From: an uncultured Clostridia bacterium
GTDB taxonomy: Bacteria > Bacillota > Clostridia > Christensenellales > Borkfalkiaceae
Length of the DNA stretch: 49,960 nucleotides
Assembly (NCBI GenBank): GCA_944363645.1
Contig: CALVUR010000009.1
Coordinates: forward strand, 1 to 49,960
Reading direction: 5' to 3'
The notes under the pieces were generated by a model. That model worked only from the letters and a program-made list of their open reading frames with translations. It was not told the DNA's origin and searched no databases. This document shows, in pieces, positions 1 through 49,960 of the stretch. The first letter of the stretch is position 1, and each line of letters starts with the position of its first letter. Both the position numbers and the translations under genes were made by a program.

Positions 1-1115
1 TCCAACGCTTTTCGTTCTTTACCTTTGAAAAGCCCCTTTGTATCGGCAAGCTGCTGTTTCAACTGCGGCAGAACTTTGTCCTGCAAGTTTTTGATTTTTA
101 CCGCCTTATCCTGTACTTTTATCATCAGGCTTCGCATATGGCGGAACTCTGCCATATCAATATCAAGTGTAGGCTTGGGCGGCATATCTTTTTCCCGAAT
201 AAGGTTTTGCAGAAAATCTTTTGCCTTTGTCACAATCCCACGGAACAGATTGGGCAGCCAGCCTTTGCTTTTGATAGATTGGCTTGCTTTGTTGTGTATC
301 TCGGTCTGCTTGACTTCTAAAATCTTTGCTTCGGAAATACCCGATATGAGTGCCATATCCGCTGTCCTGTTCCATTCCTGCCTTGCGGCATTATCCGTTT
401 CAATCTCGGCGGCTTTGGGATTGTTCTTGCCGATTTTCTTGGTGGGAAGATAAACGCTGTTCTTATCAAATACCTTTAACTGCTGTTCGGGATCGGAGAT
501 ATGCCGATTGATAAGGTCGGTGTAAATCTCTTTTACCTCCCGAAGAAAAGGCTCGCTTTTGAATTTATCATCTTTCACGGTAAAGAGGTGGCTTTCGTAA
601 ACCTCGCCCTTTTTTATGACGGTGCAGCCTTTTCGTATCTGCCCGTCCTCCCCTGTGATTTCTTTCTTGGTGCGTACCCTTTTGCCTGTTTCATCATAGA
701 ACACGCTGCGTGTGGCTATCTTGATGTCAGGCTCAGGAAGCAGTTTTCTTTCGCTGAAGATAAGGTGGATATGATAGTTTGTCTTGCGTTTGTTGTGGTG
801 GAGGGCTGACACGCACTCCACACCATACCGCCTGCGGAACTCCTCCGTAAAATCTTCAAGGACTTCCTGCGGCTCATATCTTGTATATACTTCGGGCAGG
901 GCGATAATCAATTCCCTTGCTTCAATACATTTGCCCTCTGTACCGCTTCGCTTAAATTCCTGCTGGCTTTCCCTTGCAAGGTTACTCCAAAATTCATTGT
1001 CGGCAGTGCGGTAGGTGGCATAGAGATTTTCCTGTCTTGCGTGGCTTGTGATATAGGATATTCTTCCCTTGACATTGTGTAGCTTCGACATCTGTATAAA
1101 TGAATGTCTTGCCAT
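1..1115 (-). CDS. MobA/MobL family relaxase, partial (C-terminus off the left edge)
   Basis: The frame is open from the ATG at 1115 down to base 1, giving 371 codons with no stop, so the C-terminus lies outside the window. The ATG is preceded by a very strong ribosome-binding site (GGAGGAAGGAG). The N-terminus (MARHSFIQMSKLHNVKGRIS) and the histidine motif at residues 106-117 (HHN...HIH) match the metal-binding triad of MobA/MobL relaxases. These enzymes nick oriT through an N-terminal catalytic residue and pilot the DNA strand during mobilisation. The region after about residue 280 is lysine- and glutamine-rich and probably helical. A candidate oriT lies just upstream. The base composition is richer in GC than the rest of the window, which suggests an integrated mobilisable element. 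Family call is firm; the exact element type is unknown. Confidence 0.9.
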   Translation of the reverse strand, partial: MARHSFIQMSKLHNVKGRISYITSHARQENLYATYRTADNEFWSNLARESQQEFKRSGTEGKCIEARELIIALPEVYTRYEPQEVLEDFTEEFRRRYGVECVSALHHNKRKTNYHIHLIFSERKLLPEPDIKIATRSVFYDETGKRVRTKKEITGEDGQIRKGCTVIKKGEVYESHLFTVKDDKFKSEPFLREVKEIYTDLINRHISDPEQQLKVFDKNSVYLPTKKIGKNNPKAAEIETDNAARQEWNRTADMALISGISEAKILEVKQTEIHNKASQSIKSKGWLPNLFRGIVTKAKDFLQNLIREKDMPPKPTLDIDMAEFRHMRSLMIKVQDKAVKIKNLQDKVLPQLKQQLADTKGLFKGKERKAL

Positions 1116-1248
1116 ATACTCCTTCCTCCCGTGACGGGCATACTCTTTTTGCAACCGAGAAATCGGTTGCCGCTGTTTCGGCGGCGTAAGCAGACGGACA
1201 GCGAAGAAAACAGCAGGCTGTTTTCTTCTGTATCATAGCGGCGGTGCA

Positions 1249-1641
1249 TTGTCCGAAGCTGTGATACATAGCCCCCTGCAAGGGCGAAATACCCAGAGTA
1301 CAAATCGAAGATTTGTGCGAGGGGTGTATTTCGATTACCCAAACACAACTCCAAAGATTACGGTAAAAAGGGGTGAGGAGAAATTACCTGTAGAAGATCC
1401 TGTGTTTTTTGAAAAATTGGTAAATTCTATAGACGGCAAGCCCATACCGGAAACGGTGCCTTTCTATCCCGAGTATATATACCTTGTAGAAATTGGAAAA
1501 TACGACTTTGCTTTACACGAAGGGCACATAATCATTTATTCTCCTTTGGGACGCAACATTAAGGGTCAAGAGATTATTGAAGTTGAATGCACCAAAGAAG
1601 AAATTAGCGAATTGGTTGAATTATTAGATGCAGCAAAATAG
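1249..1641 (+). CDS. hypothetical protein, probably only the 3' part real
   Basis: The open frame encodes 130 residues, but its first 25 or so codons run through the candidate oriT palindromes and are unlikely to be genuine. The part after about 1324 looks protein-like (charged beta-strand-rich segment, then an acidic helical tail ending in ELVELLDAAK). I do not recognise the family. No convincing ribosome-binding site precedes any internal start; a GTG at 1324 is the best alternative. A likely reading is that element insertion or rearrangement removed the true 5' end and left a 3' fragment fused to oriT sequence. Confidence 0.4.
   Translation: MSEAVIHSPLQGRNTQSTNRRFVRGVYFDYPNTTPKITVKRGEEKLPVEDPVFFEKLVNSIDGKPIPETVPFYPEYIYLVEIGKYDFALHEGHIIIYSPLGRNIKGQEIIEVECTKEEISELVELLDAAK
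1271..1340. other. candidate oriT upstream of the relaxase
   Basis: This stretch lies about 160-220 bases upstream of the divergent relaxase start. It contains a hairpin CAAATC-gaa-GATTTG (1301-1315), nested inside a longer inverted repeat CGAAATAC (1285-1292) / GTATTTCG (1326-1333). GC-rich repeats CCCT/AGGG lie beside it at 1273-1284. Inverted repeats next to the mob gene are the usual layout of oriT in mobilisable elements. The nick site cannot be assigned by eye. Confidence 0.45.
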
Positions 1642-1755
1642 AACGATGTTTTACAAATTCCAATTTATCGAGTTGTTAATCTTTGCGGAAAGATTTTCAA
1701 AAGTGTAGCACACTATACTTAACCCTGTTAAGTCGTGTGTTTGCAAAGCAAAAAG

Positions 1756-1788
1756 AAAAGGATAGCAAAAAATTTTTGCTATCCTTTT
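1756..1788 (+). terminator. long AT-rich hairpin, probable terminator
   Basis: AAAAGGATAGCAAAA and TTTTGCTATCCTTTT form an almost perfect 15-bp stem ending in Ts. It lies 115 bases after the preceding ORF and 20 bases before mscS. It is symmetric and could act on either strand. Confidence 0.6.
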
Positions 1789-1808
1789 ATAGTTCCTAAA
1801 AAATCCCT

Positions 1809-2822
1809 ATGAGAAGAACGCTTACGTTGGGACTTATTCTTAAGATCCTTTTACTTTTGATCGCGCTTGTGTACTTTGTACTGCTTATTGCGGGAAAATG
1901 GATATTTTCCGAAAACAGCTTTTTCTATGTCAGCATCAATATATTCAGCAAACAAGAAAACGTCAGCGTGTGGCTGCGTTCGTTAGCATACATAATTTTC
2001 TTTTTAACTTTGTCCTATGTGATTCGGCTGTTTCTCAAATTGTTGGCGCGCAACCTCAACAAAGGCAAAGCGATGCTGGATTTGCTTTCCAGCTTTATAA
2101 AATACATAGCCGTGATCGCGATGCTGTTTTTTATCCTTCATGTCTGGGGTGTGGATACTGCGGCATTGCTCGCCGGAATCGGAATATTGAGCTTGGTCGT
2201 AGGCCTCGGCGCTCAGCCGTTGATCGAGGACATTATCGCAGGACTGTTCATAGTTTTCGAAAATGTATTTGAAGTGGGCGATATTATTGTAGTGGACGGT
2301 TTTCGCGGTACAGTCAAAGAAATAGGTATCCGCACAACTCAGATTGAGGACGCCGGCGGCGATATCAAAGTTGTCAATAATTCAGATATACGTACGCTCG
2401 TAAATATGACCAGCCAGCTTTCATTGGCAATATCCGAGGTCGATATTGAGTACAGCGAATCGCTGGAACGGGTGGAACTTATCATCAACGAAAACCTGCC
2501 GGCGATAAAGAAAAATATTCCCGACATCGCGGAAGGGCCGTACTATATGGGTGTTTCCAAACTGGGTGCTTCCGGCGTGACGCTGCGCTTTTCGGCAAAG
2601 TGTCCTGAAATCATGAAATTTCAGGTAGAGCGCGATCTGAACAGGCAGATTAAACTTATCTTTGATAAAAACAATATCAACATACCTTTCACCCAAATTG
2701 TCGTACATAAAGCGAAGACGGTTTCCAAAGAGAAAATGGCTGATGCGCAGGCTGCACAGAAATTTATGGATGAGCAGCGCAATCTTTCACGCGGTATGGA
2801 CGAGGACGAAGGCAACCAGTGA
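1809..2822 (+). CDS. MscS-family mechanosensitive ion channel
   Basis: This 337-residue membrane protein is a small-conductance mechanosensitive channel of the inner membrane, which opens under hypo-osmotic stress. Hydrophobic segments lie at about residues 8-30, 55-78 and 92-112, followed by the glycine/alanine-rich pore helix at about 115-137 (ALLAGIGILSLVVGLGAQ). The MscS beta domain follows (FEVGDIIVVDGFRGTVKEIGIR) and then an alpha/beta C-terminal domain. The tail after residue 305 is charged and non-conserved. No good ribosome-binding site precedes the ATG, which sits just after a terminator-like hairpin, so the annotated 5' end may have been altered. Base composition resembles the relaxase region rather than the genes after 3.6 kb. 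A strong terminator follows at 2890-2937. Confidence 0.88.
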   Translation: MRRTLTLGLILKILLLLIALVYFVLLIAGKWIFSENSFFYVSINIFSKQENVSVWLRSLAYIIFFLTLSYVIRLFLKLLARNLNKGKAMLDLLSSFIKYIAVIAMLFFILHVWGVDTAALLAGIGILSLVVGLGAQPLIEDIIAGLFIVFENVFEVGDIIVVDGFRGTVKEIGIRTTQIEDAGGDIKVVNNSDIRTLVNMTSQLSLAISEVDIEYSESLERVELIINENLPAIKKNIPDIAEGPYYMGVSKLGASGVTLRFSAKCPEIMKFQVERDLNRQIKLIFDKNNINIPFTQIVVHKAKTVSKEKMADAQAAQKFMDEQRNLSRGMDEDEGNQ

Positions 2823-2889
2823 TATCCGCGGCGGACGTATCGGTTTGAAACAAAAGCGGACGGTTGCGCAAACGAAAACAGGTCGGAAA

Positions 2890-2937
2890 AAAGCAGGTCG
2901 CGGGAACTCTGATTGAGTTCCCGCGGCCTGCTTTTGT
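2890..2937 (+). terminator. rho-independent terminator of mscS
   Basis: A GC-rich hairpin has arms CGCGGGAACTC and GAGTTCCCGCG with loop TGATT. It is extended by AAGCAGG / CCTGCTT and followed by TTTTGTTTTG. It begins 68 bases after the mscS stop. Confidence 0.88.
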
Positions 2938-2950
2938 TTTGTCTAAGGCA

Positions 2951-2970
2951 ACCACTCGCCGAGCGAGTGG
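2951..2970. repeat. hairpin, possible left end of the IS200/IS605 remnant
   Basis: CCACTCG-ccgag-CGAGTGG is a perfect 7-bp stem, 90 bases upstream of a decayed IS200/IS605 transposase gene. IS200/IS605 elements carry subterminal hairpins of this kind that TnpA recognises. Assignment rests on position and shape only. Confidence 0.5.
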
Positions 2971-3060
2971 GTAAAGGGTTTAAACTGTGGACAAAAAAGA
3001 AACTCCTTTAATATAATTGGAGCGACCGGCAATCGCAAGAAAAGTAAAACAGGAGGTTTA

Positions 3061-3366
3061 ATTAAAGACATAGATAGTTTAGCACATACGAAGAGGCGGT
3101 GTCAATACCATATTGTATTTGCGCCGAAATATCGCAGGCAAATCATATACGGGAAATATAAAGAAGCAATAGGAAAGATATTGCGAAGGATATGCGAAAG
3201 ATGTCAAGGAGTAGAAATAATAGAGGCAAACGCGTGTGAAGATCATATCCATATGTCAGTGACAATTCCGCCGAAAATGAGTGTAAGTAAATTTATGGGG
3301 ATACTCAAAGGAAACGTTTATTGGAAATTCAAATTCATTTATAATAAAGTCCTGATCCAAAAGTGA
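3061..3366 (+). pseudogene. tnpA: IS200/IS605 family TnpA transposase, decayed
   Basis: The translation begins IKDIDSLAHTKRRCQYHIVF and continues through the HUH metal site (EDHIHM, about residue 60), as in Y1 transposases of IS200/IS605. A good ribosome-binding site (AGGAGG at 3052-3057) precedes an ATT where the family has ATG, so the start codon is probably mutated. Homology stops near 3312, after the MGILKGN motif. The catalytic tyrosine and the C-terminal third are missing and replaced by unrelated sequence that reaches a stop at 3366. It cannot encode an active transposase. It marks the junction between the GC-richer left end and the AT-rich chromosome. Confidence 0.85.
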
Positions 3367-3687
3367 AGACTTTTGGTTGTTACACACCCCAAAAAATGGG
3401 AAAACGCGAGACAATAGGTAGGTTTCTGCCAAAAAGACGTCTTGTGATATTTGCGTATCAAAGATGTCTTTTTCTTTTCCCAAAACCAACTCACGTAAAT
3501 GTTTAATATAATTACTGAACAGTAAAACAATTTGTTACATAAACTTTCCAATAACTTTTACTAAAATAGGTGATATGCTAAAATTATTATAATAATGTAA
3601 GAGATTTATAAAGTGAAACAAATATAAAAGGTGATTATTTGTGATAAAATTAAAAAATTTTTTAAAGGCTAAATGGTGGTATAAAAC

Positions 3688-3715
3688 AAAAAAGTCCGCC
3701 TATAAGCCCGTTATT
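3688..3715 (+). repeat. dispersed palindromic repeat, copy 1 (partial)
   Basis: Left arm AAAAAAGT and core CCGCCTATAAGCCCGTTAT match the family; the right arm has diverged. Intergenic. It is the leftmost copy in the window, only about 320 bases after the transposase remnant. Confidence 0.85.
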
Positions 3716-3783
3716 TGGATATTTTTGACAAAAAAAGGCGAATAAAAAGGTAATATAATAATTGTAAAATGAGTAAAAAATTG

Positions 3784-3812
3784 TTGACATATCAACATTA
3801 ACATTTTATAAT
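3784..3812 (+). promoter_or_regulatory. promoter of the DegV-family gene
   Basis: Consensus sigma-A promoter: TTGACA (3784-3789), 17-base spacer, TATAAT (3807-3812), 70 bases before the start codon. Confidence 0.85.
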
Positions 3813-3882
3813 TTTAGCATAGTTACTAAGAGAGCGTTTTAAAATTTGTAACTAAATTTAATTACAAAATTGAAGGTATAAG

Positions 3883-4773
3883 ATGAGTAAAATCAAGATT
3901 ATGACAGACTCTGCAAGCGATATTTCCGTTGCAGATGAAAAGCAGTATTCCATTTCCATTTTACCATTCCAAGTTTCACTTGGCGGTAAGGACTATTTAA
4001 GCCGTGTCGATTTTGATAACGAAGGCTTTTACAAACTTATGGCTGAAAACGATGACATTCCAAAAACATCGCAAATCACACCATATCAATTTGTTGAAAT
4101 TTACCAAAAAGAAGCCGAAGAAGGCGTTACAGATTTAGTTTTAGTATTGATCAACTCTAAAGGTTCAAACACCTTTTCAAACTCTGTTACAGCCGTAAAC
4201 ATGTTTTACGAAGAACACCCACAATATAAAGACGTTTTTAAAGTTCACAACTTTGACGGCATGGGCTACAACGCAAACTACGGTGAACCAGTTGTTCAAG
4301 CAGCAAAAATGAATCAAAACGGCGCAAGTGTTGAAGAAATTTGTAATTATTTAACGGAAACCATTCCACAAATGCAAATTTACTTTGGTATTTATGACTT
4401 AAAATACGCTGCAAAATCGGGCAGAATCCCAAGTGCTAAAGCATTTGTCGGCAGTTTGTTAAACATCAAACCTGTCATGAAAATTCACGGCGGTCAAATA
4501 ACAACCGCAGCAAAATGTATGGGCGAAAAATTGCTCGTTAAAAAGGTTGCAGAACTTGCAATTAACGATATGGTCCCAAACACACCTTACCAACTAATTT
4601 ACGGCAACGATTCAACTTGCTTAGATGAACTTCACGCAATCATGGTTGAAAAACTTGGTTATGAACCAACAAATTCTTACCAAATCGGTGCTGCAGTTGC
4701 TGCAAACGCTGGTCCAAAGGTATGCGGTGTAAACTTTTATAAAAAACCTGTTCAAAACACAGAAAACAATTAA
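3883..4773 (+). CDS. DegV family fatty-acid-binding protein
   Basis: The 296-residue product has the DegV start (KIKIMTDSASDIS) and the family glycine/serine motifs (KTSQITPYQF, LINSKGSNTFSNS, KSGRIPSAKAFVGSLLNIKP). DegV/FakB proteins bind a fatty acid and present it to the kinase FakA for phospholipid synthesis; no fakA lies in the window. Length is typical and the protein is presumably cytoplasmic. It has its own consensus promoter and ends at a bidirectional terminator shared with the convergent copA gene, so it is probably monocistronic. Confidence 0.92.
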   Translation: MSKIKIMTDSASDISVADEKQYSISILPFQVSLGGKDYLSRVDFDNEGFYKLMAENDDIPKTSQITPYQFVEIYQKEAEEGVTDLVLVLINSKGSNTFSNSVTAVNMFYEEHPQYKDVFKVHNFDGMGYNANYGEPVVQAAKMNQNGASVEEICNYLTETIPQMQIYFGIYDLKYAAKSGRIPSAKAFVGSLLNIKPVMKIHGGQITTAAKCMGEKLLVKKVAELAINDMVPNTPYQLIYGNDSTCLDELHAIMVEKLGYEPTNSYQIGAAVAANAGPKVCGVNFYKKPVQNTENN

Positions 4774-4797
4774 AAATTGACAACAATTTAAAAAATA

Positions 4798-4845
4798 AAA
4801 AAAGTGCGTTTATGGCCGATAATCGACCTATAGACGCACTTTTTT
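4798..4845 (-). repeat. dispersed repeat, copy 2, acting as bidirectional terminator
   Basis: Arms AAAAAAGTGCGT (4798-4809) and ACGCACTTTTTT (4834-4845) form a perfect stem. The loop contains a variant of the family core read on the minus strand (CTATAGGTCGATTATCGG). It sits between the convergent degV and copA genes with a T-run on each strand, so it probably ends both transcripts. Confidence 0.85.
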
Positions 4846-4861
4846 GTTATAATGGTTAATT

Positions 4862-5074
4862 TTAATACTTAATTTCAACTACTTCGTAACCTTGTTCAGT
4901 AACGGCATTTTTCAATGCTTCGTTAGAAACTTCTTTAGATAAAGTTACAACAGCAGTGCCAGAAACGTGGCTAACTTCAGCCGAAACAACGCCATCTAAA
5001 GCCTCTAACGCTTTTTTGGTGTGCATTTCGCAATGACCACACATCATGCCATTGATTTTCATTGTCTTTGTCAT
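4862..5074 (-). CDS. copZ: possible free CopZ chaperone from internal start in copA
   Basis: Inside copA, at 5074, an ATG is preceded at 8 bases by a perfect ribosome-binding site AAGGAGG (5083-5089). Starting there gives 70 residues: a complete heavy-metal-associated domain (MTKTMKINGMMCGHC...) the size of a stand-alone CopZ. The sequence between the ATPase core and this ATG is a poorly conserved lysine-rich linker, as expected of a former intergenic or leader region. Either two adjacent genes lost a stop codon, or both a fused and a free form are made. That the free form is translated is inference. Confidence 0.6.
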   Translation of the reverse strand: MTKTMKINGMMCGHCEMHTKKALEALDGVVSAEVSHVSGTAVVTLSKEVSNEALKNAVTEQGYEVVEIKY

Positions 5075-7381
5075 ATTTTTGTCCTCCTTCTTTGTTTTAG
5101 ATTTTTTCTTAAATTTATGATCACGTTTAGTATTGCGCATATTGAACAAATTTAAACGTAACGCATTAGTTACAACGCAAAAACTCGATAGCGACATACA
5201 CGCTGCGGCAAACATGGGGTTAAGTTGCCAGCCAAGAAAACCGATAAATACACCAGCGGCAAGCGGAATGCCAATAGAGTTATAAAAGAATGCCCAGAAA
5301 AGATTTTGGTGAATGTTATTAAGTGTTGCACGGCTAAGCCTAATTGCAGCCGGCACGTCAGACAACTGACTTTTCATAAGCACAACATCCGCAGCATCAA
5401 TCGCAACATCTGCACCAGCACCAATCGCCATACCGATATCTGCTGATGTAAGGGCAGGGGCGTCGTTAATTCCGTCACCAACCATAATGACCTTACCTTG
5501 CTTTTGAAGGTTTCTAATAACAGCATCTTTTCCGTCTGGCAAAACGCCAGCAACCACTTGGTCAACACCGGCAAGTGCGCCAATGGCATTTGCAGTGCGT
5601 TCGTTATCGCCCGTCAACATAACTACCTTAAAGCCCATATTTTTAAGTTCACTTATTGCTTTTACGCTGTCAGGTTTTATGGTGTCAGCAACTGCAATGA
5701 TGCCCAAAAGTTGGTTATCAAAGGCAAACAATAGTGGTGTTTTACCTTGCATTGCAAGTTGATCTGCTTGTTGAATAACGTCGCTACTTAATTGAATTTT
5801 AGAACTAATAAACTTTAAACTGCCACCCAAAATCTCTTTGCCGTCAAGCGTAGCCGAAAGTCCGTTTCCGGCAAGTGCTTTAAAGTTGTCAACAGACTTA
5901 GGTGTTATGCTTTTCTCTACTGCGTAAGTGCATACAGCATAGGCAAGTGGGTGTTCGCTTTTTACTTCGATCGAGTAAGCAAGTGAAACAAGTTTTTCGC
6001 TGTCGCAGTCAAAGGGGATAATGTCGGTAACAGAAGGCTTACCCATTGTGATTGTGCCCGTTTTATCAAGCACAACAATGTCAGCCTTTCCCGTGTTTTC
6101 AAGCGCAACGGAGGTTTTAAACAAAATACCGTTTTTGGCACCCATGCCGTTGCCAACCATAATGGCAACAGGTGTTGCAAGCCCAAGCGCACACGGACAA
6201 GAAATTACTAAAACGGAAATACCACGTGCTAAACTATAACCAACTTCTTTAGAGATAAATAACCAAACGATTGTGGTAACTACCGCAATGGCAATTACCG
6301 CTGGCACAAACACGCCCGAAACTTTATCGGCAACCTTTGCAATGGGTGCTTTGGTTGCTGCCGCATCAGATACCATTTGTATTATTTTTGAAAGGGTAGT
6401 GTCTTCACCAACATGCGTTGCTCTGCATGTTATAAAGCCCGATTGGTTAAGCGTTCCGGCAGAAACTTGTGCACCTTCTGCCTTGTCAACGGGGATAGGC
6501 TCGCCGGTAAGCGAAGATTCATCTACAACCGACTCGCCAGAAATAATTACAGCATCAACAGGTATTGCCTCGCCGGGCTTTACCACAAAAATGTCGCCAA
6601 CCATAACCGAAGTAGCAGGCACAACTTTTTCAACACCGTCTTTTAACAACGTTGCAGTGGTTGGTGCAAGGGAAATAAGTGATTTAAGTGCGTTTGTGGT
6701 CTTGCCTTTAGAATGCGCTTCAAGCATCTTACCCAAAGTGATAAGTGCCAATATCATTGCAGCCGATTCATAATATAAATCGTGTAAGTATGAATGCGCA
6801 AGTTCCAAATTGCCACTTGCTTGTGCGTGCGCCATATTAAATGTTGCCGTCAACGAATATATAAACGCCGCTGCAGAGCCAAGCGCAACAAGTGTATCCA
6901 TGTTTGGACTTAAATGCATAAGCGACTTAAAGCCCGATACAAAAAATCTTTGGTTGATAACCATTACAAGCACCGTAAGCACAAGTTCAATAAGGGCAAT
7001 CGCCACAGGGTTTGATAGATAACTTGGCATAGGCCAGCCCCACATTACATGCCCCATTGATACGTACATAAGGACAAGTAAAAAGAATAGGGAAGATACA
7101 AGCCTTTTTATAAGTAAGGGCGAATCTTTATCTTTAAGCGCATCAAGTTGTTCAGATTTTGTTGCGCTTTGTTTACTTTCGCTACCTTTAACGCTTGCGC
7201 CATAACCAGCATCAGTTACCGCTTTAAGTATTGCTTCGTCGTCAAAGTTTCCCGAAACGCCCATGCTGTTTGTAAGCAAACTTACCGAGCATTCAGTTAC
7301 GCCTTCCACTTTAGAAACGGCTTTTTCAACACGGGCTTGACATGCCGCACAGGTCATACCCGTTACGTTAAATTGTTTCAT
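4862..7381 (-). CDS. copA: Cu(+)-exporting P1B-type ATPase with a C-terminal CopZ-like domain
   Basis: This 839-residue ATPase pumps Cu(I) out of the cytoplasm. Seen in order: an N-terminal heavy-metal domain (GMTCAAC near residue 8); eight predicted membrane segments; the actuator TGE near residue 294; the metal-site CPC near 395; the phosphorylation motif DKTGT near 441; HP (SEHPLA); and GDGINDAP near 640. The last helices carry YN and MSLSS, typical of the Cu(I) subgroup. After a lysine-rich linker (about 745-769) there is a second heavy-metal domain with GMMCGHC. Most CopA proteins end before this point; here a copper chaperone is joined in frame. The fused domain has its own ribosome-binding site and start (see the internal entry). 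The start codon is preceded by AAGGTGAT. It lies downstream of csoR in the same direction. Confidence 0.95.
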   Translation of the reverse strand: MKQFNVTGMTCAACQARVEKAVSKVEGVTECSVSLLTNSMGVSGNFDDEAILKAVTDAGYGASVKGSESKQSATKSEQLDALKDKDSPLLIKRLVSSLFFLLVLMYVSMGHVMWGWPMPSYLSNPVAIALIELVLTVLVMVINQRFFVSGFKSLMHLSPNMDTLVALGSAAAFIYSLTATFNMAHAQASGNLELAHSYLHDLYYESAAMILALITLGKMLEAHSKGKTTNALKSLISLAPTTATLLKDGVEKVVPATSVMVGDIFVVKPGEAIPVDAVIISGESVVDESSLTGEPIPVDKAEGAQVSAGTLNQSGFITCRATHVGEDTTLSKIIQMVSDAAATKAPIAKVADKVSGVFVPAVIAIAVVTTIVWLFISKEVGYSLARGISVLVISCPCALGLATPVAIMVGNGMGAKNGILFKTSVALENTGKADIVVLDKTGTITMGKPSVTDIIPFDCDSEKLVSLAYSIEVKSEHPLAYAVCTYAVEKSITPKSVDNFKALAGNGLSATLDGKEILGGSLKFISSKIQLSSDVIQQADQLAMQGKTPLLFAFDNQLLGIIAVADTIKPDSVKAISELKNMGFKVVMLTGDNERTANAIGALAGVDQVVAGVLPDGKDAVIRNLQKQGKVIMVGDGINDAPALTSADIGMAIGAGADVAIDAADVVLMKSQLSDVPAAIRLSRATLNNIHQNLFWAFFYNSIGIPLAAGVFIGFLGWQLNPMFAAACMSLSSFCVVTNALRLNLFNMRNTKRDHKFKKKSKTKKEDKNMTKTMKINGMMCGHCEMHTKKALEALDGVVSAEVSHVSGTAVVTLSKEVSNEALKNAVTEQGYEVVEIKY

Positions 7382-7502
7382 TTTTTATCACCTTCGTGTT
7401 ATTTTAATAATGTATTTTTAATTTAAATTTTTATCAATGTGATTGAAATTTATGTTGACTTTTTTGTAATTTTTTATTACTTTTTTAAGCCTTTTTTTGT
7501 GT

Positions 7503-7529
7503 AAAAGTCGGGGTATGTATGCGGTTTTT
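7503..7529 (+). repeat. degenerate sequence resembling the dispersed repeat
   Basis: AAAAGTCGGG and a GCGGTTTTT end resemble the variant copy at 17418, but the core is poorly kept. I do not count it among the 20 copies. Confidence 0.3.
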
Positions 7530-7558
7530 CAAAATGCTAAAAATTAGTTTTAAAACCT

Positions 7559-7595
7559 AAAAAGTCCGCCTATAAGCCCGTTATCGCCACTTTTT
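7559..7595 (+). repeat. dispersed repeat, copy 3 (full 37 bp)
   Basis: Complete copy: arm AAAAAGT, core CCGCCTATAAGCCCGTTATCG, arm CCACTTTTT. It is intergenic, between csoR and copA (both minus strand), and could attenuate transcription from csoR into copA. Confidence 0.92.
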
Positions 7596-7662
7596 AACTA
7601 TTTTTCGCCAAATTTTGGCAACTTTTTAAAAATTGCCGATTTTTTACCGAATTAAAAATAAG

Positions 7663-7956
7663 TTACTTCATCAATTTTTGTAATAGTTCACAAAGTTCGT
7701 CAACAACTGATTCATTGCCCGCTTTTATATCACGCACAACACAACCGTGTATATGGCTTTTTAAAAGTTGCTTGTTAAATGCGTTTATGGCGGCACTTAC
7801 CGCAGCCGATTGCGTTAAGATGTCGGCACAATAACAATCATTTTCTATCATTTTTTTAATGCCCCTAATTTGCCCTTCAATACGGTTAAGCCTGTGCGTA
7901 AGTGCTGTTTTTTCATCTTCAACACGCTTTGTCGTTTTTTGTGTAACTTGTTCCAT
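7663..7956 (-). CDS. csoR: CsoR copper-sensing transcriptional repressor
   Basis: The ATG at 7956 fits the family better than an upstream in-frame start at 7992, because the extra 12 residues are not CsoR-like and AAGGTGG lies just before it. The 97-residue all-helical protein has the copper ligands Cys43-His68-Cys72, with exactly the 25/4 spacing of CsoR. It also has the family segment HRLNRIEGQIRGIKKMI. CsoR tetramers bind DNA when copper-free and release it on binding Cu(I). A matching operator sits inside its own promoter at 8011-8039, and the copper ATPase lies downstream, so autoregulation and control of copA are expected. Confidence 0.95.
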   Translation of the reverse strand: MEQVTQKTTKRVEDEKTALTHRLNRIEGQIRGIKKMIENDCYCADILTQSAAVSAAINAFNKQLLKSHIHGCVVRDIKAGNESVVDELCELLQKLMK

Positions 7957-8010
7957 ATTCCACCTTTTCAAGTTTATTAAACAACTAAACAAAAGTTTTT
8001 CGTTAATTTA

Positions 8011-8039
8011 ATTATATACCCATAGGGGGTATATGTCAA
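8011..8039 (-). promoter_or_regulatory. csoR promoter with CsoR operator in the spacer
   Basis: On the minus strand TTGACA (8039-8034), a 17-base spacer and TATAAT (8016-8011) form a consensus promoter. The spacer holds a C-run/G-run palindrome (TATACCCCCTATGGGTATA) extending over 8014-8034, the classic CsoR operator shape. Repressor bound here would block RNA polymerase. The start codon is 54 bases downstream. Confidence 0.88.
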
Positions 8040-8090
8040 GCACAAAACAAAAAATTTTTTAACAAATATTTTTAAGGGGATACCAAAAAT

Positions 8091-8129
8091 AAAAAAGCGA
8101 AAATGCAGTCTTTTGCACTCTCGCTTTTT
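8091..8129 (-). terminator. terminator of the TPR gene
   Basis: Arms AAAAAGCGA / TCGCTTTTT plus an inner TGCA/TGCA pairing form a hairpin just past the minus-strand stop at 8142, with a T-run on the minus strand. Confidence 0.75.
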
Positions 8130-8141
8130 ACTTTTAAATGT

Positions 8142-8951
8142 TTAAATTGAAAGGGTATACCCATTGTCAACAAATGCAGCGATATAACTATAAGCCCCAA
8201 ACCAATCTTTATTATCTAAATAAAGTTTTAAATATTTTTTTCCAAGTTGGTTGTTGCGGTATAAAACTGACAAACCGTAATATAAACAAACGGTTTGCAA
8301 AACCTCATTTTTATCAATTTTACTAATTGCAGTTTCAGCATCAATATCGCCATTAAAAACATTGTAAAACATTTGATAGCCAGTGTGATGCCCAAATTTG
8401 CCGTTATAATTTTTTGTAAGCAAAATAAAATCTTCACAAGTCGCAAAATCTTTGCATCCTAATTTTAAGTTAGCCAAAACCACCCAATAAATTACACCAA
8501 TATAAAGTTCACTATCATCACATATAAAATTTGATAGGGCGTAAAAATGCTTTAAGGCATTATGATAATCTGCGGTAAAATAATAAAGTGTTCCCAAAAT
8601 GTAATGTAAATAAGGCTCGCTATTATTAAACGTTAAAAGCAAATTTAGGTGATTTATCGCATCGTCAAATTTTAAAATTTTAAATTCCAAAACGGCAAGG
8701 CGTTTTAAATAAGTGTAATCATTTTTATAATCATCAAAAAAGTCAATCAAAATTTGATAGGCTTCATTATACTTAAGTTGATATTTAAGCGCATCGCAAA
8801 GTTTGTATGCGTTTAATACAGAACGTTCACGCCCATAATTATGCCTTGCAATTTTGGTGCGATAATTATCACTTATTTTAAAAGGTTTTTTAAGCCATTC
8901 AATTTCCGCAGAAGAATGGTTTTTGCTGAAAAAATGTGTATGTTTGCTCAT
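8142..8951 (-). CDS. TPR-repeat protein of unknown function
   Basis: The 269 residues are almost entirely helical, with repeated pairs of the tetratricopeptide type (for example LRYQLKYNEAYQILIDFF-like and HYILGTLYYFTADYHNALKHF segments, about residues 55-150). No signal peptide, membrane segment or catalytic motif is seen. TPR proteins serve as scaffolds for protein contacts; the partner is unknown. It stands alone, flanked by the csoR promoter region and a divergent AT-rich gap before tetR. It shares style and AT-rich composition with the TPR gene at 28800. Confidence 0.7.
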   Translation of the reverse strand: MSKHTHFFSKNHSSAEIEWLKKPFKISDNYRTKIARHNYGRERSVLNAYKLCDALKYQLKYNEAYQILIDFFDDYKNDYTYLKRLAVLEFKILKFDDAINHLNLLLTFNNSEPYLHYILGTLYYFTADYHNALKHFYALSNFICDDSELYIGVIYWVVLANLKLGCKDFATCEDFILLTKNYNGKFGHHTGYQMFYNVFNGDIDAETAISKIDKNEVLQTVCLYYGLSVLYRNNQLGKKYLKLYLDNKDWFGAYSYIAAFVDNGYTLSI

Positions 8952-9155
8952 ATGCTGTGGTGGTAAAATTGCAATTAAATTTTATTTAAGATGAGTTAAT
9001 TATAATTTAAAAAATTTGCTAAGTCAATAAATTCAAATCAAAATTTAAACAACTTAAAATCATTTGATTTGTCGTTAAATATTAAACATATCCATAAATA
9101 TATGTAATAATTTTTACACTTTTAATAAATTCGTAAATATTTTTAAAATATGTAC
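8952..9155. other. AT-rich intergenic stretch, nothing identifiable
   Basis: Very AT-rich divergent region between the TPR gene and the tetR promoter. No ORF, RNA gene or strong hairpin seen. A minus-strand promoter for the TPR gene is probably here, but I cannot place it with confidence. Confidence 0.5.
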
Positions 9156-9224
9156 TTTACAAACTAATAAAATAGTTTTATAATATGATATCGATATTTG
9201 TAATATTTTGTGCCAAATATTACA
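9156..9224 (+). promoter_or_regulatory. tetR-hypB promoter with palindromic operator
   Basis: TTTACA (9156-9161), 17-base spacer and TATAAT (9179-9184) form a promoter. Just after it, where transcription should begin, TGTAATATTT (9199-9208) and AAATATTACA (9215-9224) make a perfect 10-bp inverted repeat around a 6-base spacer. A palindrome at this position, upstream of a TetR-type gene, is the expected autorepressor site. Confidence 0.75.
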
Positions 9225-9260
9225 TATTATGGGTGAATATTATAGGACGAGATTTGGGAC

Positions 9261-9809
9261 ATGGATAAAAGACAGGAAAAAACTGTAAGTGCAATAAAAC
9301 GTGCTTTTTACACCTTGATTAAAGAAAATTCTTATGCACAAATTACAGTAAAAGATATTGCCGTAACCGCTAAGGTCGGCAGGTCGACATTTTACGAACA
9401 TTTTCAAACCAAGCAAGAACTTTTATATAGGGTTTGTGATGATATTTTTCCACGTGCTTTTTTCGACACACAAAATAAATCTAAAAGCAATGAAATCACT
9501 TATAAAAGCATAATTGCAAACATTTTTTTCAATTTCAGCAAGGAAAAACAGCAACTTAAAAATTTGATTTATTCGGATGCAAAACAGATTTTTTGTGAAA
9601 GGTTAAACTTTTACTTAACAAAACTTGTAAACGAATATATGCTTGATAACATTAAGCCCGTCGATATGCCGTTAGAACTTGTTAAAAAAAGTTTGATTGC
9701 CACCCTTTTTGCAGTAATTTTCTGGCTTTTAAACACTGATTCTAACCCAACATTAGAAAAATTGACAGGGTATTATTACGAACTTATAAGCCACGTCTTT
9801 AAAGTATAA
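9261..9809 (+). CDS. TetR/AcrR family transcriptional regulator
   Basis: The 182-residue protein has an N-terminal helix-turn-helix (about residues 8-55: TVKDIAVTAKVGRSTFYEHF) typical of TetR. A divergent all-helical ligand-binding domain follows, ending in a hydrophobic helix. TetR proteins repress their targets until a small molecule binds. A palindrome overlapping the probable transcription start (9199-9224) is the likely operator. The stop is 7 bases before hypB, so the regulator leads and probably controls the hypB/oxidoreductase/hypA cluster. The ligand is unknown. Confidence 0.88.
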   Translation: MDKRQEKTVSAIKRAFYTLIKENSYAQITVKDIAVTAKVGRSTFYEHFQTKQELLYRVCDDIFPRAFFDTQNKSKSNEITYKSIIANIFFNFSKEKQQLKNLIYSDAKQIFCERLNFYLTKLVNEYMLDNIKPVDMPLELVKKSLIATLFAVIFWLLNTDSNPTLEKLTGYYYELISHVFKV

Positions 9810-9816
9810 GGAAAAT

Positions 9817-10497
9817 ATGGATACAATAAAAATCGTCAAAATAAAAGAAGATATAACATCTCGAAATAACGCACGAGCAAAATTCATTCGTGAAAATCTT
9901 CAAAAACAAGGCATTTTTTATCTCAATGTAATGAGTTCACCCGGAAGCGGTAAAACAACCCTTTTAACAAAACTTATTAACATTTTAAGAAATGACTTTA
10001 AAATTGGCGTTATTGAAGCCGATATCGACTCTAAGGTTGATGCTGAAACAATTCACAACGCAACAGGTGTTAAGGTTATTCAAATGCACACAATGGGCGC
10101 ATGCCACGTTACATGTCAAATGTCAAATGACGCATTAAATAGTTTGGGCATTGAAGGCTTAGATTTGGTTATTTTGGAAAATATCGGCAACCTTGTTTGC
10201 CCGGCAGAATTTGATACCGGCGCAACAAAAAATCTGGTGCTTTTATCCGTTCCAGAAGGCGACGATAAGCCAAATAAATACCCGGCAATGTTTAAGGTTG
10301 CTGACGATGTCGTAATTACAAAAACCGATGCGCTTGAAGTTTTTGATTTTGACATCAATCGTGCCAAAGAAAACATTTTAAGAAGAAATCCTAATGCTAA
10401 AATTTTCACAGTTTCAGCATTACAGGACGAAAATATTGATAAATTAGCATTTTACTTAAGACAAGAAATTTTGAACGCAAAAAAATCTGCTGAATAA
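9817..10497 (+). CDS. hypB: HypB-like nickel-insertion GTPase, paralogue 1
   Basis: The 226-residue G3E-type GTPase has a P-loop at residues 40-48 (SSPGSGKTT), a switch region (EADIDSKVDA) and the HypB metal site Cys97-His98. The conserved ENIGNLVCPAEFDTGA and TKTD guanine motif follow. HypB with HypA delivers nickel to NiFe-hydrogenase or other nickel enzymes. It lacks the His-rich N-terminal nickel-storage stretch found in some HypB. It differs from paralogue 2 around the metal site (HTMGACHVTC, against GGMCHMDAEM), with an extra cysteine at 100. It is 7 bases downstream of tetR. No hydrogenase genes are present in the window. Confidence 0.9.
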   Translation: MDTIKIVKIKEDITSRNNARAKFIRENLQKQGIFYLNVMSSPGSGKTTLLTKLINILRNDFKIGVIEADIDSKVDAETIHNATGVKVIQMHTMGACHVTCQMSNDALNSLGIEGLDLVILENIGNLVCPAEFDTGATKNLVLLSVPEGDDKPNKYPAMFKVADDVVITKTDALEVFDFDINRAKENILRRNPNAKIFTVSALQDENIDKLAFYLRQEILNAKKSAE

Positions 10498-10578
10498 GGC
10501 AAATTTTACAAGTCCAAAGTTTAGATAGGTATAAAAAATAAACGCATTAAGCGGATAATATAATGGAGGTTTGTCTAT

Positions 10579-11964
10579 ATGGCAGATAAGAATCAAAGAA
10601 TTTGTATTATCGGCGGTGGTCCTGCGGGAACAAGTGCGGCAATGTACCTTGAAAAAAACGGCTACGATAACTATGTTATCTATGAAAAGTCAAACCGTGT
10701 TGGCGGTAAGGCTTTTTCACCGCTTATGAAGTGCAAAACCGTTGATGGTAAGTGGGAAGATCGTACGATAGAAATGGGCGCAGTTATGGGTTGTGACACA
10801 TATTTTGCCGTTCATGAATGTGAAGAATTTGGTGGTACAACACACTTAGATGGTCCACCAATGGGTCGTCGTTTCATGATGACTGATGGTACACCACAAA
10901 AGTCGTCAAAATTAGCGCTTTTAAAGAAGTTTATGAAGATGAAAAAACTCAACAAACTTCTTGCTAAAAAGTACTATGGTTATGACGTAACAGGTCACCG
11001 TGGCGTTGCACAAGGTAGGTACGAAGGTCAATGTCCTTCACCAGAAATGAAGTTAGCGCATATTGAAGGTGAAAATCCAAACTTAAAAGACTTAGCGTTG
11101 CCATTCTCTGAATTTTTGAAACTCAATAAATGTGAAGACGCAACACTCGTATGGAAAGGACCTTTCACATCATTTGGTTACGGCTATTTTGATGAAATTC
11201 CTGCTGCATACGTACTTAAATACCTTGATGCTTTCACTGTTCAACAATTCTTAAAAACAGGCAAACTTTGGACATGGAAAAACGGTACTCAATCAATTTG
11301 GGAAGGCGTAAACAGTAAATTAAAACACCCCGCTCAATTAAACAGCGAAGTTACCGGTGTCAGAAGGGAAAATAATAAAGTTTACATCACAGTAAACGGC
11401 AAAGAAGAAGAATTTGATAAACTTATTATCTGCACGCCACTTGAAATGTTCTTAGAGTACGGCGATCCTCGTGAAGAAGAAAAAGAACTCTTCTCAAAGA
11501 TCGTTCACAAAAAATATTTCACAATGGCAGTAAGGACGGAAGAAGGCAACTGCCCAGAAATTTCTTACTACTTCTTTGAAAACATGACCAACGAAACACG
11601 TGGACACTTAATGGTATTCTATCACAGATGGCCACAAGAAGAAGTTACAGATCAACCAGTTGTAACATTCACTTTAAGAAACCACGAGGGTATGGAAGAT
11701 ATTCCATTTGAGTTAGCACGTGATACCACATTAGAAGACATGGCAAAATGCGGTAGACCTGTCGTTAAAACAGAACGTATTGACGACTGGTATTACTTCC
11801 CACATGTAAATTCTGAAGACTACAAAAATGGTTGGTATGATAAGGTTGAAGCAATGCAAGGTAAGGATAACACTTACTACGCAGGTGAAATCATGTCCTT
11901 TGGCGATATGGAAGAAACCGCTGAATACAGCCGTGATTTGATTGGTAGATTCTTTAAAAAATAA
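10579..11964 (+). CDS. FAD-dependent amine-oxidase-like flavoprotein
   Basis: The 461-residue protein starts with a Rossmann FAD site (ICIIGGGPAGTSAAMYLEKNG, about residues 8-28) and the second FAD motif VGGKAFSPLM. It ends with a C-terminal FAD-contact region (YYAGEIMSFGDMEETAEYSR). This is the layout of flavin amine oxidases, protoporphyrinogen oxidase and phytoene desaturases. The substrate cannot be told from the sequence. A strong ribosome-binding site (GGAGG) precedes the ATG. It lies between two hypB genes in the TetR-led cluster. The coding sequence uses a smoother codon set than its neighbours, which suggests high expression. Confidence 0.82.
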   Translation: MADKNQRICIIGGGPAGTSAAMYLEKNGYDNYVIYEKSNRVGGKAFSPLMKCKTVDGKWEDRTIEMGAVMGCDTYFAVHECEEFGGTTHLDGPPMGRRFMMTDGTPQKSSKLALLKKFMKMKKLNKLLAKKYYGYDVTGHRGVAQGRYEGQCPSPEMKLAHIEGENPNLKDLALPFSEFLKLNKCEDATLVWKGPFTSFGYGYFDEIPAAYVLKYLDAFTVQQFLKTGKLWTWKNGTQSIWEGVNSKLKHPAQLNSEVTGVRRENNKVYITVNGKEEEFDKLIICTPLEMFLEYGDPREEEKELFSKIVHKKYFTMAVRTEEGNCPEISYYFFENMTNETRGHLMVFYHRWPQEEVTDQPVVTFTLRNHEGMEDIPFELARDTTLEDMAKCGRPVVKTERIDDWYYFPHVNSEDYKNGWYDKVEAMQGKDNTYYAGEIMSFGDMEETAEYSRDLIGRFFKK

Positions 11965-12134
11965 TTGTTTTTTGTAAAAATGGGTAAAAATTAGCTCAAA
12001 ATTATAAAACCACAAAATATCGCTTAAAATGGGCGATTATGTAAAATTTAAATTTTGTGTCGAATTTTAGGAAATTTTGCAAAAATTAAACAATTTTTTG
12101 AATAAAAAATAATAAAAAAAGGATATATGGACTT

Positions 12135-12875
12135 TTGGTGGGGGATAAAAAACACCCCACAAAAAAATCCAAAAAACTTAAAACCGTGCAAGTTAAAACT
12201 ATTTTACTTAACAGAAATGTCTTTGAAGGCAATGATAAATACGCACAAAAATTGCGTGAAGAACTCCACTCAAAGGGCGTATTTTTGGTAAATGTAATGT
12301 CTTCGCCCGGGGCAGGCAAGACCACAACTTTGGTAAAACTTATAAACAATTTATCAACCACATTCAATGTCGGCGTTATGGAAGCCGATATAGATGACGA
12401 TGTTGATGCCCAACTTATTGCCAAAAAAACAGGGGCAAAGTCTATTCAACTTCACACCGGTGGTATGTGCCACATGGATGCTGAAATGACACGTCAAGGG
12501 TTAGAAGAATTTGGCGTTGACGATCTTGATATTATCTTTATTGAAAATGTTGGCAACCTTGTTTGCCCGGCAGAATTTGATACGGGCGCACATTTAGATA
12601 TAATGATTTTATCAGTTCCGGAAGGCGATGATAAACCGCTTAAATACCCACTTGTTTTTGAAAAGAGTAAGGTCGTTATCATAAACAAAATCGACACAAT
12701 CAATTACTTTAACTTCGACTTAGATAGATGTAAGCAAAATATTTTAATGCGCAACAAAACCGCACAAATTTTCCCAATATCGGCAAAATCTGGCGATGGC
12801 GTTGATGCACTTACAAAGCATTTTATGAAGTTAATAAAAACTTTCAAAAATCAAGATAAAATCAGCGAAAATTAA
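12135..12875 (+). CDS. hypB: HypB-like nickel-insertion GTPase, paralogue 2
   Basis: A second G3E GTPase of 246 residues, with P-loop at 57-64 (SPGAGKTT), metal site Cys112-His113 (TGGMCHMDAEM, closer to classical HypB than paralogue 1), ENVGNLVCPAEFDTGA and NKID. The start is uncertain. The longest frame begins at a TTG (12135) with a GTG one codon on, behind AAAGGA; an ATG at 12127 is in another frame. The first 20 residues are lysine-rich and poorly conserved. With hypA at 15921 it could form a complete nickel-delivery pair. Two hypB in one cluster are unusual. Confidence 0.88.
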   Translation: MVGDKKHPTKKSKKLKTVQVKTILLNRNVFEGNDKYAQKLREELHSKGVFLVNVMSSPGAGKTTTLVKLINNLSTTFNVGVMEADIDDDVDAQLIAKKTGAKSIQLHTGGMCHMDAEMTRQGLEEFGVDDLDIIFIENVGNLVCPAEFDTGAHLDIMILSVPEGDDKPLKYPLVFEKSKVVIINKIDTINYFNFDLDRCKQNILMRNKTAQIFPISAKSGDGVDALTKHFMKLIKTFKNQDKISEN

Positions 12876-13053
12876 AATTTTTATGAACGGCGTAATTTTA
12901 AGATAATGTTGAAATTACCCTTGAAATTACCCTTAAAATAAAAGTTTTTTAAAGATTATTTAACTTGAAAAATCAAAAAGCAAAACTGCTTTTTCATATT
13001 ATAAATTAAAATTTTAAAAAAGATATAAATCTATTTTTTACGAGGTAAAAGTT

Positions 13054-15921
13054 ATGCCCGAACAGAGCAAAAAAGTAATCAGTAAGTATCAAGGTGAACA
13101 AAATCCAGACAAGCGTTATCTTAAACTTGGCAAAAAGATAACCGACGTTGTTGTCCACAAAATTACAGGTATCACAAGCGACGATCCTGAATATTGGGGC
13201 TTAAGGGAAGTTTTAACACCACAGATGTGTGATGTTGCGAACAAGATGAAACTTCGCAAATATTACACCCTTGACGAATTGGTAAAAATGAACAAAGAAA
13301 TTGAACCGGCAGAACTTCAAAAACTTCTTGAAGAAATGTCAGTTATCGGTATTTTAGAATACGATTACGGCGACAACTATGACCACTACGGCGAATTAAA
13401 AGATAAGCCAAGGATCAAACGTTATCGTGTACCATTCTTTGTACCCGGCTCGGCAGAACTTTTCAACTCTACAGAAGACCGTATTGCAAAAAATCCTGCC
13501 GTTGCATCTTTCTTTGAAAGGATGACCTTCATCCCACTTGCTGGCGTAACCCAAATGGTACCCCCAGGTGGCGATGGTATAGGTATGCATGTTATTCCGG
13601 TTGAAAAGGCAATAAATTCAGAAAACACTTCTGTCGATTTAGAGCATATTTCTTACTGGCTTAAAAAGTACGAAGGTCACATTTCCGCAGGTATCTGTTC
13701 ATGCCGTGCTTCACGCAAAATCACAGGCGACGGCTGTACTGACGACGTAAACGATTGGTGTATCCAACTCGGCGATATGGCAGACTACACTGTAGAAACA
13801 GGTAGGGCACATTACATCACCAAAGAACGTGCTTTAGAGATTTTAGAACTTGCCGAAAAGAATGGTTATGTTCACCAAATCACCAACATCGACGGCGAAA
13901 ATAAAATCTTCGATATTTGCAACTGTAACGTTAAAATTTGTAACGCTTTAAGGACTTCATTATTATTTAATACACCATATTTATCACGCAGTTCTTACAC
14001 CGCTAAGGTAACAAAAGAAAACTGTGTTGCTTGTGGTAAATGTGTTGAAGTCTGCCCAGCTGGTGCAGTTAAACTCGGTCAAAAATTATGTAAAAAAGAT
14101 GGTAGCGACGTTAAGTATCCACACGCACCATTACCAGATAACAATATTTGGGGTAAATATATGTGGGACGAAGAATATCGTGATACGGCAAGGATGTCAA
14201 ACACCTACGATTCAGGTAGTGCACCTTGTAAGGCTGCTTGTCCTGCTCACGTTCCCGTTCAAGCATATATTGCACTCGCAAAACAAGGCAAGTATCGTGA
14301 AGCACTTGCTATGATTAAGACTGAAAACCCATTCCCAGCAGTTTGCGGTAGGGTATGTAACAAACGTTGTGAAGACGCTTGTACTCGTGGCAAAATCGAT
14401 GCCCCTGTATCAATCGACGAAATCAAAAAATTCGTTGCAGATTACGAAATCAACTGCGGTGACAGATTTGTACCTGAAAAAGTTGTTCAATCAGTTTACG
14501 GCAAGTTTGACGAAAAGATTGCCATTATCGGTGGTGGTCCTGCAGGCTTATCTGCTGCTTACTACTTGGCAACAATGGGATATAAGCCAACCGTATTCGA
14601 AAAAAATAAAAAACTCGGCGGTATGTTGACATACGGCATCCCAACCTACAAACTCGAAAAAGACGTTATCGAAGCCGAAATTGATGTAATTAGACAATTA
14701 GGCGTAGAAATTAAATGCGGTGTTGATGTTGGTAAAGACATTACAATCGCACAATTAAAAGAACAAGGCTATAAGGCATTCTATATCGCAATCGGTTGTC
14801 AAGGCGGTCGCCGTCCCGGCGTTGTAAACGACACAGCAATCGGCACAGATATCGCTGTAAACTACTTAAGAAACAGTTTTGAAACACGTGAACAATTCAC
14901 AGGCGATGTTGTTGTTGTCGGCGGTGGTAACGTTGCTGTTGACTGCGCAAGAAACGCAATAAGATTGGGCGCAAAATCAGTTAAGATGGTATCGCTTGAA
15001 TCTCGTGAAGAAATGCCGGCAAGCAAACTCGAAATCAAAGAAACTTTAGAAGAAGGTATCGAAATCGTTAACGGTTGGGGTCCAAAACACCTTTCTGTAA
15101 ACGAAAATGGCGAAGTAACTCAAATCACATTCAAAAAATGTACCCAAGTTACCGATCCCGAAACCAAAAAATTCGCACCAAAATATAACGAAGACGAAAC
15201 AATCACTTTGGATGCTACAAAGGTTGTATTCGCAATCGGTCAAACAATCGAATGGGGCAACTTGCTTGAAGGCACAGCCGTTAAATTCTGGCACGGCAAT
15301 TATCCTGTTGCTGATAAGTTCACTTACCAGACAGACGATCCCGACATCTTCGTTGGTGGAGACGTATACACCGGTCCTAAATTTGTAATCGATGCAATCG
15401 CTCAAGGCCACGAAGTCGCAGAAAGTTTGCACCGTCACGTTCGTCCACTTGCTGACATGACTATCGGTAGGGACAGAAGAAGTTACACACCATTAAATAA
15501 AGATGACTTAACCTTCCCAACCTACGATACACAAGGCAGAATCGAACCAGATTTAGATCCAGCAATCGACCACAAGACTTCATTTAAGGATGCTCATTTA
15601 ACCTTTACTGAAGAACAAGTTAAGATGGAAGCAAACAGATGCTTATCTTGCGGTGTTTCATATGTTGATCCTAACAAGTGTATCGGTTGTGGCCTTTGCA
15701 CAACAAGATGTCAATTTGACGCAATTCACTTGGTAAGGGATCACCCAGAATGCACCAAGATGGTCGCTGGCGAACAAAAAGTTGCAGGGCTTCTTGGCTA
15801 CTTACCAAAACGTGCTTGCAAGATCTTGTTCCACTTAGGTTCACCTGAAGCAAGGGCACTCGCTAAAAAGCGTAAACTTTACAAGAAAAATCAAAAGCAG
15901 TTAAAGAAGGAAGCAAAATAA
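13054..15921 (+). CDS. large FeS-flavoprotein oxidoreductase (GltD-like core with ferredoxin domains)
   Basis: 955 residues. The first 300 form a domain I do not recognise, with a Cys cluster (GICSCRAS...GDGC...DWC) near 215-240. A ferredoxin motif (CVACGKCVEVCPAGA) lies near 322. The GltD-type N-terminal FeS segment follows at about 390-450 (CKAACPAHVPVQAYIALAKQ...CGRVCNKRCEDAC). The FAD site is near 492 (IGGGPAGLSAAYYLA) and the NAD(P) site near 619 (VVVGGGNVAVDCARNA). A final ferredoxin pair lies near 862-889 (CIGCGLCTTRCQFDAI). Such proteins move electrons between NAD(P)H and ferredoxin or a partner enzyme. It overlaps hypA by one base, so the two are translationally linked. The physiological reaction is unknown. 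Confidence 0.88.
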   Translation: MPEQSKKVISKYQGEQNPDKRYLKLGKKITDVVVHKITGITSDDPEYWGLREVLTPQMCDVANKMKLRKYYTLDELVKMNKEIEPAELQKLLEEMSVIGILEYDYGDNYDHYGELKDKPRIKRYRVPFFVPGSAELFNSTEDRIAKNPAVASFFERMTFIPLAGVTQMVPPGGDGIGMHVIPVEKAINSENTSVDLEHISYWLKKYEGHISAGICSCRASRKITGDGCTDDVNDWCIQLGDMADYTVETGRAHYITKERALEILELAEKNGYVHQITNIDGENKIFDICNCNVKICNALRTSLLFNTPYLSRSSYTAKVTKENCVACGKCVEVCPAGAVKLGQKLCKKDGSDVKYPHAPLPDNNIWGKYMWDEEYRDTARMSNTYDSGSAPCKAACPAHVPVQAYIALAKQGKYREALAMIKTENPFPAVCGRVCNKRCEDACTRGKIDAPVSIDEIKKFVADYEINCGDRFVPEKVVQSVYGKFDEKIAIIGGGPAGLSAAYYLATMGYKPTVFEKNKKLGGMLTYGIPTYKLEKDVIEAEIDVIRQLGVEIKCGVDVGKDITIAQLKEQGYKAFYIAIGCQGGRRPGVVNDTAIGTDIAVNYLRNSFETREQFTGDVVVVGGGNVAVDCARNAIRLGAKSVKMVSLESREEMPASKLEIKETLEEGIEIVNGWGPKHLSVNENGEVTQITFKKCTQVTDPETKKFAPKYNEDETITLDATKVVFAIGQTIEWGNLLEGTAVKFWHGNYPVADKFTYQTDDPDIFVGGDVYTGPKFVIDAIAQGHEVAESLHRHVRPLADMTIGRDRRSYTPLNKDDLTFPTYDTQGRIEPDLDPAIDHKTSFKDAHLTFTEEQVKMEANRCLSCGVSYVDPNKCIGCGLCTTRCQFDAIHLVRDHPECTKMVAGEQKVAGLLGYLPKRACKILFHLGSPEARALAKKRKLYKKNQKQLKKEAK

Positions 15922-16265
15922 TGCACGAACTCGGCATTGTAATGAAAGTTGTCGACGAAGTAGAACAAGTCGCTAAAGAAAATAATGTCCAAAAGGTTAC
16001 AAACCTTCGTTTAGAAGTAGGCGAGGTATCTTCAATCGTACCCGATTTATTTAAGGACTGTTTCGAATGGGCTAAAAAACGCACCGATTATTTAAAAGAG
16101 TGCGATTTAGAACTTATTATTTTAGAAGGCGTTTCCTACTGTCGCTCTTGTGAAAAAACTTATAAAACAACCGAATACGCAAAAGTTTGCCCATATTGCG
16201 GTAGTCATGATACCTATCTTATTACCGGCAACGAAGTAAACATTAAAGATATTCAGGTCGTTTAG
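15921..16265 (+). CDS. hypA: HypA/HybF nickel-insertion zinc protein
   Basis: The 114-residue protein begins MHEL, whose His2 binds nickel in HypA. It carries the structural zinc site Cys74-x2-Cys77 / Cys90-x2-Cys93. HypA hands nickel to hydrogenase or urease together with HypB. Its ATG overlaps the stop of the oxidoreductase gene (TAATG), so it is the last gene of the cluster; a strong terminator follows. The only other nickel-related genes in the window are the two hypB. Confidence 0.92.
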   Translation: MHELGIVMKVVDEVEQVAKENNVQKVTNLRLEVGEVSSIVPDLFKDCFEWAKKRTDYLKECDLELIILEGVSYCRSCEKTYKTTEYAKVCPYCGSHDTYLITGNEVNIKDIQVV

Positions 16266-16270
16266 TAAAT

Positions 16271-16308
16271 AAAAAAAGTCTAAACCACAAAGGTTTAGGC
16301 TTTTTTTT
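16271..16308 (+). terminator. terminator of the hypA cluster
   Basis: CTAAACC / GGTTTAG stem flanked by an A-run and a run of eight Ts, directly after the hypA stop. Confidence 0.88.
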
Positions 16309-16358
16309 GATGTCAAATTTACCAATTAAAAGTTAAAAAAAAAGTTGGCTTAAAATTG

Positions 16359-16395
16359 AAAAAGTCCGCCTATAAGCCCGTTATCGCCACTTTTT
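16359..16395 (+). repeat. dispersed repeat, copy 4 (full 37 bp)
   Basis: Intergenic copy identical over its length to the one at 7559, although it lies about 9 kb away. It comes 50 bases after the hypA terminator. Confidence 0.93.
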
Positions 16396-16516
16396 CGCAT
16401 TACAATATATATAATAATAAAAAAATATATCATAAAGTCAAAAAATATTGTATTGCTATATAAAAATGCTTGTCTTATATGCTATATAGAATGTATAATA
16501 GTATTCGGGTGATGAT

Positions 16517-17395
16517 ATGAATACTTTTTGGACTGTAGTACTAATAACATTTATTGCAGGTGTGGGTGGTACAGGTATCGGCGGTTTACTCGGCGTACTT
16601 TTCCACCGCAACTCTGAAAAAATAGTAAGTTTACTTTTAAGTTTTGCTGGTGGCGTAATGCTCGCTGTTGTTTGCTTGGATTTATTGACCGAAGCAATAG
16701 GGCAAAATGCCGATTCAATCGGGCATATCTTTTTGGTAATCGGCATGGTTATCGCAGGTTATGGCATTGTTTATTTGCTGAATGCAATAATCGATAAAAA
16801 GACAAATCCCCAAGTTAAACACATCGACAACGAACACCCAAAAACTGCTGACCAACTTTCCGAACTTATCCACAGCGACCATTATGAAGAACATAAGCGT
16901 GAAATGGAAAGTGGCAATAGCAAAATCAGCAAAGGCGAACTTTTCGTTGCTGGGCTTGTTATGGCAATCGCAATCGCACTTCACAACTTGCCAGAAGGTA
17001 TGGTAATCGGCGCAACTTACGCAAAAAGCGACATTGTTGCAAACTTTTTCTTAACCGACGGCTTTTTAATCGCTGTTATAATCGGTTTACACAACATTCC
17101 TGAAGGCATGTCAGTTTCCGTACCGCTCGTAAGTGGTGGGATGGGCAAGATAAAAGCGGCAGTTATCACGGCATTAACAGGGCTTCCCACAGTGTTTGGC
17201 GCAATGCTTGGCTACTCACTTGGCACATTAAGTCCAATAAGTTTGGCAATCTCTTTAAGTTTGGCAAGTGGTGCAATGCTTTACGTTGTGTTTGGCGAAT
17301 TATTGCCAGAATCTATTTTGATGTGGCGTTCAAAAGCCCCAGCGTTTGCAATGCTTATCGGCTTAATTGTCGGCGTAATTATACTTTATATTTAA
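16517..17395 (+). CDS. ZIP family divalent metal transporter
   Basis: The 292-residue membrane protein has about eight hydrophobic helices. It carries the ZIP signature histidine motifs in two helices (HNLPEGMVIG near residue 155 and HNIPEGMSVS near 192), which form the metal site. A charged loop with histidines (about residues 98-140) separates helices 3 and 4. ZIP proteins carry zinc, iron or other divalent ions into the cytoplasm. The neighbouring hyp genes make nickel supply a thought, but that is only suggested by position. GGTGATG before the ATG is the likely ribosome-binding site. Confidence 0.92.
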   Translation: MNTFWTVVLITFIAGVGGTGIGGLLGVLFHRNSEKIVSLLLSFAGGVMLAVVCLDLLTEAIGQNADSIGHIFLVIGMVIAGYGIVYLLNAIIDKKTNPQVKHIDNEHPKTADQLSELIHSDHYEEHKREMESGNSKISKGELFVAGLVMAIAIALHNLPEGMVIGATYAKSDIVANFFLTDGFLIAVIIGLHNIPEGMSVSVPLVSGGMGKIKAAVITALTGLPTVFGAMLGYSLGTLSPISLAISLSLASGAMLYVVFGELLPESILMWRSKAPAFAMLIGLIVGVIILYI

Positions 17396-17414
17396 AATTT
17401 AAAAATGCTAAATT

Positions 17415-17456
17415 TGGTCAAAAGTCGGGCTATAGGTCGGTTTTTGACCATTTTTT
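17415..17456 (+). terminator. terminator built on a dispersed-repeat variant (copy 5)
   Basis: The outer stem TGGTCAAAA / TTTTTGACCA is followed by TTTTTT, 20 bases after the ZIP gene stop. The loop carries a family variant core (AAAGTCGGGCTATAGGTCGG). The repeat itself spans about 17418-17449. Both readings, terminator and repeat copy, are supported. Confidence 0.8.
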
Positions 17457-17585
17457 ATTTATTTTAAATGGCGAATGATATAAAAAATAAAATGAATTTT
17501 CAAAAAAAATAAAGACAAATGAAAAATTCTATGTTATAATTAACTTTAGAAATTATTTTTAGTAATTTTTATTGGATGTGGGCAT

Positions 17586-19313
17586 ATGAAAAATTACAAA
17601 GGGCAACTTAAGTTTCTTCAAATAATTGGCATGACCGCCCTTATATGCACAGTGCTTTTGTGGGCAATGCTCTGGGTTTCTTCCGCAATGAACAACAGTT
17701 TAAGTGGCGAACTCACAAGTGCCGTAACTAGTTTTATCGATAACGTATTCGGCGTAACCGATAAAATTGAAAACGAACTCGTTACCCAGTCGGTAAATTT
17801 AAAGGGCGATTTTAAGGATAGTTACACAATAGGCGAAACGCTTAAATTAAATGTGGCATATTTTCCTGAAAACACCCGTGATAAAGATATTGTTTTTTCG
17901 GTCGCAGACGACATTTTGGATATCGCTGATGATGGCGTAGTAACTTTTAAAAAGCGTGGTACTACAATGATTAAAGTAACGCTTAAAAGCAATACTGCTG
18001 TACAAGATAAAATTGCAGTTATCTGCGTTGGCGAAAATGTACTTGACGAAAATCATCCAGAGCGTCTAAAGTTAAGTTTTGAAAAAGATCCTGCGCTTAA
18101 CGACGATCAAATACCGCAGTGCCAAACCCGTTTGCTTTTGTTAAATGATGACAAAACCGATTCAAATATTGCAACATACACTTCTTCAAATGAAGATATC
18201 GCAGCCGTTGTTCAAGGTAGGGTGTACGCCCGTCAGCCGGGTACGGCAACAATTACCGCAACTATCGGCACAGGCGATAATATAAAAAACATTGACTTTG
18301 TTGTCAACGTAACCCCAAGCGAAAATAAACCTATTACAAGTTTAAATATCGCTGAAGATTTAACCCTTTACGAGTTTCAAGAAATTGAAGACTACCGCAC
18401 TTTATTTGAAATAAGTCCCGACAAACAGTTAAAAGATTATGAATGTTTTATTACGGTAAGTAACCCAAGCATTTTAAACATCAATGGTTATATCTTAATA
18501 GCAAAAGATGTGGGCGAAGGCACCGTTACATTTAGGTCTGCTTTCAATAATGATTTGGTCATAACAAAAAAACTCAAGGTTGATTATCGTCAGCCAAACT
18601 ATCTTACTATTGTCGGCGACGACAAAATTATGCCACACACAAAGCATACATACACAGGCGAGCATGAACCAAGGGAATACAGCGACATGGTAGAATGGTA
18701 TATCGTAAGCGGTAATGCCACAATAGACGAAGACGGCACACTCGTTGCAAATGGCTATGGCAAAGTTGTCATTCGCTGTCAAAGTTTAATCGATAGCGAC
18801 ATTTACACTGAAAAAACTGTTAAAGTTGTGCTATTTTCAAGTGCCTACATGTTTGTGCGTAAACTTATGGGACATGCAGGACTTTCTGCACTTTTGGGCT
18901 TTGGCATTTTGGCAACACTATTTTTTAATTGTAAACATAAATGGCTTTGTTTAACCGCCCCTGCTTTTGCATTTATCTATGCCGGCGTATCCGAATTTAT
19001 CCAGTTACTAACACCTGGTAGGGTGTGCTTATGGTCGGATGTTTTGGTAAACTTTACAGGCACGGTTTTTGGCATGGCAATCTCTGTTTTCATTATTGCA
19101 TTACTGCTATTTATTTGGTGGCTTGTCGGCAAAAACGGCTTTAAAAAATTTGTTTTCGTTCTTAAAAACTTCAACATTACCAATATGTATAGCAAGAAAA
19201 AGGTCGCAAAAGTTTTTGAAAAAATAAAAGAAAATGAAGATGAAAACGCAAAGATAAGTGAAGAAATAAGCCTTCAGGAAGTCGCTTCAACCGATATAGA
19301 TAAAAAAGAGTAA
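17586..19313 (+). CDS. membrane protein with Big_2-like domains and a C-terminal VanZ-like domain
   Basis: 575 residues. An N-terminal membrane anchor (about 12-34) is followed by about 380 extracellular residues of beta-rich bacterial-Ig-like (Big_2) repeats (motifs such as IADDGVVTFKKRGTTMIKV and AAVVQGRVYARQPGTATIT). The C-terminus has about three to four membrane helices with the VanZ signature SEFIQLLTPGRVCLWSDVLVN near 465-487. VanZ was named for low-level teicoplanin resistance; most VanZ-like proteins have no proven role. A cytoplasmic glutamate/lysine-rich tail closes the protein. The Ig/VanZ join is uncommon to my knowledge. A repeat copy begins at the stop codon. Confidence 0.8.
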   Translation: MKNYKGQLKFLQIIGMTALICTVLLWAMLWVSSAMNNSLSGELTSAVTSFIDNVFGVTDKIENELVTQSVNLKGDFKDSYTIGETLKLNVAYFPENTRDKDIVFSVADDILDIADDGVVTFKKRGTTMIKVTLKSNTAVQDKIAVICVGENVLDENHPERLKLSFEKDPALNDDQIPQCQTRLLLLNDDKTDSNIATYTSSNEDIAAVVQGRVYARQPGTATITATIGTGDNIKNIDFVVNVTPSENKPITSLNIAEDLTLYEFQEIEDYRTLFEISPDKQLKDYECFITVSNPSILNINGYILIAKDVGEGTVTFRSAFNNDLVITKKLKVDYRQPNYLTIVGDDKIMPHTKHTYTGEHEPREYSDMVEWYIVSGNATIDEDGTLVANGYGKVVIRCQSLIDSDIYTEKTVKVVLFSSAYMFVRKLMGHAGLSALLGFGILATLFFNCKHKWLCLTAPAFAFIYAGVSEFIQLLTPGRVCLWSDVLVNFTGTVFGMAISVFIIALLLFIWWLVGKNGFKKFVFVLKNFNITNMYSKKKVAKVFEKIKENEDENAKISEEISLQEVASTDIDKKE

Positions 19314-19347
19314 AAGTGGCGATAACGGGCTTATAGCCCCACTTTTT
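19312..19347 (-). repeat. dispersed repeat, copy 6, abutting a stop codon
   Basis: Begins inside the TAA stop of the VanZ gene. Arms AAAAGTGG / CCACTTTTT and inner GGGCTTATAGCCC stem make a strong two-tier hairpin, so it probably terminates this transcript. Confidence 0.93.
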
Positions 19348-19410
19348 AAGGTTTTTAGCCACTAAATTGTTAAAAGGTTAATGGGTAAAAAATTAAAACA
19401 AAAAAGTGTA

Positions 19411-19447
19411 AAAAAGTGCTGATTTCGGGCTTATAGCCCCACTTTTT
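19411..19447 (-). repeat. dispersed repeat, copy 7
   Basis: Second copy in the same intergenic region, 63 bases after copy 6, with the same right half (GGGCTTATAGCCCCACTTTTT minus its last base) but an altered left half (GTGCTGATTTCG). Confidence 0.9.
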
Positions 19448-19484
19448 ACAAAAAAAACAATAAAAATATATATAAGGTGTAATT

Positions 19485-19964
19485 ATGGCAAAGGAAAAAA
19501 CAACAAAATTACAAGACGCAATCAAATATTACCAAAGTTTAATCGATAGTGAAACTGCAAGCAAAACTGAAAAAGGTTATGCAGTTACGGCAGTTTATTA
19601 TTTAAAAAGGTACGCACGTTATTATTCAAACAAAAACGAAAGCGAACGCCTTATGAATGACAATCGCCGTTGGACTGAAGAGGAAGAAGAAAAGTTAAGA
19701 CAAGGTTTTGAAAAGGGCTTTTCTGTTGAAAGGCTTGCAAAATTACTTCACCGCAAAAACAGTGGTATTATTTCAAAACTTACCGCAATGGGACTTTTGA
19801 CCGACGACGGCGCATCAAAACACCGCTGGACAAAGGAAGAAGAAGAAAAACTTGAAAAGGAATTTTTAAGCGGTAAAAGTTTGGCAAAAATGGCTGCAAG
19901 TCACGGTAGGTCAATCGGCGGTATCAATTCACGCCTTATCCTTTTAGGGCTTGTTGACGACTAA
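19485..19964 (+). CDS. protein with two Myb/SANT-like helical repeats, function unknown
   Basis: 159 residues. After an N-terminal helical region (1-60) there are two similar 45-residue units, each beginning with an aromatic-acidic segment (RWTEEEEEKLRQGF near 63; RWTKEEEEKLEKEF near 112) and ending in a helix with GI-S-L--LGL. The pattern resembles Myb/SANT or GcrA-type helix-turn-helix units and suggests DNA binding. No metal site or enzyme motif is seen. It is preceded by two repeat copies and followed by a terminator, so it is a single-gene unit. Confidence 0.65.
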   Translation: MAKEKTTKLQDAIKYYQSLIDSETASKTEKGYAVTAVYYLKRYARYYSNKNESERLMNDNRRWTEEEEEKLRQGFEKGFSVERLAKLLHRKNSGIISKLTAMGLLTDDGASKHRWTKEEEEKLEKEFLSGKSLAKMAASHGRSIGGINSRLILLGLVDD

Positions 19965-19984
19965 TTTTAGGCTCAAATTCAAAT

Positions 19985-20018
19985 AAAAAAAGGCAGTAAA
20001 TTTTACTGTCTTATTTTG
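19985..20018 (+). terminator. terminator after the Myb-like gene
   Basis: GCAGTAAA / TTTACTG(T)C stem with flanking A- and T-runs, about 20 bases after the stop. Confidence 0.75.
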
Positions 20019-20064
20019 CCAAGTTGTTAAATTAAAATTTTCCATAATTACAAATAAGGATAAA

Positions 20065-20100
20065 AAAATAAGCGATGCAAAAAGGCATCGCTTTTATTTA
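20065..20100 (-). terminator. terminator of sepF
   Basis: AAATAAGCGATGC / GCATCGCTTTTATTT hairpin 30 bases beyond the minus-strand stop. Confidence 0.8.
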
Positions 20101-20108
20101 TTTTCTAA

Positions 20109-20145
20109 TTACATAACCTGCACTTATTTTACATAACCTGCACTT
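20109..20145 (-). repeat. 20-base tandem duplication at the sepF stop codon
   Basis: The 17-base sequence AAGTGCAGGTTATGTAA (minus strand) occurs at 20145-20129 and again at 20125-20109. The first copy carries the sepF stop TAA. The second lies in the 3' untranslated region, in a different phase. Confidence 0.85.
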
Positions 20146-20491
20146 GTGGTGAAATCATAAAAATGGTGTTATTTTGTATGGGCGTAAGCGTGCAGTGAAG
20201 CGCATAACAAGCCCCGCTTAAAATATCAACAATACGTTGAATTGTATCGTTTTTAACGTTGTTCATGTGTACAACGGCAGGCTTATTAAGTCTTAAAAAG
20301 TCAATGATTTCAAATACATCTTTATAACTCTTTGGATAAAATAGTCCGATAGAAGGATTATTTGCCGTATTTTGTGGTGTATTTTCATTAGGCTGAATTG
20401 GCTGAGCGTTAATGTTTTGTTGTGTGCTATGTGTCGCTTTAGGCTTTTTCTCAACCGTACTTTCCTTTGTAAAATAATCAAAAAGTCCCAT
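20129..20491 (-). CDS. sepF: SepF cell-division protein
   Basis: The 120-residue protein has the short N-terminal membrane-binding helix (MGLFDYFTK), a glutamine/asparagine-rich linker (about 15-48), and the SepF core (FYPKSYKDVFEIIDFLRLNKPAVVHM, then QRIVDILSGACYALH). SepF polymerises and anchors FtsZ to the membrane at the division site. It is isolated from the ylm/fts cluster where it often lies. The linker is shorter than in Bacillus. The promoter is at 20536-20564 and a tandem duplication covers its stop codon. Confidence 0.92.
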   Translation of the reverse strand: MGLFDYFTKESTVEKKPKATHSTQQNINAQPIQPNENTPQNTANNPSIGLFYPKSYKDVFEIIDFLRLNKPAVVHMNNVKNDTIQRIVDILSGACYALHCTLTPIQNNTIFMISPQVQVM

Positions 20492-20535
20492 AAAAATCCT
20501 CCGTAATCAAAACAAATTACTTTATCAACTAAAAT

Positions 20536-20564
20536 ATTATAACAAAAGTTTGCAAGTTTGTAAA
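20536..20564 (-). promoter_or_regulatory. sepF promoter
   Basis: On the minus strand TTTACA (20564-20559), 17-base spacer, TATAAT (20541-20536), 44 bases before the start. The rest of the gap to 20743 is AT-rich with nothing else identifiable. Confidence 0.8.
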
Positions 20565-20743
20565 CAGTTTTTAAAAATTCTTTTTGTAAAGGCAAAATTT
20601 TTTAGTTTAAAATTTAGCAAAACACCCAAAATTAAAAGGTATGCCCAATTTTTAAAAACATAAAAAGTTTATTCAAAGTTTGTGTTCTAAAAATTAAGGA
20701 ATTGTTAAATTATGTTGATTTTGTTTGCAAACTAATTAAATTG

Positions 20744-20772
20744 TTGACAATTTTCAAAACCTTTTATACAAT
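20744..20772 (+). promoter_or_regulatory. promoter of the serine protease gene
   Basis: TTGACA (20744-20749), 17-base spacer, TACAAT (20767-20772), about 80 bases before the start codon. Confidence 0.7.
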
Positions 20773-20854
20773 GAATTTAACTTAATTTTACAAAATAACT
20801 TAAAAGCATATTAGTTTTTTATTTGTCATAAAAAATAATGCTTAAAGGAGTAAT

Positions 20855-22207
20855 ATGAAAAAAGGCGTAAAAATTTTAGTTACGGCGATTGCTTTTATTA
20901 TGGTAGTTTTATGCTTTTCCGCTTGCAACCCCATTGTGCGTGGCAAAAGCGCATACGAAATCGCTGTAGATAATGGTTTTTCGGGTACTGAACAAGAATG
21001 GCTTGAAAGTTTAAAAGGCGAACGTGGTCAAGACGGCTTAGACGGTCAAGACGGTCAAAACTTTAATGATGGCTATTCGGTAATCGATTTATATAACGAG
21101 ATGGTTTCTGCCGGCAAGTTTTCTGGCACACTTGATGATTTTATCAAAGCCTACTTTTCCCCAGAAGACGTAACCGATACGCAAGTTTTAAACAAACTTA
21201 TGTTTTCCGTTTGCCGTATCGTTTGCGAATTCCCAAATAGTCAAATCGTAAGTTCAGGCTCTGGCGTATTTTACTCGGTAGATAAAACTTCTGGCGACGC
21301 TTTAATTTTGACAAACTTTCACGTCATCTTTAATGAAAGCGTAGTAACAGGCAATACAATCGCAAACAAAATTCACATTTATATTTACGGCAGTGAATAT
21401 TTAGATAATCCATATTACATGCAGGCAAGTTTTGTCGGCGGAACGGCAAATTACGACTTGGCACTTTTAAAGGTTGAAAACAGTGAAGCCGTCAAAAACC
21501 AACAACTTACCCCCGTCACTATGGCAGATTCCAACCAAGTCACCCTTGGCGAAACCGTTTACGCAATCGGTAACCCCAACGGCAAGGGCATCTCGGTATC
21601 AAAAGGCGTTTTAAGCGTAGTAAGCGAAAATTTAGAAATAAATAATGTTTACGACGAAGAAAACGTTATGCGTGTTTTGCGCTTTGATGCCCCCGTTAGC
21701 CCCGGCAACTCCGGCGGTGGCTTGTTTAACGCAAAAGGTCAACTTATCGGCATTGTAAACGCAAAAAATATCGTTGAAAATGTTGAAGGCGTAAACTATG
21801 CAATTCCTTCAAACATTGTAAAAGGTTGCGTAAAGCACTTTATTGCAGAATGCTTAGGCACAGATAATACATCAATTAAAAAGCCTGTTTTCGGCATTAC
21901 CCTTTCAGAGAAAAATTCTTTGGCGGTATACGATAGCGTTAATAAAAAGACAATAATCACCGCTCAAGTTTATGTTGAACAGATAAGTAGCGATTCAAAA
22001 CTTAACGGCGTTCTTGAAGTAGGGGACAGAATTGTTTCAGTCGAATATAATGGCGAAGTCTATGAAGTAACACGCAATTTTATTTTGGTAGATTTAACAC
22101 TTGGCTGCTTCAGTGGGGACACTATGGTGTATAACGTTGTGAGAAATGGCGAAAATTTAGCAATTACTATCACGGTTAGCGAAGACCAAATGACAGTTGT
22201 TAGATAA
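20855..22207 (+). CDS. lipoprotein S1C (HtrA/DegP-like) serine protease with collagen-like linker
   Basis: 450 residues. A lipoprotein signal ends at Cys24 (LCFSAC), so the protein is anchored outside the membrane. It continues with SAYEIAVDNGFSGTEQEWL, a short module common in Firmicute surface proteins, and four collagen-type Gly-x-y triplets (GERGQDGLDGQDGQ, about 52-66). The trypsin fold follows, with His (NFHVI, about 154), Asp (YDLALLK, about 203) and Ser (GNSGGGL, about 287). A C-terminal PDZ-like domain includes GVLEVGDRIVSVEYNGE. These proteases handle misfolded envelope proteins. AAAGGAG precedes the ATG. Confidence 0.9.
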   Translation: MKKGVKILVTAIAFIMVVLCFSACNPIVRGKSAYEIAVDNGFSGTEQEWLESLKGERGQDGLDGQDGQNFNDGYSVIDLYNEMVSAGKFSGTLDDFIKAYFSPEDVTDTQVLNKLMFSVCRIVCEFPNSQIVSSGSGVFYSVDKTSGDALILTNFHVIFNESVVTGNTIANKIHIYIYGSEYLDNPYYMQASFVGGTANYDLALLKVENSEAVKNQQLTPVTMADSNQVTLGETVYAIGNPNGKGISVSKGVLSVVSENLEINNVYDEENVMRVLRFDAPVSPGNSGGGLFNAKGQLIGIVNAKNIVENVEGVNYAIPSNIVKGCVKHFIAECLGTDNTSIKKPVFGITLSEKNSLAVYDSVNKKTIITAQVYVEQISSDSKLNGVLEVGDRIVSVEYNGEVYEVTRNFILVDLTLGCFSGDTMVYNVVRNGENLAITITVSEDQMTVVR

Positions 22208-22275
22208 AATTTTTATTAAAAAACTGTCCGCCACATAAAGTAGATAAATTTATTTTGTTTTTTAGTGAAAAACAC

Positions 22276-22304
22276 TTGTATTTTCGATTAAAACATTGTA
22301 TAAT
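22276..22304 (+). promoter_or_regulatory. promoter of the ACT-domain gene
   Basis: TTGTAT (22276-22281), 17-base spacer, TATAAT (22299-22304), about 50 bases before the ATG at 22357. Confidence 0.75.
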
Positions 22305-22356
22305 ACAATAAGGTAATGTTTTTACCGCTGAAAAATGATCTAAAGGGGTACTTTAA

Positions 22357-22788
22357 ATGGGGGCTGAATATTTAATTATAGACAAGTCAATATTACCAGA
22401 ATATTTTGAATTGGTCTTAAAAGCAAAAAGTTTAGTTGAAGATGAAAACAAAAGTGTAAGTTTTGCTTGTAAAGAAACGGGCATAAGCCGTTCAACATTT
22501 TATAAGTATAAAGATAAAATCTTTAAAACTTCTCAAACTTACGGCAAAAAAATAATTTTAACTATGAAGTTATCTGATGCCGCTGGCGTATTAAGCAACA
22601 TCATGCAAGACATTTACGCATACGGTGGCAACATTATTACAATAAACTCAACACAGCCTATCAACAGTGTTGCATTTATCACAATCGTTATTGACGTAAG
22701 CAACTTAATCATCGATACTCAACAACTTATTAAAGAGTTCAAAACTATCAGCCACGTAAAAAGCGCAAACATCGTCGCAGTAGAATAA
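22357..22788 (+). CDS. pheB: PheB-type ACT domain protein (UPF0735)
   Basis: The 143-residue protein has an N-terminal helix-turn-helix-like part (about 24-50: SVSFACKETGISRSTFYKYKDKIF) and a C-terminal ACT domain (about 65-143: LTMKLSDAAGVLSNIMQDIYAYGGNI). This is the UPF0735/PheB layout. ACT domains sense amino acids; PheB homologues are often beside homoserine dehydrogenase or aspartate kinase. Here aspartate kinase follows, with a repeat copy between. A role in feedback control of the aspartate pathway is inferred from position. AAGGGG precedes the ATG. Confidence 0.85.
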   Translation: MGAEYLIIDKSILPEYFELVLKAKSLVEDENKSVSFACKETGISRSTFYKYKDKIFKTSQTYGKKIILTMKLSDAAGVLSNIMQDIYAYGGNIITINSTQPINSVAFITIVIDVSNLIIDTQQLIKEFKTISHVKSANIVAVE

Positions 22789-22822
22789 AAGTGGCGATAA
22801 CGGGCTTATAGGCGGACTTTTT
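22787..22822 (-). repeat. dispersed repeat, copy 8, abutting a stop codon
   Basis: Starts within the TAA stop of the ACT gene (22786-22788). It reads as the exact reverse complement of the 7559 and 16359 copies apart from one terminal base. Likely terminator. Confidence 0.93.
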
Positions 22823-22851
22823 ACAAAATTTAAACAAAAAATTATCAAAAT

Positions 22852-22899
22852 CAACCCTTATATTCATAAGTATATTATGATATAAAGGGTTGTTTTTTT
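22852..22899 (+). promoter_or_regulatory. terminator-like hairpin abutting the ask start codon
   Basis: CAACCCTTATA (22852-22862) pairs with TATAAAGGGTTG (22881-22892), and seven Ts run directly into the ATG at 22900. AAAGGG in the 3' arm is the only plausible ribosome-binding site, so folding would hide it. This fits attenuation or translational control of aspartate kinase. The signal it responds to is unknown. Confidence 0.6.
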
Positions 22900-23946
22900 A
22901 TGCTCAAAGTATGTAAGTTCGGTGGTACAAGTTTAAAAGATGCAAACAGTTTTTTAATTGTTAAAAATATTGTCAAAGGGGATATGTTCCGCAAAATTGT
23001 GGTTGTTTCAGCCCCCGGTAAGCGTTTTAAAGGCGATTATAAGGTAACCGATTTACTTTTAAGTTATTATAATGATCAGCAAAATTTAAGGGTAAAACGC
23101 CAAATAAAACAAAGGTTTATTGATATCGTAAATGGGCTTAATATCGATATAGATTTAAAGAAAGAGTTTGAAAAGATTTTTGATGTTAAGGGTAAAAGTA
23201 AAGATTATGTTGTAAGCCGTGGCGAATATCTAACGGCAAAAATAATGGCAAAAATATTAAACTTTAAGTTTATCGATGCCGAAAACATTTTGCACTTTAA
23301 AGGTGATAAAATAAATGTTAAAAAGGGGATAAATTTAGCAAAGAAAATAGACTATAATTGCGGTATAGTTGTGCCCGGTTTTTATGGTAAAAAAGGTAAA
23401 AATATTAAACTTTTTTGCCGTGGCGGAAGCGATTTAACAGGTAGTTATTTATCACGCTTTTTTAAAGCAGAAATTTATGAAAATTTTACCGATATTTGCG
23501 GTATAAGTATGATAAATCCAAATTTAAAATTACCGCTAAAATTTATCAAAAATTTAAGTTTTAATGACTTCAAAAATTTAAAGGGCTTAAACCCATCAGT
23601 TTTACAAAAGTCAGCCTATAAGCCCATTAAACGCACAAATTGTAGCATTTTTATCAAAAATACCTTTAATATAAACGGCAATTTTACAAGGATAAAAAGA
23701 AAATTAAAAATTAAAAAACCAACCATTTTTTCAATTAGTTATAACAATAATTTGCTTATAGTTACCGGCAGAAAATTGACAAAAAAAGATGGCTTACTAA
23801 AAAAGGTAAAAGCCATCTTAAAAGATAAAAATATTAAGTTTAAAGTGGTTAAAAAACGTGCAAATGTTTTAATGTTTTTGGTTAAAAATTATAGCGAACT
23901 TTATATGGTAAAACTAATGTATTTTAAACTTGTTTTAAATAGGTAA
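22900..23946 (+). CDS. aspartate kinase, divergent and short
   Basis: 348 residues. The start CKFGGTSL, VSAPGKR, and FCRGGSDLTGSYLSRFFKAE...YTDICGI-like segment identify the amino-acid kinase domain of aspartokinase, which phosphorylates L-aspartate at the head of lysine/threonine synthesis. C-terminal ACT modules are abbreviated (usual length is 400-450). The protein is very lysine/asparagine-rich. At about residues 236-244 the dispersed repeat is translated as QKSAYKPIK, in the stretch where other aspartokinases have a conserved VLHP-type motif before KNTFN; here it is VLQKSAYKP. Activity is therefore uncertain. It overlaps the convergent dapB by 12 bases. Confidence 0.85.
   Translation: MLKVCKFGGTSLKDANSFLIVKNIVKGDMFRKIVVVSAPGKRFKGDYKVTDLLLSYYNDQQNLRVKRQIKQRFIDIVNGLNIDIDLKKEFEKIFDVKGKSKDYVVSRGEYLTAKIMAKILNFKFIDAENILHFKGDKINVKKGINLAKKIDYNCGIVVPGFYGKKGKNIKLFCRGGSDLTGSYLSRFFKAEIYENFTDICGISMINPNLKLPLKFIKNLSFNDFKNLKGLNPSVLQKSAYKPIKRTNCSIFIKNTFNINGNFTRIKRKLKIKKPTIFSISYNNNLLIVTGRKLTKKDGLLKKVKAILKDKNIKFKVVKKRANVLMFLVKNYSELYMVKLMYFKLVLNR
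23606..23630 (+). repeat. dispersed repeat, copy 9, inside aspartate kinase
   Basis: AAAAGTCAGCCTATAAGCCC, read in frame as K-S-A-Y-K-P; the right arm is eroded. It shares the flank TTTTAC before the arm with the copy inside trmK. Confidence 0.85.
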
Positions 23947-24624
23947 ATCGTTAAAATTATATAGCCCGTTTGGCATTTTAATTAGTTTTTTAATACAAGT
24001 TAAAGCACCTATTGCAAACACTTCTTTTGATAGGGCAGTGTGTTTTATTTCAACTATCTCACCGTCTAAAAAATAAGTTATTGTATGTGTGCCAACAATC
24101 TCTTTTGCCCTTACACTTGTTATTGTGGCATTTTTACCACAACTTTCAATTATACTCTGTAAGGTTTTCGCCGTACCAGACGGCATATCTGTTTTGTGTT
24201 TGTGGTGCGTTTCATGTATGTAAATATCACTTTCATTTAACCTTTTAGTTAAGTTTTTTACAATCTCAAAAACTGCATTCATGCCTATTGATACATTGCT
24301 TGCAAGTAAAATAGGAATATGTTTTTTAAGTTCATTTAATTTTTCAATTTGCCCTTTATTATGCCCCGTTGTGCCTATAAGTAGGGGTATGTTATGGGTT
24401 TTTGCGTAATTATAAAGCCCGTCAAAGGCATTTGCGCTTGAAAAATCTATTACAGCATCGCAAGGTTCTTCAATATTATTAAAGTCATAATAGATAGGGC
24501 AGTTTACATTTTCGTTTGGCGTTTTGTCAATGCCAGCAACAATTTGTACATCAAATTTATTGCTTAGTTTATAAATTAAACTGCCAATTTTACCATTTAT
24601 TCCACTCAGTATTACTTTAATCAT
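23935..24624 (-). CDS. dapB: 4-hydroxy-tetrahydrodipicolinate reductase
   Basis: 229 residues, somewhat short for DapB (250-270). Seen: NAD(P) site GINGKIG at the N-terminus, GTTGH near 93, SVGMN-like segment (NVSIGMNAVF) and the catalytic motif HHKHKTDMPSGTA near 139. It makes tetrahydrodipicolinate for lysine and diaminopimelate. It lies downstream of asd in the same direction (28 bases apart) and converges on ask. dapA, which should act between asd and dapB, is not in the window. Confidence 0.93.
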   Translation of the reverse strand: MIKVILSGINGKIGSLIYKLSNKFDVQIVAGIDKTPNENVNCPIYYDFNNIEEPCDAVIDFSSANAFDGLYNYAKTHNIPLLIGTTGHNKGQIEKLNELKKHIPILLASNVSIGMNAVFEIVKNLTKRLNESDIYIHETHHKHKTDMPSGTAKTLQSIIESCGKNATITSVRAKEIVGTHTITYFLDGEIVEIKHTALSKEVFAIGALTCIKKLIKMPNGLYNFNDLPI

Positions 24625-24642
24625 AACTATCTCAAAATATAT

Positions 24643-24678
24643 AAAAGTCTGTCTATAGGTCGATTATCGCCACTTTTT
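24643..24678 (+). repeat. dispersed repeat, copy 10, forming the end of asd
   Basis: On the minus strand it encodes the last residues of Asd (K-K-V-A-I-I-D-L) and its TAG stop. The core variant CTATAGGTCGATTATCG matches the copy at 4798. The hairpin arms remain, so it can also end or attenuate the transcript before dapB. Confidence 0.9.
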
Positions 24679-25627
24679 TAATTTTTTCGGCAATTTTTAC
24701 CGCATTTAATGCAGCGCCTACTCGCAAGTTATCACTAACTAAATAAAGCCAAAAACTATTTTTTAAAGAATTATCTTTTCTTATCCGCCCAACCAAAATA
24801 TTGTCTGTTTCATCGCACTCTAATTGGGTGGGATAATCATTTTCATAAACAATTAATTTGGGTATATTTTTTATAACTTGTTTTAGTTTTTTTGCCGAAA
24901 ACTGTTTACATACCGCCACGTTAACGCTTTCCGCATGGCAATTTAACACGGGTACACGCACACATGTTGCAGTTATTGCTAAACTATTAAGCCCTAAAAT
25001 CTTTCTACTTTCGTTTATTATTTTCAATTCTTCTTCGCTATACTCATTTGTAAAGTTTCCAATTTTTGGTAAGCAGTTATTAAAAATGGGCTTTTCAAAT
25101 TTAAGTGGACAAGCCCTTTTTAAAAGTAAGTCATCAATGCCATCCTTTCCCGCACCCGAACAGGCTTGATAAGTATTTACAACCACTCGCTTTATACCAA
25201 ACGGTTTTAAAGCGTTTAAAATGGGCATTAGCATTATTGTCGAGCAGTTCGGGTTGCAAATTAAATGGGTATCTTTCGTTATAAGGTTGTCGTTCACACC
25301 AAAACTTACAAGCGGAATATTTTCAGTAAGCCTAAAATAAGAAGCGTTATCAACAACGTATGCACCCATATTTAAAAAGTAAGGCACAAATTTTTTGCTC
25401 ACCTTAGAACCTGCAGAAAATAGGGCAATGTCGATTTTTTTGTTTTTAAGATTTTTTTCATTCAAACTTTCAACCGTATAGGTTTTGCCCAAAATATCAA
25501 AGGTAGTGCCTTGCGACTTTTGGCTTGCAAAAAGAAAAAACTCGTCCGCAAAAAACTTGCGTTCGTTAATAATTTGAATAATTTTTCTACCCACAACACC
25601 CGTTGCGCCCACTATTGCAACATTCAT
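24653..25627 (-). CDS. asd: aspartate-semialdehyde dehydrogenase
   Basis: The ATG at 25627 (MNVAIVGATGVVGRKII, behind GAGGTG) is chosen over an in-frame start 24 codons upstream, which adds a non-conserved stretch. 324 residues with the NADP site GATGVVG, the catalytic cysteine in NPNCSTI (about 128) and the NTYQACSGAGKDG segment. It reduces aspartyl phosphate to the semialdehyde, the branch point for lysine and threonine/methionine. The last eight residues and the stop codon are provided by the dispersed repeat. Confidence 0.94.
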   Translation of the reverse strand: MNVAIVGATGVVGRKIIQIINERKFFADEFFLFASQKSQGTTFDILGKTYTVESLNEKNLKNKKIDIALFSAGSKVSKKFVPYFLNMGAYVVDNASYFRLTENIPLVSFGVNDNLITKDTHLICNPNCSTIMLMPILNALKPFGIKRVVVNTYQACSGAGKDGIDDLLLKRACPLKFEKPIFNNCLPKIGNFTNEYSEEELKIINESRKILGLNSLAITATCVRVPVLNCHAESVNVAVCKQFSAKKLKQVIKNIPKLIVYENDYPTQLECDETDNILVGRIRKDNSLKNSFWLYLVSDNLRVGAALNAVKIAEKIKKVAIIDL

Positions 25628-25902
25628 AAGACACCTCAAATTTGTGAAGAATTTGTAAATTCCACCCAAATCACAAAAATTTTTTACATTTAAAGTCAAA
25701 ATCGGTTGTAAAAGTTTAGTATTTAAGTTATTATATTATAGTAATTATATTTACTAAAATTCATTTAGTAATCTCAAAATAAATGTTTTAAGTCCTTTTA
25801 AAATTAACGCCATACTAAAAGATATTACAGTTTGGCTGTTAATATGTTAGTAAGCGAAAAATTTAAACATTGATTTTGATTAAATACGACTATGGTGTTA
25901 TA

Positions 25903-27114
25903 ATGGCAAAAAAGAATTCAAACAAAAATTATTCGGGTAAAAGTTACACCGTAACAAATACCAAAGCAAAACAAAAAAAGACTGACACAGTAAAAACCGA
26001 AAAGGTGAAGGAGAGAAAGCCAATTGCCCTTACCGACACATCTGGTGTTGACGGATACTTCCGTCCAGAAGTGGCTGTTGGCAGATGGAAGTTAGGTTAC
26101 GAAGTTTTCATGGGCAACTTCATGAAGATGATTGGTATCAACTTTATCATGCTTTTATTCATGCTTCCCATTTTCATACTTTTATTTATGCGTATGTCCA
26201 CCATTTACGCAAACTCGGCAATGTCGCCATTTTCCGCTAACTTAGGTATCGGCTTTATGCCGTACCCAGCAGTTTTAGGGTTAGAAGAAAGTATCGTATA
26301 TTACGCAAACTACAACTTCTTTTTGTGGTTGCCACTTGCCGCCCTTGTTTTGGGCGTTGGGCTTTCTGGCGGTATGTACTTAATGCGTAACATTTGTTGG
26401 GGCGAAAGCGTAACGGTAGGCAAAACATTTTTCCAAGGCATCAAGAAAAATGTTCTTCCTATGCTCGCAACTGTCGCAATCTACACTGTCTTACTCGCAG
26501 TATGCGCAATCGCAATTTCACACATCAACTTAACAATCGCAATCACCGGCAAGGTTTGGTATTGGATTTTATTAAAGGTAGTAATTTATATTGTGCTTGC
26601 ATATATCACATTGATTTTTATGTCAATGGTATCATTAACGGTAACGTATACAGGCAACTATTTCTCACTTTTAAAAAATGCATTTATCATCACTTCAATA
26701 CCCGTATTATTACCGGTAAACGCATTCTTTGCCGCATTGGCGCTCATCCCATTTATTTTGTTATTCTTTGGCATGCAAGCGCTCATGCTTTCATCAATCA
26801 TCATAATGTTTTTAGGCGCAGCCTTTACCATGATGGTTTGGACCGTTTACAACCAATGGATTTACGATAGAATGTTAAACGGTAGGGTAAAAGCGCACGA
26901 AGCAACCGCTGAAGAAGTCGCCAAACACGAAACCCGCACCAAAGCAAAAGAAGAAGACCAAGCCAAAGAAGGTTACCAAGTTGTTGGTAAAACCGCAAGC
27001 ATTATGGACGGCGTAAAACCAATTACCGACTACGATACCACCATTTACGACATGGAAGATATGTACACAAGGGGCGATATCGAAAAGGTAGACAAATCAA
27101 AAACAGAACTATAA
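25903..27114 (+). CDS. multi-spanning membrane protein of unknown function
   Basis: The ATG at 25903 (MAKKNSNKN) is preferred to a TTG 11 codons upstream. 403 residues: a lysine-rich cytoplasmic N-terminus (about 1-45), about six long hydrophobic segments between 70 and 310, and a charged glutamate/lysine-rich C-terminal tail ending at KTEL. Layout loosely recalls YesL/DUF624-type membrane proteins, but I cannot confirm that. No enzymatic or transport motif is seen. It is a single-gene unit with a terminator at 27122. Confidence 0.65.
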   Translation: MAKKNSNKNYSGKSYTVTNTKAKQKKTDTVKTEKVKERKPIALTDTSGVDGYFRPEVAVGRWKLGYEVFMGNFMKMIGINFIMLLFMLPIFILLFMRMSTIYANSAMSPFSANLGIGFMPYPAVLGLEESIVYYANYNFFLWLPLAALVLGVGLSGGMYLMRNICWGESVTVGKTFFQGIKKNVLPMLATVAIYTVLLAVCAIAISHINLTIAITGKVWYWILLKVVIYIVLAYITLIFMSMVSLTVTYTGNYFSLLKNAFIITSIPVLLPVNAFFAALALIPFILLFFGMQALMLSSIIIMFLGAAFTMMVWTVYNQWIYDRMLNGRVKAHEATAEEVAKHETRTKAKEEDQAKEGYQVVGKTASIMDGVKPITDYDTTIYDMEDMYTRGDIEKVDKSKTEL

Positions 27115-27121
27115 AAAAATT

Positions 27122-27147
27122 GCCTCATTTTATGGGGCGTTTTTTTC
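27122..27147 (+). terminator. terminator after the membrane protein gene
   Basis: GCCTCA / TGGGGC stem, then GTTTTTTT, 8 bases after the stop. Confidence 0.75.
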
Positions 27148-27206
27148 ACAAAATAAATTTTTTCAAACTAAAAAATGCGTAAAACTCACTACGCATAGGG
27201 GGTAAA

Positions 27207-27938
27207 ATGCCAAATAACGCTTATTCAGCACTTGCCGAAATTTATGAAAAGGTTATAATAGACAGCGAATACAAAAAGTGGAAAGATTACATTGTCGATC
27301 TTGTAAAAGAGTATTCAACTGGCAATAAAGGCATAGATATGGCTTGCGGAAGCGGTTATTTTACTCGTGCCTTATCAAAAAATGGCTTTGATATCGAAGG
27401 CGTTGATTTAAGTGTAGATATGCTTAACGAGGCAACACGTTTGGCTCGGCAAGAGCATTTAAATATAAGTTTCCGTCAGGGCGATATTTTGTCAGTAAAA
27501 AGTTTTAAAAAAGTGGACTTTATCACCATAATTAACGACGGAATCAACTACATACCCCCACTTAAACTCGAAAAAGCCTTTAAAAACCTTTACGGACTGC
27601 TAAATAAAAACGGTGTTTTAATCTTTGATATATCTTCAAAATATAAACTTGAAAATGTGCTTGGCAACAACATTTTTGCCGAAGATAACGAAAATTTAAC
27701 TTATGTTTGGTTTAACAAACTTTTCGATGACTGTGTTGAAATGGATTTGTCTGTTTTCACAAAAAAAGGCGATATGTATCAAAAAAAGGAAGAAAGCCAA
27801 ACACAGTACATTCATACGGTCGAAAATATAACCGAAAATTTAAAAAAGTCGGGCTATAGGACCGTTATCGCACAAAATCACATGCAAAAAAATCTTACAA
27901 ACGACGCATTAAGGGTACAATTTATTGCAATAAAATAG
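27207..27938 (+). CDS. class I SAM-dependent methyltransferase
   Basis: 243 residues with motif I (IDMACGSGYFTRALSKNGF, near 46), the acidic end of strand 2 (VEGVDLS-like, near 68) and FIT-INDGINYI where motif IV is expected. The substrate is unknown. Near residues 212-222 the dispersed repeat is translated as KKSGYRTVIAQ. It ends 8 bases before hslO and shares its direction, so it probably leads the hslO operon. A GGGGG-containing ribosome-binding site precedes the ATG. Confidence 0.85.
   Translation: MPNNAYSALAEIYEKVIIDSEYKKWKDYIVDLVKEYSTGNKGIDMACGSGYFTRALSKNGFDIEGVDLSVDMLNEATRLARQEHLNISFRQGDILSVKSFKKVDFITIINDGINYIPPLKLEKAFKNLYGLLNKNGVLIFDISSKYKLENVLGNNIFAEDNENLTYVWFNKLFDDCVEMDLSVFTKKGDMYQKKEESQTQYIHTVENITENLKKSGYRTVIAQNHMQKNLTNDALRVQFIAIK
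27842..27880 (+). repeat. dispersed repeat, copy 11, inside the methyltransferase
   Basis: AAAAAAGTCGGGCTATAGG, then ACCGTTATCGCAC; right arm eroded. Translated in the same frame (K-S-G-Y-R-T-V-I-A) as the copies in dnaG and trmK. Confidence 0.85.
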
Positions 27939-27946
27939 GTGTAAAT

Positions 27947-28813
27947 ATGGATAGAGTAGTAAAAGCATTAATCTTTGATAATGAAATTTCCGTTTCCATT
28001 TTGGAAACCACACAAATGGTAAACCGTGCAATCGAAATTCACAATTTATCACCGGTTGCTGCCGCAGCACTTGGCAGAACAATGACCGCTGCAACCTTTA
28101 TGGCAACTAATTTAAAAAATAAAGATGACACTTTAACCGTTACAATCAGTGGCGACGGTCCTGGCGGTCAAATTGTCGTTTGCGGTAATCACGATTTATG
28201 TATGCGTGGCTATATCGACAACCCAAATGTTGATTTACCACTCAAAAAAAATGGTAAGTTGGATGTTGGTGGTTTGGTCGGCAAGGGTAGGCTTACCGTT
28301 GTCAAAAACCTTGGCTTAAAAGAACCTTACACAGGCAGTTCAAGGCTTGTAAGCGGTGAAATTGCCGAAGACTTTGCATCATATTTTACCTTTAGCGAAC
28401 AGCAACCAACGGGCATTGCGTTGGGCGTTAAAATTGGCAAAGACTTAAAGTGCGTTGGCGCAGGTGGTCTTGTAATTCAACCAATGCCGGGCGCAAGCGA
28501 TGAAAACATTGATAAAGCAGAAAAGTTGCTTGCAAACTTTACAAATATCAGTTCCATGATAGAAGAATACGGTTTAGAAGGTATTATTGATAGATTTTTT
28601 GACGGCGTATTTTTCTTTGAATATTTACCAAAGTATCAATGCACATGCTCTAAAGAATATGTGGATAAAATTTTAATCACACTTGGCGAAAAAGAACTTT
28701 ACGACACAGTGGAAAAAGAAGGGAAAATTGAAGTTGTATGTCAATTTTGTCCTAACAAATACACATACTACAAAGAGGACGTAGACAAACTTTTAGAAAA
28801 TGGAAAAAAGTAA
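27947..28813 (+). CDS. hslO: Hsp33 redox-regulated chaperone
   Basis: 288 residues with the Hsp33 N-terminal core (RTMTAATFMATNLK, GDGPGGQIVV, GRLTVVKNLG) and the C-terminal redox switch: CTC near 232 and CQFC near 267. These cysteines bind zinc when reduced. On oxidative stress the zinc is lost and the protein becomes an active holdase chaperone. Its 3' end overlaps the following TPR gene by 14 bases. Confidence 0.95.
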   Translation: MDRVVKALIFDNEISVSILETTQMVNRAIEIHNLSPVAAAALGRTMTAATFMATNLKNKDDTLTVTISGDGPGGQIVVCGNHDLCMRGYIDNPNVDLPLKKNGKLDVGGLVGKGRLTVVKNLGLKEPYTGSSRLVSGEIAEDFASYFTFSEQQPTGIALGVKIGKDLKCVGAGGLVIQPMPGASDENIDKAEKLLANFTNISSMIEEYGLEGIIDRFFDGVFFFEYLPKYQCTCSKEYVDKILITLGEKELYDTVEKEGKIEVVCQFCPNKYTYYKEDVDKLLENGKK

Positions 28814-30482
28814 GATAGTTTTTTACAAATCTACAAGGGAAAGCCAAATAAATCTTGCTATAAGAAGGCGTAGCGAAAATGACTTTATTGGCGCTCTTAA
28901 CATATTAAAATACCTTACCGAAATAAACCCTAAAGACTATGAGTGTTACGAACTTATGGCAAAGGTTTATATGGATATGGAATATTATCGGCTTGCACTT
29001 TCGCAGTGGTTCAAGTTTTTAAACATTTGTCCCAAAAGGGAATGGGCAAACGCCTATAACGGTATCGCAACTTGCTTTTTATATCTTGATAACCTCCACT
29101 TGGCTGGGTATTATTACGACATGCAGTTAGGCATTGCCCCCGATAAAGAGTTTGACTACACCGACGAACTTTACGATTATATCGACTTTGTAAAGGGTGG
29201 TGAAGAACCTGAATTTTACATCACTTACCCTTACGAAAAAATGTCTGTTGAACGGCGACTTGAACTCAGCGACGAACTAATTTTTAAGGATCCAAAAGAA
29301 TACTTAACGGTATTAAATTCTATCGATGTAAACGACGAAAAATACATTGAAGCACAAACTCGCATCGTCGCTTTTTACATTTTAAACAACAAAATCAACA
29401 AGGCAAAAAAGGTCATTAACGGGCTTATAGCCCAATTTCCTGACGAACCGCTCGTAAAAATTGTACACTTTATGCTCCTTGCCGAAATGGATGATTTAGA
29501 TAACGCAATCCCCGTTTTAGAAAGTTTAAAAGATGTGCAATTTACAAGTTACATGGACAGTTTAAAGGTCGCAACCGAGTGTATGGCGCTTGGGCTTTAC
29601 AGCAACGCTAAACATTATTGTGAAATCACTTTAAACCTAAAGCCTTACTCAATCATGGGACTTTTCACAATGGGCGCAATCTGCTTTAACATGGGCGATT
29701 ACGAGCAGGCAGAAAAGTACTTTTTGCTCAACTTCCAGTTGACGGGTATCAGCACAGTTAAGTACTATCTTGACATAACAAAAAACCCAAAACAACGCAC
29801 AAAAATAGGCAATATATTGCCAAAGTTGAAACTTCCTGAAAGTGTTGCCAAAGCCTATCTTGTAAAAATTTTAAAGTACACAAATCAAGGCTTCCCAAAA
29901 ATTACAAACAAAAACATTCAAACAATGTTTTTATTGTTCGATTTTATCGCATCTTTTCCAAACAATGCCTACAAGCAGTTTATCGATGGTTTAGTTGGCA
30001 CAAAAAACAAGGCAGTCATAAGTTTTTTAAAGGACAAACTTTTAGACAGTGAACTTAACGATGAAATCAAGTACACCATTTTAGAAGGACTTGTTATAAA
30101 CGATTTTGACGGCAAAATCAGCGTTGTCCATAGCGGTATTTTCAACAAAACAAGGTTATTTGTTTTAAAAGATTTTGAACGCAAAGGCGAACAAAATATA
30201 ATAAAAACCGCACACGCAAAAGCACTTGCGAAAGTAAGCACGTTTGCCGGCTTTGACACAAAAGCACTTGAAATTTCCGCAAGGGTAATTTACCAAAAAT
30301 TGTGCGAAAATGGTAACATATTAAAGGTGGAAAATTTAAAAGCATTAGCCCTTGCTATTGCGCTTTCGGTGGACAATGTGTACACTTCTCAACGTGCAAT
30401 CATGACAAGTTATTTTGGCACAGATAAAAAATCTTTAAATACAGTTTTAAAATTGATTAAGGCAAAACATGTTGATAGTTGA
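28800..30482 (+). CDS. TPR-repeat protein
   Basis: 560 residues, soluble, with tetratricopeptide-like helical pairs over about 15-110 (ALNILKYLTEINPKDYECYE; NAYNGIATCFLYLDNLHLAGYYY) and 180-330 (AEKYFLLNFQL). The C-terminal half is helical without clear repeats. No catalytic motif. It overlaps hslO and the next gene (14 bases each), so this is a tightly coupled operon. A partial dispersed-repeat copy near residues 204-213 is read as VINGLIAQF. Function unknown; a scaffold role is inferred. Confidence 0.75.
   Translation: MEKSKIVFYKSTRESQINLAIRRRSENDFIGALNILKYLTEINPKDYECYELMAKVYMDMEYYRLALSQWFKFLNICPKREWANAYNGIATCFLYLDNLHLAGYYYDMQLGIAPDKEFDYTDELYDYIDFVKGGEEPEFYITYPYEKMSVERRLELSDELIFKDPKEYLTVLNSIDVNDEKYIEAQTRIVAFYILNNKINKAKKVINGLIAQFPDEPLVKIVHFMLLAEMDDLDNAIPVLESLKDVQFTSYMDSLKVATECMALGLYSNAKHYCEITLNLKPYSIMGLFTMGAICFNMGDYEQAEKYFLLNFQLTGISTVKYYLDITKNPKQRTKIGNILPKLKLPESVAKAYLVKILKYTNQGFPKITNKNIQTMFLLFDFIASFPNNAYKQFIDGLVGTKNKAVISFLKDKLLDSELNDEIKYTILEGLVINDFDGKISVVHSGIFNKTRLFVLKDFERKGEQNIIKTAHAKALAKVSTFAGFDTKALEISARVIYQKLCENGNILKVENLKALALAIALSVDNVYTSQRAIMTSYFGTDKKSLNTVLKLIKAKHVDS
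29411..29437 (-). repeat. dispersed repeat, copy 12 (core only), inside the TPR gene
   Basis: TTAACGGGCTTATAGCCCA keeps the core in reverse orientation; both A/T arms are eroded. It is read as I-N-G-L-I-A. Weakest accepted copy. Confidence 0.65.
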
Positions 30483-31281
30483 TATTGATAAATTATTTAA
30501 AAGTTTCGCAACTGAATATATTAAAGAAAACAAAGAAAAGATAAATGGTGGCGAAGATGATGCTGAAAGTTTATATACAGCATTCCAAAACACCCACTTT
30601 GCAACTTTAAACGGCAAAACACCACTTACTTTTTATCAAGATTGCGATGATTTAATCGCTGTTTTATTAGAGCATTTTAATCAAAACGTGCCGGTAAGCG
30701 ATTATCTTATCGAAGCCTTAATGCACCACGGCGATGAAGATAGATTGACTGAACTTTTAAGTGATGATAAGCCAGAAGATTTATTGCTTATTTTAATCGA
30801 AGTCTTATCCCATCAAAATTCAAAAAAGTGCGTTAATCGACTTATAGCCCTACTTTTTAGCCAAAACTGTAGCGAAAAAGTAAAAGATTCATGTGCAGAA
30901 TATTTAGAAGATTTTGATGTTTTAGACCAACTTTTATCATATTGCGAAAACCAAAAAGCAAACCCATCTGTTTGTTATTTATTGTCAAAACAAAAGCAAA
31001 ACAGCACCGTTTCAAAAATACTTCAAACTGAATTTTTAAATAACCTTGATAGGGCGCAAGAATACGCTTCGTATTTGGAAAATTATGGCGACGAAAGTGC
31101 TGTTGAAATTTTACAAAAAGGGCTTACTATGGTCAATGATTATGTAAGTTTTAAAGAAATCAGTATCGCCATCGAAGCGTTAGGCGGTACGGTTAGCGAA
31201 AAGCGTGATTTTACCACCGATAAAAATTATATAAAGATTCACGAGGCTTCAAAAAATGAGCATAAAACTGACAACAAGTGA
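30469..31281 (+). CDS. HEAT-like helical repeat protein
   Basis: 270 residues, all-helical, acidic, with leucine-rich pairs (LTELLSDDKPEDLLLILIEVLS; VNRLIALLF; AVEILQKGL) suggesting HEAT-type repeats. No membrane segment or active site. It overlaps the TPR gene upstream by 14 bases and the DUF1963-like gene downstream by 26 bases. A dispersed-repeat copy at residues 119-130 is read as KKCVNRLIALLF. Function unknown. Confidence 0.68.
   Translation: MLIVDIDKLFKSFATEYIKENKEKINGGEDDAESLYTAFQNTHFATLNGKTPLTFYQDCDDLIAVLLEHFNQNVPVSDYLIEALMHHGDEDRLTELLSDDKPEDLLLILIEVLSHQNSKKCVNRLIALLFSQNCSEKVKDSCAEYLEDFDVLDQLLSYCENQKANPSVCYLLSKQKQNSTVSKILQTEFLNNLDRAQEYASYLENYGDESAVEILQKGLTMVNDYVSFKEISIAIEALGGTVSEKRDFTTDKNYIKIHEASKNEHKTDNK
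30822..30858 (-). repeat. dispersed repeat, copy 13, inside the HEAT gene
   Basis: Both arms (AAAAAAGTG, TACTTTTT) remain, with core TTAATCGACTTATAGCCC. Read in the only stop-free frame of the reverse orientation (C-V-N-R-L-I-A-L-L-F). Confidence 0.85.
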
Positions 31282-31789
31282 TTACGATGTAGAGTTAGAA
31301 GAAAGTAAATTTTTCGGCGAAATTTTGCTTCCCGAAAAGTGGCTTATGGACGACATTTTTTCGCCGGACGAAATGTTTTTGTGCCAAATCAACCTTGAAC
31401 AAGTTTACGAGCAAGTTGGCAAAACAATGCTTAAAGAAAGTGGCATTTTGTACTTCTTTATCGATTACAAAAAACGCCCGCAAGCCGTCTGCAGATACTA
31501 TGATGGCGAAGTTGATGCCTATACGTGCTTTAATGAAGATTGGGAAAGTGATTACGACGTAATAAATCCATGGGCAATCGATTTTAGTTTGGGCGAAGGC
31601 GATATCGCAATGCTTTGTCGTGATGAAAATGTACCCGAAGATTGTATTGCGCTTTTAAAATTTTCAGCCGACAAGACAGAAATTGATTTTATGGCTGGTA
31701 CAAATAACACAATTTATTTTTTAATCAGCCTTGACGATTTAAAAAAGGGTAATTACGATAAAACTTATTTAAAAATCGTAAAAAATTAA
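31256..31789 (+). CDS. YwqG/DUF1963-like protein
   Basis: 177 residues resembling the DUF1963 (YwqG) family: LCQINLEQVYEQVGKTMLKESGILYFFIDY near 45-75, then acidic segments and a C-terminal beta-rich part with FLISLDDLKKGNYDKT. The family has no established function. It is shorter than typical YwqG (about 260). It is the last gene of the overlapping chain that starts at hslO (26-base overlap with the HEAT gene). Confidence 0.6.
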   Translation: MSIKLTTSDYDVELEESKFFGEILLPEKWLMDDIFSPDEMFLCQINLEQVYEQVGKTMLKESGILYFFIDYKKRPQAVCRYYDGEVDAYTCFNEDWESDYDVINPWAIDFSLGEGDIAMLCRDENVPEDCIALLKFSADKTEIDFMAGTNNTIYFLISLDDLKKGNYDKTYLKIVKN

Positions 31790-31821
31790 AAAGGAAATAA
31801 AATTATTTTTTATTTATTTTA

Positions 31822-31876
31822 AAAATTCATTGCTAAAAACAACAATATGTGTTATTATAGTTAAGCAATGAATTTT
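31822..31876 (+). promoter_or_regulatory. tRNA-Glu promoter inside a perfect 13-bp inverted repeat
   Basis: TTGCTA (31830-31835), 17-base spacer and TATTAT (31853-31858) form the promoter. AAAATTCATTGCT (31822-31834) and AGCAATGAATTTT (31864-31876) are perfect inverted repeats that bracket it and end 2 bases before the tRNA. Confidence 0.7.
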
Positions 31877-31878
31877 AC

Positions 31879-31953
31879 GGCCTCATGGTCAAGCGGTTAA
31901 GACGTCGCCCTCTCACGGCGAAAACAGGGGTTCGAGTCCCCTTGGGGCTACCA
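31879..31953 (+). tRNA. tRNA-Glu (CTC anticodon)
   Basis: 75 bases with CCA encoded. The acceptor stem GGCCTCA pairs with TGGGGCT. The anticodon stem TCGCC/GGCGA encloses loop CTCTCAC, anticodon CTC. The T-arm AGGGG-TTCGAGT-CCCCT is canonical. Its own promoter lies upstream and a strong terminator downstream. Confidence 0.95.
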
Positions 31954-31962
31954 TAAAATATG

Positions 31963-32008
31963 AAAAGAGAGAGACTACAAAATAAAGTAGTCTCTCTCTT
32001 TGTTTTTT
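31963..32008 (+). terminator. terminator of tRNA-Glu
   Basis: AAAGAGAGAGACTAC / GTAGTCTCTCTCTTT perfect 15-bp stem, then TGTTTTTTT, 10 bases after the tRNA. Confidence 0.9.
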
Positions 32009-32057
32009 TAGAAAAAGGAAGAATGATTGAGTTAAAGAAAAATCAGGGCAAAAACTT

Positions 32058-32095
32058 AAAAAGTCCGCCTATAAGCCCGTTATCGATAGATTTTT
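32058..32095 (+). repeat. dispersed repeat, copy 14
   Basis: AAAAAGT with core CCGCCTATAAGCCCGTTATCG; the right arm is altered (ATAGATTTTT). Intergenic, between the tRNA terminator and the bioY terminator. Confidence 0.9.
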
Positions 32096-32118
32096 GTCAT
32101 AAAACAAATAAAAAAGCA

Positions 32119-32151
32119 CAAAAAAACTTTGGACTTACCAAAGTGTTTTTT
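32119..32151 (-). terminator. terminator of bioY
   Basis: ACTTTGG-actta-CCAAAGT stem with A- and T-runs; it overlaps the minus-strand gene end at 32156 closely. Confidence 0.8.
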
Positions 32152-32155
32152 AAAA

Positions 32156-32725
32156 TCAAATAAGTTTATCTTTAAATTTGTAAGAAACAAGTAAGGCAAC
32201 AGTAATCTTTGCTAAATCTGGTAAAATAAATGGAATAACGCAAATTTCTAATACTGATAATAAGCCAATAGGACCTGTTGTGTTAAGATAAACGATCATA
32301 AACCAAACAGTACCAAAAGCAAAATAAGTAACTGCGCCTAAAAGCATTGAAACAGGCATAACCCAAAACTTTTTACCTAAAAGTTTTTCTGCGCCCCAAT
32401 AAAGTAGACCGGTTAAAATAAAGCCTGCAATATAACCGCCGGTAGGTCCTAAAATTATACAAAAGCCACCTTTAAAGCCACTAAACACAGGGATACCGAT
32501 TGAACCCATTAAGATATAAAGGGCAATGGCAATGGTACCACGTTTACCGCCCAAGCAACCAAGTGCTAAAAATACGGCAAGTGTTTGCAAGGTAAATGGC
32601 ACTACTGTTGGTATTGACACATAGGAGCAAACAGCCAAAAGTGCAGTAAAAAGACCGATTAAGGCAACATCTTTCGCTTTCAAAAATGATTTTGTCTTGT
32701 CGACGTTTTGATTAGTTGTACCCAT
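32156..32725 (-). CDS. bioY: BioY biotin transporter (ECF S component)
   Basis: 189 residues with about six membrane helices and the BioY motifs VPFTLQTLAVFLALGCLG, LGPTGGYIAGFI and a conserved MGSIGIPVF segment. BioY binds biotin in the membrane and works with the shared ECF energising module, which is not in the window. No biotin synthesis genes are present, so the cell may depend on external biotin; that is inference from one window. A candidate BirA-like operator overlaps its promoter. Confidence 0.94.
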   Translation of the reverse strand: MGTTNQNVDKTKSFLKAKDVALIGLFTALLAVCSYVSIPTVVPFTLQTLAVFLALGCLGGKRGTIAIALYILMGSIGIPVFSGFKGGFCIILGPTGGYIAGFILTGLLYWGAEKLLGKKFWVMPVSMLLGAVTYFAFGTVWFMIVYLNTTGPIGLLSVLEICVIPFILPDLAKITVALLVSYKFKDKLI

Positions 32726-32780
32726 AAACTACCTACAAAATATTTTTATTTTTTGGCAATTAAAAGACATAAGTTACTTA

Positions 32781-32812
32781 AAGTTTAGCAGATTAAATTA
32801 AAATTGTAAACT
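32781..32812 (-). promoter_or_regulatory. bioY promoter with possible BirA operator
   Basis: On the minus strand TTTACA (32810-32805), 17-base spacer and TAAACT (32787-32782). AGTTTA and TAAACT arms form an interrupted palindrome across both boxes, the position where BirA repressor sites lie in Firmicutes. The arms are short, so regulation is tentative. The rest of the gap to dnaG is AT-rich; only a TATAAT at 32951-32956, a possible -10 for dnaG, stands out. Confidence 0.45.
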
Positions 32813-33048
32813 AAAAATTTATTAAAGGAGAAATTGTTCAAAAAAATATTATATTGACAAATTTTACTAAAAATACCGAGAAATTTGCCAAAAAAACAAA
32901 AAAGTTCAAAAAAAATGCGAAGAAAAAAAGGAAATTTAAAAAATAAATTGTATAATAGAATGTACAAACCAAAAAAGCTCACTTTTTTAGGTAAAATCTA
33001 ACAAAATTGATGTTTTTTTAACATAATTACGAACGGTAAAATTAAAAT

Positions 33049-34875
33049 ATGCCTGATCAAAATTTTCAAAAATTTATAGAGGAATTAAAAAGTCGAAACG
33101 AAATTGTCGAAGTAGTTTCGGCATACTGCCAGCTTGAAAGAAGGGGTGGTGGATATTGGGCATGCTGTCCGCTTCCTGGACACATGGAAAAAACACCATC
33201 TTTTTGCGTAAACCAAGCGGGGCAGTTTTTTAAATGTTTCGGCTGTCAGCGTGGGGGCGACGTAATCACTTTCATTATGGAAGTTGAAAGTCTATCCTAC
33301 ATGGAAGCCGTTAAATTTTTGGCTAATCGTGCCAACATGGATCTTCCTGAACTATCTTATAAGGATGATTGGAAGGTTGACGAAAACGCAAAAAACCGTG
33401 AAACAAGACTAAAAATTTTAAAAGACACCGCTCGTTTTTATGTAAGCAATCTCTCTAAGCCAGAGGGCGCACCATATTTAGAATATATCTATAAACGTGG
33501 CTTTGATCAAACGACAATCCGCACCTTTGGGCTTGGTTGTTCAACTGACTATAAATCACTTCCCAAATATTTAAGGGAAAAGGGCTACTCTTACGAAGAC
33601 ATGTTAAGTTGTGGCGTAGTATCATACAATAAGGATACGCAAGAATACAGCGACTTTGAAGCCCACCGCATGATTGTCCCCATTATAGACAGTTTTTCAA
33701 ACGTAATCGCCTTTGGCGGTAGGGTAATTGAAAAAACCGACTTTGCAAAATACAAAAACACCCGTGAAACAAGCGTGTTTGTAAAAAACCGTGCGCTGTT
33801 TAACGCAAACAACATTAAAAAATTAAAGCGTGAAATGGGCACTTTGCCATATGTAATTTTGGTTGAAGGCTACATGGATGTAATCGCTTTACACACCGCC
33901 GGCATAAAAAACGCAATCGCAAGCATGGGTACATCGCTCACCGTAGAGCAAGCAAGACTAATTTTAAGATATTCTGATACAGTAATCGTAAGTTACGATG
34001 GCGACGCCGCAGGTCAAAAAGCAACCTTTAGGGGTATGCAAATTTTAAAGGATGCTGGGCTAAATGTCAAAGTAATTGCAATTCCTGACAACATGGACCC
34101 AGACGAATATATTAAGGCAAAGGGCGTTGATGCTTATAAAGATTTGTTGCTTGAAGCCCAGCCTTTAATCGATTATAAATTGCAATATTTAACTAAAACT
34201 TTCAACATAAACGACACGGTTGAACGCCGTAAATTTTTGGATAAAGCATTGCAAGTTATACTTGAAAGTGATAAAGAATTTGAGCGTGAAGAACTTTTAA
34301 GAAAACTCAGCCAAATCACAAAAATCACTTATGAATCACTTAAACGAGATTTAGACCAGACTTCGCAAAAGTCCGCCTATAAGCCCGTTATCGCACCAAG
34401 ACAGCCCGAAATTCATACCGATGATGAGCCTGATTCAGCACTTATCAAAGCAGAAAGGCTTGTTTTATCGGCGATACTAAACGGCGTAAGTTACGCAAAA
34501 ATTAACGACTTAGTTGGACTTGAATTTTCTTCCCAAATAAGAAGCGAAATTGCATCAACAATTTTGATGCTTGCAGAAGAAAACAAGCAAATATCTGCTT
34601 CAATCGTTACGCACATTTTGGGCGAAGAATATTACACCGAACTAAACAACATATTAAGTTTGATAGATATCGGTTTAGGAGAAAGGAAGTCCGATATTTT
34701 ATACTATGAAGACTGTGTAAAGTTTATCAAAATGACCAATTTAGAAACTGATATACAGTACTTAAAAGACTATGCAGTAAACGAAACTGACGTAAAGCGT
34801 CAACTTTTCGCAATAACCAAAATTAGAGATAAACAAAACGAGTTACATAAACTCAAAACGGAGGATAAATTATGA
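33049..34875 (+). CDS. dnaG: DNA primase
   Basis: 608 residues. The CHC2 zinc domain has Cys40, His45, Cys63, Cys66 ([13 protein letters not shown]...CFGC), with two extra residues between the first Cys and His compared with the common CPFH form. The catalytic core follows ([47 protein letters not shown] near 323-331). A C-terminal helicase-binding region lies after 465. The dispersed repeat sits at residues 440-449 ([10 protein letters not shown]), in the linker between core and C-terminal domain. DnaG makes primers for the lagging strand. The stop overlaps the rpoD ATG by 4 bases. Confidence 0.96.
34367..34396 (+). repeat. dispersed repeat, copy 15, inside dnaG
   Basis: AAAAGTCCGCCTATAAGCCC then GTTATCGCACC, translated K-S-A-Y-K-P-V-I-A. 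It sits in the interdomain linker, where an insertion should be tolerated. Confidence 0.9.
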
Positions 34876-35924
34876 TTGACGATGCTGTTTTAACGGAGAT
34901 AGCCAATGAGATTATAATCGATTACAAAAAGCGTGGTACAATTACGACAGACGCACTTTGTGATAGATTAGAAAAGGTTGAAATGAGCGACGAACAAATG
35001 GAATGGATGCACAAAACCATTGAAGACGCCGGCATTCAAATCGTAGACGAAACCATTCAAGAACAGGACTTATACGACCAACTTGTTAAAGAAATAAGTA
35101 TGGACGACCCTGTTAAACTTTATTTAAAAGATATTGGTAAAGTTCCGTTATTATCAAGCGAAGAAGAAATCGAATTAGCAAAGCGTATGGCAGCAGGCGA
35201 TAAAGAAGCCAAAACCATTTTGACCGAAGCAAATTTAAGGCTTGTTGTATCAATCGCAAAACGCCATGTCGGTAGGGGTATGCACTTTTTAGACCTTATC
35301 CAAGAAGGCAATATGGGCTTGATGAAAGCAGTTGAAAAGTTTGACTATGAAAGAGGTTATAAACTTTCAACATATGCTACATGGTGGATAAGACAAGCCA
35401 TTACCCGTGCCATTGCCGACCAAGCAAGAACAATCCGTATCCCCGTTCACATGGTAGAAACCATTCATAAACAAGCAAGGGTAACTCGTCAACTATTGCA
35501 GGAATTAGGCAGAGATCCTTACCCAGCAGAAATCGCAAAAGAAATGGGTATACCAGAATCAAGAGTTATCGAAATTCAAAAAATTGCGCAAGATCCTGTA
35601 TCTTTAGAAACCCCAATCGGTGAAGAAGAAGATAGCCACCTTGGTGATTTTATTGTGGACGAAAATGCGCAGTCGCCGGGGGAAGTAGTCGAAACTTCAA
35701 TGCTTCACGAACAGTTAATTCAGGTTTTAGACACCCTTACCCCACGTGAAGAAAAGGTTTTGCGTTTGCGCTATGGCATCGATGACGGCAGACCAAGGAC
35801 GTTAGAAGAAGTTGGTAAAGAATTTAACGTTACTCGTGAACGTATCCGCCAAATCGAAGCAAAAGCATTAAGAAAAATGCGCAACCCACAAAGATCCAAA
35901 AAACTTAAAGATTTTCTTAACTAA
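34872..35924 (+). CDS. rpoD: RNA polymerase sigma factor SigA (RpoD)
   Basis: 350 residues: a short region 1.1 (about 1-60), region 1.2 ([17 protein letters not shown]), region 2 ([37 protein letters not shown] for -10 recognition), region 3 and region 4 ([18 protein letters not shown] for -35 recognition). Primary sigma factor; it matches the TTGACA/TATAAT promoters seen here. It overlaps dnaG (4 bases) and trmK (1 base). Confidence 0.97.
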
Positions 35925-36592
35925 TGACTAAACGAATTGAAAAAATAACATCGCTTTTATCGGGCGGTGAAAGTTTTGCTGACGTTGGCTGCGATCACGG
36001 CTATGTTAGCCAATATGTGCTTGATAATAAGTTATATAATAAGGTTTACGTAACCGATATATCAAAGCCAAGTTTAGATAAAGCAATCAATCTTTTAAAC
36101 GAAAATCACGGCGGAAAATTCACACCAATTTTAACCGATGGGTTAAAAAATGTACCCTATTGCGACACTGTCGTAATTGCCGGTATGGGCGGTGAAGAAA
36201 TTATCAAAATTTTACAAAAGTCCGCCTATAAGCCCGTTATCGCCATATTACAGCCCATGAAAAACGATGAAAAACTTCGAAAATTTTTACATCAAAGCGG
36301 TTATGGGCTTGATGTTGACTACATGTTTTACGACGATAATAAGTATTATCACTTAATGCGTGCAGTCCTTGATTTAAAAGATTGTTATACCGAAAAAGAA
36401 GAAACTTACGGTAGGGGTAATTTAAGTGGCAACGAAGATTTTATTCTGTATTTAGAAGGTAAAATCAACGAAACCCAAAAATTGCTTGAAGAAAAAAATT
36501 TGCAACAAACATCACGTAAACAATTAACACAAAGACTTGAAACTTTGAGAGGATTGAAAGATGAAATTAAGAGAGATTTACGAGTTGATTGA
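35924..36592 (+). CDS. trmK: tRNA (adenine22-N1)-methyltransferase TrmK
   Basis: 222 residues with the SAM motif ADVGCDHGYVSQYVL near 18, the family hallmark DTVVIAGMGGEEIIKIL near 81 and ILQPM near 107. The enzyme methylates A22 of certain tRNAs. Between those last two motifs the dispersed repeat encodes [10 protein letters not shown], so the repeat supplies the helix-to-strand turn and part of the strand. It starts on the last base of the rpoD stop and overlaps nif3 by 32 bases. Confidence 0.92.
   Translation: MTKRIEKITSLLSGGESFADVGCDHGYVSQYVLDNKLYNKVYVTDISKPSLDKAINLLNENHGGKFTPILTDGLKNVPYCDTVVIAGMGGEEIIKILQKSAYKPVIAILQPMKNDEKLRKFLHQSGYGLDVDYMFYDDNKYYHLMRAVLDLKDCYTEKEETYGRGNLSGNEDFILYLEGKINETQKLLEEKNLQQTSRKQLTQRLETLRGLKDEIKRDLRVD
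36216..36246 (+). repeat. dispersed repeat, copy 16, inside trmK
   Basis: AAAAGTCCGCCTATAAGCCC then GTTATCGCCA. It has the same sequence and reading frame as the dnaG copy 1.8 kb away (K-S-A-Y-K-P-V-I-A), though the two proteins are unrelated. Confidence 0.92.
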
Positions 36593-37331
36593 CAGGTTTG
36601 CACCCTTTGAACTTTCAACCATGTACGAAAAAAACTGCAGGTTTGAAGACAACAGCGGTATAATTGTAGACACAGAAGCCGATATTACAAATGTGTTGTT
36701 TACTCTCGATTTAACCGACCGTGTTGTAGAGCATGCACAATGGATAAAAGCAGGTTTAATCATAACCCACCACCCGGCAATTTTTTACGGAATAAAAAAG
36801 ATTGACGGCGTACTTTTAAAAGCGGCATCTGCTGGCATTGGCGTAATTTCTTGCCACTTAAATTTTGACGTTGCCGAAAAGGGTATTGATTATCACTTGG
36901 CAAAGGGCGTTGCAGATCCTGAAGATAAGGATATCGAAATTTTAGAGCCATTGCTTTCCGGCACAGGCTACGGCAGAAGATATCAGGTAAACACATCTTT
37001 AGAAGAACTTGCAGAAAACATTGAAAGGGAATTTAACACAAAGGTAAATGTGTATGGCGACAAGACCGCTTACATCAAAAAAGCGGCAAGTTTTTGCGGT
37101 TCAGGGCTTAATACAAACACCTTAAACATTCCAGCAGATGTGTATATTTCCGCAGACATACCCCACCATGTCCTTGTTGAAGCGATAAAAAGTGGCAAGC
37201 GTGTAATCGCAATGACACATTACGCAAGTGAAAACTATGGCATGAAAAAAATCTGCAAACATTTTTCAAACATTTATAGATTAAAAAACAAGCTTGATTT
37301 CAGTTACTTTGATGATGATAGATTCATTTAA
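36561..37331 (+). CDS. Nif3-like dinuclear metal centre protein (YqfO)
   Basis: 256 residues with the Nif3 metal-binding histidines (ITHHPAIFYGIKKI near 67, SCHLNFDVAEKGIDYHLA near 95) and the C-terminal H-x3-E pair (THYASENYGM near 225). Nif3-family proteins form hexamers with a two-metal site; their reaction is unsettled, although some act as GTP cyclohydrolase-like hydrolases. It lacks the central PII-like domain of longer homologues such as B. subtilis YqfO. It overlaps trmK by 32 bases. Confidence 0.92.
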   Translation: MKLREIYELIDRFAPFELSTMYEKNCRFEDNSGIIVDTEADITNVLFTLDLTDRVVEHAQWIKAGLIITHHPAIFYGIKKIDGVLLKAASAGIGVISCHLNFDVAEKGIDYHLAKGVADPEDKDIEILEPLLSGTGYGRRYQVNTSLEELAENIEREFNTKVNVYGDKTAYIKKAASFCGSGLNTNTLNIPADVYISADIPHHVLVEAIKSGKRVIAMTHYASENYGMKKICKHFSNIYRLKNKLDFSYFDDDRFI

Positions 37332-37348
37332 TCAAGCGAAGGAGAATT

Positions 37349-38044
37349 ATGGTAGAAAAGTTATTGGAATATCAAGAAGTTGACAGATCGCTTAAAAGCA
37401 TTGAAGAAGAATTAAGAAAAAGTGATGAATTCAAAAAGTATGCTCAAGCGGTCAAGTTTTTAAAAACCGTAACCGAAAGCAAGGCTCAAATCGAATCAAA
37501 AGCAACATCGCTTTTATCAAGTATGCAGGCTTTAGAAGCAAAACTTAAACAACTTAACGAAGATAAAAACGAGTTTGGCGAAATTAAAGATATCGAAAAC
37601 GAAGACACCTTGGCATTTTTAAAGAAAAAATCTCAAGAACTATCAAAGCAATGCGCCTTGTTAGAAACTGAAATCGAAAAACTTACCAAAGAAATGACAG
37701 AACTTTTGCGTTCTTATAAAGAGTTAATGGATAAAACAAAACTTATGCTCGCCCAACAAGACGAAAATAAGGAAAAATACGAAAAGTTATCCAAAGATAA
37801 GGCAAAAGAAAAGGATGCAATCAATAAAAAACTTGAAAAAATCGCAAAGGATATCCCTGAAGAATATTTAAATAAATACAAGGAAAAACGTAAAGATTCA
37901 AAATTCCCGATCATTTACGAAATTCAGGGTAAACACTGCTCGGCTTGCGGTACAGAATTATCTCAACTTGCACTTTCCCGCATTAAGACGGAAAAAATCA
38001 TCGAATGCGAAAACTGCAGACGCTTGGTGTTTATAAAGGAATAA
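37349..38044 (+). CDS. coiled-coil and C4 zinc-ribbon protein (DUF164)
   Basis: 231 residues: a long coiled coil (about 1-180, lysine/glutamate-rich heptads) and a C-terminal zinc ribbon with CSAC near 201 and CENC near 222. This is the zf-RING_7/DUF164 layout of HP0958-like proteins, which are thought to bind nucleic acid or act as chaperones. It commonly follows nif3 in Clostridia, as here. A 17-base tandem duplication starts at its stop codon. Confidence 0.88.
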   Translation: MVEKLLEYQEVDRSLKSIEEELRKSDEFKKYAQAVKFLKTVTESKAQIESKATSLLSSMQALEAKLKQLNEDKNEFGEIKDIENEDTLAFLKKKSQELSKQCALLETEIEKLTKEMTELLRSYKELMDKTKLMLAQQDENKEKYEKLSKDKAKEKDAINKKLEKIAKDIPEEYLNKYKEKRKDSKFPIIYEIQGKHCSACGTELSQLALSRIKTEKIIECENCRRLVFIKE

Positions 38045-38074
38045 TTTAAAGCGCAACATAATTTAAAGCGCAAC
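38041..38074 (+). repeat. 17-base tandem duplication at the zinc-ribbon gene stop
   Basis: ATAATTTAAAGCGCAAC occurs twice head to tail (38041-38057, 38058-38074); the first copy carries the TAA stop. It resembles the duplication at the sepF stop in layout, not in sequence. Confidence 0.88.
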
Positions 38075-38087
38075 ATAAAATTTTGTA

Positions 38088-38197
38088 TTGTAAATTTAAT
38101 TTACAAAAAGTTTAAAAAATTGATTTGTAAGGCAAATTTACTTGACAAGGCAAAATAAATAAGTATAATATTGGTGTAAGGTAAATTTACTTTACAC
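38088..38197 (+). promoter_or_regulatory. ylxM-ffh promoter among three related palindromes
   Basis: TTGACA (38142-38147), 16-base spacer and TATAAT (38164-38169) form the promoter. Near-identical palindromic sequences of about 20 bases flank it: GTAAGGCAAATTTACTTGAC (38127-38146, overlapping the -35) and GTAAGGTAAATTTACTTTAC (38177-38196). A shorter relative, GTAAATTTAATTTAC, lies at 38090-38104. The two long copies are 50 bases apart, about five helical turns. Confidence 0.7.
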
Positions 38198-38218
38198 CTT
38201 TATTTTTGGCGGTGAAAT

Positions 38219-38512
38219 ATGAAAATTGAGGAAATGGGGTATATACAACTTTTAGATTTATATAAAGGGCTTTTAACCCCCACAAAGGCAGAAGTTGCCG
38301 AAATGTACTTTTCGTGCGACCTATCTTTGACCGAAATTGCCGAAATAAAAAACTGCACACGCCAAAGCGTACTTGACACAATCAAATCTGTTAAGCAAGA
38401 ACTTGACAGTTTTGAAAAAAAGGTGGGCTTTTTGGCGTACAAAAACAAGGTTAAACAAACAGTTTCAACACTTACAGATGACCATAAAGAAATTATAAAA
38501 GGAATTTTGTAA
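38219..38512 (+). CDS. ylxM: YlxM family SRP-associated helix-turn-helix protein
   Basis: 97 residues with the sigma-4-like helix-turn-helix LTEIAEIKNCTRQSVLDTIKS near 40-60, typical of UPF0122/YlxM. In streptococci YlxM modulates signal recognition particle activity. It is one base from ffh, in the usual ylxM-ffh order, behind a promoter flanked by palindromes. Confidence 0.92.
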   Translation: MKIEEMGYIQLLDLYKGLLTPTKAEVAEMYFSCDLSLTEIAEIKNCTRQSVLDTIKSVKQELDSFEKKVGFLAYKNKVKQTVSTLTDDHKEIIKGIL

Positions 38513-38513
38513 C

Positions 38514-39833
38514 ATGGCAGCATTTTCATCATTAGGCGAAAAACTCAATCACGTGTTTTCAAAACTTACAAAGCGTGGAAAACTTACTGAACTTGAGATA
38601 AAACAAGCAATGCGTGAAATTCGTATTGCGCTTTTAGAGGCTGACGTTAATATCAAGGTTGCAAAAGACTTTATCAATTCGGTTTCTGAAAAGGCAGTAG
38701 GTCAAGACATTTTAAAAAGTCTTAATCCTACCCAACAAGTTATCAAAATTGTTAATGAAGAATTGATCGCTTTAATGGGCGGTCAAAACCAAAAGTTAGA
38801 AGTCGCACCAAAGCCACCCACAGTCATTATGATGTGCGGTTTGCAAGGTGCCGGTAAAACAACATTATCCGGTAAACTTGCATTGTTACTTAAAAAGCAG
38901 GGCAAAAAACCCTTGCTTGTTGCGTGCGACGTATATAGACCTGCCGCTATAAAACAACTCATGGTTGTTGGTGAAAAGGCAGGCGTTCAGGTTTTTGAAA
39001 AGGGACAAGGCGATCCTATTAAAATCGCCAAAGAAGGTATTGATTACGCAAACAAGTTTGGTTTAGATACGGTAATTATCGACACCGCCGGTAGGCTTGA
39101 AATCGATGACAACCTTATGACCGAACTTGAAAATATCAATTCAGCCGTTTCCCCAACAGAAATTTTACTCGTTGTCGACTCAATGACAGGTCAAGTTGCC
39201 GTAAACGTTGCCGAAGGCTTTTCTTCAAGGCTTCCAATAACGGGCGTTGTACTTACAAAACTTGACGGCGACACAAGGGGTGGTGCGTGCTTATCAGTTA
39301 AAGCGGTAACCGGTAAACCCATTAAGTTCTGTGGCGTTGGCGAAAAACTTACCGACATTGAACCTTTCTATCCCGACCGTATGGCAAACAGAATTTTGGG
39401 CATGGGCGATGTATTGACGCTCATTGAAAAGGCCCAAGAAGCCATAAAGGAAGAAGATGCGAAAAAACTTGAAAAGAAGTTAAGGGAAAACAATTTTGAT
39501 TTAAACGATTATTTAGAGCAAATCGAAATGTTAAAAAAGATGGGTGGCGCAAGTGCCGTAATGTCAATGATGCCGGGCATGGGTAAACTTAAAGTTAAAG
39601 ACGGCGATGTTGACGAGCAAGAGATTTACCGCATGAAGGCAATCATCCAGTCAATGACACAAAAAGAAAGACGCAATCCCCAAATCATTAACTATTCAAG
39701 GAAGATGCGTATCGCTAAAGGTAGCGGTACTTCACTTCAACAAATTAACGCACTTTTAAAGCAGTACGAACAAATTAAAGTAATAATTAAGCAAATGAAA
39801 AACAACAAAGGGAGGCTTCCCTTTAAATTCTAA
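38514..39833 (+). CDS. ffh: signal recognition particle protein Ffh (SRP54)
   Basis: 439 residues: N domain (1-85), G domain with P-loop GLQGAGKTTLSGKL near 108, DTAGR near 188, TKLDGD near 246, and the methionine-rich M domain with MMPGMG near 353 and the RNA-binding helix GSGTSLQQINALL near 404. It targets nascent membrane proteins to the translocase. A repeat copy starts inside the stop codon and probably terminates or attenuates transcription before rpsP. Confidence 0.97.
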   Translation: MAAFSSLGEKLNHVFSKLTKRGKLTELEIKQAMREIRIALLEADVNIKVAKDFINSVSEKAVGQDILKSLNPTQQVIKIVNEELIALMGGQNQKLEVAPKPPTVIMMCGLQGAGKTTLSGKLALLLKKQGKKPLLVACDVYRPAAIKQLMVVGEKAGVQVFEKGQGDPIKIAKEGIDYANKFGLDTVIIDTAGRLEIDDNLMTELENINSAVSPTEILLVVDSMTGQVAVNVAEGFSSRLPITGVVLTKLDGDTRGGACLSVKAVTGKPIKFCGVGEKLTDIEPFYPDRMANRILGMGDVLTLIEKAQEAIKEEDAKKLEKKLRENNFDLNDYLEQIEMLKKMGGASAVMSMMPGMGKLKVKDGDVDEQEIYRMKAIIQSMTQKERRNPQIINYSRKMRIAKGSGTSLQQINALLKQYEQIKVIIKQMKNNKGRLPFKF

Positions 39834-39868
39834 AAAGTGGCGATAACGGGCTTATAGCCCCACTTTTT
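39832..39868 (-). repeat. dispersed repeat, copy 17, abutting the ffh stop
   Basis: Begins within the TAA stop (39831-39833). Full two-tier palindrome: arms AAAAAGTGG / CCACTTTTT, inner stem GGGCT-tat-AGCCC. Confidence 0.94.
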
Positions 39869-39958
39869 ACAAAAAATCAAGGCAAAAACCCTTAAAGAAA
39901 AAGGGCATTAAAAATTAAAAAAATAAAAAAGAAGATATATTTACGGAGGTAAATTAAA

Positions 39959-40255
39959 ATGGCAGTTAAAATGAGATTAACAAGAATGGGCGATAAGAAA
40001 TCACCATTTTATCGTATCGTAGTTGTTGATAGCAGAGTTGCAAGAGATGGCAAATACATCGACAAAGTTGGTCATTACAACCCAACAACACAACCTGCTG
40101 AAGTAGTTATCGATGCAGAAAAGGCAAAAGACTGGCTTTCAAAAGGTGTTCAACCAACTGAAACAGTTAAATCACTTCTTGTTAATGCTGGCGTTATCGA
40201 AAAGAGCAATAAGTTAAGCCCAGCAAAGACCAATCCTAAAAAGAAAAAAGGTTAA
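39959..40255 (+). CDS. rpsP: 30S ribosomal protein S16
   Basis: 98 residues, beginning [26 protein letters not shown] as S16 does, with a lysine-rich tail. It binds 16S rRNA early in assembly. Strong ribosome-binding site (GGAGG). khpA follows after 10 bases. Confidence 0.96.
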
Positions 40256-40265
40256 TAGGTGAGAT

Positions 40266-40508
40266 ATGTTAGACCTTATTAAGTACGTTGTATATCAATT
40301 CGCTGAAAACAAAGACGAAGTTGAATTCAAGGTAGAAGAAAACGGCGATGTAGTAAATGTTACCGTTTACTTATTACCCGAAGACATGGGTAAGGTTATC
40401 GGCAGACAAGGCAAAATCGCAAAGGCTTTAAGGACTTTGGTTAAATCGGCTTCCGCTAAATCTGGCAAGAAGTACAACATTGAAATTTCTGAAAAAGTAG
40501 GGGCTTAG
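40266..40508 (+). CDS. khpA: KH-domain RNA-binding protein KhpA
   Basis: 80 residues, a single KH domain with the GxxG loop IGRQGKIAKALRTLVKSA near 43-60. In Gram-positive bacteria KhpA pairs with KhpB and binds many RNAs affecting cell shape. It keeps its usual place between rpsP and rimM. Confidence 0.93.
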   Translation: MLDLIKYVVYQFAENKDEVEFKVEENGDVVNVTVYLLPEDMGKVIGRQGKIAKALRTLVKSASAKSGKKYNIEISEKVGA

Positions 40509-40592
40509 TTTGCCCTCTTTTTCTTTTTTCAGCAAATTTTCTCATTAAAATTTATTTAGGACTAAAATTAAAACTACTTTAAATTTGGTAAT

Positions 40593-41090
40593 ATGGAAAA
40601 AATTCAAATTGGTACAGTGTTAAAACCCCAGGGCATAATGGGGCAAATAAAGATAAGTGATTTTACCGACGGCAAAAACGCAATCAAAGATTTAGATGAA
40701 GTTTTTATCGATAATACTTCATACAAGGTTTTACAAAAATCAACAGGTCCTCAATGTATCTTTTTAACGCTTAAAGGCGTCGCAGATAGAAACACTGCAG
40801 AACTTTTGCGTGGCAAAGATGTTTTTTGCGATAAAGATAAAATCAATGTATCAAGCGACCGCTTTTTCATCACCGACATAATAGGTTGCTCGCTTTATTT
40901 AAGTAGCGGTAAACTACTTGGCGAAATCGTTGATGTTCAGGTCGCAAGCACCGATATCTTTACGGTAAAAACTCAAGAAGGCATGTGTTACTTTCCCTTT
41001 TTGAAAAAGTTAAATGCCCAAATGGACTTAGAAAATAAAAAAATTACCGTTGATGCTAAAATTTTCACGGAGGTTTGTCTTTACCAATGA
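40593..41090 (+). CDS. rimM: ribosome maturation factor RimM
   Basis: 165 residues with the N-terminal RimM barrel (IGTVLKPQGIMGQIKI; LTLKGVADRNTAELLRGKDV) and a PRC-barrel end (LGEIVDVQ...FPFLKK). It assists 30S head maturation by binding S19. It overlaps trmD by 16 bases. Confidence 0.94.
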   Translation: MEKIQIGTVLKPQGIMGQIKISDFTDGKNAIKDLDEVFIDNTSYKVLQKSTGPQCIFLTLKGVADRNTAELLRGKDVFCDKDKINVSSDRFFITDIIGCSLYLSSGKLLGEIVDVQVASTDIFTVKTQEGMCYFPFLKKLNAQMDLENKKITVDAKIFTEVCLYQ

Positions 41091-41764
41091 GAATTGATAT
41101 TTTAACGCTTTTCCCCGAAATGTTCGCACCCCTTAATGAAAGCATTATCGGTAGGGCACAAAAGGGCGAAAAGGTTCAAATCGTGGTTACCAATATACGT
41201 GATTACGCAACCGACAAGCACAAACGTTGCGATGATTATCCTTTTGGTGGCGGCGCAGGTATGGTCATGATGGTCGAACCTGTTGCAAACGCAATCGAAA
41301 GTTTAGATCCCAACCATCAAGCCTTGCGTATTTATATGTCCCCAAAGGGTAAAACCTTTTCGCAAAAACATGTTGCACGCATCTTAACGCATGACCGTAT
41401 TTTAATTTTGTGTGGGCATTATGAAGGTATCGACCAAAGAATAATCGATTTATATATTGATGAAGAAATGTCAATCGGCGATTATGTTTTGACCGGCGGT
41501 GAATTACCAGCAATGGTCATAACCGATGCAATTTGTAGATACGTAGACGGCGTTATCAGTAAAGATTCTTTAAAAAATGAAACTTTCACCGACAACTTGG
41601 TTGAATACCCACAATACACTCGTCCGCAAGAATTTAAAGGTTTAAAAGTGCCGGATGTACTACTTTCTGGCAACCATCAAGAAGTAGATAAATGGCGACT
41701 TAATGAGTCAATTAAACTCACAAAAAAGTTGCGTCCAGACCTTATTGAAAATGATAAAAAGTAG
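41075..41764 (+). CDS. trmD: tRNA (guanine37-N1)-methyltransferase TrmD
   Basis: 229 residues of the knotted SPOUT fold: DILTLFPEMF at the N-terminus, YPFGGGAGMVMM near 54, the SAM-binding knot LCGHYEGIDQR near 112 and SIGDYVLTGGELPAM near 134. The predicted protein starts MSLPMRIDIL; the second Met (41087) is the family's usual start. The last codons and TAG stop (41762-41764) lie inside a dispersed repeat. Unusually, rplS does not follow. Confidence 0.96.
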   Translation: MSLPMRIDILTLFPEMFAPLNESIIGRAQKGEKVQIVVTNIRDYATDKHKRCDDYPFGGGAGMVMMVEPVANAIESLDPNHQALRIYMSPKGKTFSQKHVARILTHDRILILCGHYEGIDQRIIDLYIDEEMSIGDYVLTGGELPAMVITDAICRYVDGVISKDSLKNETFTDNLVEYPQYTRPQEFKGLKVPDVLLSGNHQEVDKWRLNESIKLTKKLRPDLIENDKK

Positions 41765-41792
41765 CGATAACGGGCTTATAGCCCCACTTTTT
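41756..41792 (-). repeat. dispersed repeat, copy 18, supplying the trmD stop codon
   Basis: AAAAAGTAGCGATAACGGGC then TTATAGCCCCACTTTTT. It differs from copy 17 by one base, G to A in GTGG, and that change makes the TAG that ends TrmD. It occupies the place where rplS is expected. Confidence 0.93.
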
Positions 41793-42044
41793 GTAAATTT
41801 TCATACTAAAATAAGCGAAAATTTAGGTAAAATAACAAATAAATTTTAAAAGATAAAAGTTGACAATTTTTTGTCGGCTTTTTCTTTTTTTAGGCGATAT
41901 AAATAAAAAAGAAAAAAGTTGTCAATATAAATAGATTATTTTTACAAAATTTGTTATAATATAAAAAAGAGTTTTTTAATTTGCTAAAAAAAGACTAAAC
42001 TCAAAAGATAAAACTACTAATTTTTTAAATTAAAGGTGGTTATC

Positions 42045-42929
42045 ATGCGCAATAACGATATGCAAATAAATGAAAAAGGCTTTACCACGGGCGGTATAAA
42101 TTGGTTCCCCGGTCATATGGCAAAAGCCATTAAGATGATGGAAGAAAACATAAAACTTTGCGATGCTTGTATTTATGTTTTGGATGCCCGTGCCCCTTTT
42201 GCTTGCATAAATAAAAAACTAAATGAAGTTTGTAAAAATAAACCGATACTTTATGTAATCAATAAAATTGACCTAATAGAGCAAAGTGATTTACAGCAAA
42301 TTCTCAATCATTTTAGGACTAATAATTGCAAAGTTATCACCACCGTCGGCACAAGTTTAAAGGACGGAAAGTCGGTCTATAGTACCGTTATCGACCTTTT
42401 AAGTGAAAAAATTGCCAGCAAAAAAGCAAAGGGTATCACAAAAGCAGTAAGGGTTATGGTGTGCGGTATTCCTAACACGGGTAAAAGCACAATCATCAAT
42501 TCTTTAAGCGGTAGAAAACAAGCACAAACGGGCGATAAGGCTGGTGTTACACGTAGTAAACAGTGGATAAAGTTATTTGATATCGAACTTTTAGACACAC
42601 CGGGCACAATGCCACCGGCTATTGAAAATCAAGTTTACGCACGTCATTTGGCGTATATTGGTAGCATAAACGATAACATTTTGGATGTAGAAAGTTTGTG
42701 TTTGGACTTTATAACCGAATTAAGCAAGTACCACAGCGGTATGTTAAACAAAAAATACGGCGTAGATGAAAGTTTACCGCCACTTGAAATTTACGAAGGC
42801 ATTTGTAAGGCACGTGGCTTTTTAATGCGTGGTGGTGACTACGATTACGATAGGTGTGCAAAAGCCGTTTTTGACGATTTTAGAAAAGGTAGGTTGGGTA
42901 AAATATGCCTCGAAAAGTCATCGATTTAG
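42045..42929 (+). CDS. rbgA: ribosome biogenesis GTPase RbgA (YlqF)
   Basis: The ATG at 42045, five bases behind AAAGGTGG, is preferred to a GTG three codons upstream. 294 residues with circularly permuted GTPase motifs: INKIDL near 75 (G4) precedes the P-loop GIPNTGKSTIINSL near 144 (G1) and DTPGT near 186 (G3). The N-terminus has WFPGHMAKA. It acts in late 50S assembly. The dispersed repeat is read near 107-117 as GKSVYSTVIDLL. It overlaps rnhB by 25 bases. Confidence 0.95.
   Translation: MRNNDMQINEKGFTTGGINWFPGHMAKAIKMMEENIKLCDACIYVLDARAPFACINKKLNEVCKNKPILYVINKIDLIEQSDLQQILNHFRTNNCKVITTVGTSLKDGKSVYSTVIDLLSEKIASKKAKGITKAVRVMVCGIPNTGKSTIINSLSGRKQAQTGDKAGVTRSKQWIKLFDIELLDTPGTMPPAIENQVYARHLAYIGSINDNILDVESLCLDFITELSKYHSGMLNKKYGVDESLPPLEIYEGICKARGFLMRGGDYDYDRCAKAVFDDFRKGRLGKICLEKSSI
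42366..42400 (+). repeat. dispersed repeat, copy 19, inside rbgA
   Basis: AAAGTCGGTCTATAGTACC then GTTATCGACCTTTT; diverged but with core spacing kept. Frame gives K-S-V-Y-S-T-V-I, matching the K-S-x-Y-x-x-V-I pattern. Confidence 0.75.
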
Positions 42930-43552
42930 AAACTGAAAAGAAAAAATTACATTACGAATATCAACTTTTGGCAGAAGGCAAAAAGTACATTGCCGGGGTA
43001 GACGAGGTAGGACGTGGTCCACTTTCGGGCCCCGTTGTGTGCGCCGCGGTCATTATGCCCCTTGACGATGAAGATATTATCTTGGGCGTAGACGACAGCA
43101 AAAAGGTAAGCGAAAAAAAGCGCACACTTTTGGCAGAACAAATTAAAAGTAAGGCAATAAGTTACAGCATTTGTCAGGTAGAACACGATAGAATTGACGA
43201 AATAAATATTTTAAATGCCACAAAAGAGTGTATGCTTGAAGCAATCAGTAAACTTGATGTTAAACCAGATGTGGTTTTGATTGACGCACTCGATATCGAT
43301 TGCGGAATAGAAACTCGCCCTATCATAAAAGGTGATGCAAAAAGTTATGTAATCGGTTCTGCATCAATAATTGCAAAGGTTTACCGTGATAATTTGATGG
43401 AAGAATACGATAAAATTTACCCAGGTTACGGCTTTGCAAAAAACAAAGGTTACGGCACAAAAGACCATATAAATGCAATAAGGACAATAGGACCATGCAA
43501 GATACACCGAAAAACTTTTATAAAAAATTTTTGGGCAGACAAGGAGAGTTAA
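42905..43552 (+). CDS. rnhB: ribonuclease HII
   Basis: 215 residues with the catalytic GVDEVGRGPLSGPVV near 31, VDDSKKVSEKKR, and IKGDAKSYVIGSASIIAKV near 138, all typical of RNase HII. It removes RNA from RNA-DNA hybrids and misincorporated ribonucleotides. The 3' end overlaps yraN by 58 bases. Confidence 0.96.
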   Translation: MPRKVIDLETEKKKLHYEYQLLAEGKKYIAGVDEVGRGPLSGPVVCAAVIMPLDDEDIILGVDDSKKVSEKKRTLLAEQIKSKAISYSICQVEHDRIDEINILNATKECMLEAISKLDVKPDVVLIDALDIDCGIETRPIIKGDAKSYVIGSASIIAKVYRDNLMEEYDKIYPGYGFAKNKGYGTKDHINAIRTIGPCKIHRKTFIKNFWADKES

Positions 43553-43857
43553 AAGCCAAAAAATTTTTGCAAAAAAAGGGGTATAAAATTATAGAAACAA
43601 ATTACACCACAAAGTACGGCGAAGTGGACTTAATCGGCTTATACGGCGACTTTTTGGTGTTTATCGAGGTCAAAAATCGCACTACAAAAACTTTTGGTGA
43701 GCCTGTAGAAGCAGTGGACTTTAAAAAGCGAAAACACTACAGAAAGGCCGCAACTTATTTTGTTATGACTCACCCCGAAATAACCCTTCAGCCCCGTTTT
43801 GACGTGGTCGAAGTTTTTAACGATCAAATAAACCATATCGAGGACGCTTTCCAATGA
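43495..43857 (+). CDS. YraN family (UPF0102) putative endonuclease
   Basis: 120 residues with the nuclease-like core GELKAKKFLQKKGYKIIETN, GEVDLIGLYGDFLVFIEVKNR (Glu-Asp-Glu-x-Lys pattern near 42-60) and the family's C-terminal segment RFDVVEVF. Its cellular role is not settled. It overlaps rnhB by 58 bases and the next gene by 4 bases. Confidence 0.92.
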   Translation: MQDTPKNFYKKFLGRQGELKAKKFLQKKGYKIIETNYTTKYGEVDLIGLYGDFLVFIEVKNRTTKTFGEPVEAVDFKKRKHYRKAATYFVMTHPEITLQPRFDVVEVFNDQINHIEDAFQ

Positions 43858-44984
43858 TAATATCCGTTTCAAGTGCATCGGGCATAGAAGCCGCAACCAA
43901 GCGTGAACTTTTACAACTCAGTGTAGAAAAAGCCCCTGCAATAAATGGAAGAATGAATTTTGAAGGGGATTACGATTTACTTACAAAATGTAATATACAT
44001 CTTTCAACGGCAAGTCGAATTTTCATTGTGCTTGCTCAGTTTAAATGCACCGATTTTGATACGCTTTTTGATAACGTTATCGATATCGATTGGGAAACTT
44101 ATTTGCCTGAAAACGCTCAAATTTTGGTTAAGCCAAAACTTGTTGAAAGCAAACTTAACGCCTTTTCCGCTACACAGTCGGTTACTAAAAAAGCCATTTG
44201 CGAAAGACTTAAAAAGGTGTATAAGTGTGAGTATTTAAAGGAAACAGGTCATCAGTTTACCGTCGAAATCGCTATCACGCACGACTTTTGCACGGTTTTA
44301 TTAAACGCATCTGGCGAAAGTTTACATAGGCGTGGTTACCGTAATATTTACGGCGAAGCGCAGTTAAAAGAAAACCTTGCTGCAAGCATGTTAGAACTTT
44401 CTGTTTGGAACGAATTTAGACCGCTTTGCGACTTGTTTACCGGCACGGGCACAATCGCAATAGAAGGCGCAATGAAGATAAAACACATTGCACCGGGGCT
44501 TAATCGCAACTTTGATTTTACCCACTTCAAAAATTACGATAACAAGATACTCGAAAATGTCAAAAGTGAGGCTATAGGTCGAATATTGACACAAAATCTA
44601 CCAAAAGTCGAAGCATATGACATCGATGAAAAGCAGTTAAATATTGCCAAAATTCATGCTAAAAACGCTGGCGTTGACGATATTGTGCAATTCCATTTAA
44701 AGTCTATGGAAACTTTTGTTTCTGATAAAAAACGTGGCGTAGCGTTTGCAAATCCGCCTTACGGCGAAAGGTTAGAAGACAGACCGTATATTGAAAAACT
44801 TTACCGCACCTATGGCAAGGTAAGAAAGGCTAACCCCGATTGGTGTTTTTATACAATTACGCCGGTTAGCGACTTTGAAAGACTTTTTGGCACTCGTGCG
44901 GATAAAAAGCGTAAACTTTATAATGGTAGGATAGAGTGTTGTTTTTACGCTCATCTTGGCAAGCCCCAAACCCCAAAAAATTAA
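43854..44984 (+). CDS. THUMP-domain class I RNA methyltransferase (RlmL N-terminal/YpsC type)
   Basis: 376 residues: a THUMP RNA-binding region (about 50-155, ending HRRGYR), then a Rossmann methyltransferase with LCDLFTGTGTIAIEGAMKI near 190, YDIDEKQLNIAK near 257 and the catalytic ANPPYGERLED near 302. The NPPY motif fits N2-guanine methylation of 23S rRNA (RlmL-like). A repeat copy near 236-247 reads KSEAIGRILT. It is the last gene of the run; a terminator follows at 45049. Confidence 0.92.
   Translation: MIISVSSASGIEAATKRELLQLSVEKAPAINGRMNFEGDYDLLTKCNIHLSTASRIFIVLAQFKCTDFDTLFDNVIDIDWETYLPENAQILVKPKLVESKLNAFSATQSVTKKAICERLKKVYKCEYLKETGHQFTVEIAITHDFCTVLLNASGESLHRRGYRNIYGEAQLKENLAASMLELSVWNEFRPLCDLFTGTGTIAIEGAMKIKHIAPGLNRNFDFTHFKNYDNKILENVKSEAIGRILTQNLPKVEAYDIDEKQLNIAKIHAKNAGVDDIVQFHLKSMETFVSDKKRGVAFANPPYGERLEDRPYIEKLYRTYGKVRKANPDWCFYTITPVSDFERLFGTRADKKRKLYNGRIECCFYAHLGKPQTPKN
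44560..44597 (+). repeat. dispersed repeat, copy 20, inside the RNA methyltransferase
   Basis: CAAAAGTGAGGCTATAGGTC then GAATATTGACACAAAA; arms and right core are eroded. It is read in the other open frame (K-S-E-A-I-G-R-I-L-T). Weak copy and the rightmost in the window. Confidence 0.6.
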
Positions 44985-45048
44985 ACGAAAGGGCAAGGGC
45001 AAAAGTTTTAATACGAAAGGTTTAGATAAAATTTTATACGCAAAAATT

Positions 45049-45077
45049 AAGCCCGTCAAAAGCGGGCTTTTTTTATA
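45049..45077 (+). terminator. terminator of the ylxM-rlm run
   Basis: AAGCCCG / CGGGCTT stem followed by TTTTTT, 65 bases after the methyltransferase stop. It is not a member of the dispersed family, despite the shared AAGCCCG. Confidence 0.88.
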
Positions 45078-45202
45078 AGGTTGTAATTTTAAGGACGAAA
45101 AGTTTTTGATTTTAAGTCATAACGAAAAAAACGCAAAAAAAGGTTAAAATTTTACAAAAATAGCCCAAATGCCTACAAAAATACAAATGTTGCGTAAAAC
45201 TA

Positions 45203-45231
45203 TTGACTTAATTTGTGAATTATTTTATAAT
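45203..45231 (+). promoter_or_regulatory. ppdK promoter and long leader
   Basis: TTGACT (45203-45208), 17-base spacer, TATAAT (45226-45231). The leader to the ATG at 45399 is about 160 bases, AT-rich, with a small hairpin GCCTTTAAAGGGC near 45325-45338 and no recognised riboswitch. The stretch 45078-45202 holds nothing identifiable. Confidence 0.8.
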
Positions 45232-45398
45232 AAATGGGCAATAAAAAATTGCCGTTAATGTCCTTAAAAACTAAAGTGCGAAAGTTTTAATGGTTGCGCA
45301 AAAGTTTTTATGGCTTAAAAATGGCCTTTAAAGGGCTAAAAAAACATTAAATTTGCAAAAAAATTTTAGAAAATAAATCTTCAATAAAGGAGAATACA

Positions 45399-48038
45399 AT
45401 GAAGTACGTTTACTTATTTAGTGAAGGCAATGCAAACATGCGTGAACTTTTAGGTGGTAAGGGTGCAAACCTTGCTGAAATGACACACATTGGTTTACCG
45501 GTACCCCAAGGTTTCACAATTTCAACTGAAGCATGCACACAGTACTATGAAGATGGCAGAATGATTAACGAAGCTATCCAACAAGAAATTATGGAAAACA
45601 TCGTTAAACTTGAAACCATTACAGGCAAAAAATTTGGTGATGCAGAAAACCCGTTACTCGTATCAGTTCGTTCTGGCGCAAGGGCATCAATGCCAGGTAT
45701 GATGGATACCATTTTAAACCTCGGTTTAAATGAAGAAGTAGTTAAAGTTTTATCTGATAAATCCGGTAATCCAAGATGGGCTTGGGACTGCTACAGAAGA
45801 TTCATTCAAATGTTCTCTGACGTAGTTATGGAAGTTTCCAAGAAGGAATTTGAAGTTTTAATCGACAAGAAGAAAGAAGAAAAAGGCATCACATTTGACG
45901 TTGACTTAACAGCAGAAGATTTACACGACCTTGCTGAACAATTCAAGGATAAATATAAACAAGCACTCGGTAAAGACTTCCCAACCGATCCAAAGGAACA
46001 ACTCTTTGAAGCAATCAAGGCTGTATTTAGAAGTTGGGATAACCCACGTGCTAACGTTTACAGAATGGACCACGACATTCCTTACAGTTGGGGTACTGCA
46101 GTAAACGTACAAGAAATGGTATTTGGTAACATGGGTAACGATTGCGGTACCGGTGTTGCATTTACACGTAACCCAGCAACAGGCGAAAAGGGCTTAATGG
46201 GTGAATTCTTAATGAACGCGCAAGGCGAAGACGTTGTTGCCGGCGTTCGTACACCAATGCCAATTTCACAAATGGCAGAAGTTTTACCGGAAGTTTACGA
46301 ACAATTCTTAACAATCTGCAATACTTTGGAAACACATTACAGAGATATGCAAGATATGGAATTTACTATCGAACGTGGTAAATTATTCATGCTTCAAACC
46401 CGTAACGGTAAGCGTACAGCAGCCGCTGCTATCAGGATTGCTTGCGACTTAATCGACGAAGGTATGATTACAGAACAAGAAGCATTGATGCAAATTGATG
46501 CTAAATCACTTGACATGTTGTTACACCCACAATTTGATGCTGACGCATTAAAGATGGCTAACAAAGAAAACGTTGTTGGTAAGGGTATTGCTGCATCTCC
46601 AGGTGCTGCTGCTGGTAAAATCGTATTTACCCCAGAAGATGCTGTATTAAAAGGTTCACAAGGTGAAAATGTTATCTTGGTAAGACTTGAAACTTCACCT
46701 GAAGATATCGAAGGTATGAAGTACGCTCAAGGTATCTTAACAGTTCGTGGCGGTCAAACTTCCCACGCAGCAGTTGTTGCAAGGGGTATGGGCAGATGCT
46801 GCGTTTCTGGTTGTGGCGAAATCATCATGCACGAAGAAGAAAAATACTTTGAACTCGCTGGCAAGACCTTCCACGAAGGCGATGATTTGTCATTAGACGG
46901 TAGCACAGGTAACATTTATGACTGCGCAATCAAGACCGTTCCTGCCGATCCAAACAGTGGTTACTTTGGCAGAATCATGCAATTAGCAGACAAATATAAA
47001 GCAATGGGCGTTAGAACAAACGCTGATACCCCGGCAGATGCTCAACGTGCTGCTGAATTAGGCGCACAAGGTATCGGTTTGTGCCGTACAGAACACATGT
47101 TCTTTGGTCCAGGCAGAATTGATAAATTCCGTGAAATGATTTGTTCTGAAACGGTTGAAGAAAGAACAGCCGCTTTAGATAAGATCGAAGCAATGCAACA
47201 AAAAGACTTTGAAGGCTTAATGGAAGCATTAAACGGTAATCCTGTTACAATTAGGTTCTTAGATCCACCACTTCACGAATTCGTTCCTACTGAAGAAGCA
47301 GATATCAAACTTTTAGCAGAAGCAAAAGGCAAAACTGTTGCTGAAATCACTGCAATTTGTAACTCTCTTCACGAATTCAACCCAATGATGGGTCACCGTG
47401 GTTGCCGTTTAACTGTTACTTACCCAGAAATCGCTGTAATGCAAACAAGGGCAATCATTAAAGCCGCAATCAACGTTACTAACCGCCACCCAGATTGGAA
47501 TTTAGTTCCAGAAATTATGATTCCATTAGTAGGCGATATTAAAGAGCTTGCATTCTGCAAAAAATACGTTGTTGAAACTGCTGATCAATTAATCGCTGAA
47601 GCAAACAGCAACTTAAAATACGAAGTTGGTACAATGATCGAAGTTCCAAGGGCAGCAATTACAGCCGATAAAATCGCTCAAGAAGCTGAATTCTTCTGCT
47701 TCGGTACAAACGACTTAACCCAAATGACTTTCGGCTTCTCTCGTGACGATGCCGGCAAATTCTTAAAGGCATATTACGACAATAAGATTTTTGAAAGCGA
47801 TCCATTCGCTAAACTCGATACCGAAGGCGTTGGTAAACTTATGGAACTCGCTGTTAAACTCGGCAAACTTACAAGAAAATCATTGCACGTTGGTATCTGC
47901 GGTGAACACGGTGGCGATCCTTCTTCAATCGAATTCTGCCACGAAATCGGCTTGAACTACGTTTCATGTTCACCATATCGTGTTCCAATCGCAAGACTCG
48001 CTGCCGCACAGGCTAATATCCGTAATCCTAGGGGCTAA
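45399..48038 (+). CDS. ppdK: pyruvate, phosphate dikinase
   Basis: 879 residues, normal length. ATP-grasp N-terminal domain (LLGGKGANLAEM near 18; SVRSGARASMPGMMDTILNLG near 87-107), phosphohistidine domain with the catalytic His near 455 (GGQTSHAAVVARGMG), and a C-terminal PEP-utilising barrel with catalytic Cys near 833 (GICGEHGGDP). It interconverts pyruvate and PEP using ATP and phosphate, common in anaerobic Clostridia for pyrophosphate-linked glycolysis or gluconeogenesis. Strong ribosome-binding site AAAGGAG and uniform codon use suggest high expression. Monocistronic, with its own promoter and terminator. Confidence 0.97.
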   Translation: MKYVYLFSEGNANMRELLGGKGANLAEMTHIGLPVPQGFTISTEACTQYYEDGRMINEAIQQEIMENIVKLETITGKKFGDAENPLLVSVRSGARASMPGMMDTILNLGLNEEVVKVLSDKSGNPRWAWDCYRRFIQMFSDVVMEVSKKEFEVLIDKKKEEKGITFDVDLTAEDLHDLAEQFKDKYKQALGKDFPTDPKEQLFEAIKAVFRSWDNPRANVYRMDHDIPYSWGTAVNVQEMVFGNMGNDCGTGVAFTRNPATGEKGLMGEFLMNAQGEDVVAGVRTPMPISQMAEVLPEVYEQFLTICNTLETHYRDMQDMEFTIERGKLFMLQTRNGKRTAAAAIRIACDLIDEGMITEQEALMQIDAKSLDMLLHPQFDADALKMANKENVVGKGIAASPGAAAGKIVFTPEDAVLKGSQGENVILVRLETSPEDIEGMKYAQGILTVRGGQTSHAAVVARGMGRCCVSGCGEIIMHEEEKYFELAGKTFHEGDDLSLDGSTGNIYDCAIKTVPADPNSGYFGRIMQLADKYKAMGVRTNADTPADAQRAAELGAQGIGLCRTEHMFFGPGRIDKFREMICSETVEERTAALDKIEAMQQKDFEGLMEALNGNPVTIRFLDPPLHEFVPTEEADIKLLAEAKGKTVAEITAICNSLHEFNPMMGHRGCRLTVTYPEIAVMQTRAIIKAAINVTNRHPDWNLVPEIMIPLVGDIKELAFCKKYVVETADQLIAEANSNLKYEVGTMIEVPRAAITADKIAQEAEFFCFGTNDLTQMTFGFSRDDAGKFLKAYYDNKIFESDPFAKLDTEGVGKLMELAVKLGKLTRKSLHVGICGEHGGDPSSIEFCHEIGLNYVSCSPYRVPIARLAAAQANIRNPRG

Positions 48039-48093
48039 CAATTAACCCTGAAAAGCGGTAAAAATTCAATTTTTAATTAAAAAATAAGGTTTT

Positions 48094-48129
48094 AGTAGTC
48101 ATTCTTTCAAGAGAGTGACTACTTTTTTT
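48094..48129 (+). terminator. terminator of ppdK
   Basis: AGTAGTCA / TGACTACT stem (inner TCTT/AAGA pairing extends it) followed by seven Ts, 55 bases after the stop. Confidence 0.88.
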
Positions 48130-48249
48130 CTCTTAAAAATCTCTTGCAAGGTCAAAAATCGGTCAAAAAAACGGGGTGGTTCCTCAAATTTTACATTTTT
48201 CTGTATCTACCGCTATGGGTAAAAAAGGGCGATAAAAAGGAGGTTTTTT

Positions 48250-48801
48250 ATGAAAAATTACAAATTAATCATTGAATATTACGAAAAAGGCAATAAACAA
48301 GAGCAAATCGCTACTCTTTGCAGTTGTTCCCGAATGACTGTTTTCACTGTGCTAAAGCGTTTTCGAACGCTAGAACTTAATTATGATGACGTAAAGTCAA
48401 TGAGTGAAGAAGAAATTTCTTCTTTATTATTCCCCGAAAGGGCGAAAGCGGGGGACGGATATTTGATTCCCGACTTTGAGTGGGAAGAGTTTCAAATGTG
48501 TAAACATCAATCTTCTATAAGGTTATGTTGGCGCAGGTATTGCAAACATGCCGCTAAACAAAATTTGATGGCATACAGTTGGAAATGCTTTATAACTTTA
48601 TATAATGCATATCGCAGACCGAAGATTGTAGTGGAAGACCCAAACGACAAGATTCGCAACAAATTAAAAGATTTTAACTTTCTATTATCTTGTTGCCCGC
48701 GTGGAAGTATAAACTATCAAGTAATCCAACGAAAAAAGGAAGAGTGGCTAAAATCCTTAAAACTCGAAGAAAATAAAATCTTGGATAGCGACGAAGAGTA
48801 A
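48250..48801 (+). CDS. orphan protein with IS21 IstA-like N-terminal DNA-binding region
   Basis: 183 residues. Residues 1-105 resemble the start of IS21 family IstA transposases: a helix-turn-helix (EQIATLCSCSRMTVFTVLKRF), a DVKSMSEEEISSLLFPER linker and a YLIPDFEWEEF...WRRYCKHA second helical region. The DDE integrase core that should follow is absent. The C-terminal 75 residues (SWKCFITLYNAYRRPKIVV...) are unrelated, lysine-rich and helical. No istB follows. It may be a truncated transposase or a DNA-binding protein derived from one. It has a perfect ribosome-binding site (AAGGAGG) and its own terminators, which suggests it is expressed. Confidence 0.6.
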   Translation: MKNYKLIIEYYEKGNKQEQIATLCSCSRMTVFTVLKRFRTLELNYDDVKSMSEEEISSLLFPERAKAGDGYLIPDFEWEEFQMCKHQSSIRLCWRRYCKHAAKQNLMAYSWKCFITLYNAYRRPKIVVEDPNDKIRNKLKDFNFLLSCCPRGSINYQVIQRKKEEWLKSLKLEENKILDSDEE

Positions 48802-48816
48802 ATGCCTATAAAAAAT

Positions 48817-48902
48817 AAGTTTCTCGTAAAAACCAACAATATTTACGAGAAACTTTCTGTATAATAAAAGCCGTTTTAAAACAAAAATTCAAAACGGCTT
48901 TT
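48817..48902. terminator. two successive hairpins between convergent genes
   Basis: AAGTTTCTCGTAAA / TTTACGAGAAACTT (48817-48830, 48842-48855) and AAAAGCCGTTTT / AAAACGGCTTTT (48866-48877, 48891-48902). The second has T-runs on both strands and ends both the plus-strand IstA-like gene and the minus-strand SLOG gene. Confidence 0.85.
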
Positions 48903-48909
48903 TATATGT

Positions 48910-49353
48910 TTATTTTGCAATGTTTATAATACGTTTCTTTTTCCGTTTGGAATATTCTAAAGTTTTAGCAGCTCCACCCCAAGAATATTTAACGTAGGCA
49001 ATAACAAGGTCAGCTTGTTCAACCATCCACTCATTTCTTTTTAAGATTGCAAACTTACGTGGAACGCTTTCAAGAGGAGGGAAGATAACGCCGTCATAAT
49101 GATTTTTAGCAAACTCTAATTTAGAATAATTCTTATCAAGATAGGGTGTAATAAATATAAGTTCAATCTCCGGAAAATCGGTTTTCAAATCTTTTAACAT
49201 ACGTAAACACAATCCATCAAAATCACCATACCCACCTAAGTAAAATTTACAGGTGGGATTTTTATTTATCTCATCAATAAGAATATTTTTAAGTTGTTCT
49301 TTGACGTCATAGCTAAATAAACAGTTAGAATGTCCACAAAAGGTAATTATCAT
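48910..49353 (-). CDS. SLOG-type (DUF1273-like) nucleotide-binding protein
   Basis: 147 residues of a Rossmann-like fold with GGYGDFDGLCLRMLKDLK near 41-58, VIFPPLESVPRKFAILKRN near 89-107 and a C-terminal WGGAAKTLEYSKRKKK near 126. This pattern is common in short SLOG/DUF1273 proteins found in clostridial phages and conjugative elements. SLOG domains bind nucleotide ligands; no reaction is known for this group. It diverges from the XRE gene and shares the operator region 49367-49486. Confidence 0.72.
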   Translation of the reverse strand: MIITFCGHSNCLFSYDVKEQLKNILIDEINKNPTCKFYLGGYGDFDGLCLRMLKDLKTDFPEIELIFITPYLDKNYSKLEFAKNHYDGVIFPPLESVPRKFAILKRNEWMVEQADLVIAYVKYSWGGAAKTLEYSKRKKKRIINIAK

Positions 49354-49366
49354 AGCTACCTCTTTG

Positions 49367-49486
49367 CGTAGATTTACCTACATATTATATCAAAACATTT
49401 AGAAAAATAGCAAGCGTTTACGTAGGTTTATCTACGTATATTTAGAAACGTAAACTGTTAAACTTATATGTAGATATAACTGCGTA
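49367..49486. promoter_or_regulatory. three palindromic operators between SLOG and XRE genes
   Basis: A shared palindrome, best copy TACGTAG-n6-CTACGTA at 49419-49438, recurs in degenerate form as CGTAG-n6-CTACAT at 49367-49383 and TATGTAG-n6-CTGCGTA at 49467-49486. Centres are about 50 bases apart. The outer copies lie next to the start of each divergent gene. The XRE protein is the obvious candidate to bind them. Confidence 0.75.
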
Positions 49487-49499
49487 GGAGGAATGACAC

Positions 49500-49742
49500 A
49501 TGAACGTATGTGAAGCAACAGCTAAAAGAATAAACCAATTATTAAAAGAAAAGGGGATGACTCAATACAGATTAGAACAAAAGTCGGGTATATTACACGG
49601 AAGTATGGCGTGTATTATGAATGGACGAAACAAAACGGTAACATTGAGTACGATTTATATGTTGGCAAGTGGTTTTGATATGTCTATAATAGAGTTTCTT
49701 AATAATGAGATTTTCTTATCAGAAGATGTTGATTTTGAATAA
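49500..49742 (+). CDS. XRE (Cro/CI-type) transcriptional regulator
   Basis: 80 residues, essentially one helix-turn-helix domain (AKRINQLLKEKGMTQYRLEQKSGILHGSMACIMNGRNK, about 8-46) plus a short acidic C-terminus. Such proteins repress divergent promoters in phages and integrative elements. It has a very strong ribosome-binding site (TAGGAGG) and three matching palindromes upstream, so autoregulation and control of the SLOG gene are likely. A terminator follows at 49758. Confidence 0.88.
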   Translation: MNVCEATAKRINQLLKEKGMTQYRLEQKSGILHGSMACIMNGRNKTVTLSTIYMLASGFDMSIIEFLNNEIFLSEDVDFE

Positions 49743-49757
49743 CGATATATAGTAAAG

Positions 49758-49788
49758 TCGGTGGTTTTTACCACCGATTTTTCTTTTT
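49758..49788 (+). terminator. terminator of the XRE gene
   Basis: TCGGTGG / CCACCGA stem followed by TTTTTCTTTTT, 15 bases after the stop. Confidence 0.88.
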
Positions 49789-49917
49789 AACTAAATACGC
49801 ATAAAACACTTATTTAACGTAGTGTTTTGCGTAAAAATAGTTAAAAACCATATTTTTTATACCTAAAATGCTTGAAAAACGTTGTTTTTTCTTCGGAAAT
49901 CAAGCAAATTAGGTATA
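49788..49917. repeat. two long imperfect hairpins in a non-coding stretch
   Basis: First (49788-49843): TAACTA / TAGTTA outer pairing, then TACGC / GCGTA and AAAACACT / AGTGTTTT. Second (49858-49917): TATACCTAA / TTAGGTATA, then TGCTTGA / TCAAGCA. No ORF covers them. They could be element ends, a recombination site or a structured RNA; I cannot choose. Confidence 0.6.
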
Positions 49918-49960
49918 GTATTACTAAATATTAACCAAATCTACACAAACCACTTGACTT

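Follow-up and report, generated by a model that had tools for sequence, protein, structure and literature searches.

A dispersed element with helically phased flanks probably marks DNA-wrapping sites, possibly for DNA gyrase, in a few genera of Clostridia

Uptake sequences have been described in Pasteurellaceae (USS) and Neisseriaceae (DUS), where they occur in hundreds of copies on both strands, in coding as well as intergenic DNA, with terminator association, in-frame peptides, species dialects and AT tracts beside the core. Rickettsia palindromic elements, which are inserts, are short palindrome-like copies found in genes and spacers. DNA gyrase is universal among bacteria, and its strong sites have been described individually or in the form of degenerate motifs; like the BIME-2/REP sequences of enterobacteria and the strong gyrase site (SGS) of phage Mu, they combine a block of ~35 bp with near-symmetrical phased flanks, and both strong gyrase sites and BIME-2/REP lie just 3' of genes without orientation bias. 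In E. coli, the gyrase motif is symmetrical, with a centre from -16 to 19, flanks reaching to -63 and 66 and a GC periodicity of 10.75 bp, and cleavage sites are enriched in BIME-2 and 3' of operons with high transcription (PMC6379681).

The element described here shares the USS/DUS characters, the palindrome-like form, and the block, flanks and gene-end position named above. It differs from USS and DUS in its host, a member of the Clostridia, in its information content of ~46 bits in a 60-bp model of the source genome (G000), and in a phasing of ~140 bp on both sides, for which the available excerpts of USS descriptions give no counterpart. Whereas the Rickettsia elements are inserts, its coding copies are in-place substitutions. 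Compared with strong gyrase sites and BIME-2/REP it is far more sequence-specific, has longer flanks and a longer period, and also occurs within genes, having evolved there in situ; in contrast to strong gyrase sites and the Mu SGS, it is without -4G/+8C, and its AT template misses the Mu SGS. The class A flexible patterns likewise show a genomic periodicity of ~11 bp in coding and non-coding DNA (PMC1242344), but the periodicity in these Clostridia is anchored on one specific sequence.

The window, that is, the whole stretch of 49,960 nucleotides analysed, belongs to an uncultured Clostridia bacterium (G000), from which 450 kb were sampled for a position-weight model (PWM) and the 1.5-Mb genome was used for a strict pattern. 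Allowing up to three mismatches, the core TATAAGCCCGTTATCG occurs 14 times in the window, nine times exactly, whereas shuffling leads to an expectation of 0.42 (largest 3). With the PWM, 21 elements were identified (12 plus, 9 minus; cores from 3701 to 44573), including all 20 places of the dispersed palindrome reported by the first-pass annotation and one that it had missed, at 43628 on the minus strand; its occurrence in both orientations with 12 plus copies stands, and the minus count becomes nine instead of eight. The elements are listed below with their PWM scores.

3689..3725, plus: intergenic, core at 3701 (50.7)
4798..4845, minus: intergenic, with 12-bp perfectly complementary outer arms, core at 4817 (40.5)
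7559..7595, plus: intergenic, exact core (62.5)
16359..16395, plus: intergenic, exact core, 37-mer identical to that at 7559 (59.8)
17419..17455, plus: intergenic, overlapping a terminator-like hairpin (48.9)
19311..19347, minus: over the 3' end of ORF 17586-19313, exact core, terminator-like (62.0)
19411..19447, minus: intergenic, 100 bp from the element at 19311, terminator-like (52.5)
22786..22822, minus: over the 3' end of ORF 22357-22788, exact core (55.0)
23605..23641, plus: in an amino-acid-kinase-family gene (22900-23946), same strand, encoding KSAYKPIKR (33.7; peptide, Pfam)
24642..24678, plus: at the 3' end of the minus-strand ORF 24653-25699 (49.0; ORF reading)
27843..27879, plus: in a methyltransferase gene (27207-27938), encoding KKSGYRTVIA (45.6; peptide, Pfam)
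29405..29441, minus: in a TPR gene (28800-30482), antisense (30.0; Pfam)
30822..30858, minus: in ORF 30469-31281 (weak HEAT match), antisense, encoding VNRLIALLF (42.6; peptide)
32058..32094, plus: 3' of tRNA-Glu (31879-31953) and of a separate terminator-like hairpin (31964-32001) (54.5)
34366..34402, plus: in dnaG (33049-34875), encoding KSAYKPVIA, with an element also in G001 and G006 (37.3)
36215..36251, plus: in trmK (35924-36592), encoding KSAYKPVIA, gap-free in relatives (52.7; alignments)
39832..39868, minus: over the 3' end of ORF 38514-39833, exact core, terminator-like (62.9)
41756..41792, minus: over the 3' end of ORF 41075-41764, exact core, terminator-like (59.6)
42366..42402, plus: in a ribosome-binding GTPase gene (42036-42929) (30.7; alignment)
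43619..43655, minus: in a UPF0102 gene (43495-43857), antisense, absent from the first list, shared with G001 and G006 (24.1)
44561..44597, plus: in an RlmL-like methyltransferase gene (43854-44984), shared with G001 and G006 (34.3)

As the first-pass annotation had stated, the copies at 7559 and 16359 have the same 37 bases, and copies occur in genes as well as between them, nine of the 21 being inside genes by ORF reading. The exact core is present in only nine of the 21; more generally, the element reads AAAAGTnnGnCTATARGYCSRTTATCG with a T-tract behind it, and its dyad is imperfect, the right arm being weaker in coding copies. Near-identical 37-mers recur at several places, and two coupled sub-types were found among 197 G000 elements (GG.G in 73, CC.C in 44). 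In its appearance, the ATAA-n-TTAT arrangement recalls a Xer/dif-like recombination site. The copies are not confined to the window, which would have argued against dispersal: the core at up to two mismatches has 313 matches genome-wide versus 0 in the control, and the longer strict pattern has 469 in the 1.5-Mb genome versus 1, with strong over-representation on both strands (224 + 245 versus 0 + 1). The PWM finds 187 elements in the 450 kb of G000 and none in the reversed sequence, a density of about one per 2,400 letters for a pattern of 37. Taken as a whole, the elements are spaced no more evenly than by chance (coefficient of variation 1.17), and close pairs are rarer than random (18 of 181 gaps below 500 bp versus 36 expected).

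The elements are concentrated at gene 3' ends and scarce between divergent genes. In the G000 sample, 124 lie in ~73 kb of non-coding DNA and 63 in ~377 kb of coding DNA (30 same-strand, 33 antisense), the latter keeping restricted frames (21 of 30 and 25 of 33, respectively). All 15 partial gene overlaps are at 3' ends, and the 103 typed intergenic elements are found in convergent spacers 19 times (10.0 expected by length), in tandem spacers 80 times (68.4) and in divergent spacers only four times (24.7, p = 4e-8). Elements follow three of five tRNA clusters in G000 and one of five in G001, numbers too small to bear on a link with transcription, and the G006 sample contains no cluster. No orientation bias toward the nearest gene end was found (56 versus 68), nor any genome-wide strand bias when strands were counted irrespective of replichore (224 versus 245, p = 0.36); an oriented chromosome signal of the Chi or KOPS type was rejected on these even strands, which are also seen in the coding copies.

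Comparison with relatives demonstrates that the coding copies are point substitutions in place and that the core is conserved at the DNA level. Among the covered windows pairing a coding element with its ortholog, 108 of 118 are gap-free, a gap rate of 10/118 as opposed to 71/604 in control windows, and at fourfold-degenerate sites in two species the core is matched at 50 of 66 positions versus 809 of 1976 elsewhere in the same genes (p = 3e-8). The G001 counterpart of the trmK element carries the dialect of G001 itself, and the protein positions of the GTPase-gene element are gap-free in G001, G002, G004, G005 and G006, with a weaker match in G002 and G004. The suggestion of mobility in the first-pass annotation is not supported for the coding copies, whose orthologous windows are mostly gap-free, and conservation of each copy with its host gene, named there as an argument against a dispersing element, holds within the genus but does not extend to distant relatives. 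Non-coding copies are shared in the same spacer with G001 in 10 of 15 cases and with G006 in 11 of 13. Where only G000 has the element, its spacer exceeds that of the relative by a median 46 bp for G001 (n = 5) and 50 bp for G006 (n = 2); where neither genome has one, the figures are 22 and -6 bp, a difference without statistical significance (p = 0.49 and 0.5). The G000 spacer is likewise the longer one where only G001 has the element (median 70, n = 5).

The element forms dialects in the genera g1, g2 and g14, to which, few as they are, it is mainly restricted, and orthologous element sites shift with the dialect: of 22, six changed from CG to GA and none in reverse. In the RpoD tree, G002 is placed outside the other six g1 genomes (99/96), while g2, g7 and g14 are unresolved. 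A de novo word search showed element words prominently in G000 and G001 only, no comparable word in the g7, g8 and g17 samples and only minor words in g9; these negatives mean little, because the search also missed the element in G002, g2 and g14 samples that hold it.

The conserved block covers ~35 bp (motif positions -10 to 25), reaching 17.5 bp to each side of the inner AT dyad at 7.5. Averaged over copies, coding ones included, the element is the centre of ~280 bp of helically phased AT/GC, in which AT-rich segments recur about once per helical turn for ~140 bp on both sides. For 411 elements of G000 and G001, the phasing amplitude is 0.118 at 20-53 bp and 0.038 at 108-141 bp (null 95% 0.012-0.016), and the 189 coding copies alone reach 0.116 at 20-53 bp. 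At 32-62 bp the elements show 0.094-0.129, control sites matched for AT pattern 0.016-0.046, and flanks exceeded the null 95% in eight of nine genomes measured, narrowly in G024 (only positions -10..16 scored). The strongest period is 10.5-10.75 bp when the core and 60 bp on both sides are taken together and 11.5-11.7 bp for the flanks, which alone favour a dyad at 8.0 (172 and 119 of 200 bootstraps). The autocorrelation of AT at 11 bp is higher within 150 bp of the element, itself included, than at distances above 300 bp, by a factor of ~2 to 4 in eight genomes from g1, g2 and g14. Helical phasing in genes and spacers therefore points to a wrapped nucleoprotein site, and the element likely marks spots where the chromosome wraps around a protein, possibly DNA gyrase. 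Of the three ideas in the first-pass annotation (mobility, uptake tagging, a chromosome-organising protein), the last fits the phasing best, the binding itself being deduced from sequence.

We tentatively predict, at somewhat less than even confidence, that each element is a "strong gyrase site", a sequence-specific place at which DNA gyrase would bind and wrap the DNA. Geometry and location make gyrase the leading single candidate, with two gyrase-specific tests partial or negative. The phased DNA would bend around the bound protein, gyrase would be attracted to the ends of genes, where positive supercoils accumulate through transcription, and an extrapolated ~600 sites per genome could act as fixed points of supercoil relaxation, some intergenic copies perhaps doubling as terminators, while species-specific change in the binding protein may pull the core into dialects. 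Proteins with GyrA, GyrB, ParC and ParE motifs, read by eye, are present in the G000 sample. The symmetrical phased flanks around a ~35 bp block and the place downstream of genes, the latter judged by position rather than transcription level, agree with a strong gyrase site, and the dialects were counted in favour because a preprint describes gyrase cleavage preferences as species-specific; it also describes -4G/+8C as consistent across all its enzymes (PMC12324340). At dyad 7.5, the type IIA preferences -2A, +1G and +6T are found, +4C in G000 only, and -4G/+8C is absent, and overall the cleavage core was not recovered: of 32 registers this one scores highest in G000, but with a negative total, and in G001 it falls outside the top four. 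The flank dyad of 8.0 is an odd centre that an enzyme with a 4-bp stagger should not have. With the AT template of the element, the gyrase cut site of phage Mu does not stand out (z 1.1, rank 5000 of 36518); the full template reaches rank 1583 at best within 17874-17891, and the flanks alone rank 9611 at the annotated cut and 253 at best, at 17890. Against gyrase, moreover, the phasing outruns its footprint (~66 bp each side) with a period of 11.5-11.7 instead of 10.75 bp, the 46 bits of G000 are far above the published degenerate motif, and a universal enzyme is set against an element of few genera.

A dedicated clade-specific nucleoid or supercoil-domain protein that wraps the element and organises the chromosome would draw on the same phasing, symmetry and gene-end evidence; the high specificity and the restriction mainly to g1, g2 and g14 suit it better than universal gyrase, and the flank dyad and missing -4G/+8C point away from a type IIA enzyme, but no candidate gene for it was identified, and we regard it as a little less probable than gyrase. 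Less probable again is a signal for uptake or transfer like USS/DUS, whereby element-bearing fragments would be preferentially acquired and recombined and molecular drive would yield the dialects. The anatomy fits, with several hundred copies on both strands, the non-coding excess, in-frame coding copies in restricted frames and scarce close pairs, as do in-place coding evolution and dialects that orthologous sites follow; viral contigs contain no exact match to one element pattern (records near G000 may have been excluded there), and in two overlapping sets of genomes DprA was found in 18/18 and ComEC in 17/18. However, ComEC and DprA also occur in genomes without the element, spacing is overall no more even than random, the phasing lacks the counterpart mentioned above, and the search of 18 draft genomes, which left out ComFA, ComFC, CoiA and pilins, found the pilus platform gene (T2SSF) in 0/18, a full-length pilus ATPase (T2SSE) in none and no recognisable ComEA among HHH_3 matches. 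In anatomy and evolution, with dialects, terminators, in-frame copies and lack of orientation, the uptake analogy drawn earlier is apt, but the known machinery was not found in these 18 genomes. Several element-bearing genomes have a comEC without the C-terminal metallo-beta-lactamase (MBL) domain, preceded by a separate MBL gene; this pair is only a weak lead to an uptake system, because g9 and g17, genera that lack the element, have it too and an MBL match is absent in 8 of 26 element-bearing genomes (G002, G003, G005, G021, G035, G071, G118 and G130, several of them incomplete).

Two further readings are far less probable. That the element is simply the standard intrinsic terminator of the genome would agree with its place at gene 3' ends and with the terminator-like hairpins overlapping 5 of 12 non-coding window elements, in a scan that allows loops of up to 8 and misses longer ones; yet the 63 of 187 elements inside genes led us to reject a terminator confined to transcript ends, the orientation to gene ends is even, the element at 32058 follows a separate hairpin, and the ~140 bp phasing would go unexplained, making this very improbable. 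A mobile palindromic element (MITE, REP or RPE type) inserted at many places, which near-identical 37-mers, coupled sub-types that look like copying, and longer G000-only spacers might suggest, is still slightly less probable: transposition is rejected for the coding copies on their gap-free windows and gap rate and keeps some probability for the non-coding copies, of which few cases could be compared, the spacer difference is not significant and appears for G001-only elements too, and the species share element locations.

A high-information, dialect-forming signal written into genes in apparently pilus-less Clostridia separates the evolutionary pattern of an uptake sequence from uptake itself. 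Under the preferred reading of a wrapping site, held with reserve, it may represent a new chromosome punctuation, with ~600 specific, dialect-forming sites per genome, phased over ~280 bp within genes and between them and placed at gene ends, that would fix the hold of gyrase or another protein on the supercoiled chromosome. If this wrapping reading is true, these bacteria would provide a natural genome in which wrapping sites, positioned and much alike, number in the hundreds, and sequence control of supercoiling, gyrase targeting and the cost to protein sequence would become directly testable.

The dispersed element, an imperfect palindrome of about 37 bp present on both strands in genes and spacers, was searched in the window with its core TATAAGCCCGTTATCG, which gave 14 matches at ≤3 mismatches, 9 of them exact, as opposed to 0.42 expected. 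An iterated position-weight model, trained on 449,960 bases of the source genome G000 (the window, which is contig C9, and 20 further stretches), converged at 187 elements and found none in the reversed, uncomplemented sequence of the same sample, which served as the control. In the window, the model places 21 elements, 12 on the plus and 9 on the minus strand; the 20 positions listed in the first-pass annotation were all recovered, and its count was short by one, at 43628. The whole-genome scan proposed there was carried out and bore out the element genome-wide, with 313 core matches at ≤2 mismatches and 0 in the control for the whole of G000 (1,495,896 bases, 13 contigs), for which AAAAGTNNNNCTATARGYCSRTTA at ≤2 mismatches gave 224 + 245 matches and 0 + 1 in the control. 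The density is about one element per 2.5 kb in a 489,960-base sample of G000, or by extrapolation about 600 in a whole genome. Models trained separately yielded 197 elements in G000, 219 in the relative G001 and 35 in the relative G006 (reversed controls 0, 0 and 1), with an information content over 60 positions of about 46, 35 and 37 bits, respectively. A literature search, outside whose coverage most subscription papers lay, returned no account of such an element in Clostridia.

Among 297 genomes of the order, a draw containing no genome of the genera g1, g2 or g14 besides G000 itself, G000 alone rose above background, and 24 others had one match each. In 51 chosen genomes of the family, 43 to 469 matches per genome were found in g1, the genus of G000 (7 genomes), 105 to 278 in g14 (3 genomes), 12 in g16 (1 genome) and 5 to 185 in g2 (15 genomes, the lowest being G118 and G124, whose 5 matches each are close to background); the remaining 25 had 0 to 4 each, and the control gave 0 to 2 matches in any one genome. 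Smaller samples scored on the core alone upheld this genus range. As a separate observation, G014 of g9, a genus without the main element, carries 8 degenerate core matches in 199 kb (L164-L173) as opposed to 0 reversed, which are also flanked by helically phased DNA (n=8), and in the same 199 kb 11-mers of AAAAAACTCTCAC, distinct from the element, occur 9-10 times with 0.1-0.4 expected.

Relative to the 358 genes that a simple ORF caller predicted, the 187 elements comprise 109 intergenic copies, 63 within genes and 15 overlapping a gene end, which is the 3' end in all 15. A spacer type could be assigned to 103 of the intergenic elements, which lie in tandem (80), convergent (19) and divergent (4) spacers, with 68.4, 10.0 and 24.7 expected by length. 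The 124 non-coding elements have a median distance of 44 bp to the nearest stop codon and are oriented with the gene of that stop codon in 56 cases and against it in 68. Coding copies favour one reading frame (21 of 30 same-strand, 25 of 33 antisense) and encode the same peptides repeatedly, KSAYKPVIA and DNGLIAPL among them. Gaps under 500 bp between elements are fewer than at random (18 of 181 as opposed to 36), and overall spacing is uneven (coefficient of variation 1.17). The longest stretch without an element, 24.9 kb in L062 (G000:C1:160001-180000) and its neighbours, includes what look like proteins of a division and cell-wall cluster, judging from their N-termini. Positions 1-3400 of the window, noted in the first-pass annotation as GC-richer, are likewise element-free, carry a mechanosensitive channel gene at 1809-2822 and are possibly acquired DNA.

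Within genes, the core is constrained as DNA. At fourfold-degenerate sites, G000 and G001 are identical at 50 of 66 within the core and at 809 of 1976 in the rest of the genes that contain it (p=3e-8), and at all third positions at 178 of 241 and 3691 of 8809, respectively; since the elements were picked on G000 alone, identity in G001 is not built in. The mobility suggested in the first-pass annotation is not supported for coding copies. When 69 coding elements of G000 and 123 of G001 were aligned with proteins of G000, G001, G006, G002, G004 and others, keeping best matches of ≥35% identity within the fetched samples with reciprocity not required, 118 of 124 element/ortholog pairs were covered and 108 of these were gap-free, so that insertion of coding copies was rejected; the 6 uncovered pairs were dropped, and pairs were counted in both directions and are hence non-independent. 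Gaps fell in 10 of the 118 element windows and in 71 of 604 windows drawn at random from these genes (p=0.34). In 44 gap-free pairs the relative lacks the element (score under 5), hence gain or loss there was by substitution, as in TrmK, with IKILQKSAYKPVIAILQP in G000 and VKILSSSHFLPKKLVLSP in G002. For non-coding copies, insertion is possible: spacers with an element in G000 only exceed those of the relative in length, the median difference being 46 bp for G001 (n=5) and 50 bp for G006 (n=2), the direction that an insertion would give, and for spacers with an element in neither genome the median difference is 22 and -6 bp. However, this excess is not significant (p=0.49 and 0.5), and spacers with an element in G001 only are likewise longer in G000 (median 70, n=5). 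Non-coding G000 elements recur in the same syntenic spacer in 10 of 15 cases in G001 and 11 of 13 in G006 (p ~1e-6).

The element also differs between genomes. The separately trained consensus is CTATAAGCCcGTTATCg in G000 and CTATAaGcCGaTTAtCg in G001, with C predominating at motif position 9 in the former (0.62) and G in the latter (0.72); G006 lies between the two, and CTATARGTCGATTA is the favoured form in g14 and g2 copies. At 22 coding sites with an element in both genomes, CG in G000 is paired with GA in G001 at 6 and the reverse at 0 (p=0.03), with GA in both at 7 and CG in both at 4. Positions -4, -3 and -1 are coupled in G000, where 73 of 197 elements have GG.G and 44 have CC.C, unlike in G001, where the sub-types are mixed, a pattern suggestive of homogenisation or of two classes of shape.

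By analogy, this pattern is strikingly like that of uptake signals (USS/DUS), for which the literature describes an association with terminators (PMC1852404), dialects (PMC3630211), AT tracts and a deficit in coding sequence (PMC7811141), each with a counterpart in the element. In the search for competence genes suggested in the first-pass annotation, DprA was present in 18 of 18 family genomes and ComEC in 17 of the 18 in a second, overlapping set (all but G003, 61% complete), both with or without the element, but 0 of 18 had T2SSF (positive in 13 of 14 control genomes) and no full T2SSE turned up in these 18, with partial weak matches in 12, two of which, in frames 289 and 282 aa long, passed the cut-off. 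The best HHH_3 matches lie in frames of 723-775 aa, which we take to be Tex, with weaker further ones in other frames of at least 197 aa. As the genomes are drafts, the absence of uptake genes is strong for the set and not proof for each genome. Besides, comEC lacks the C-terminal metallo-beta-lactamase (MBL) domain at L109:11284-13475 (G000:C1) and at loci among L136-L157; a separate MBL-fold gene directly precedes the short comEC in genomes of g1, g2, g14, g9 and g17, G002 and G008 have a short comEC without this neighbour, and ComEC is long and apparently fused in G012 (g7) and G013 (g8).

A new result of our analysis is that the element is embedded in helically phased DNA, with AT content peaking about once per helical turn well beyond the modelled region. 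Averaged over 411 copies of G000 and G001, this signal has an amplitude of 0.118 at 20-53 bp, 0.094 at 42-75, 0.066 at 64-97, 0.054 at 86-119 and 0.038 at 108-141 (null 95% 0.012-0.016), and for 189 coding copies 0.116, 0.112, 0.080, 0.066 and 0.049 in the same bins (null 0.017-0.024); past 141 bp the signal is weaker and close to noise. The best period is 11.5 to 11.7 bp in the flanks and 10.5-10.75 when the core and 60 bp to either side of it are taken together. Control sites matched for local AT pattern reach 0.016-0.046 at 32-62 bp as opposed to 0.094-0.129 for elements, their core-pattern match being poorer in G000 (4.87, as opposed to 6.62 for elements) and nearly equal in G001 (4.32, as opposed to 5.02). 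When scoring is restricted to positions -10..16, the amplitude in the flanks is above the null 95% in 8 of the 9 genomes measured (G000, G001, G006, G004, G002, G019, G014 with n=8 and, narrowly, G024) and not in G039 (n=9); G012 and G013, with one match each, were left out. In the eight genomes sampled from g1, g2 and g14, the autocorrelation of AT at 11 bp close to elements (element included) is about 2- to 4-fold that at a distance; it is also high near the one match in G012 and G013, where a single site is insufficient support. The AT dyad of the inner region is at 7.5 (200/200 bootstraps), and the flanks favour 8.0 (172/200 at 20-62 bp, 119/200 at 20-110 bp).

Such phasing would suit a site where DNA is wrapped by a protein, and phased flanks are described as aiding wrapping in a preprint (PMC12393610). 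According to PMC6379681, the symmetrical E. coli gyrase motif has a centre at -16..19, flanks to -63 and 66 and a period of 10.75, and gyrase sites show enrichment in BIME-2 and downstream of operons with high transcription; the element resembles the motif in its conserved block of about 35 bp, near-symmetrical phased flanks and position at gene ends. In contrast, its phasing extends farther than the gyrase footprint and its sequence specificity is higher than that of the published motif; it lacks the preferred -4G/+8C, its flanks point to an odd centre, G001 shows no preference for the gyrase register, and a scan with the element template did not single out the phage Mu SGS. Gyrase preferences vary by species, according to a further preprint (PMC12324340). 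For these departures, more weight is given to the element as a predicted site of wrapping by some protein than to gyrase itself, with gyrase being the single most likely candidate binder.
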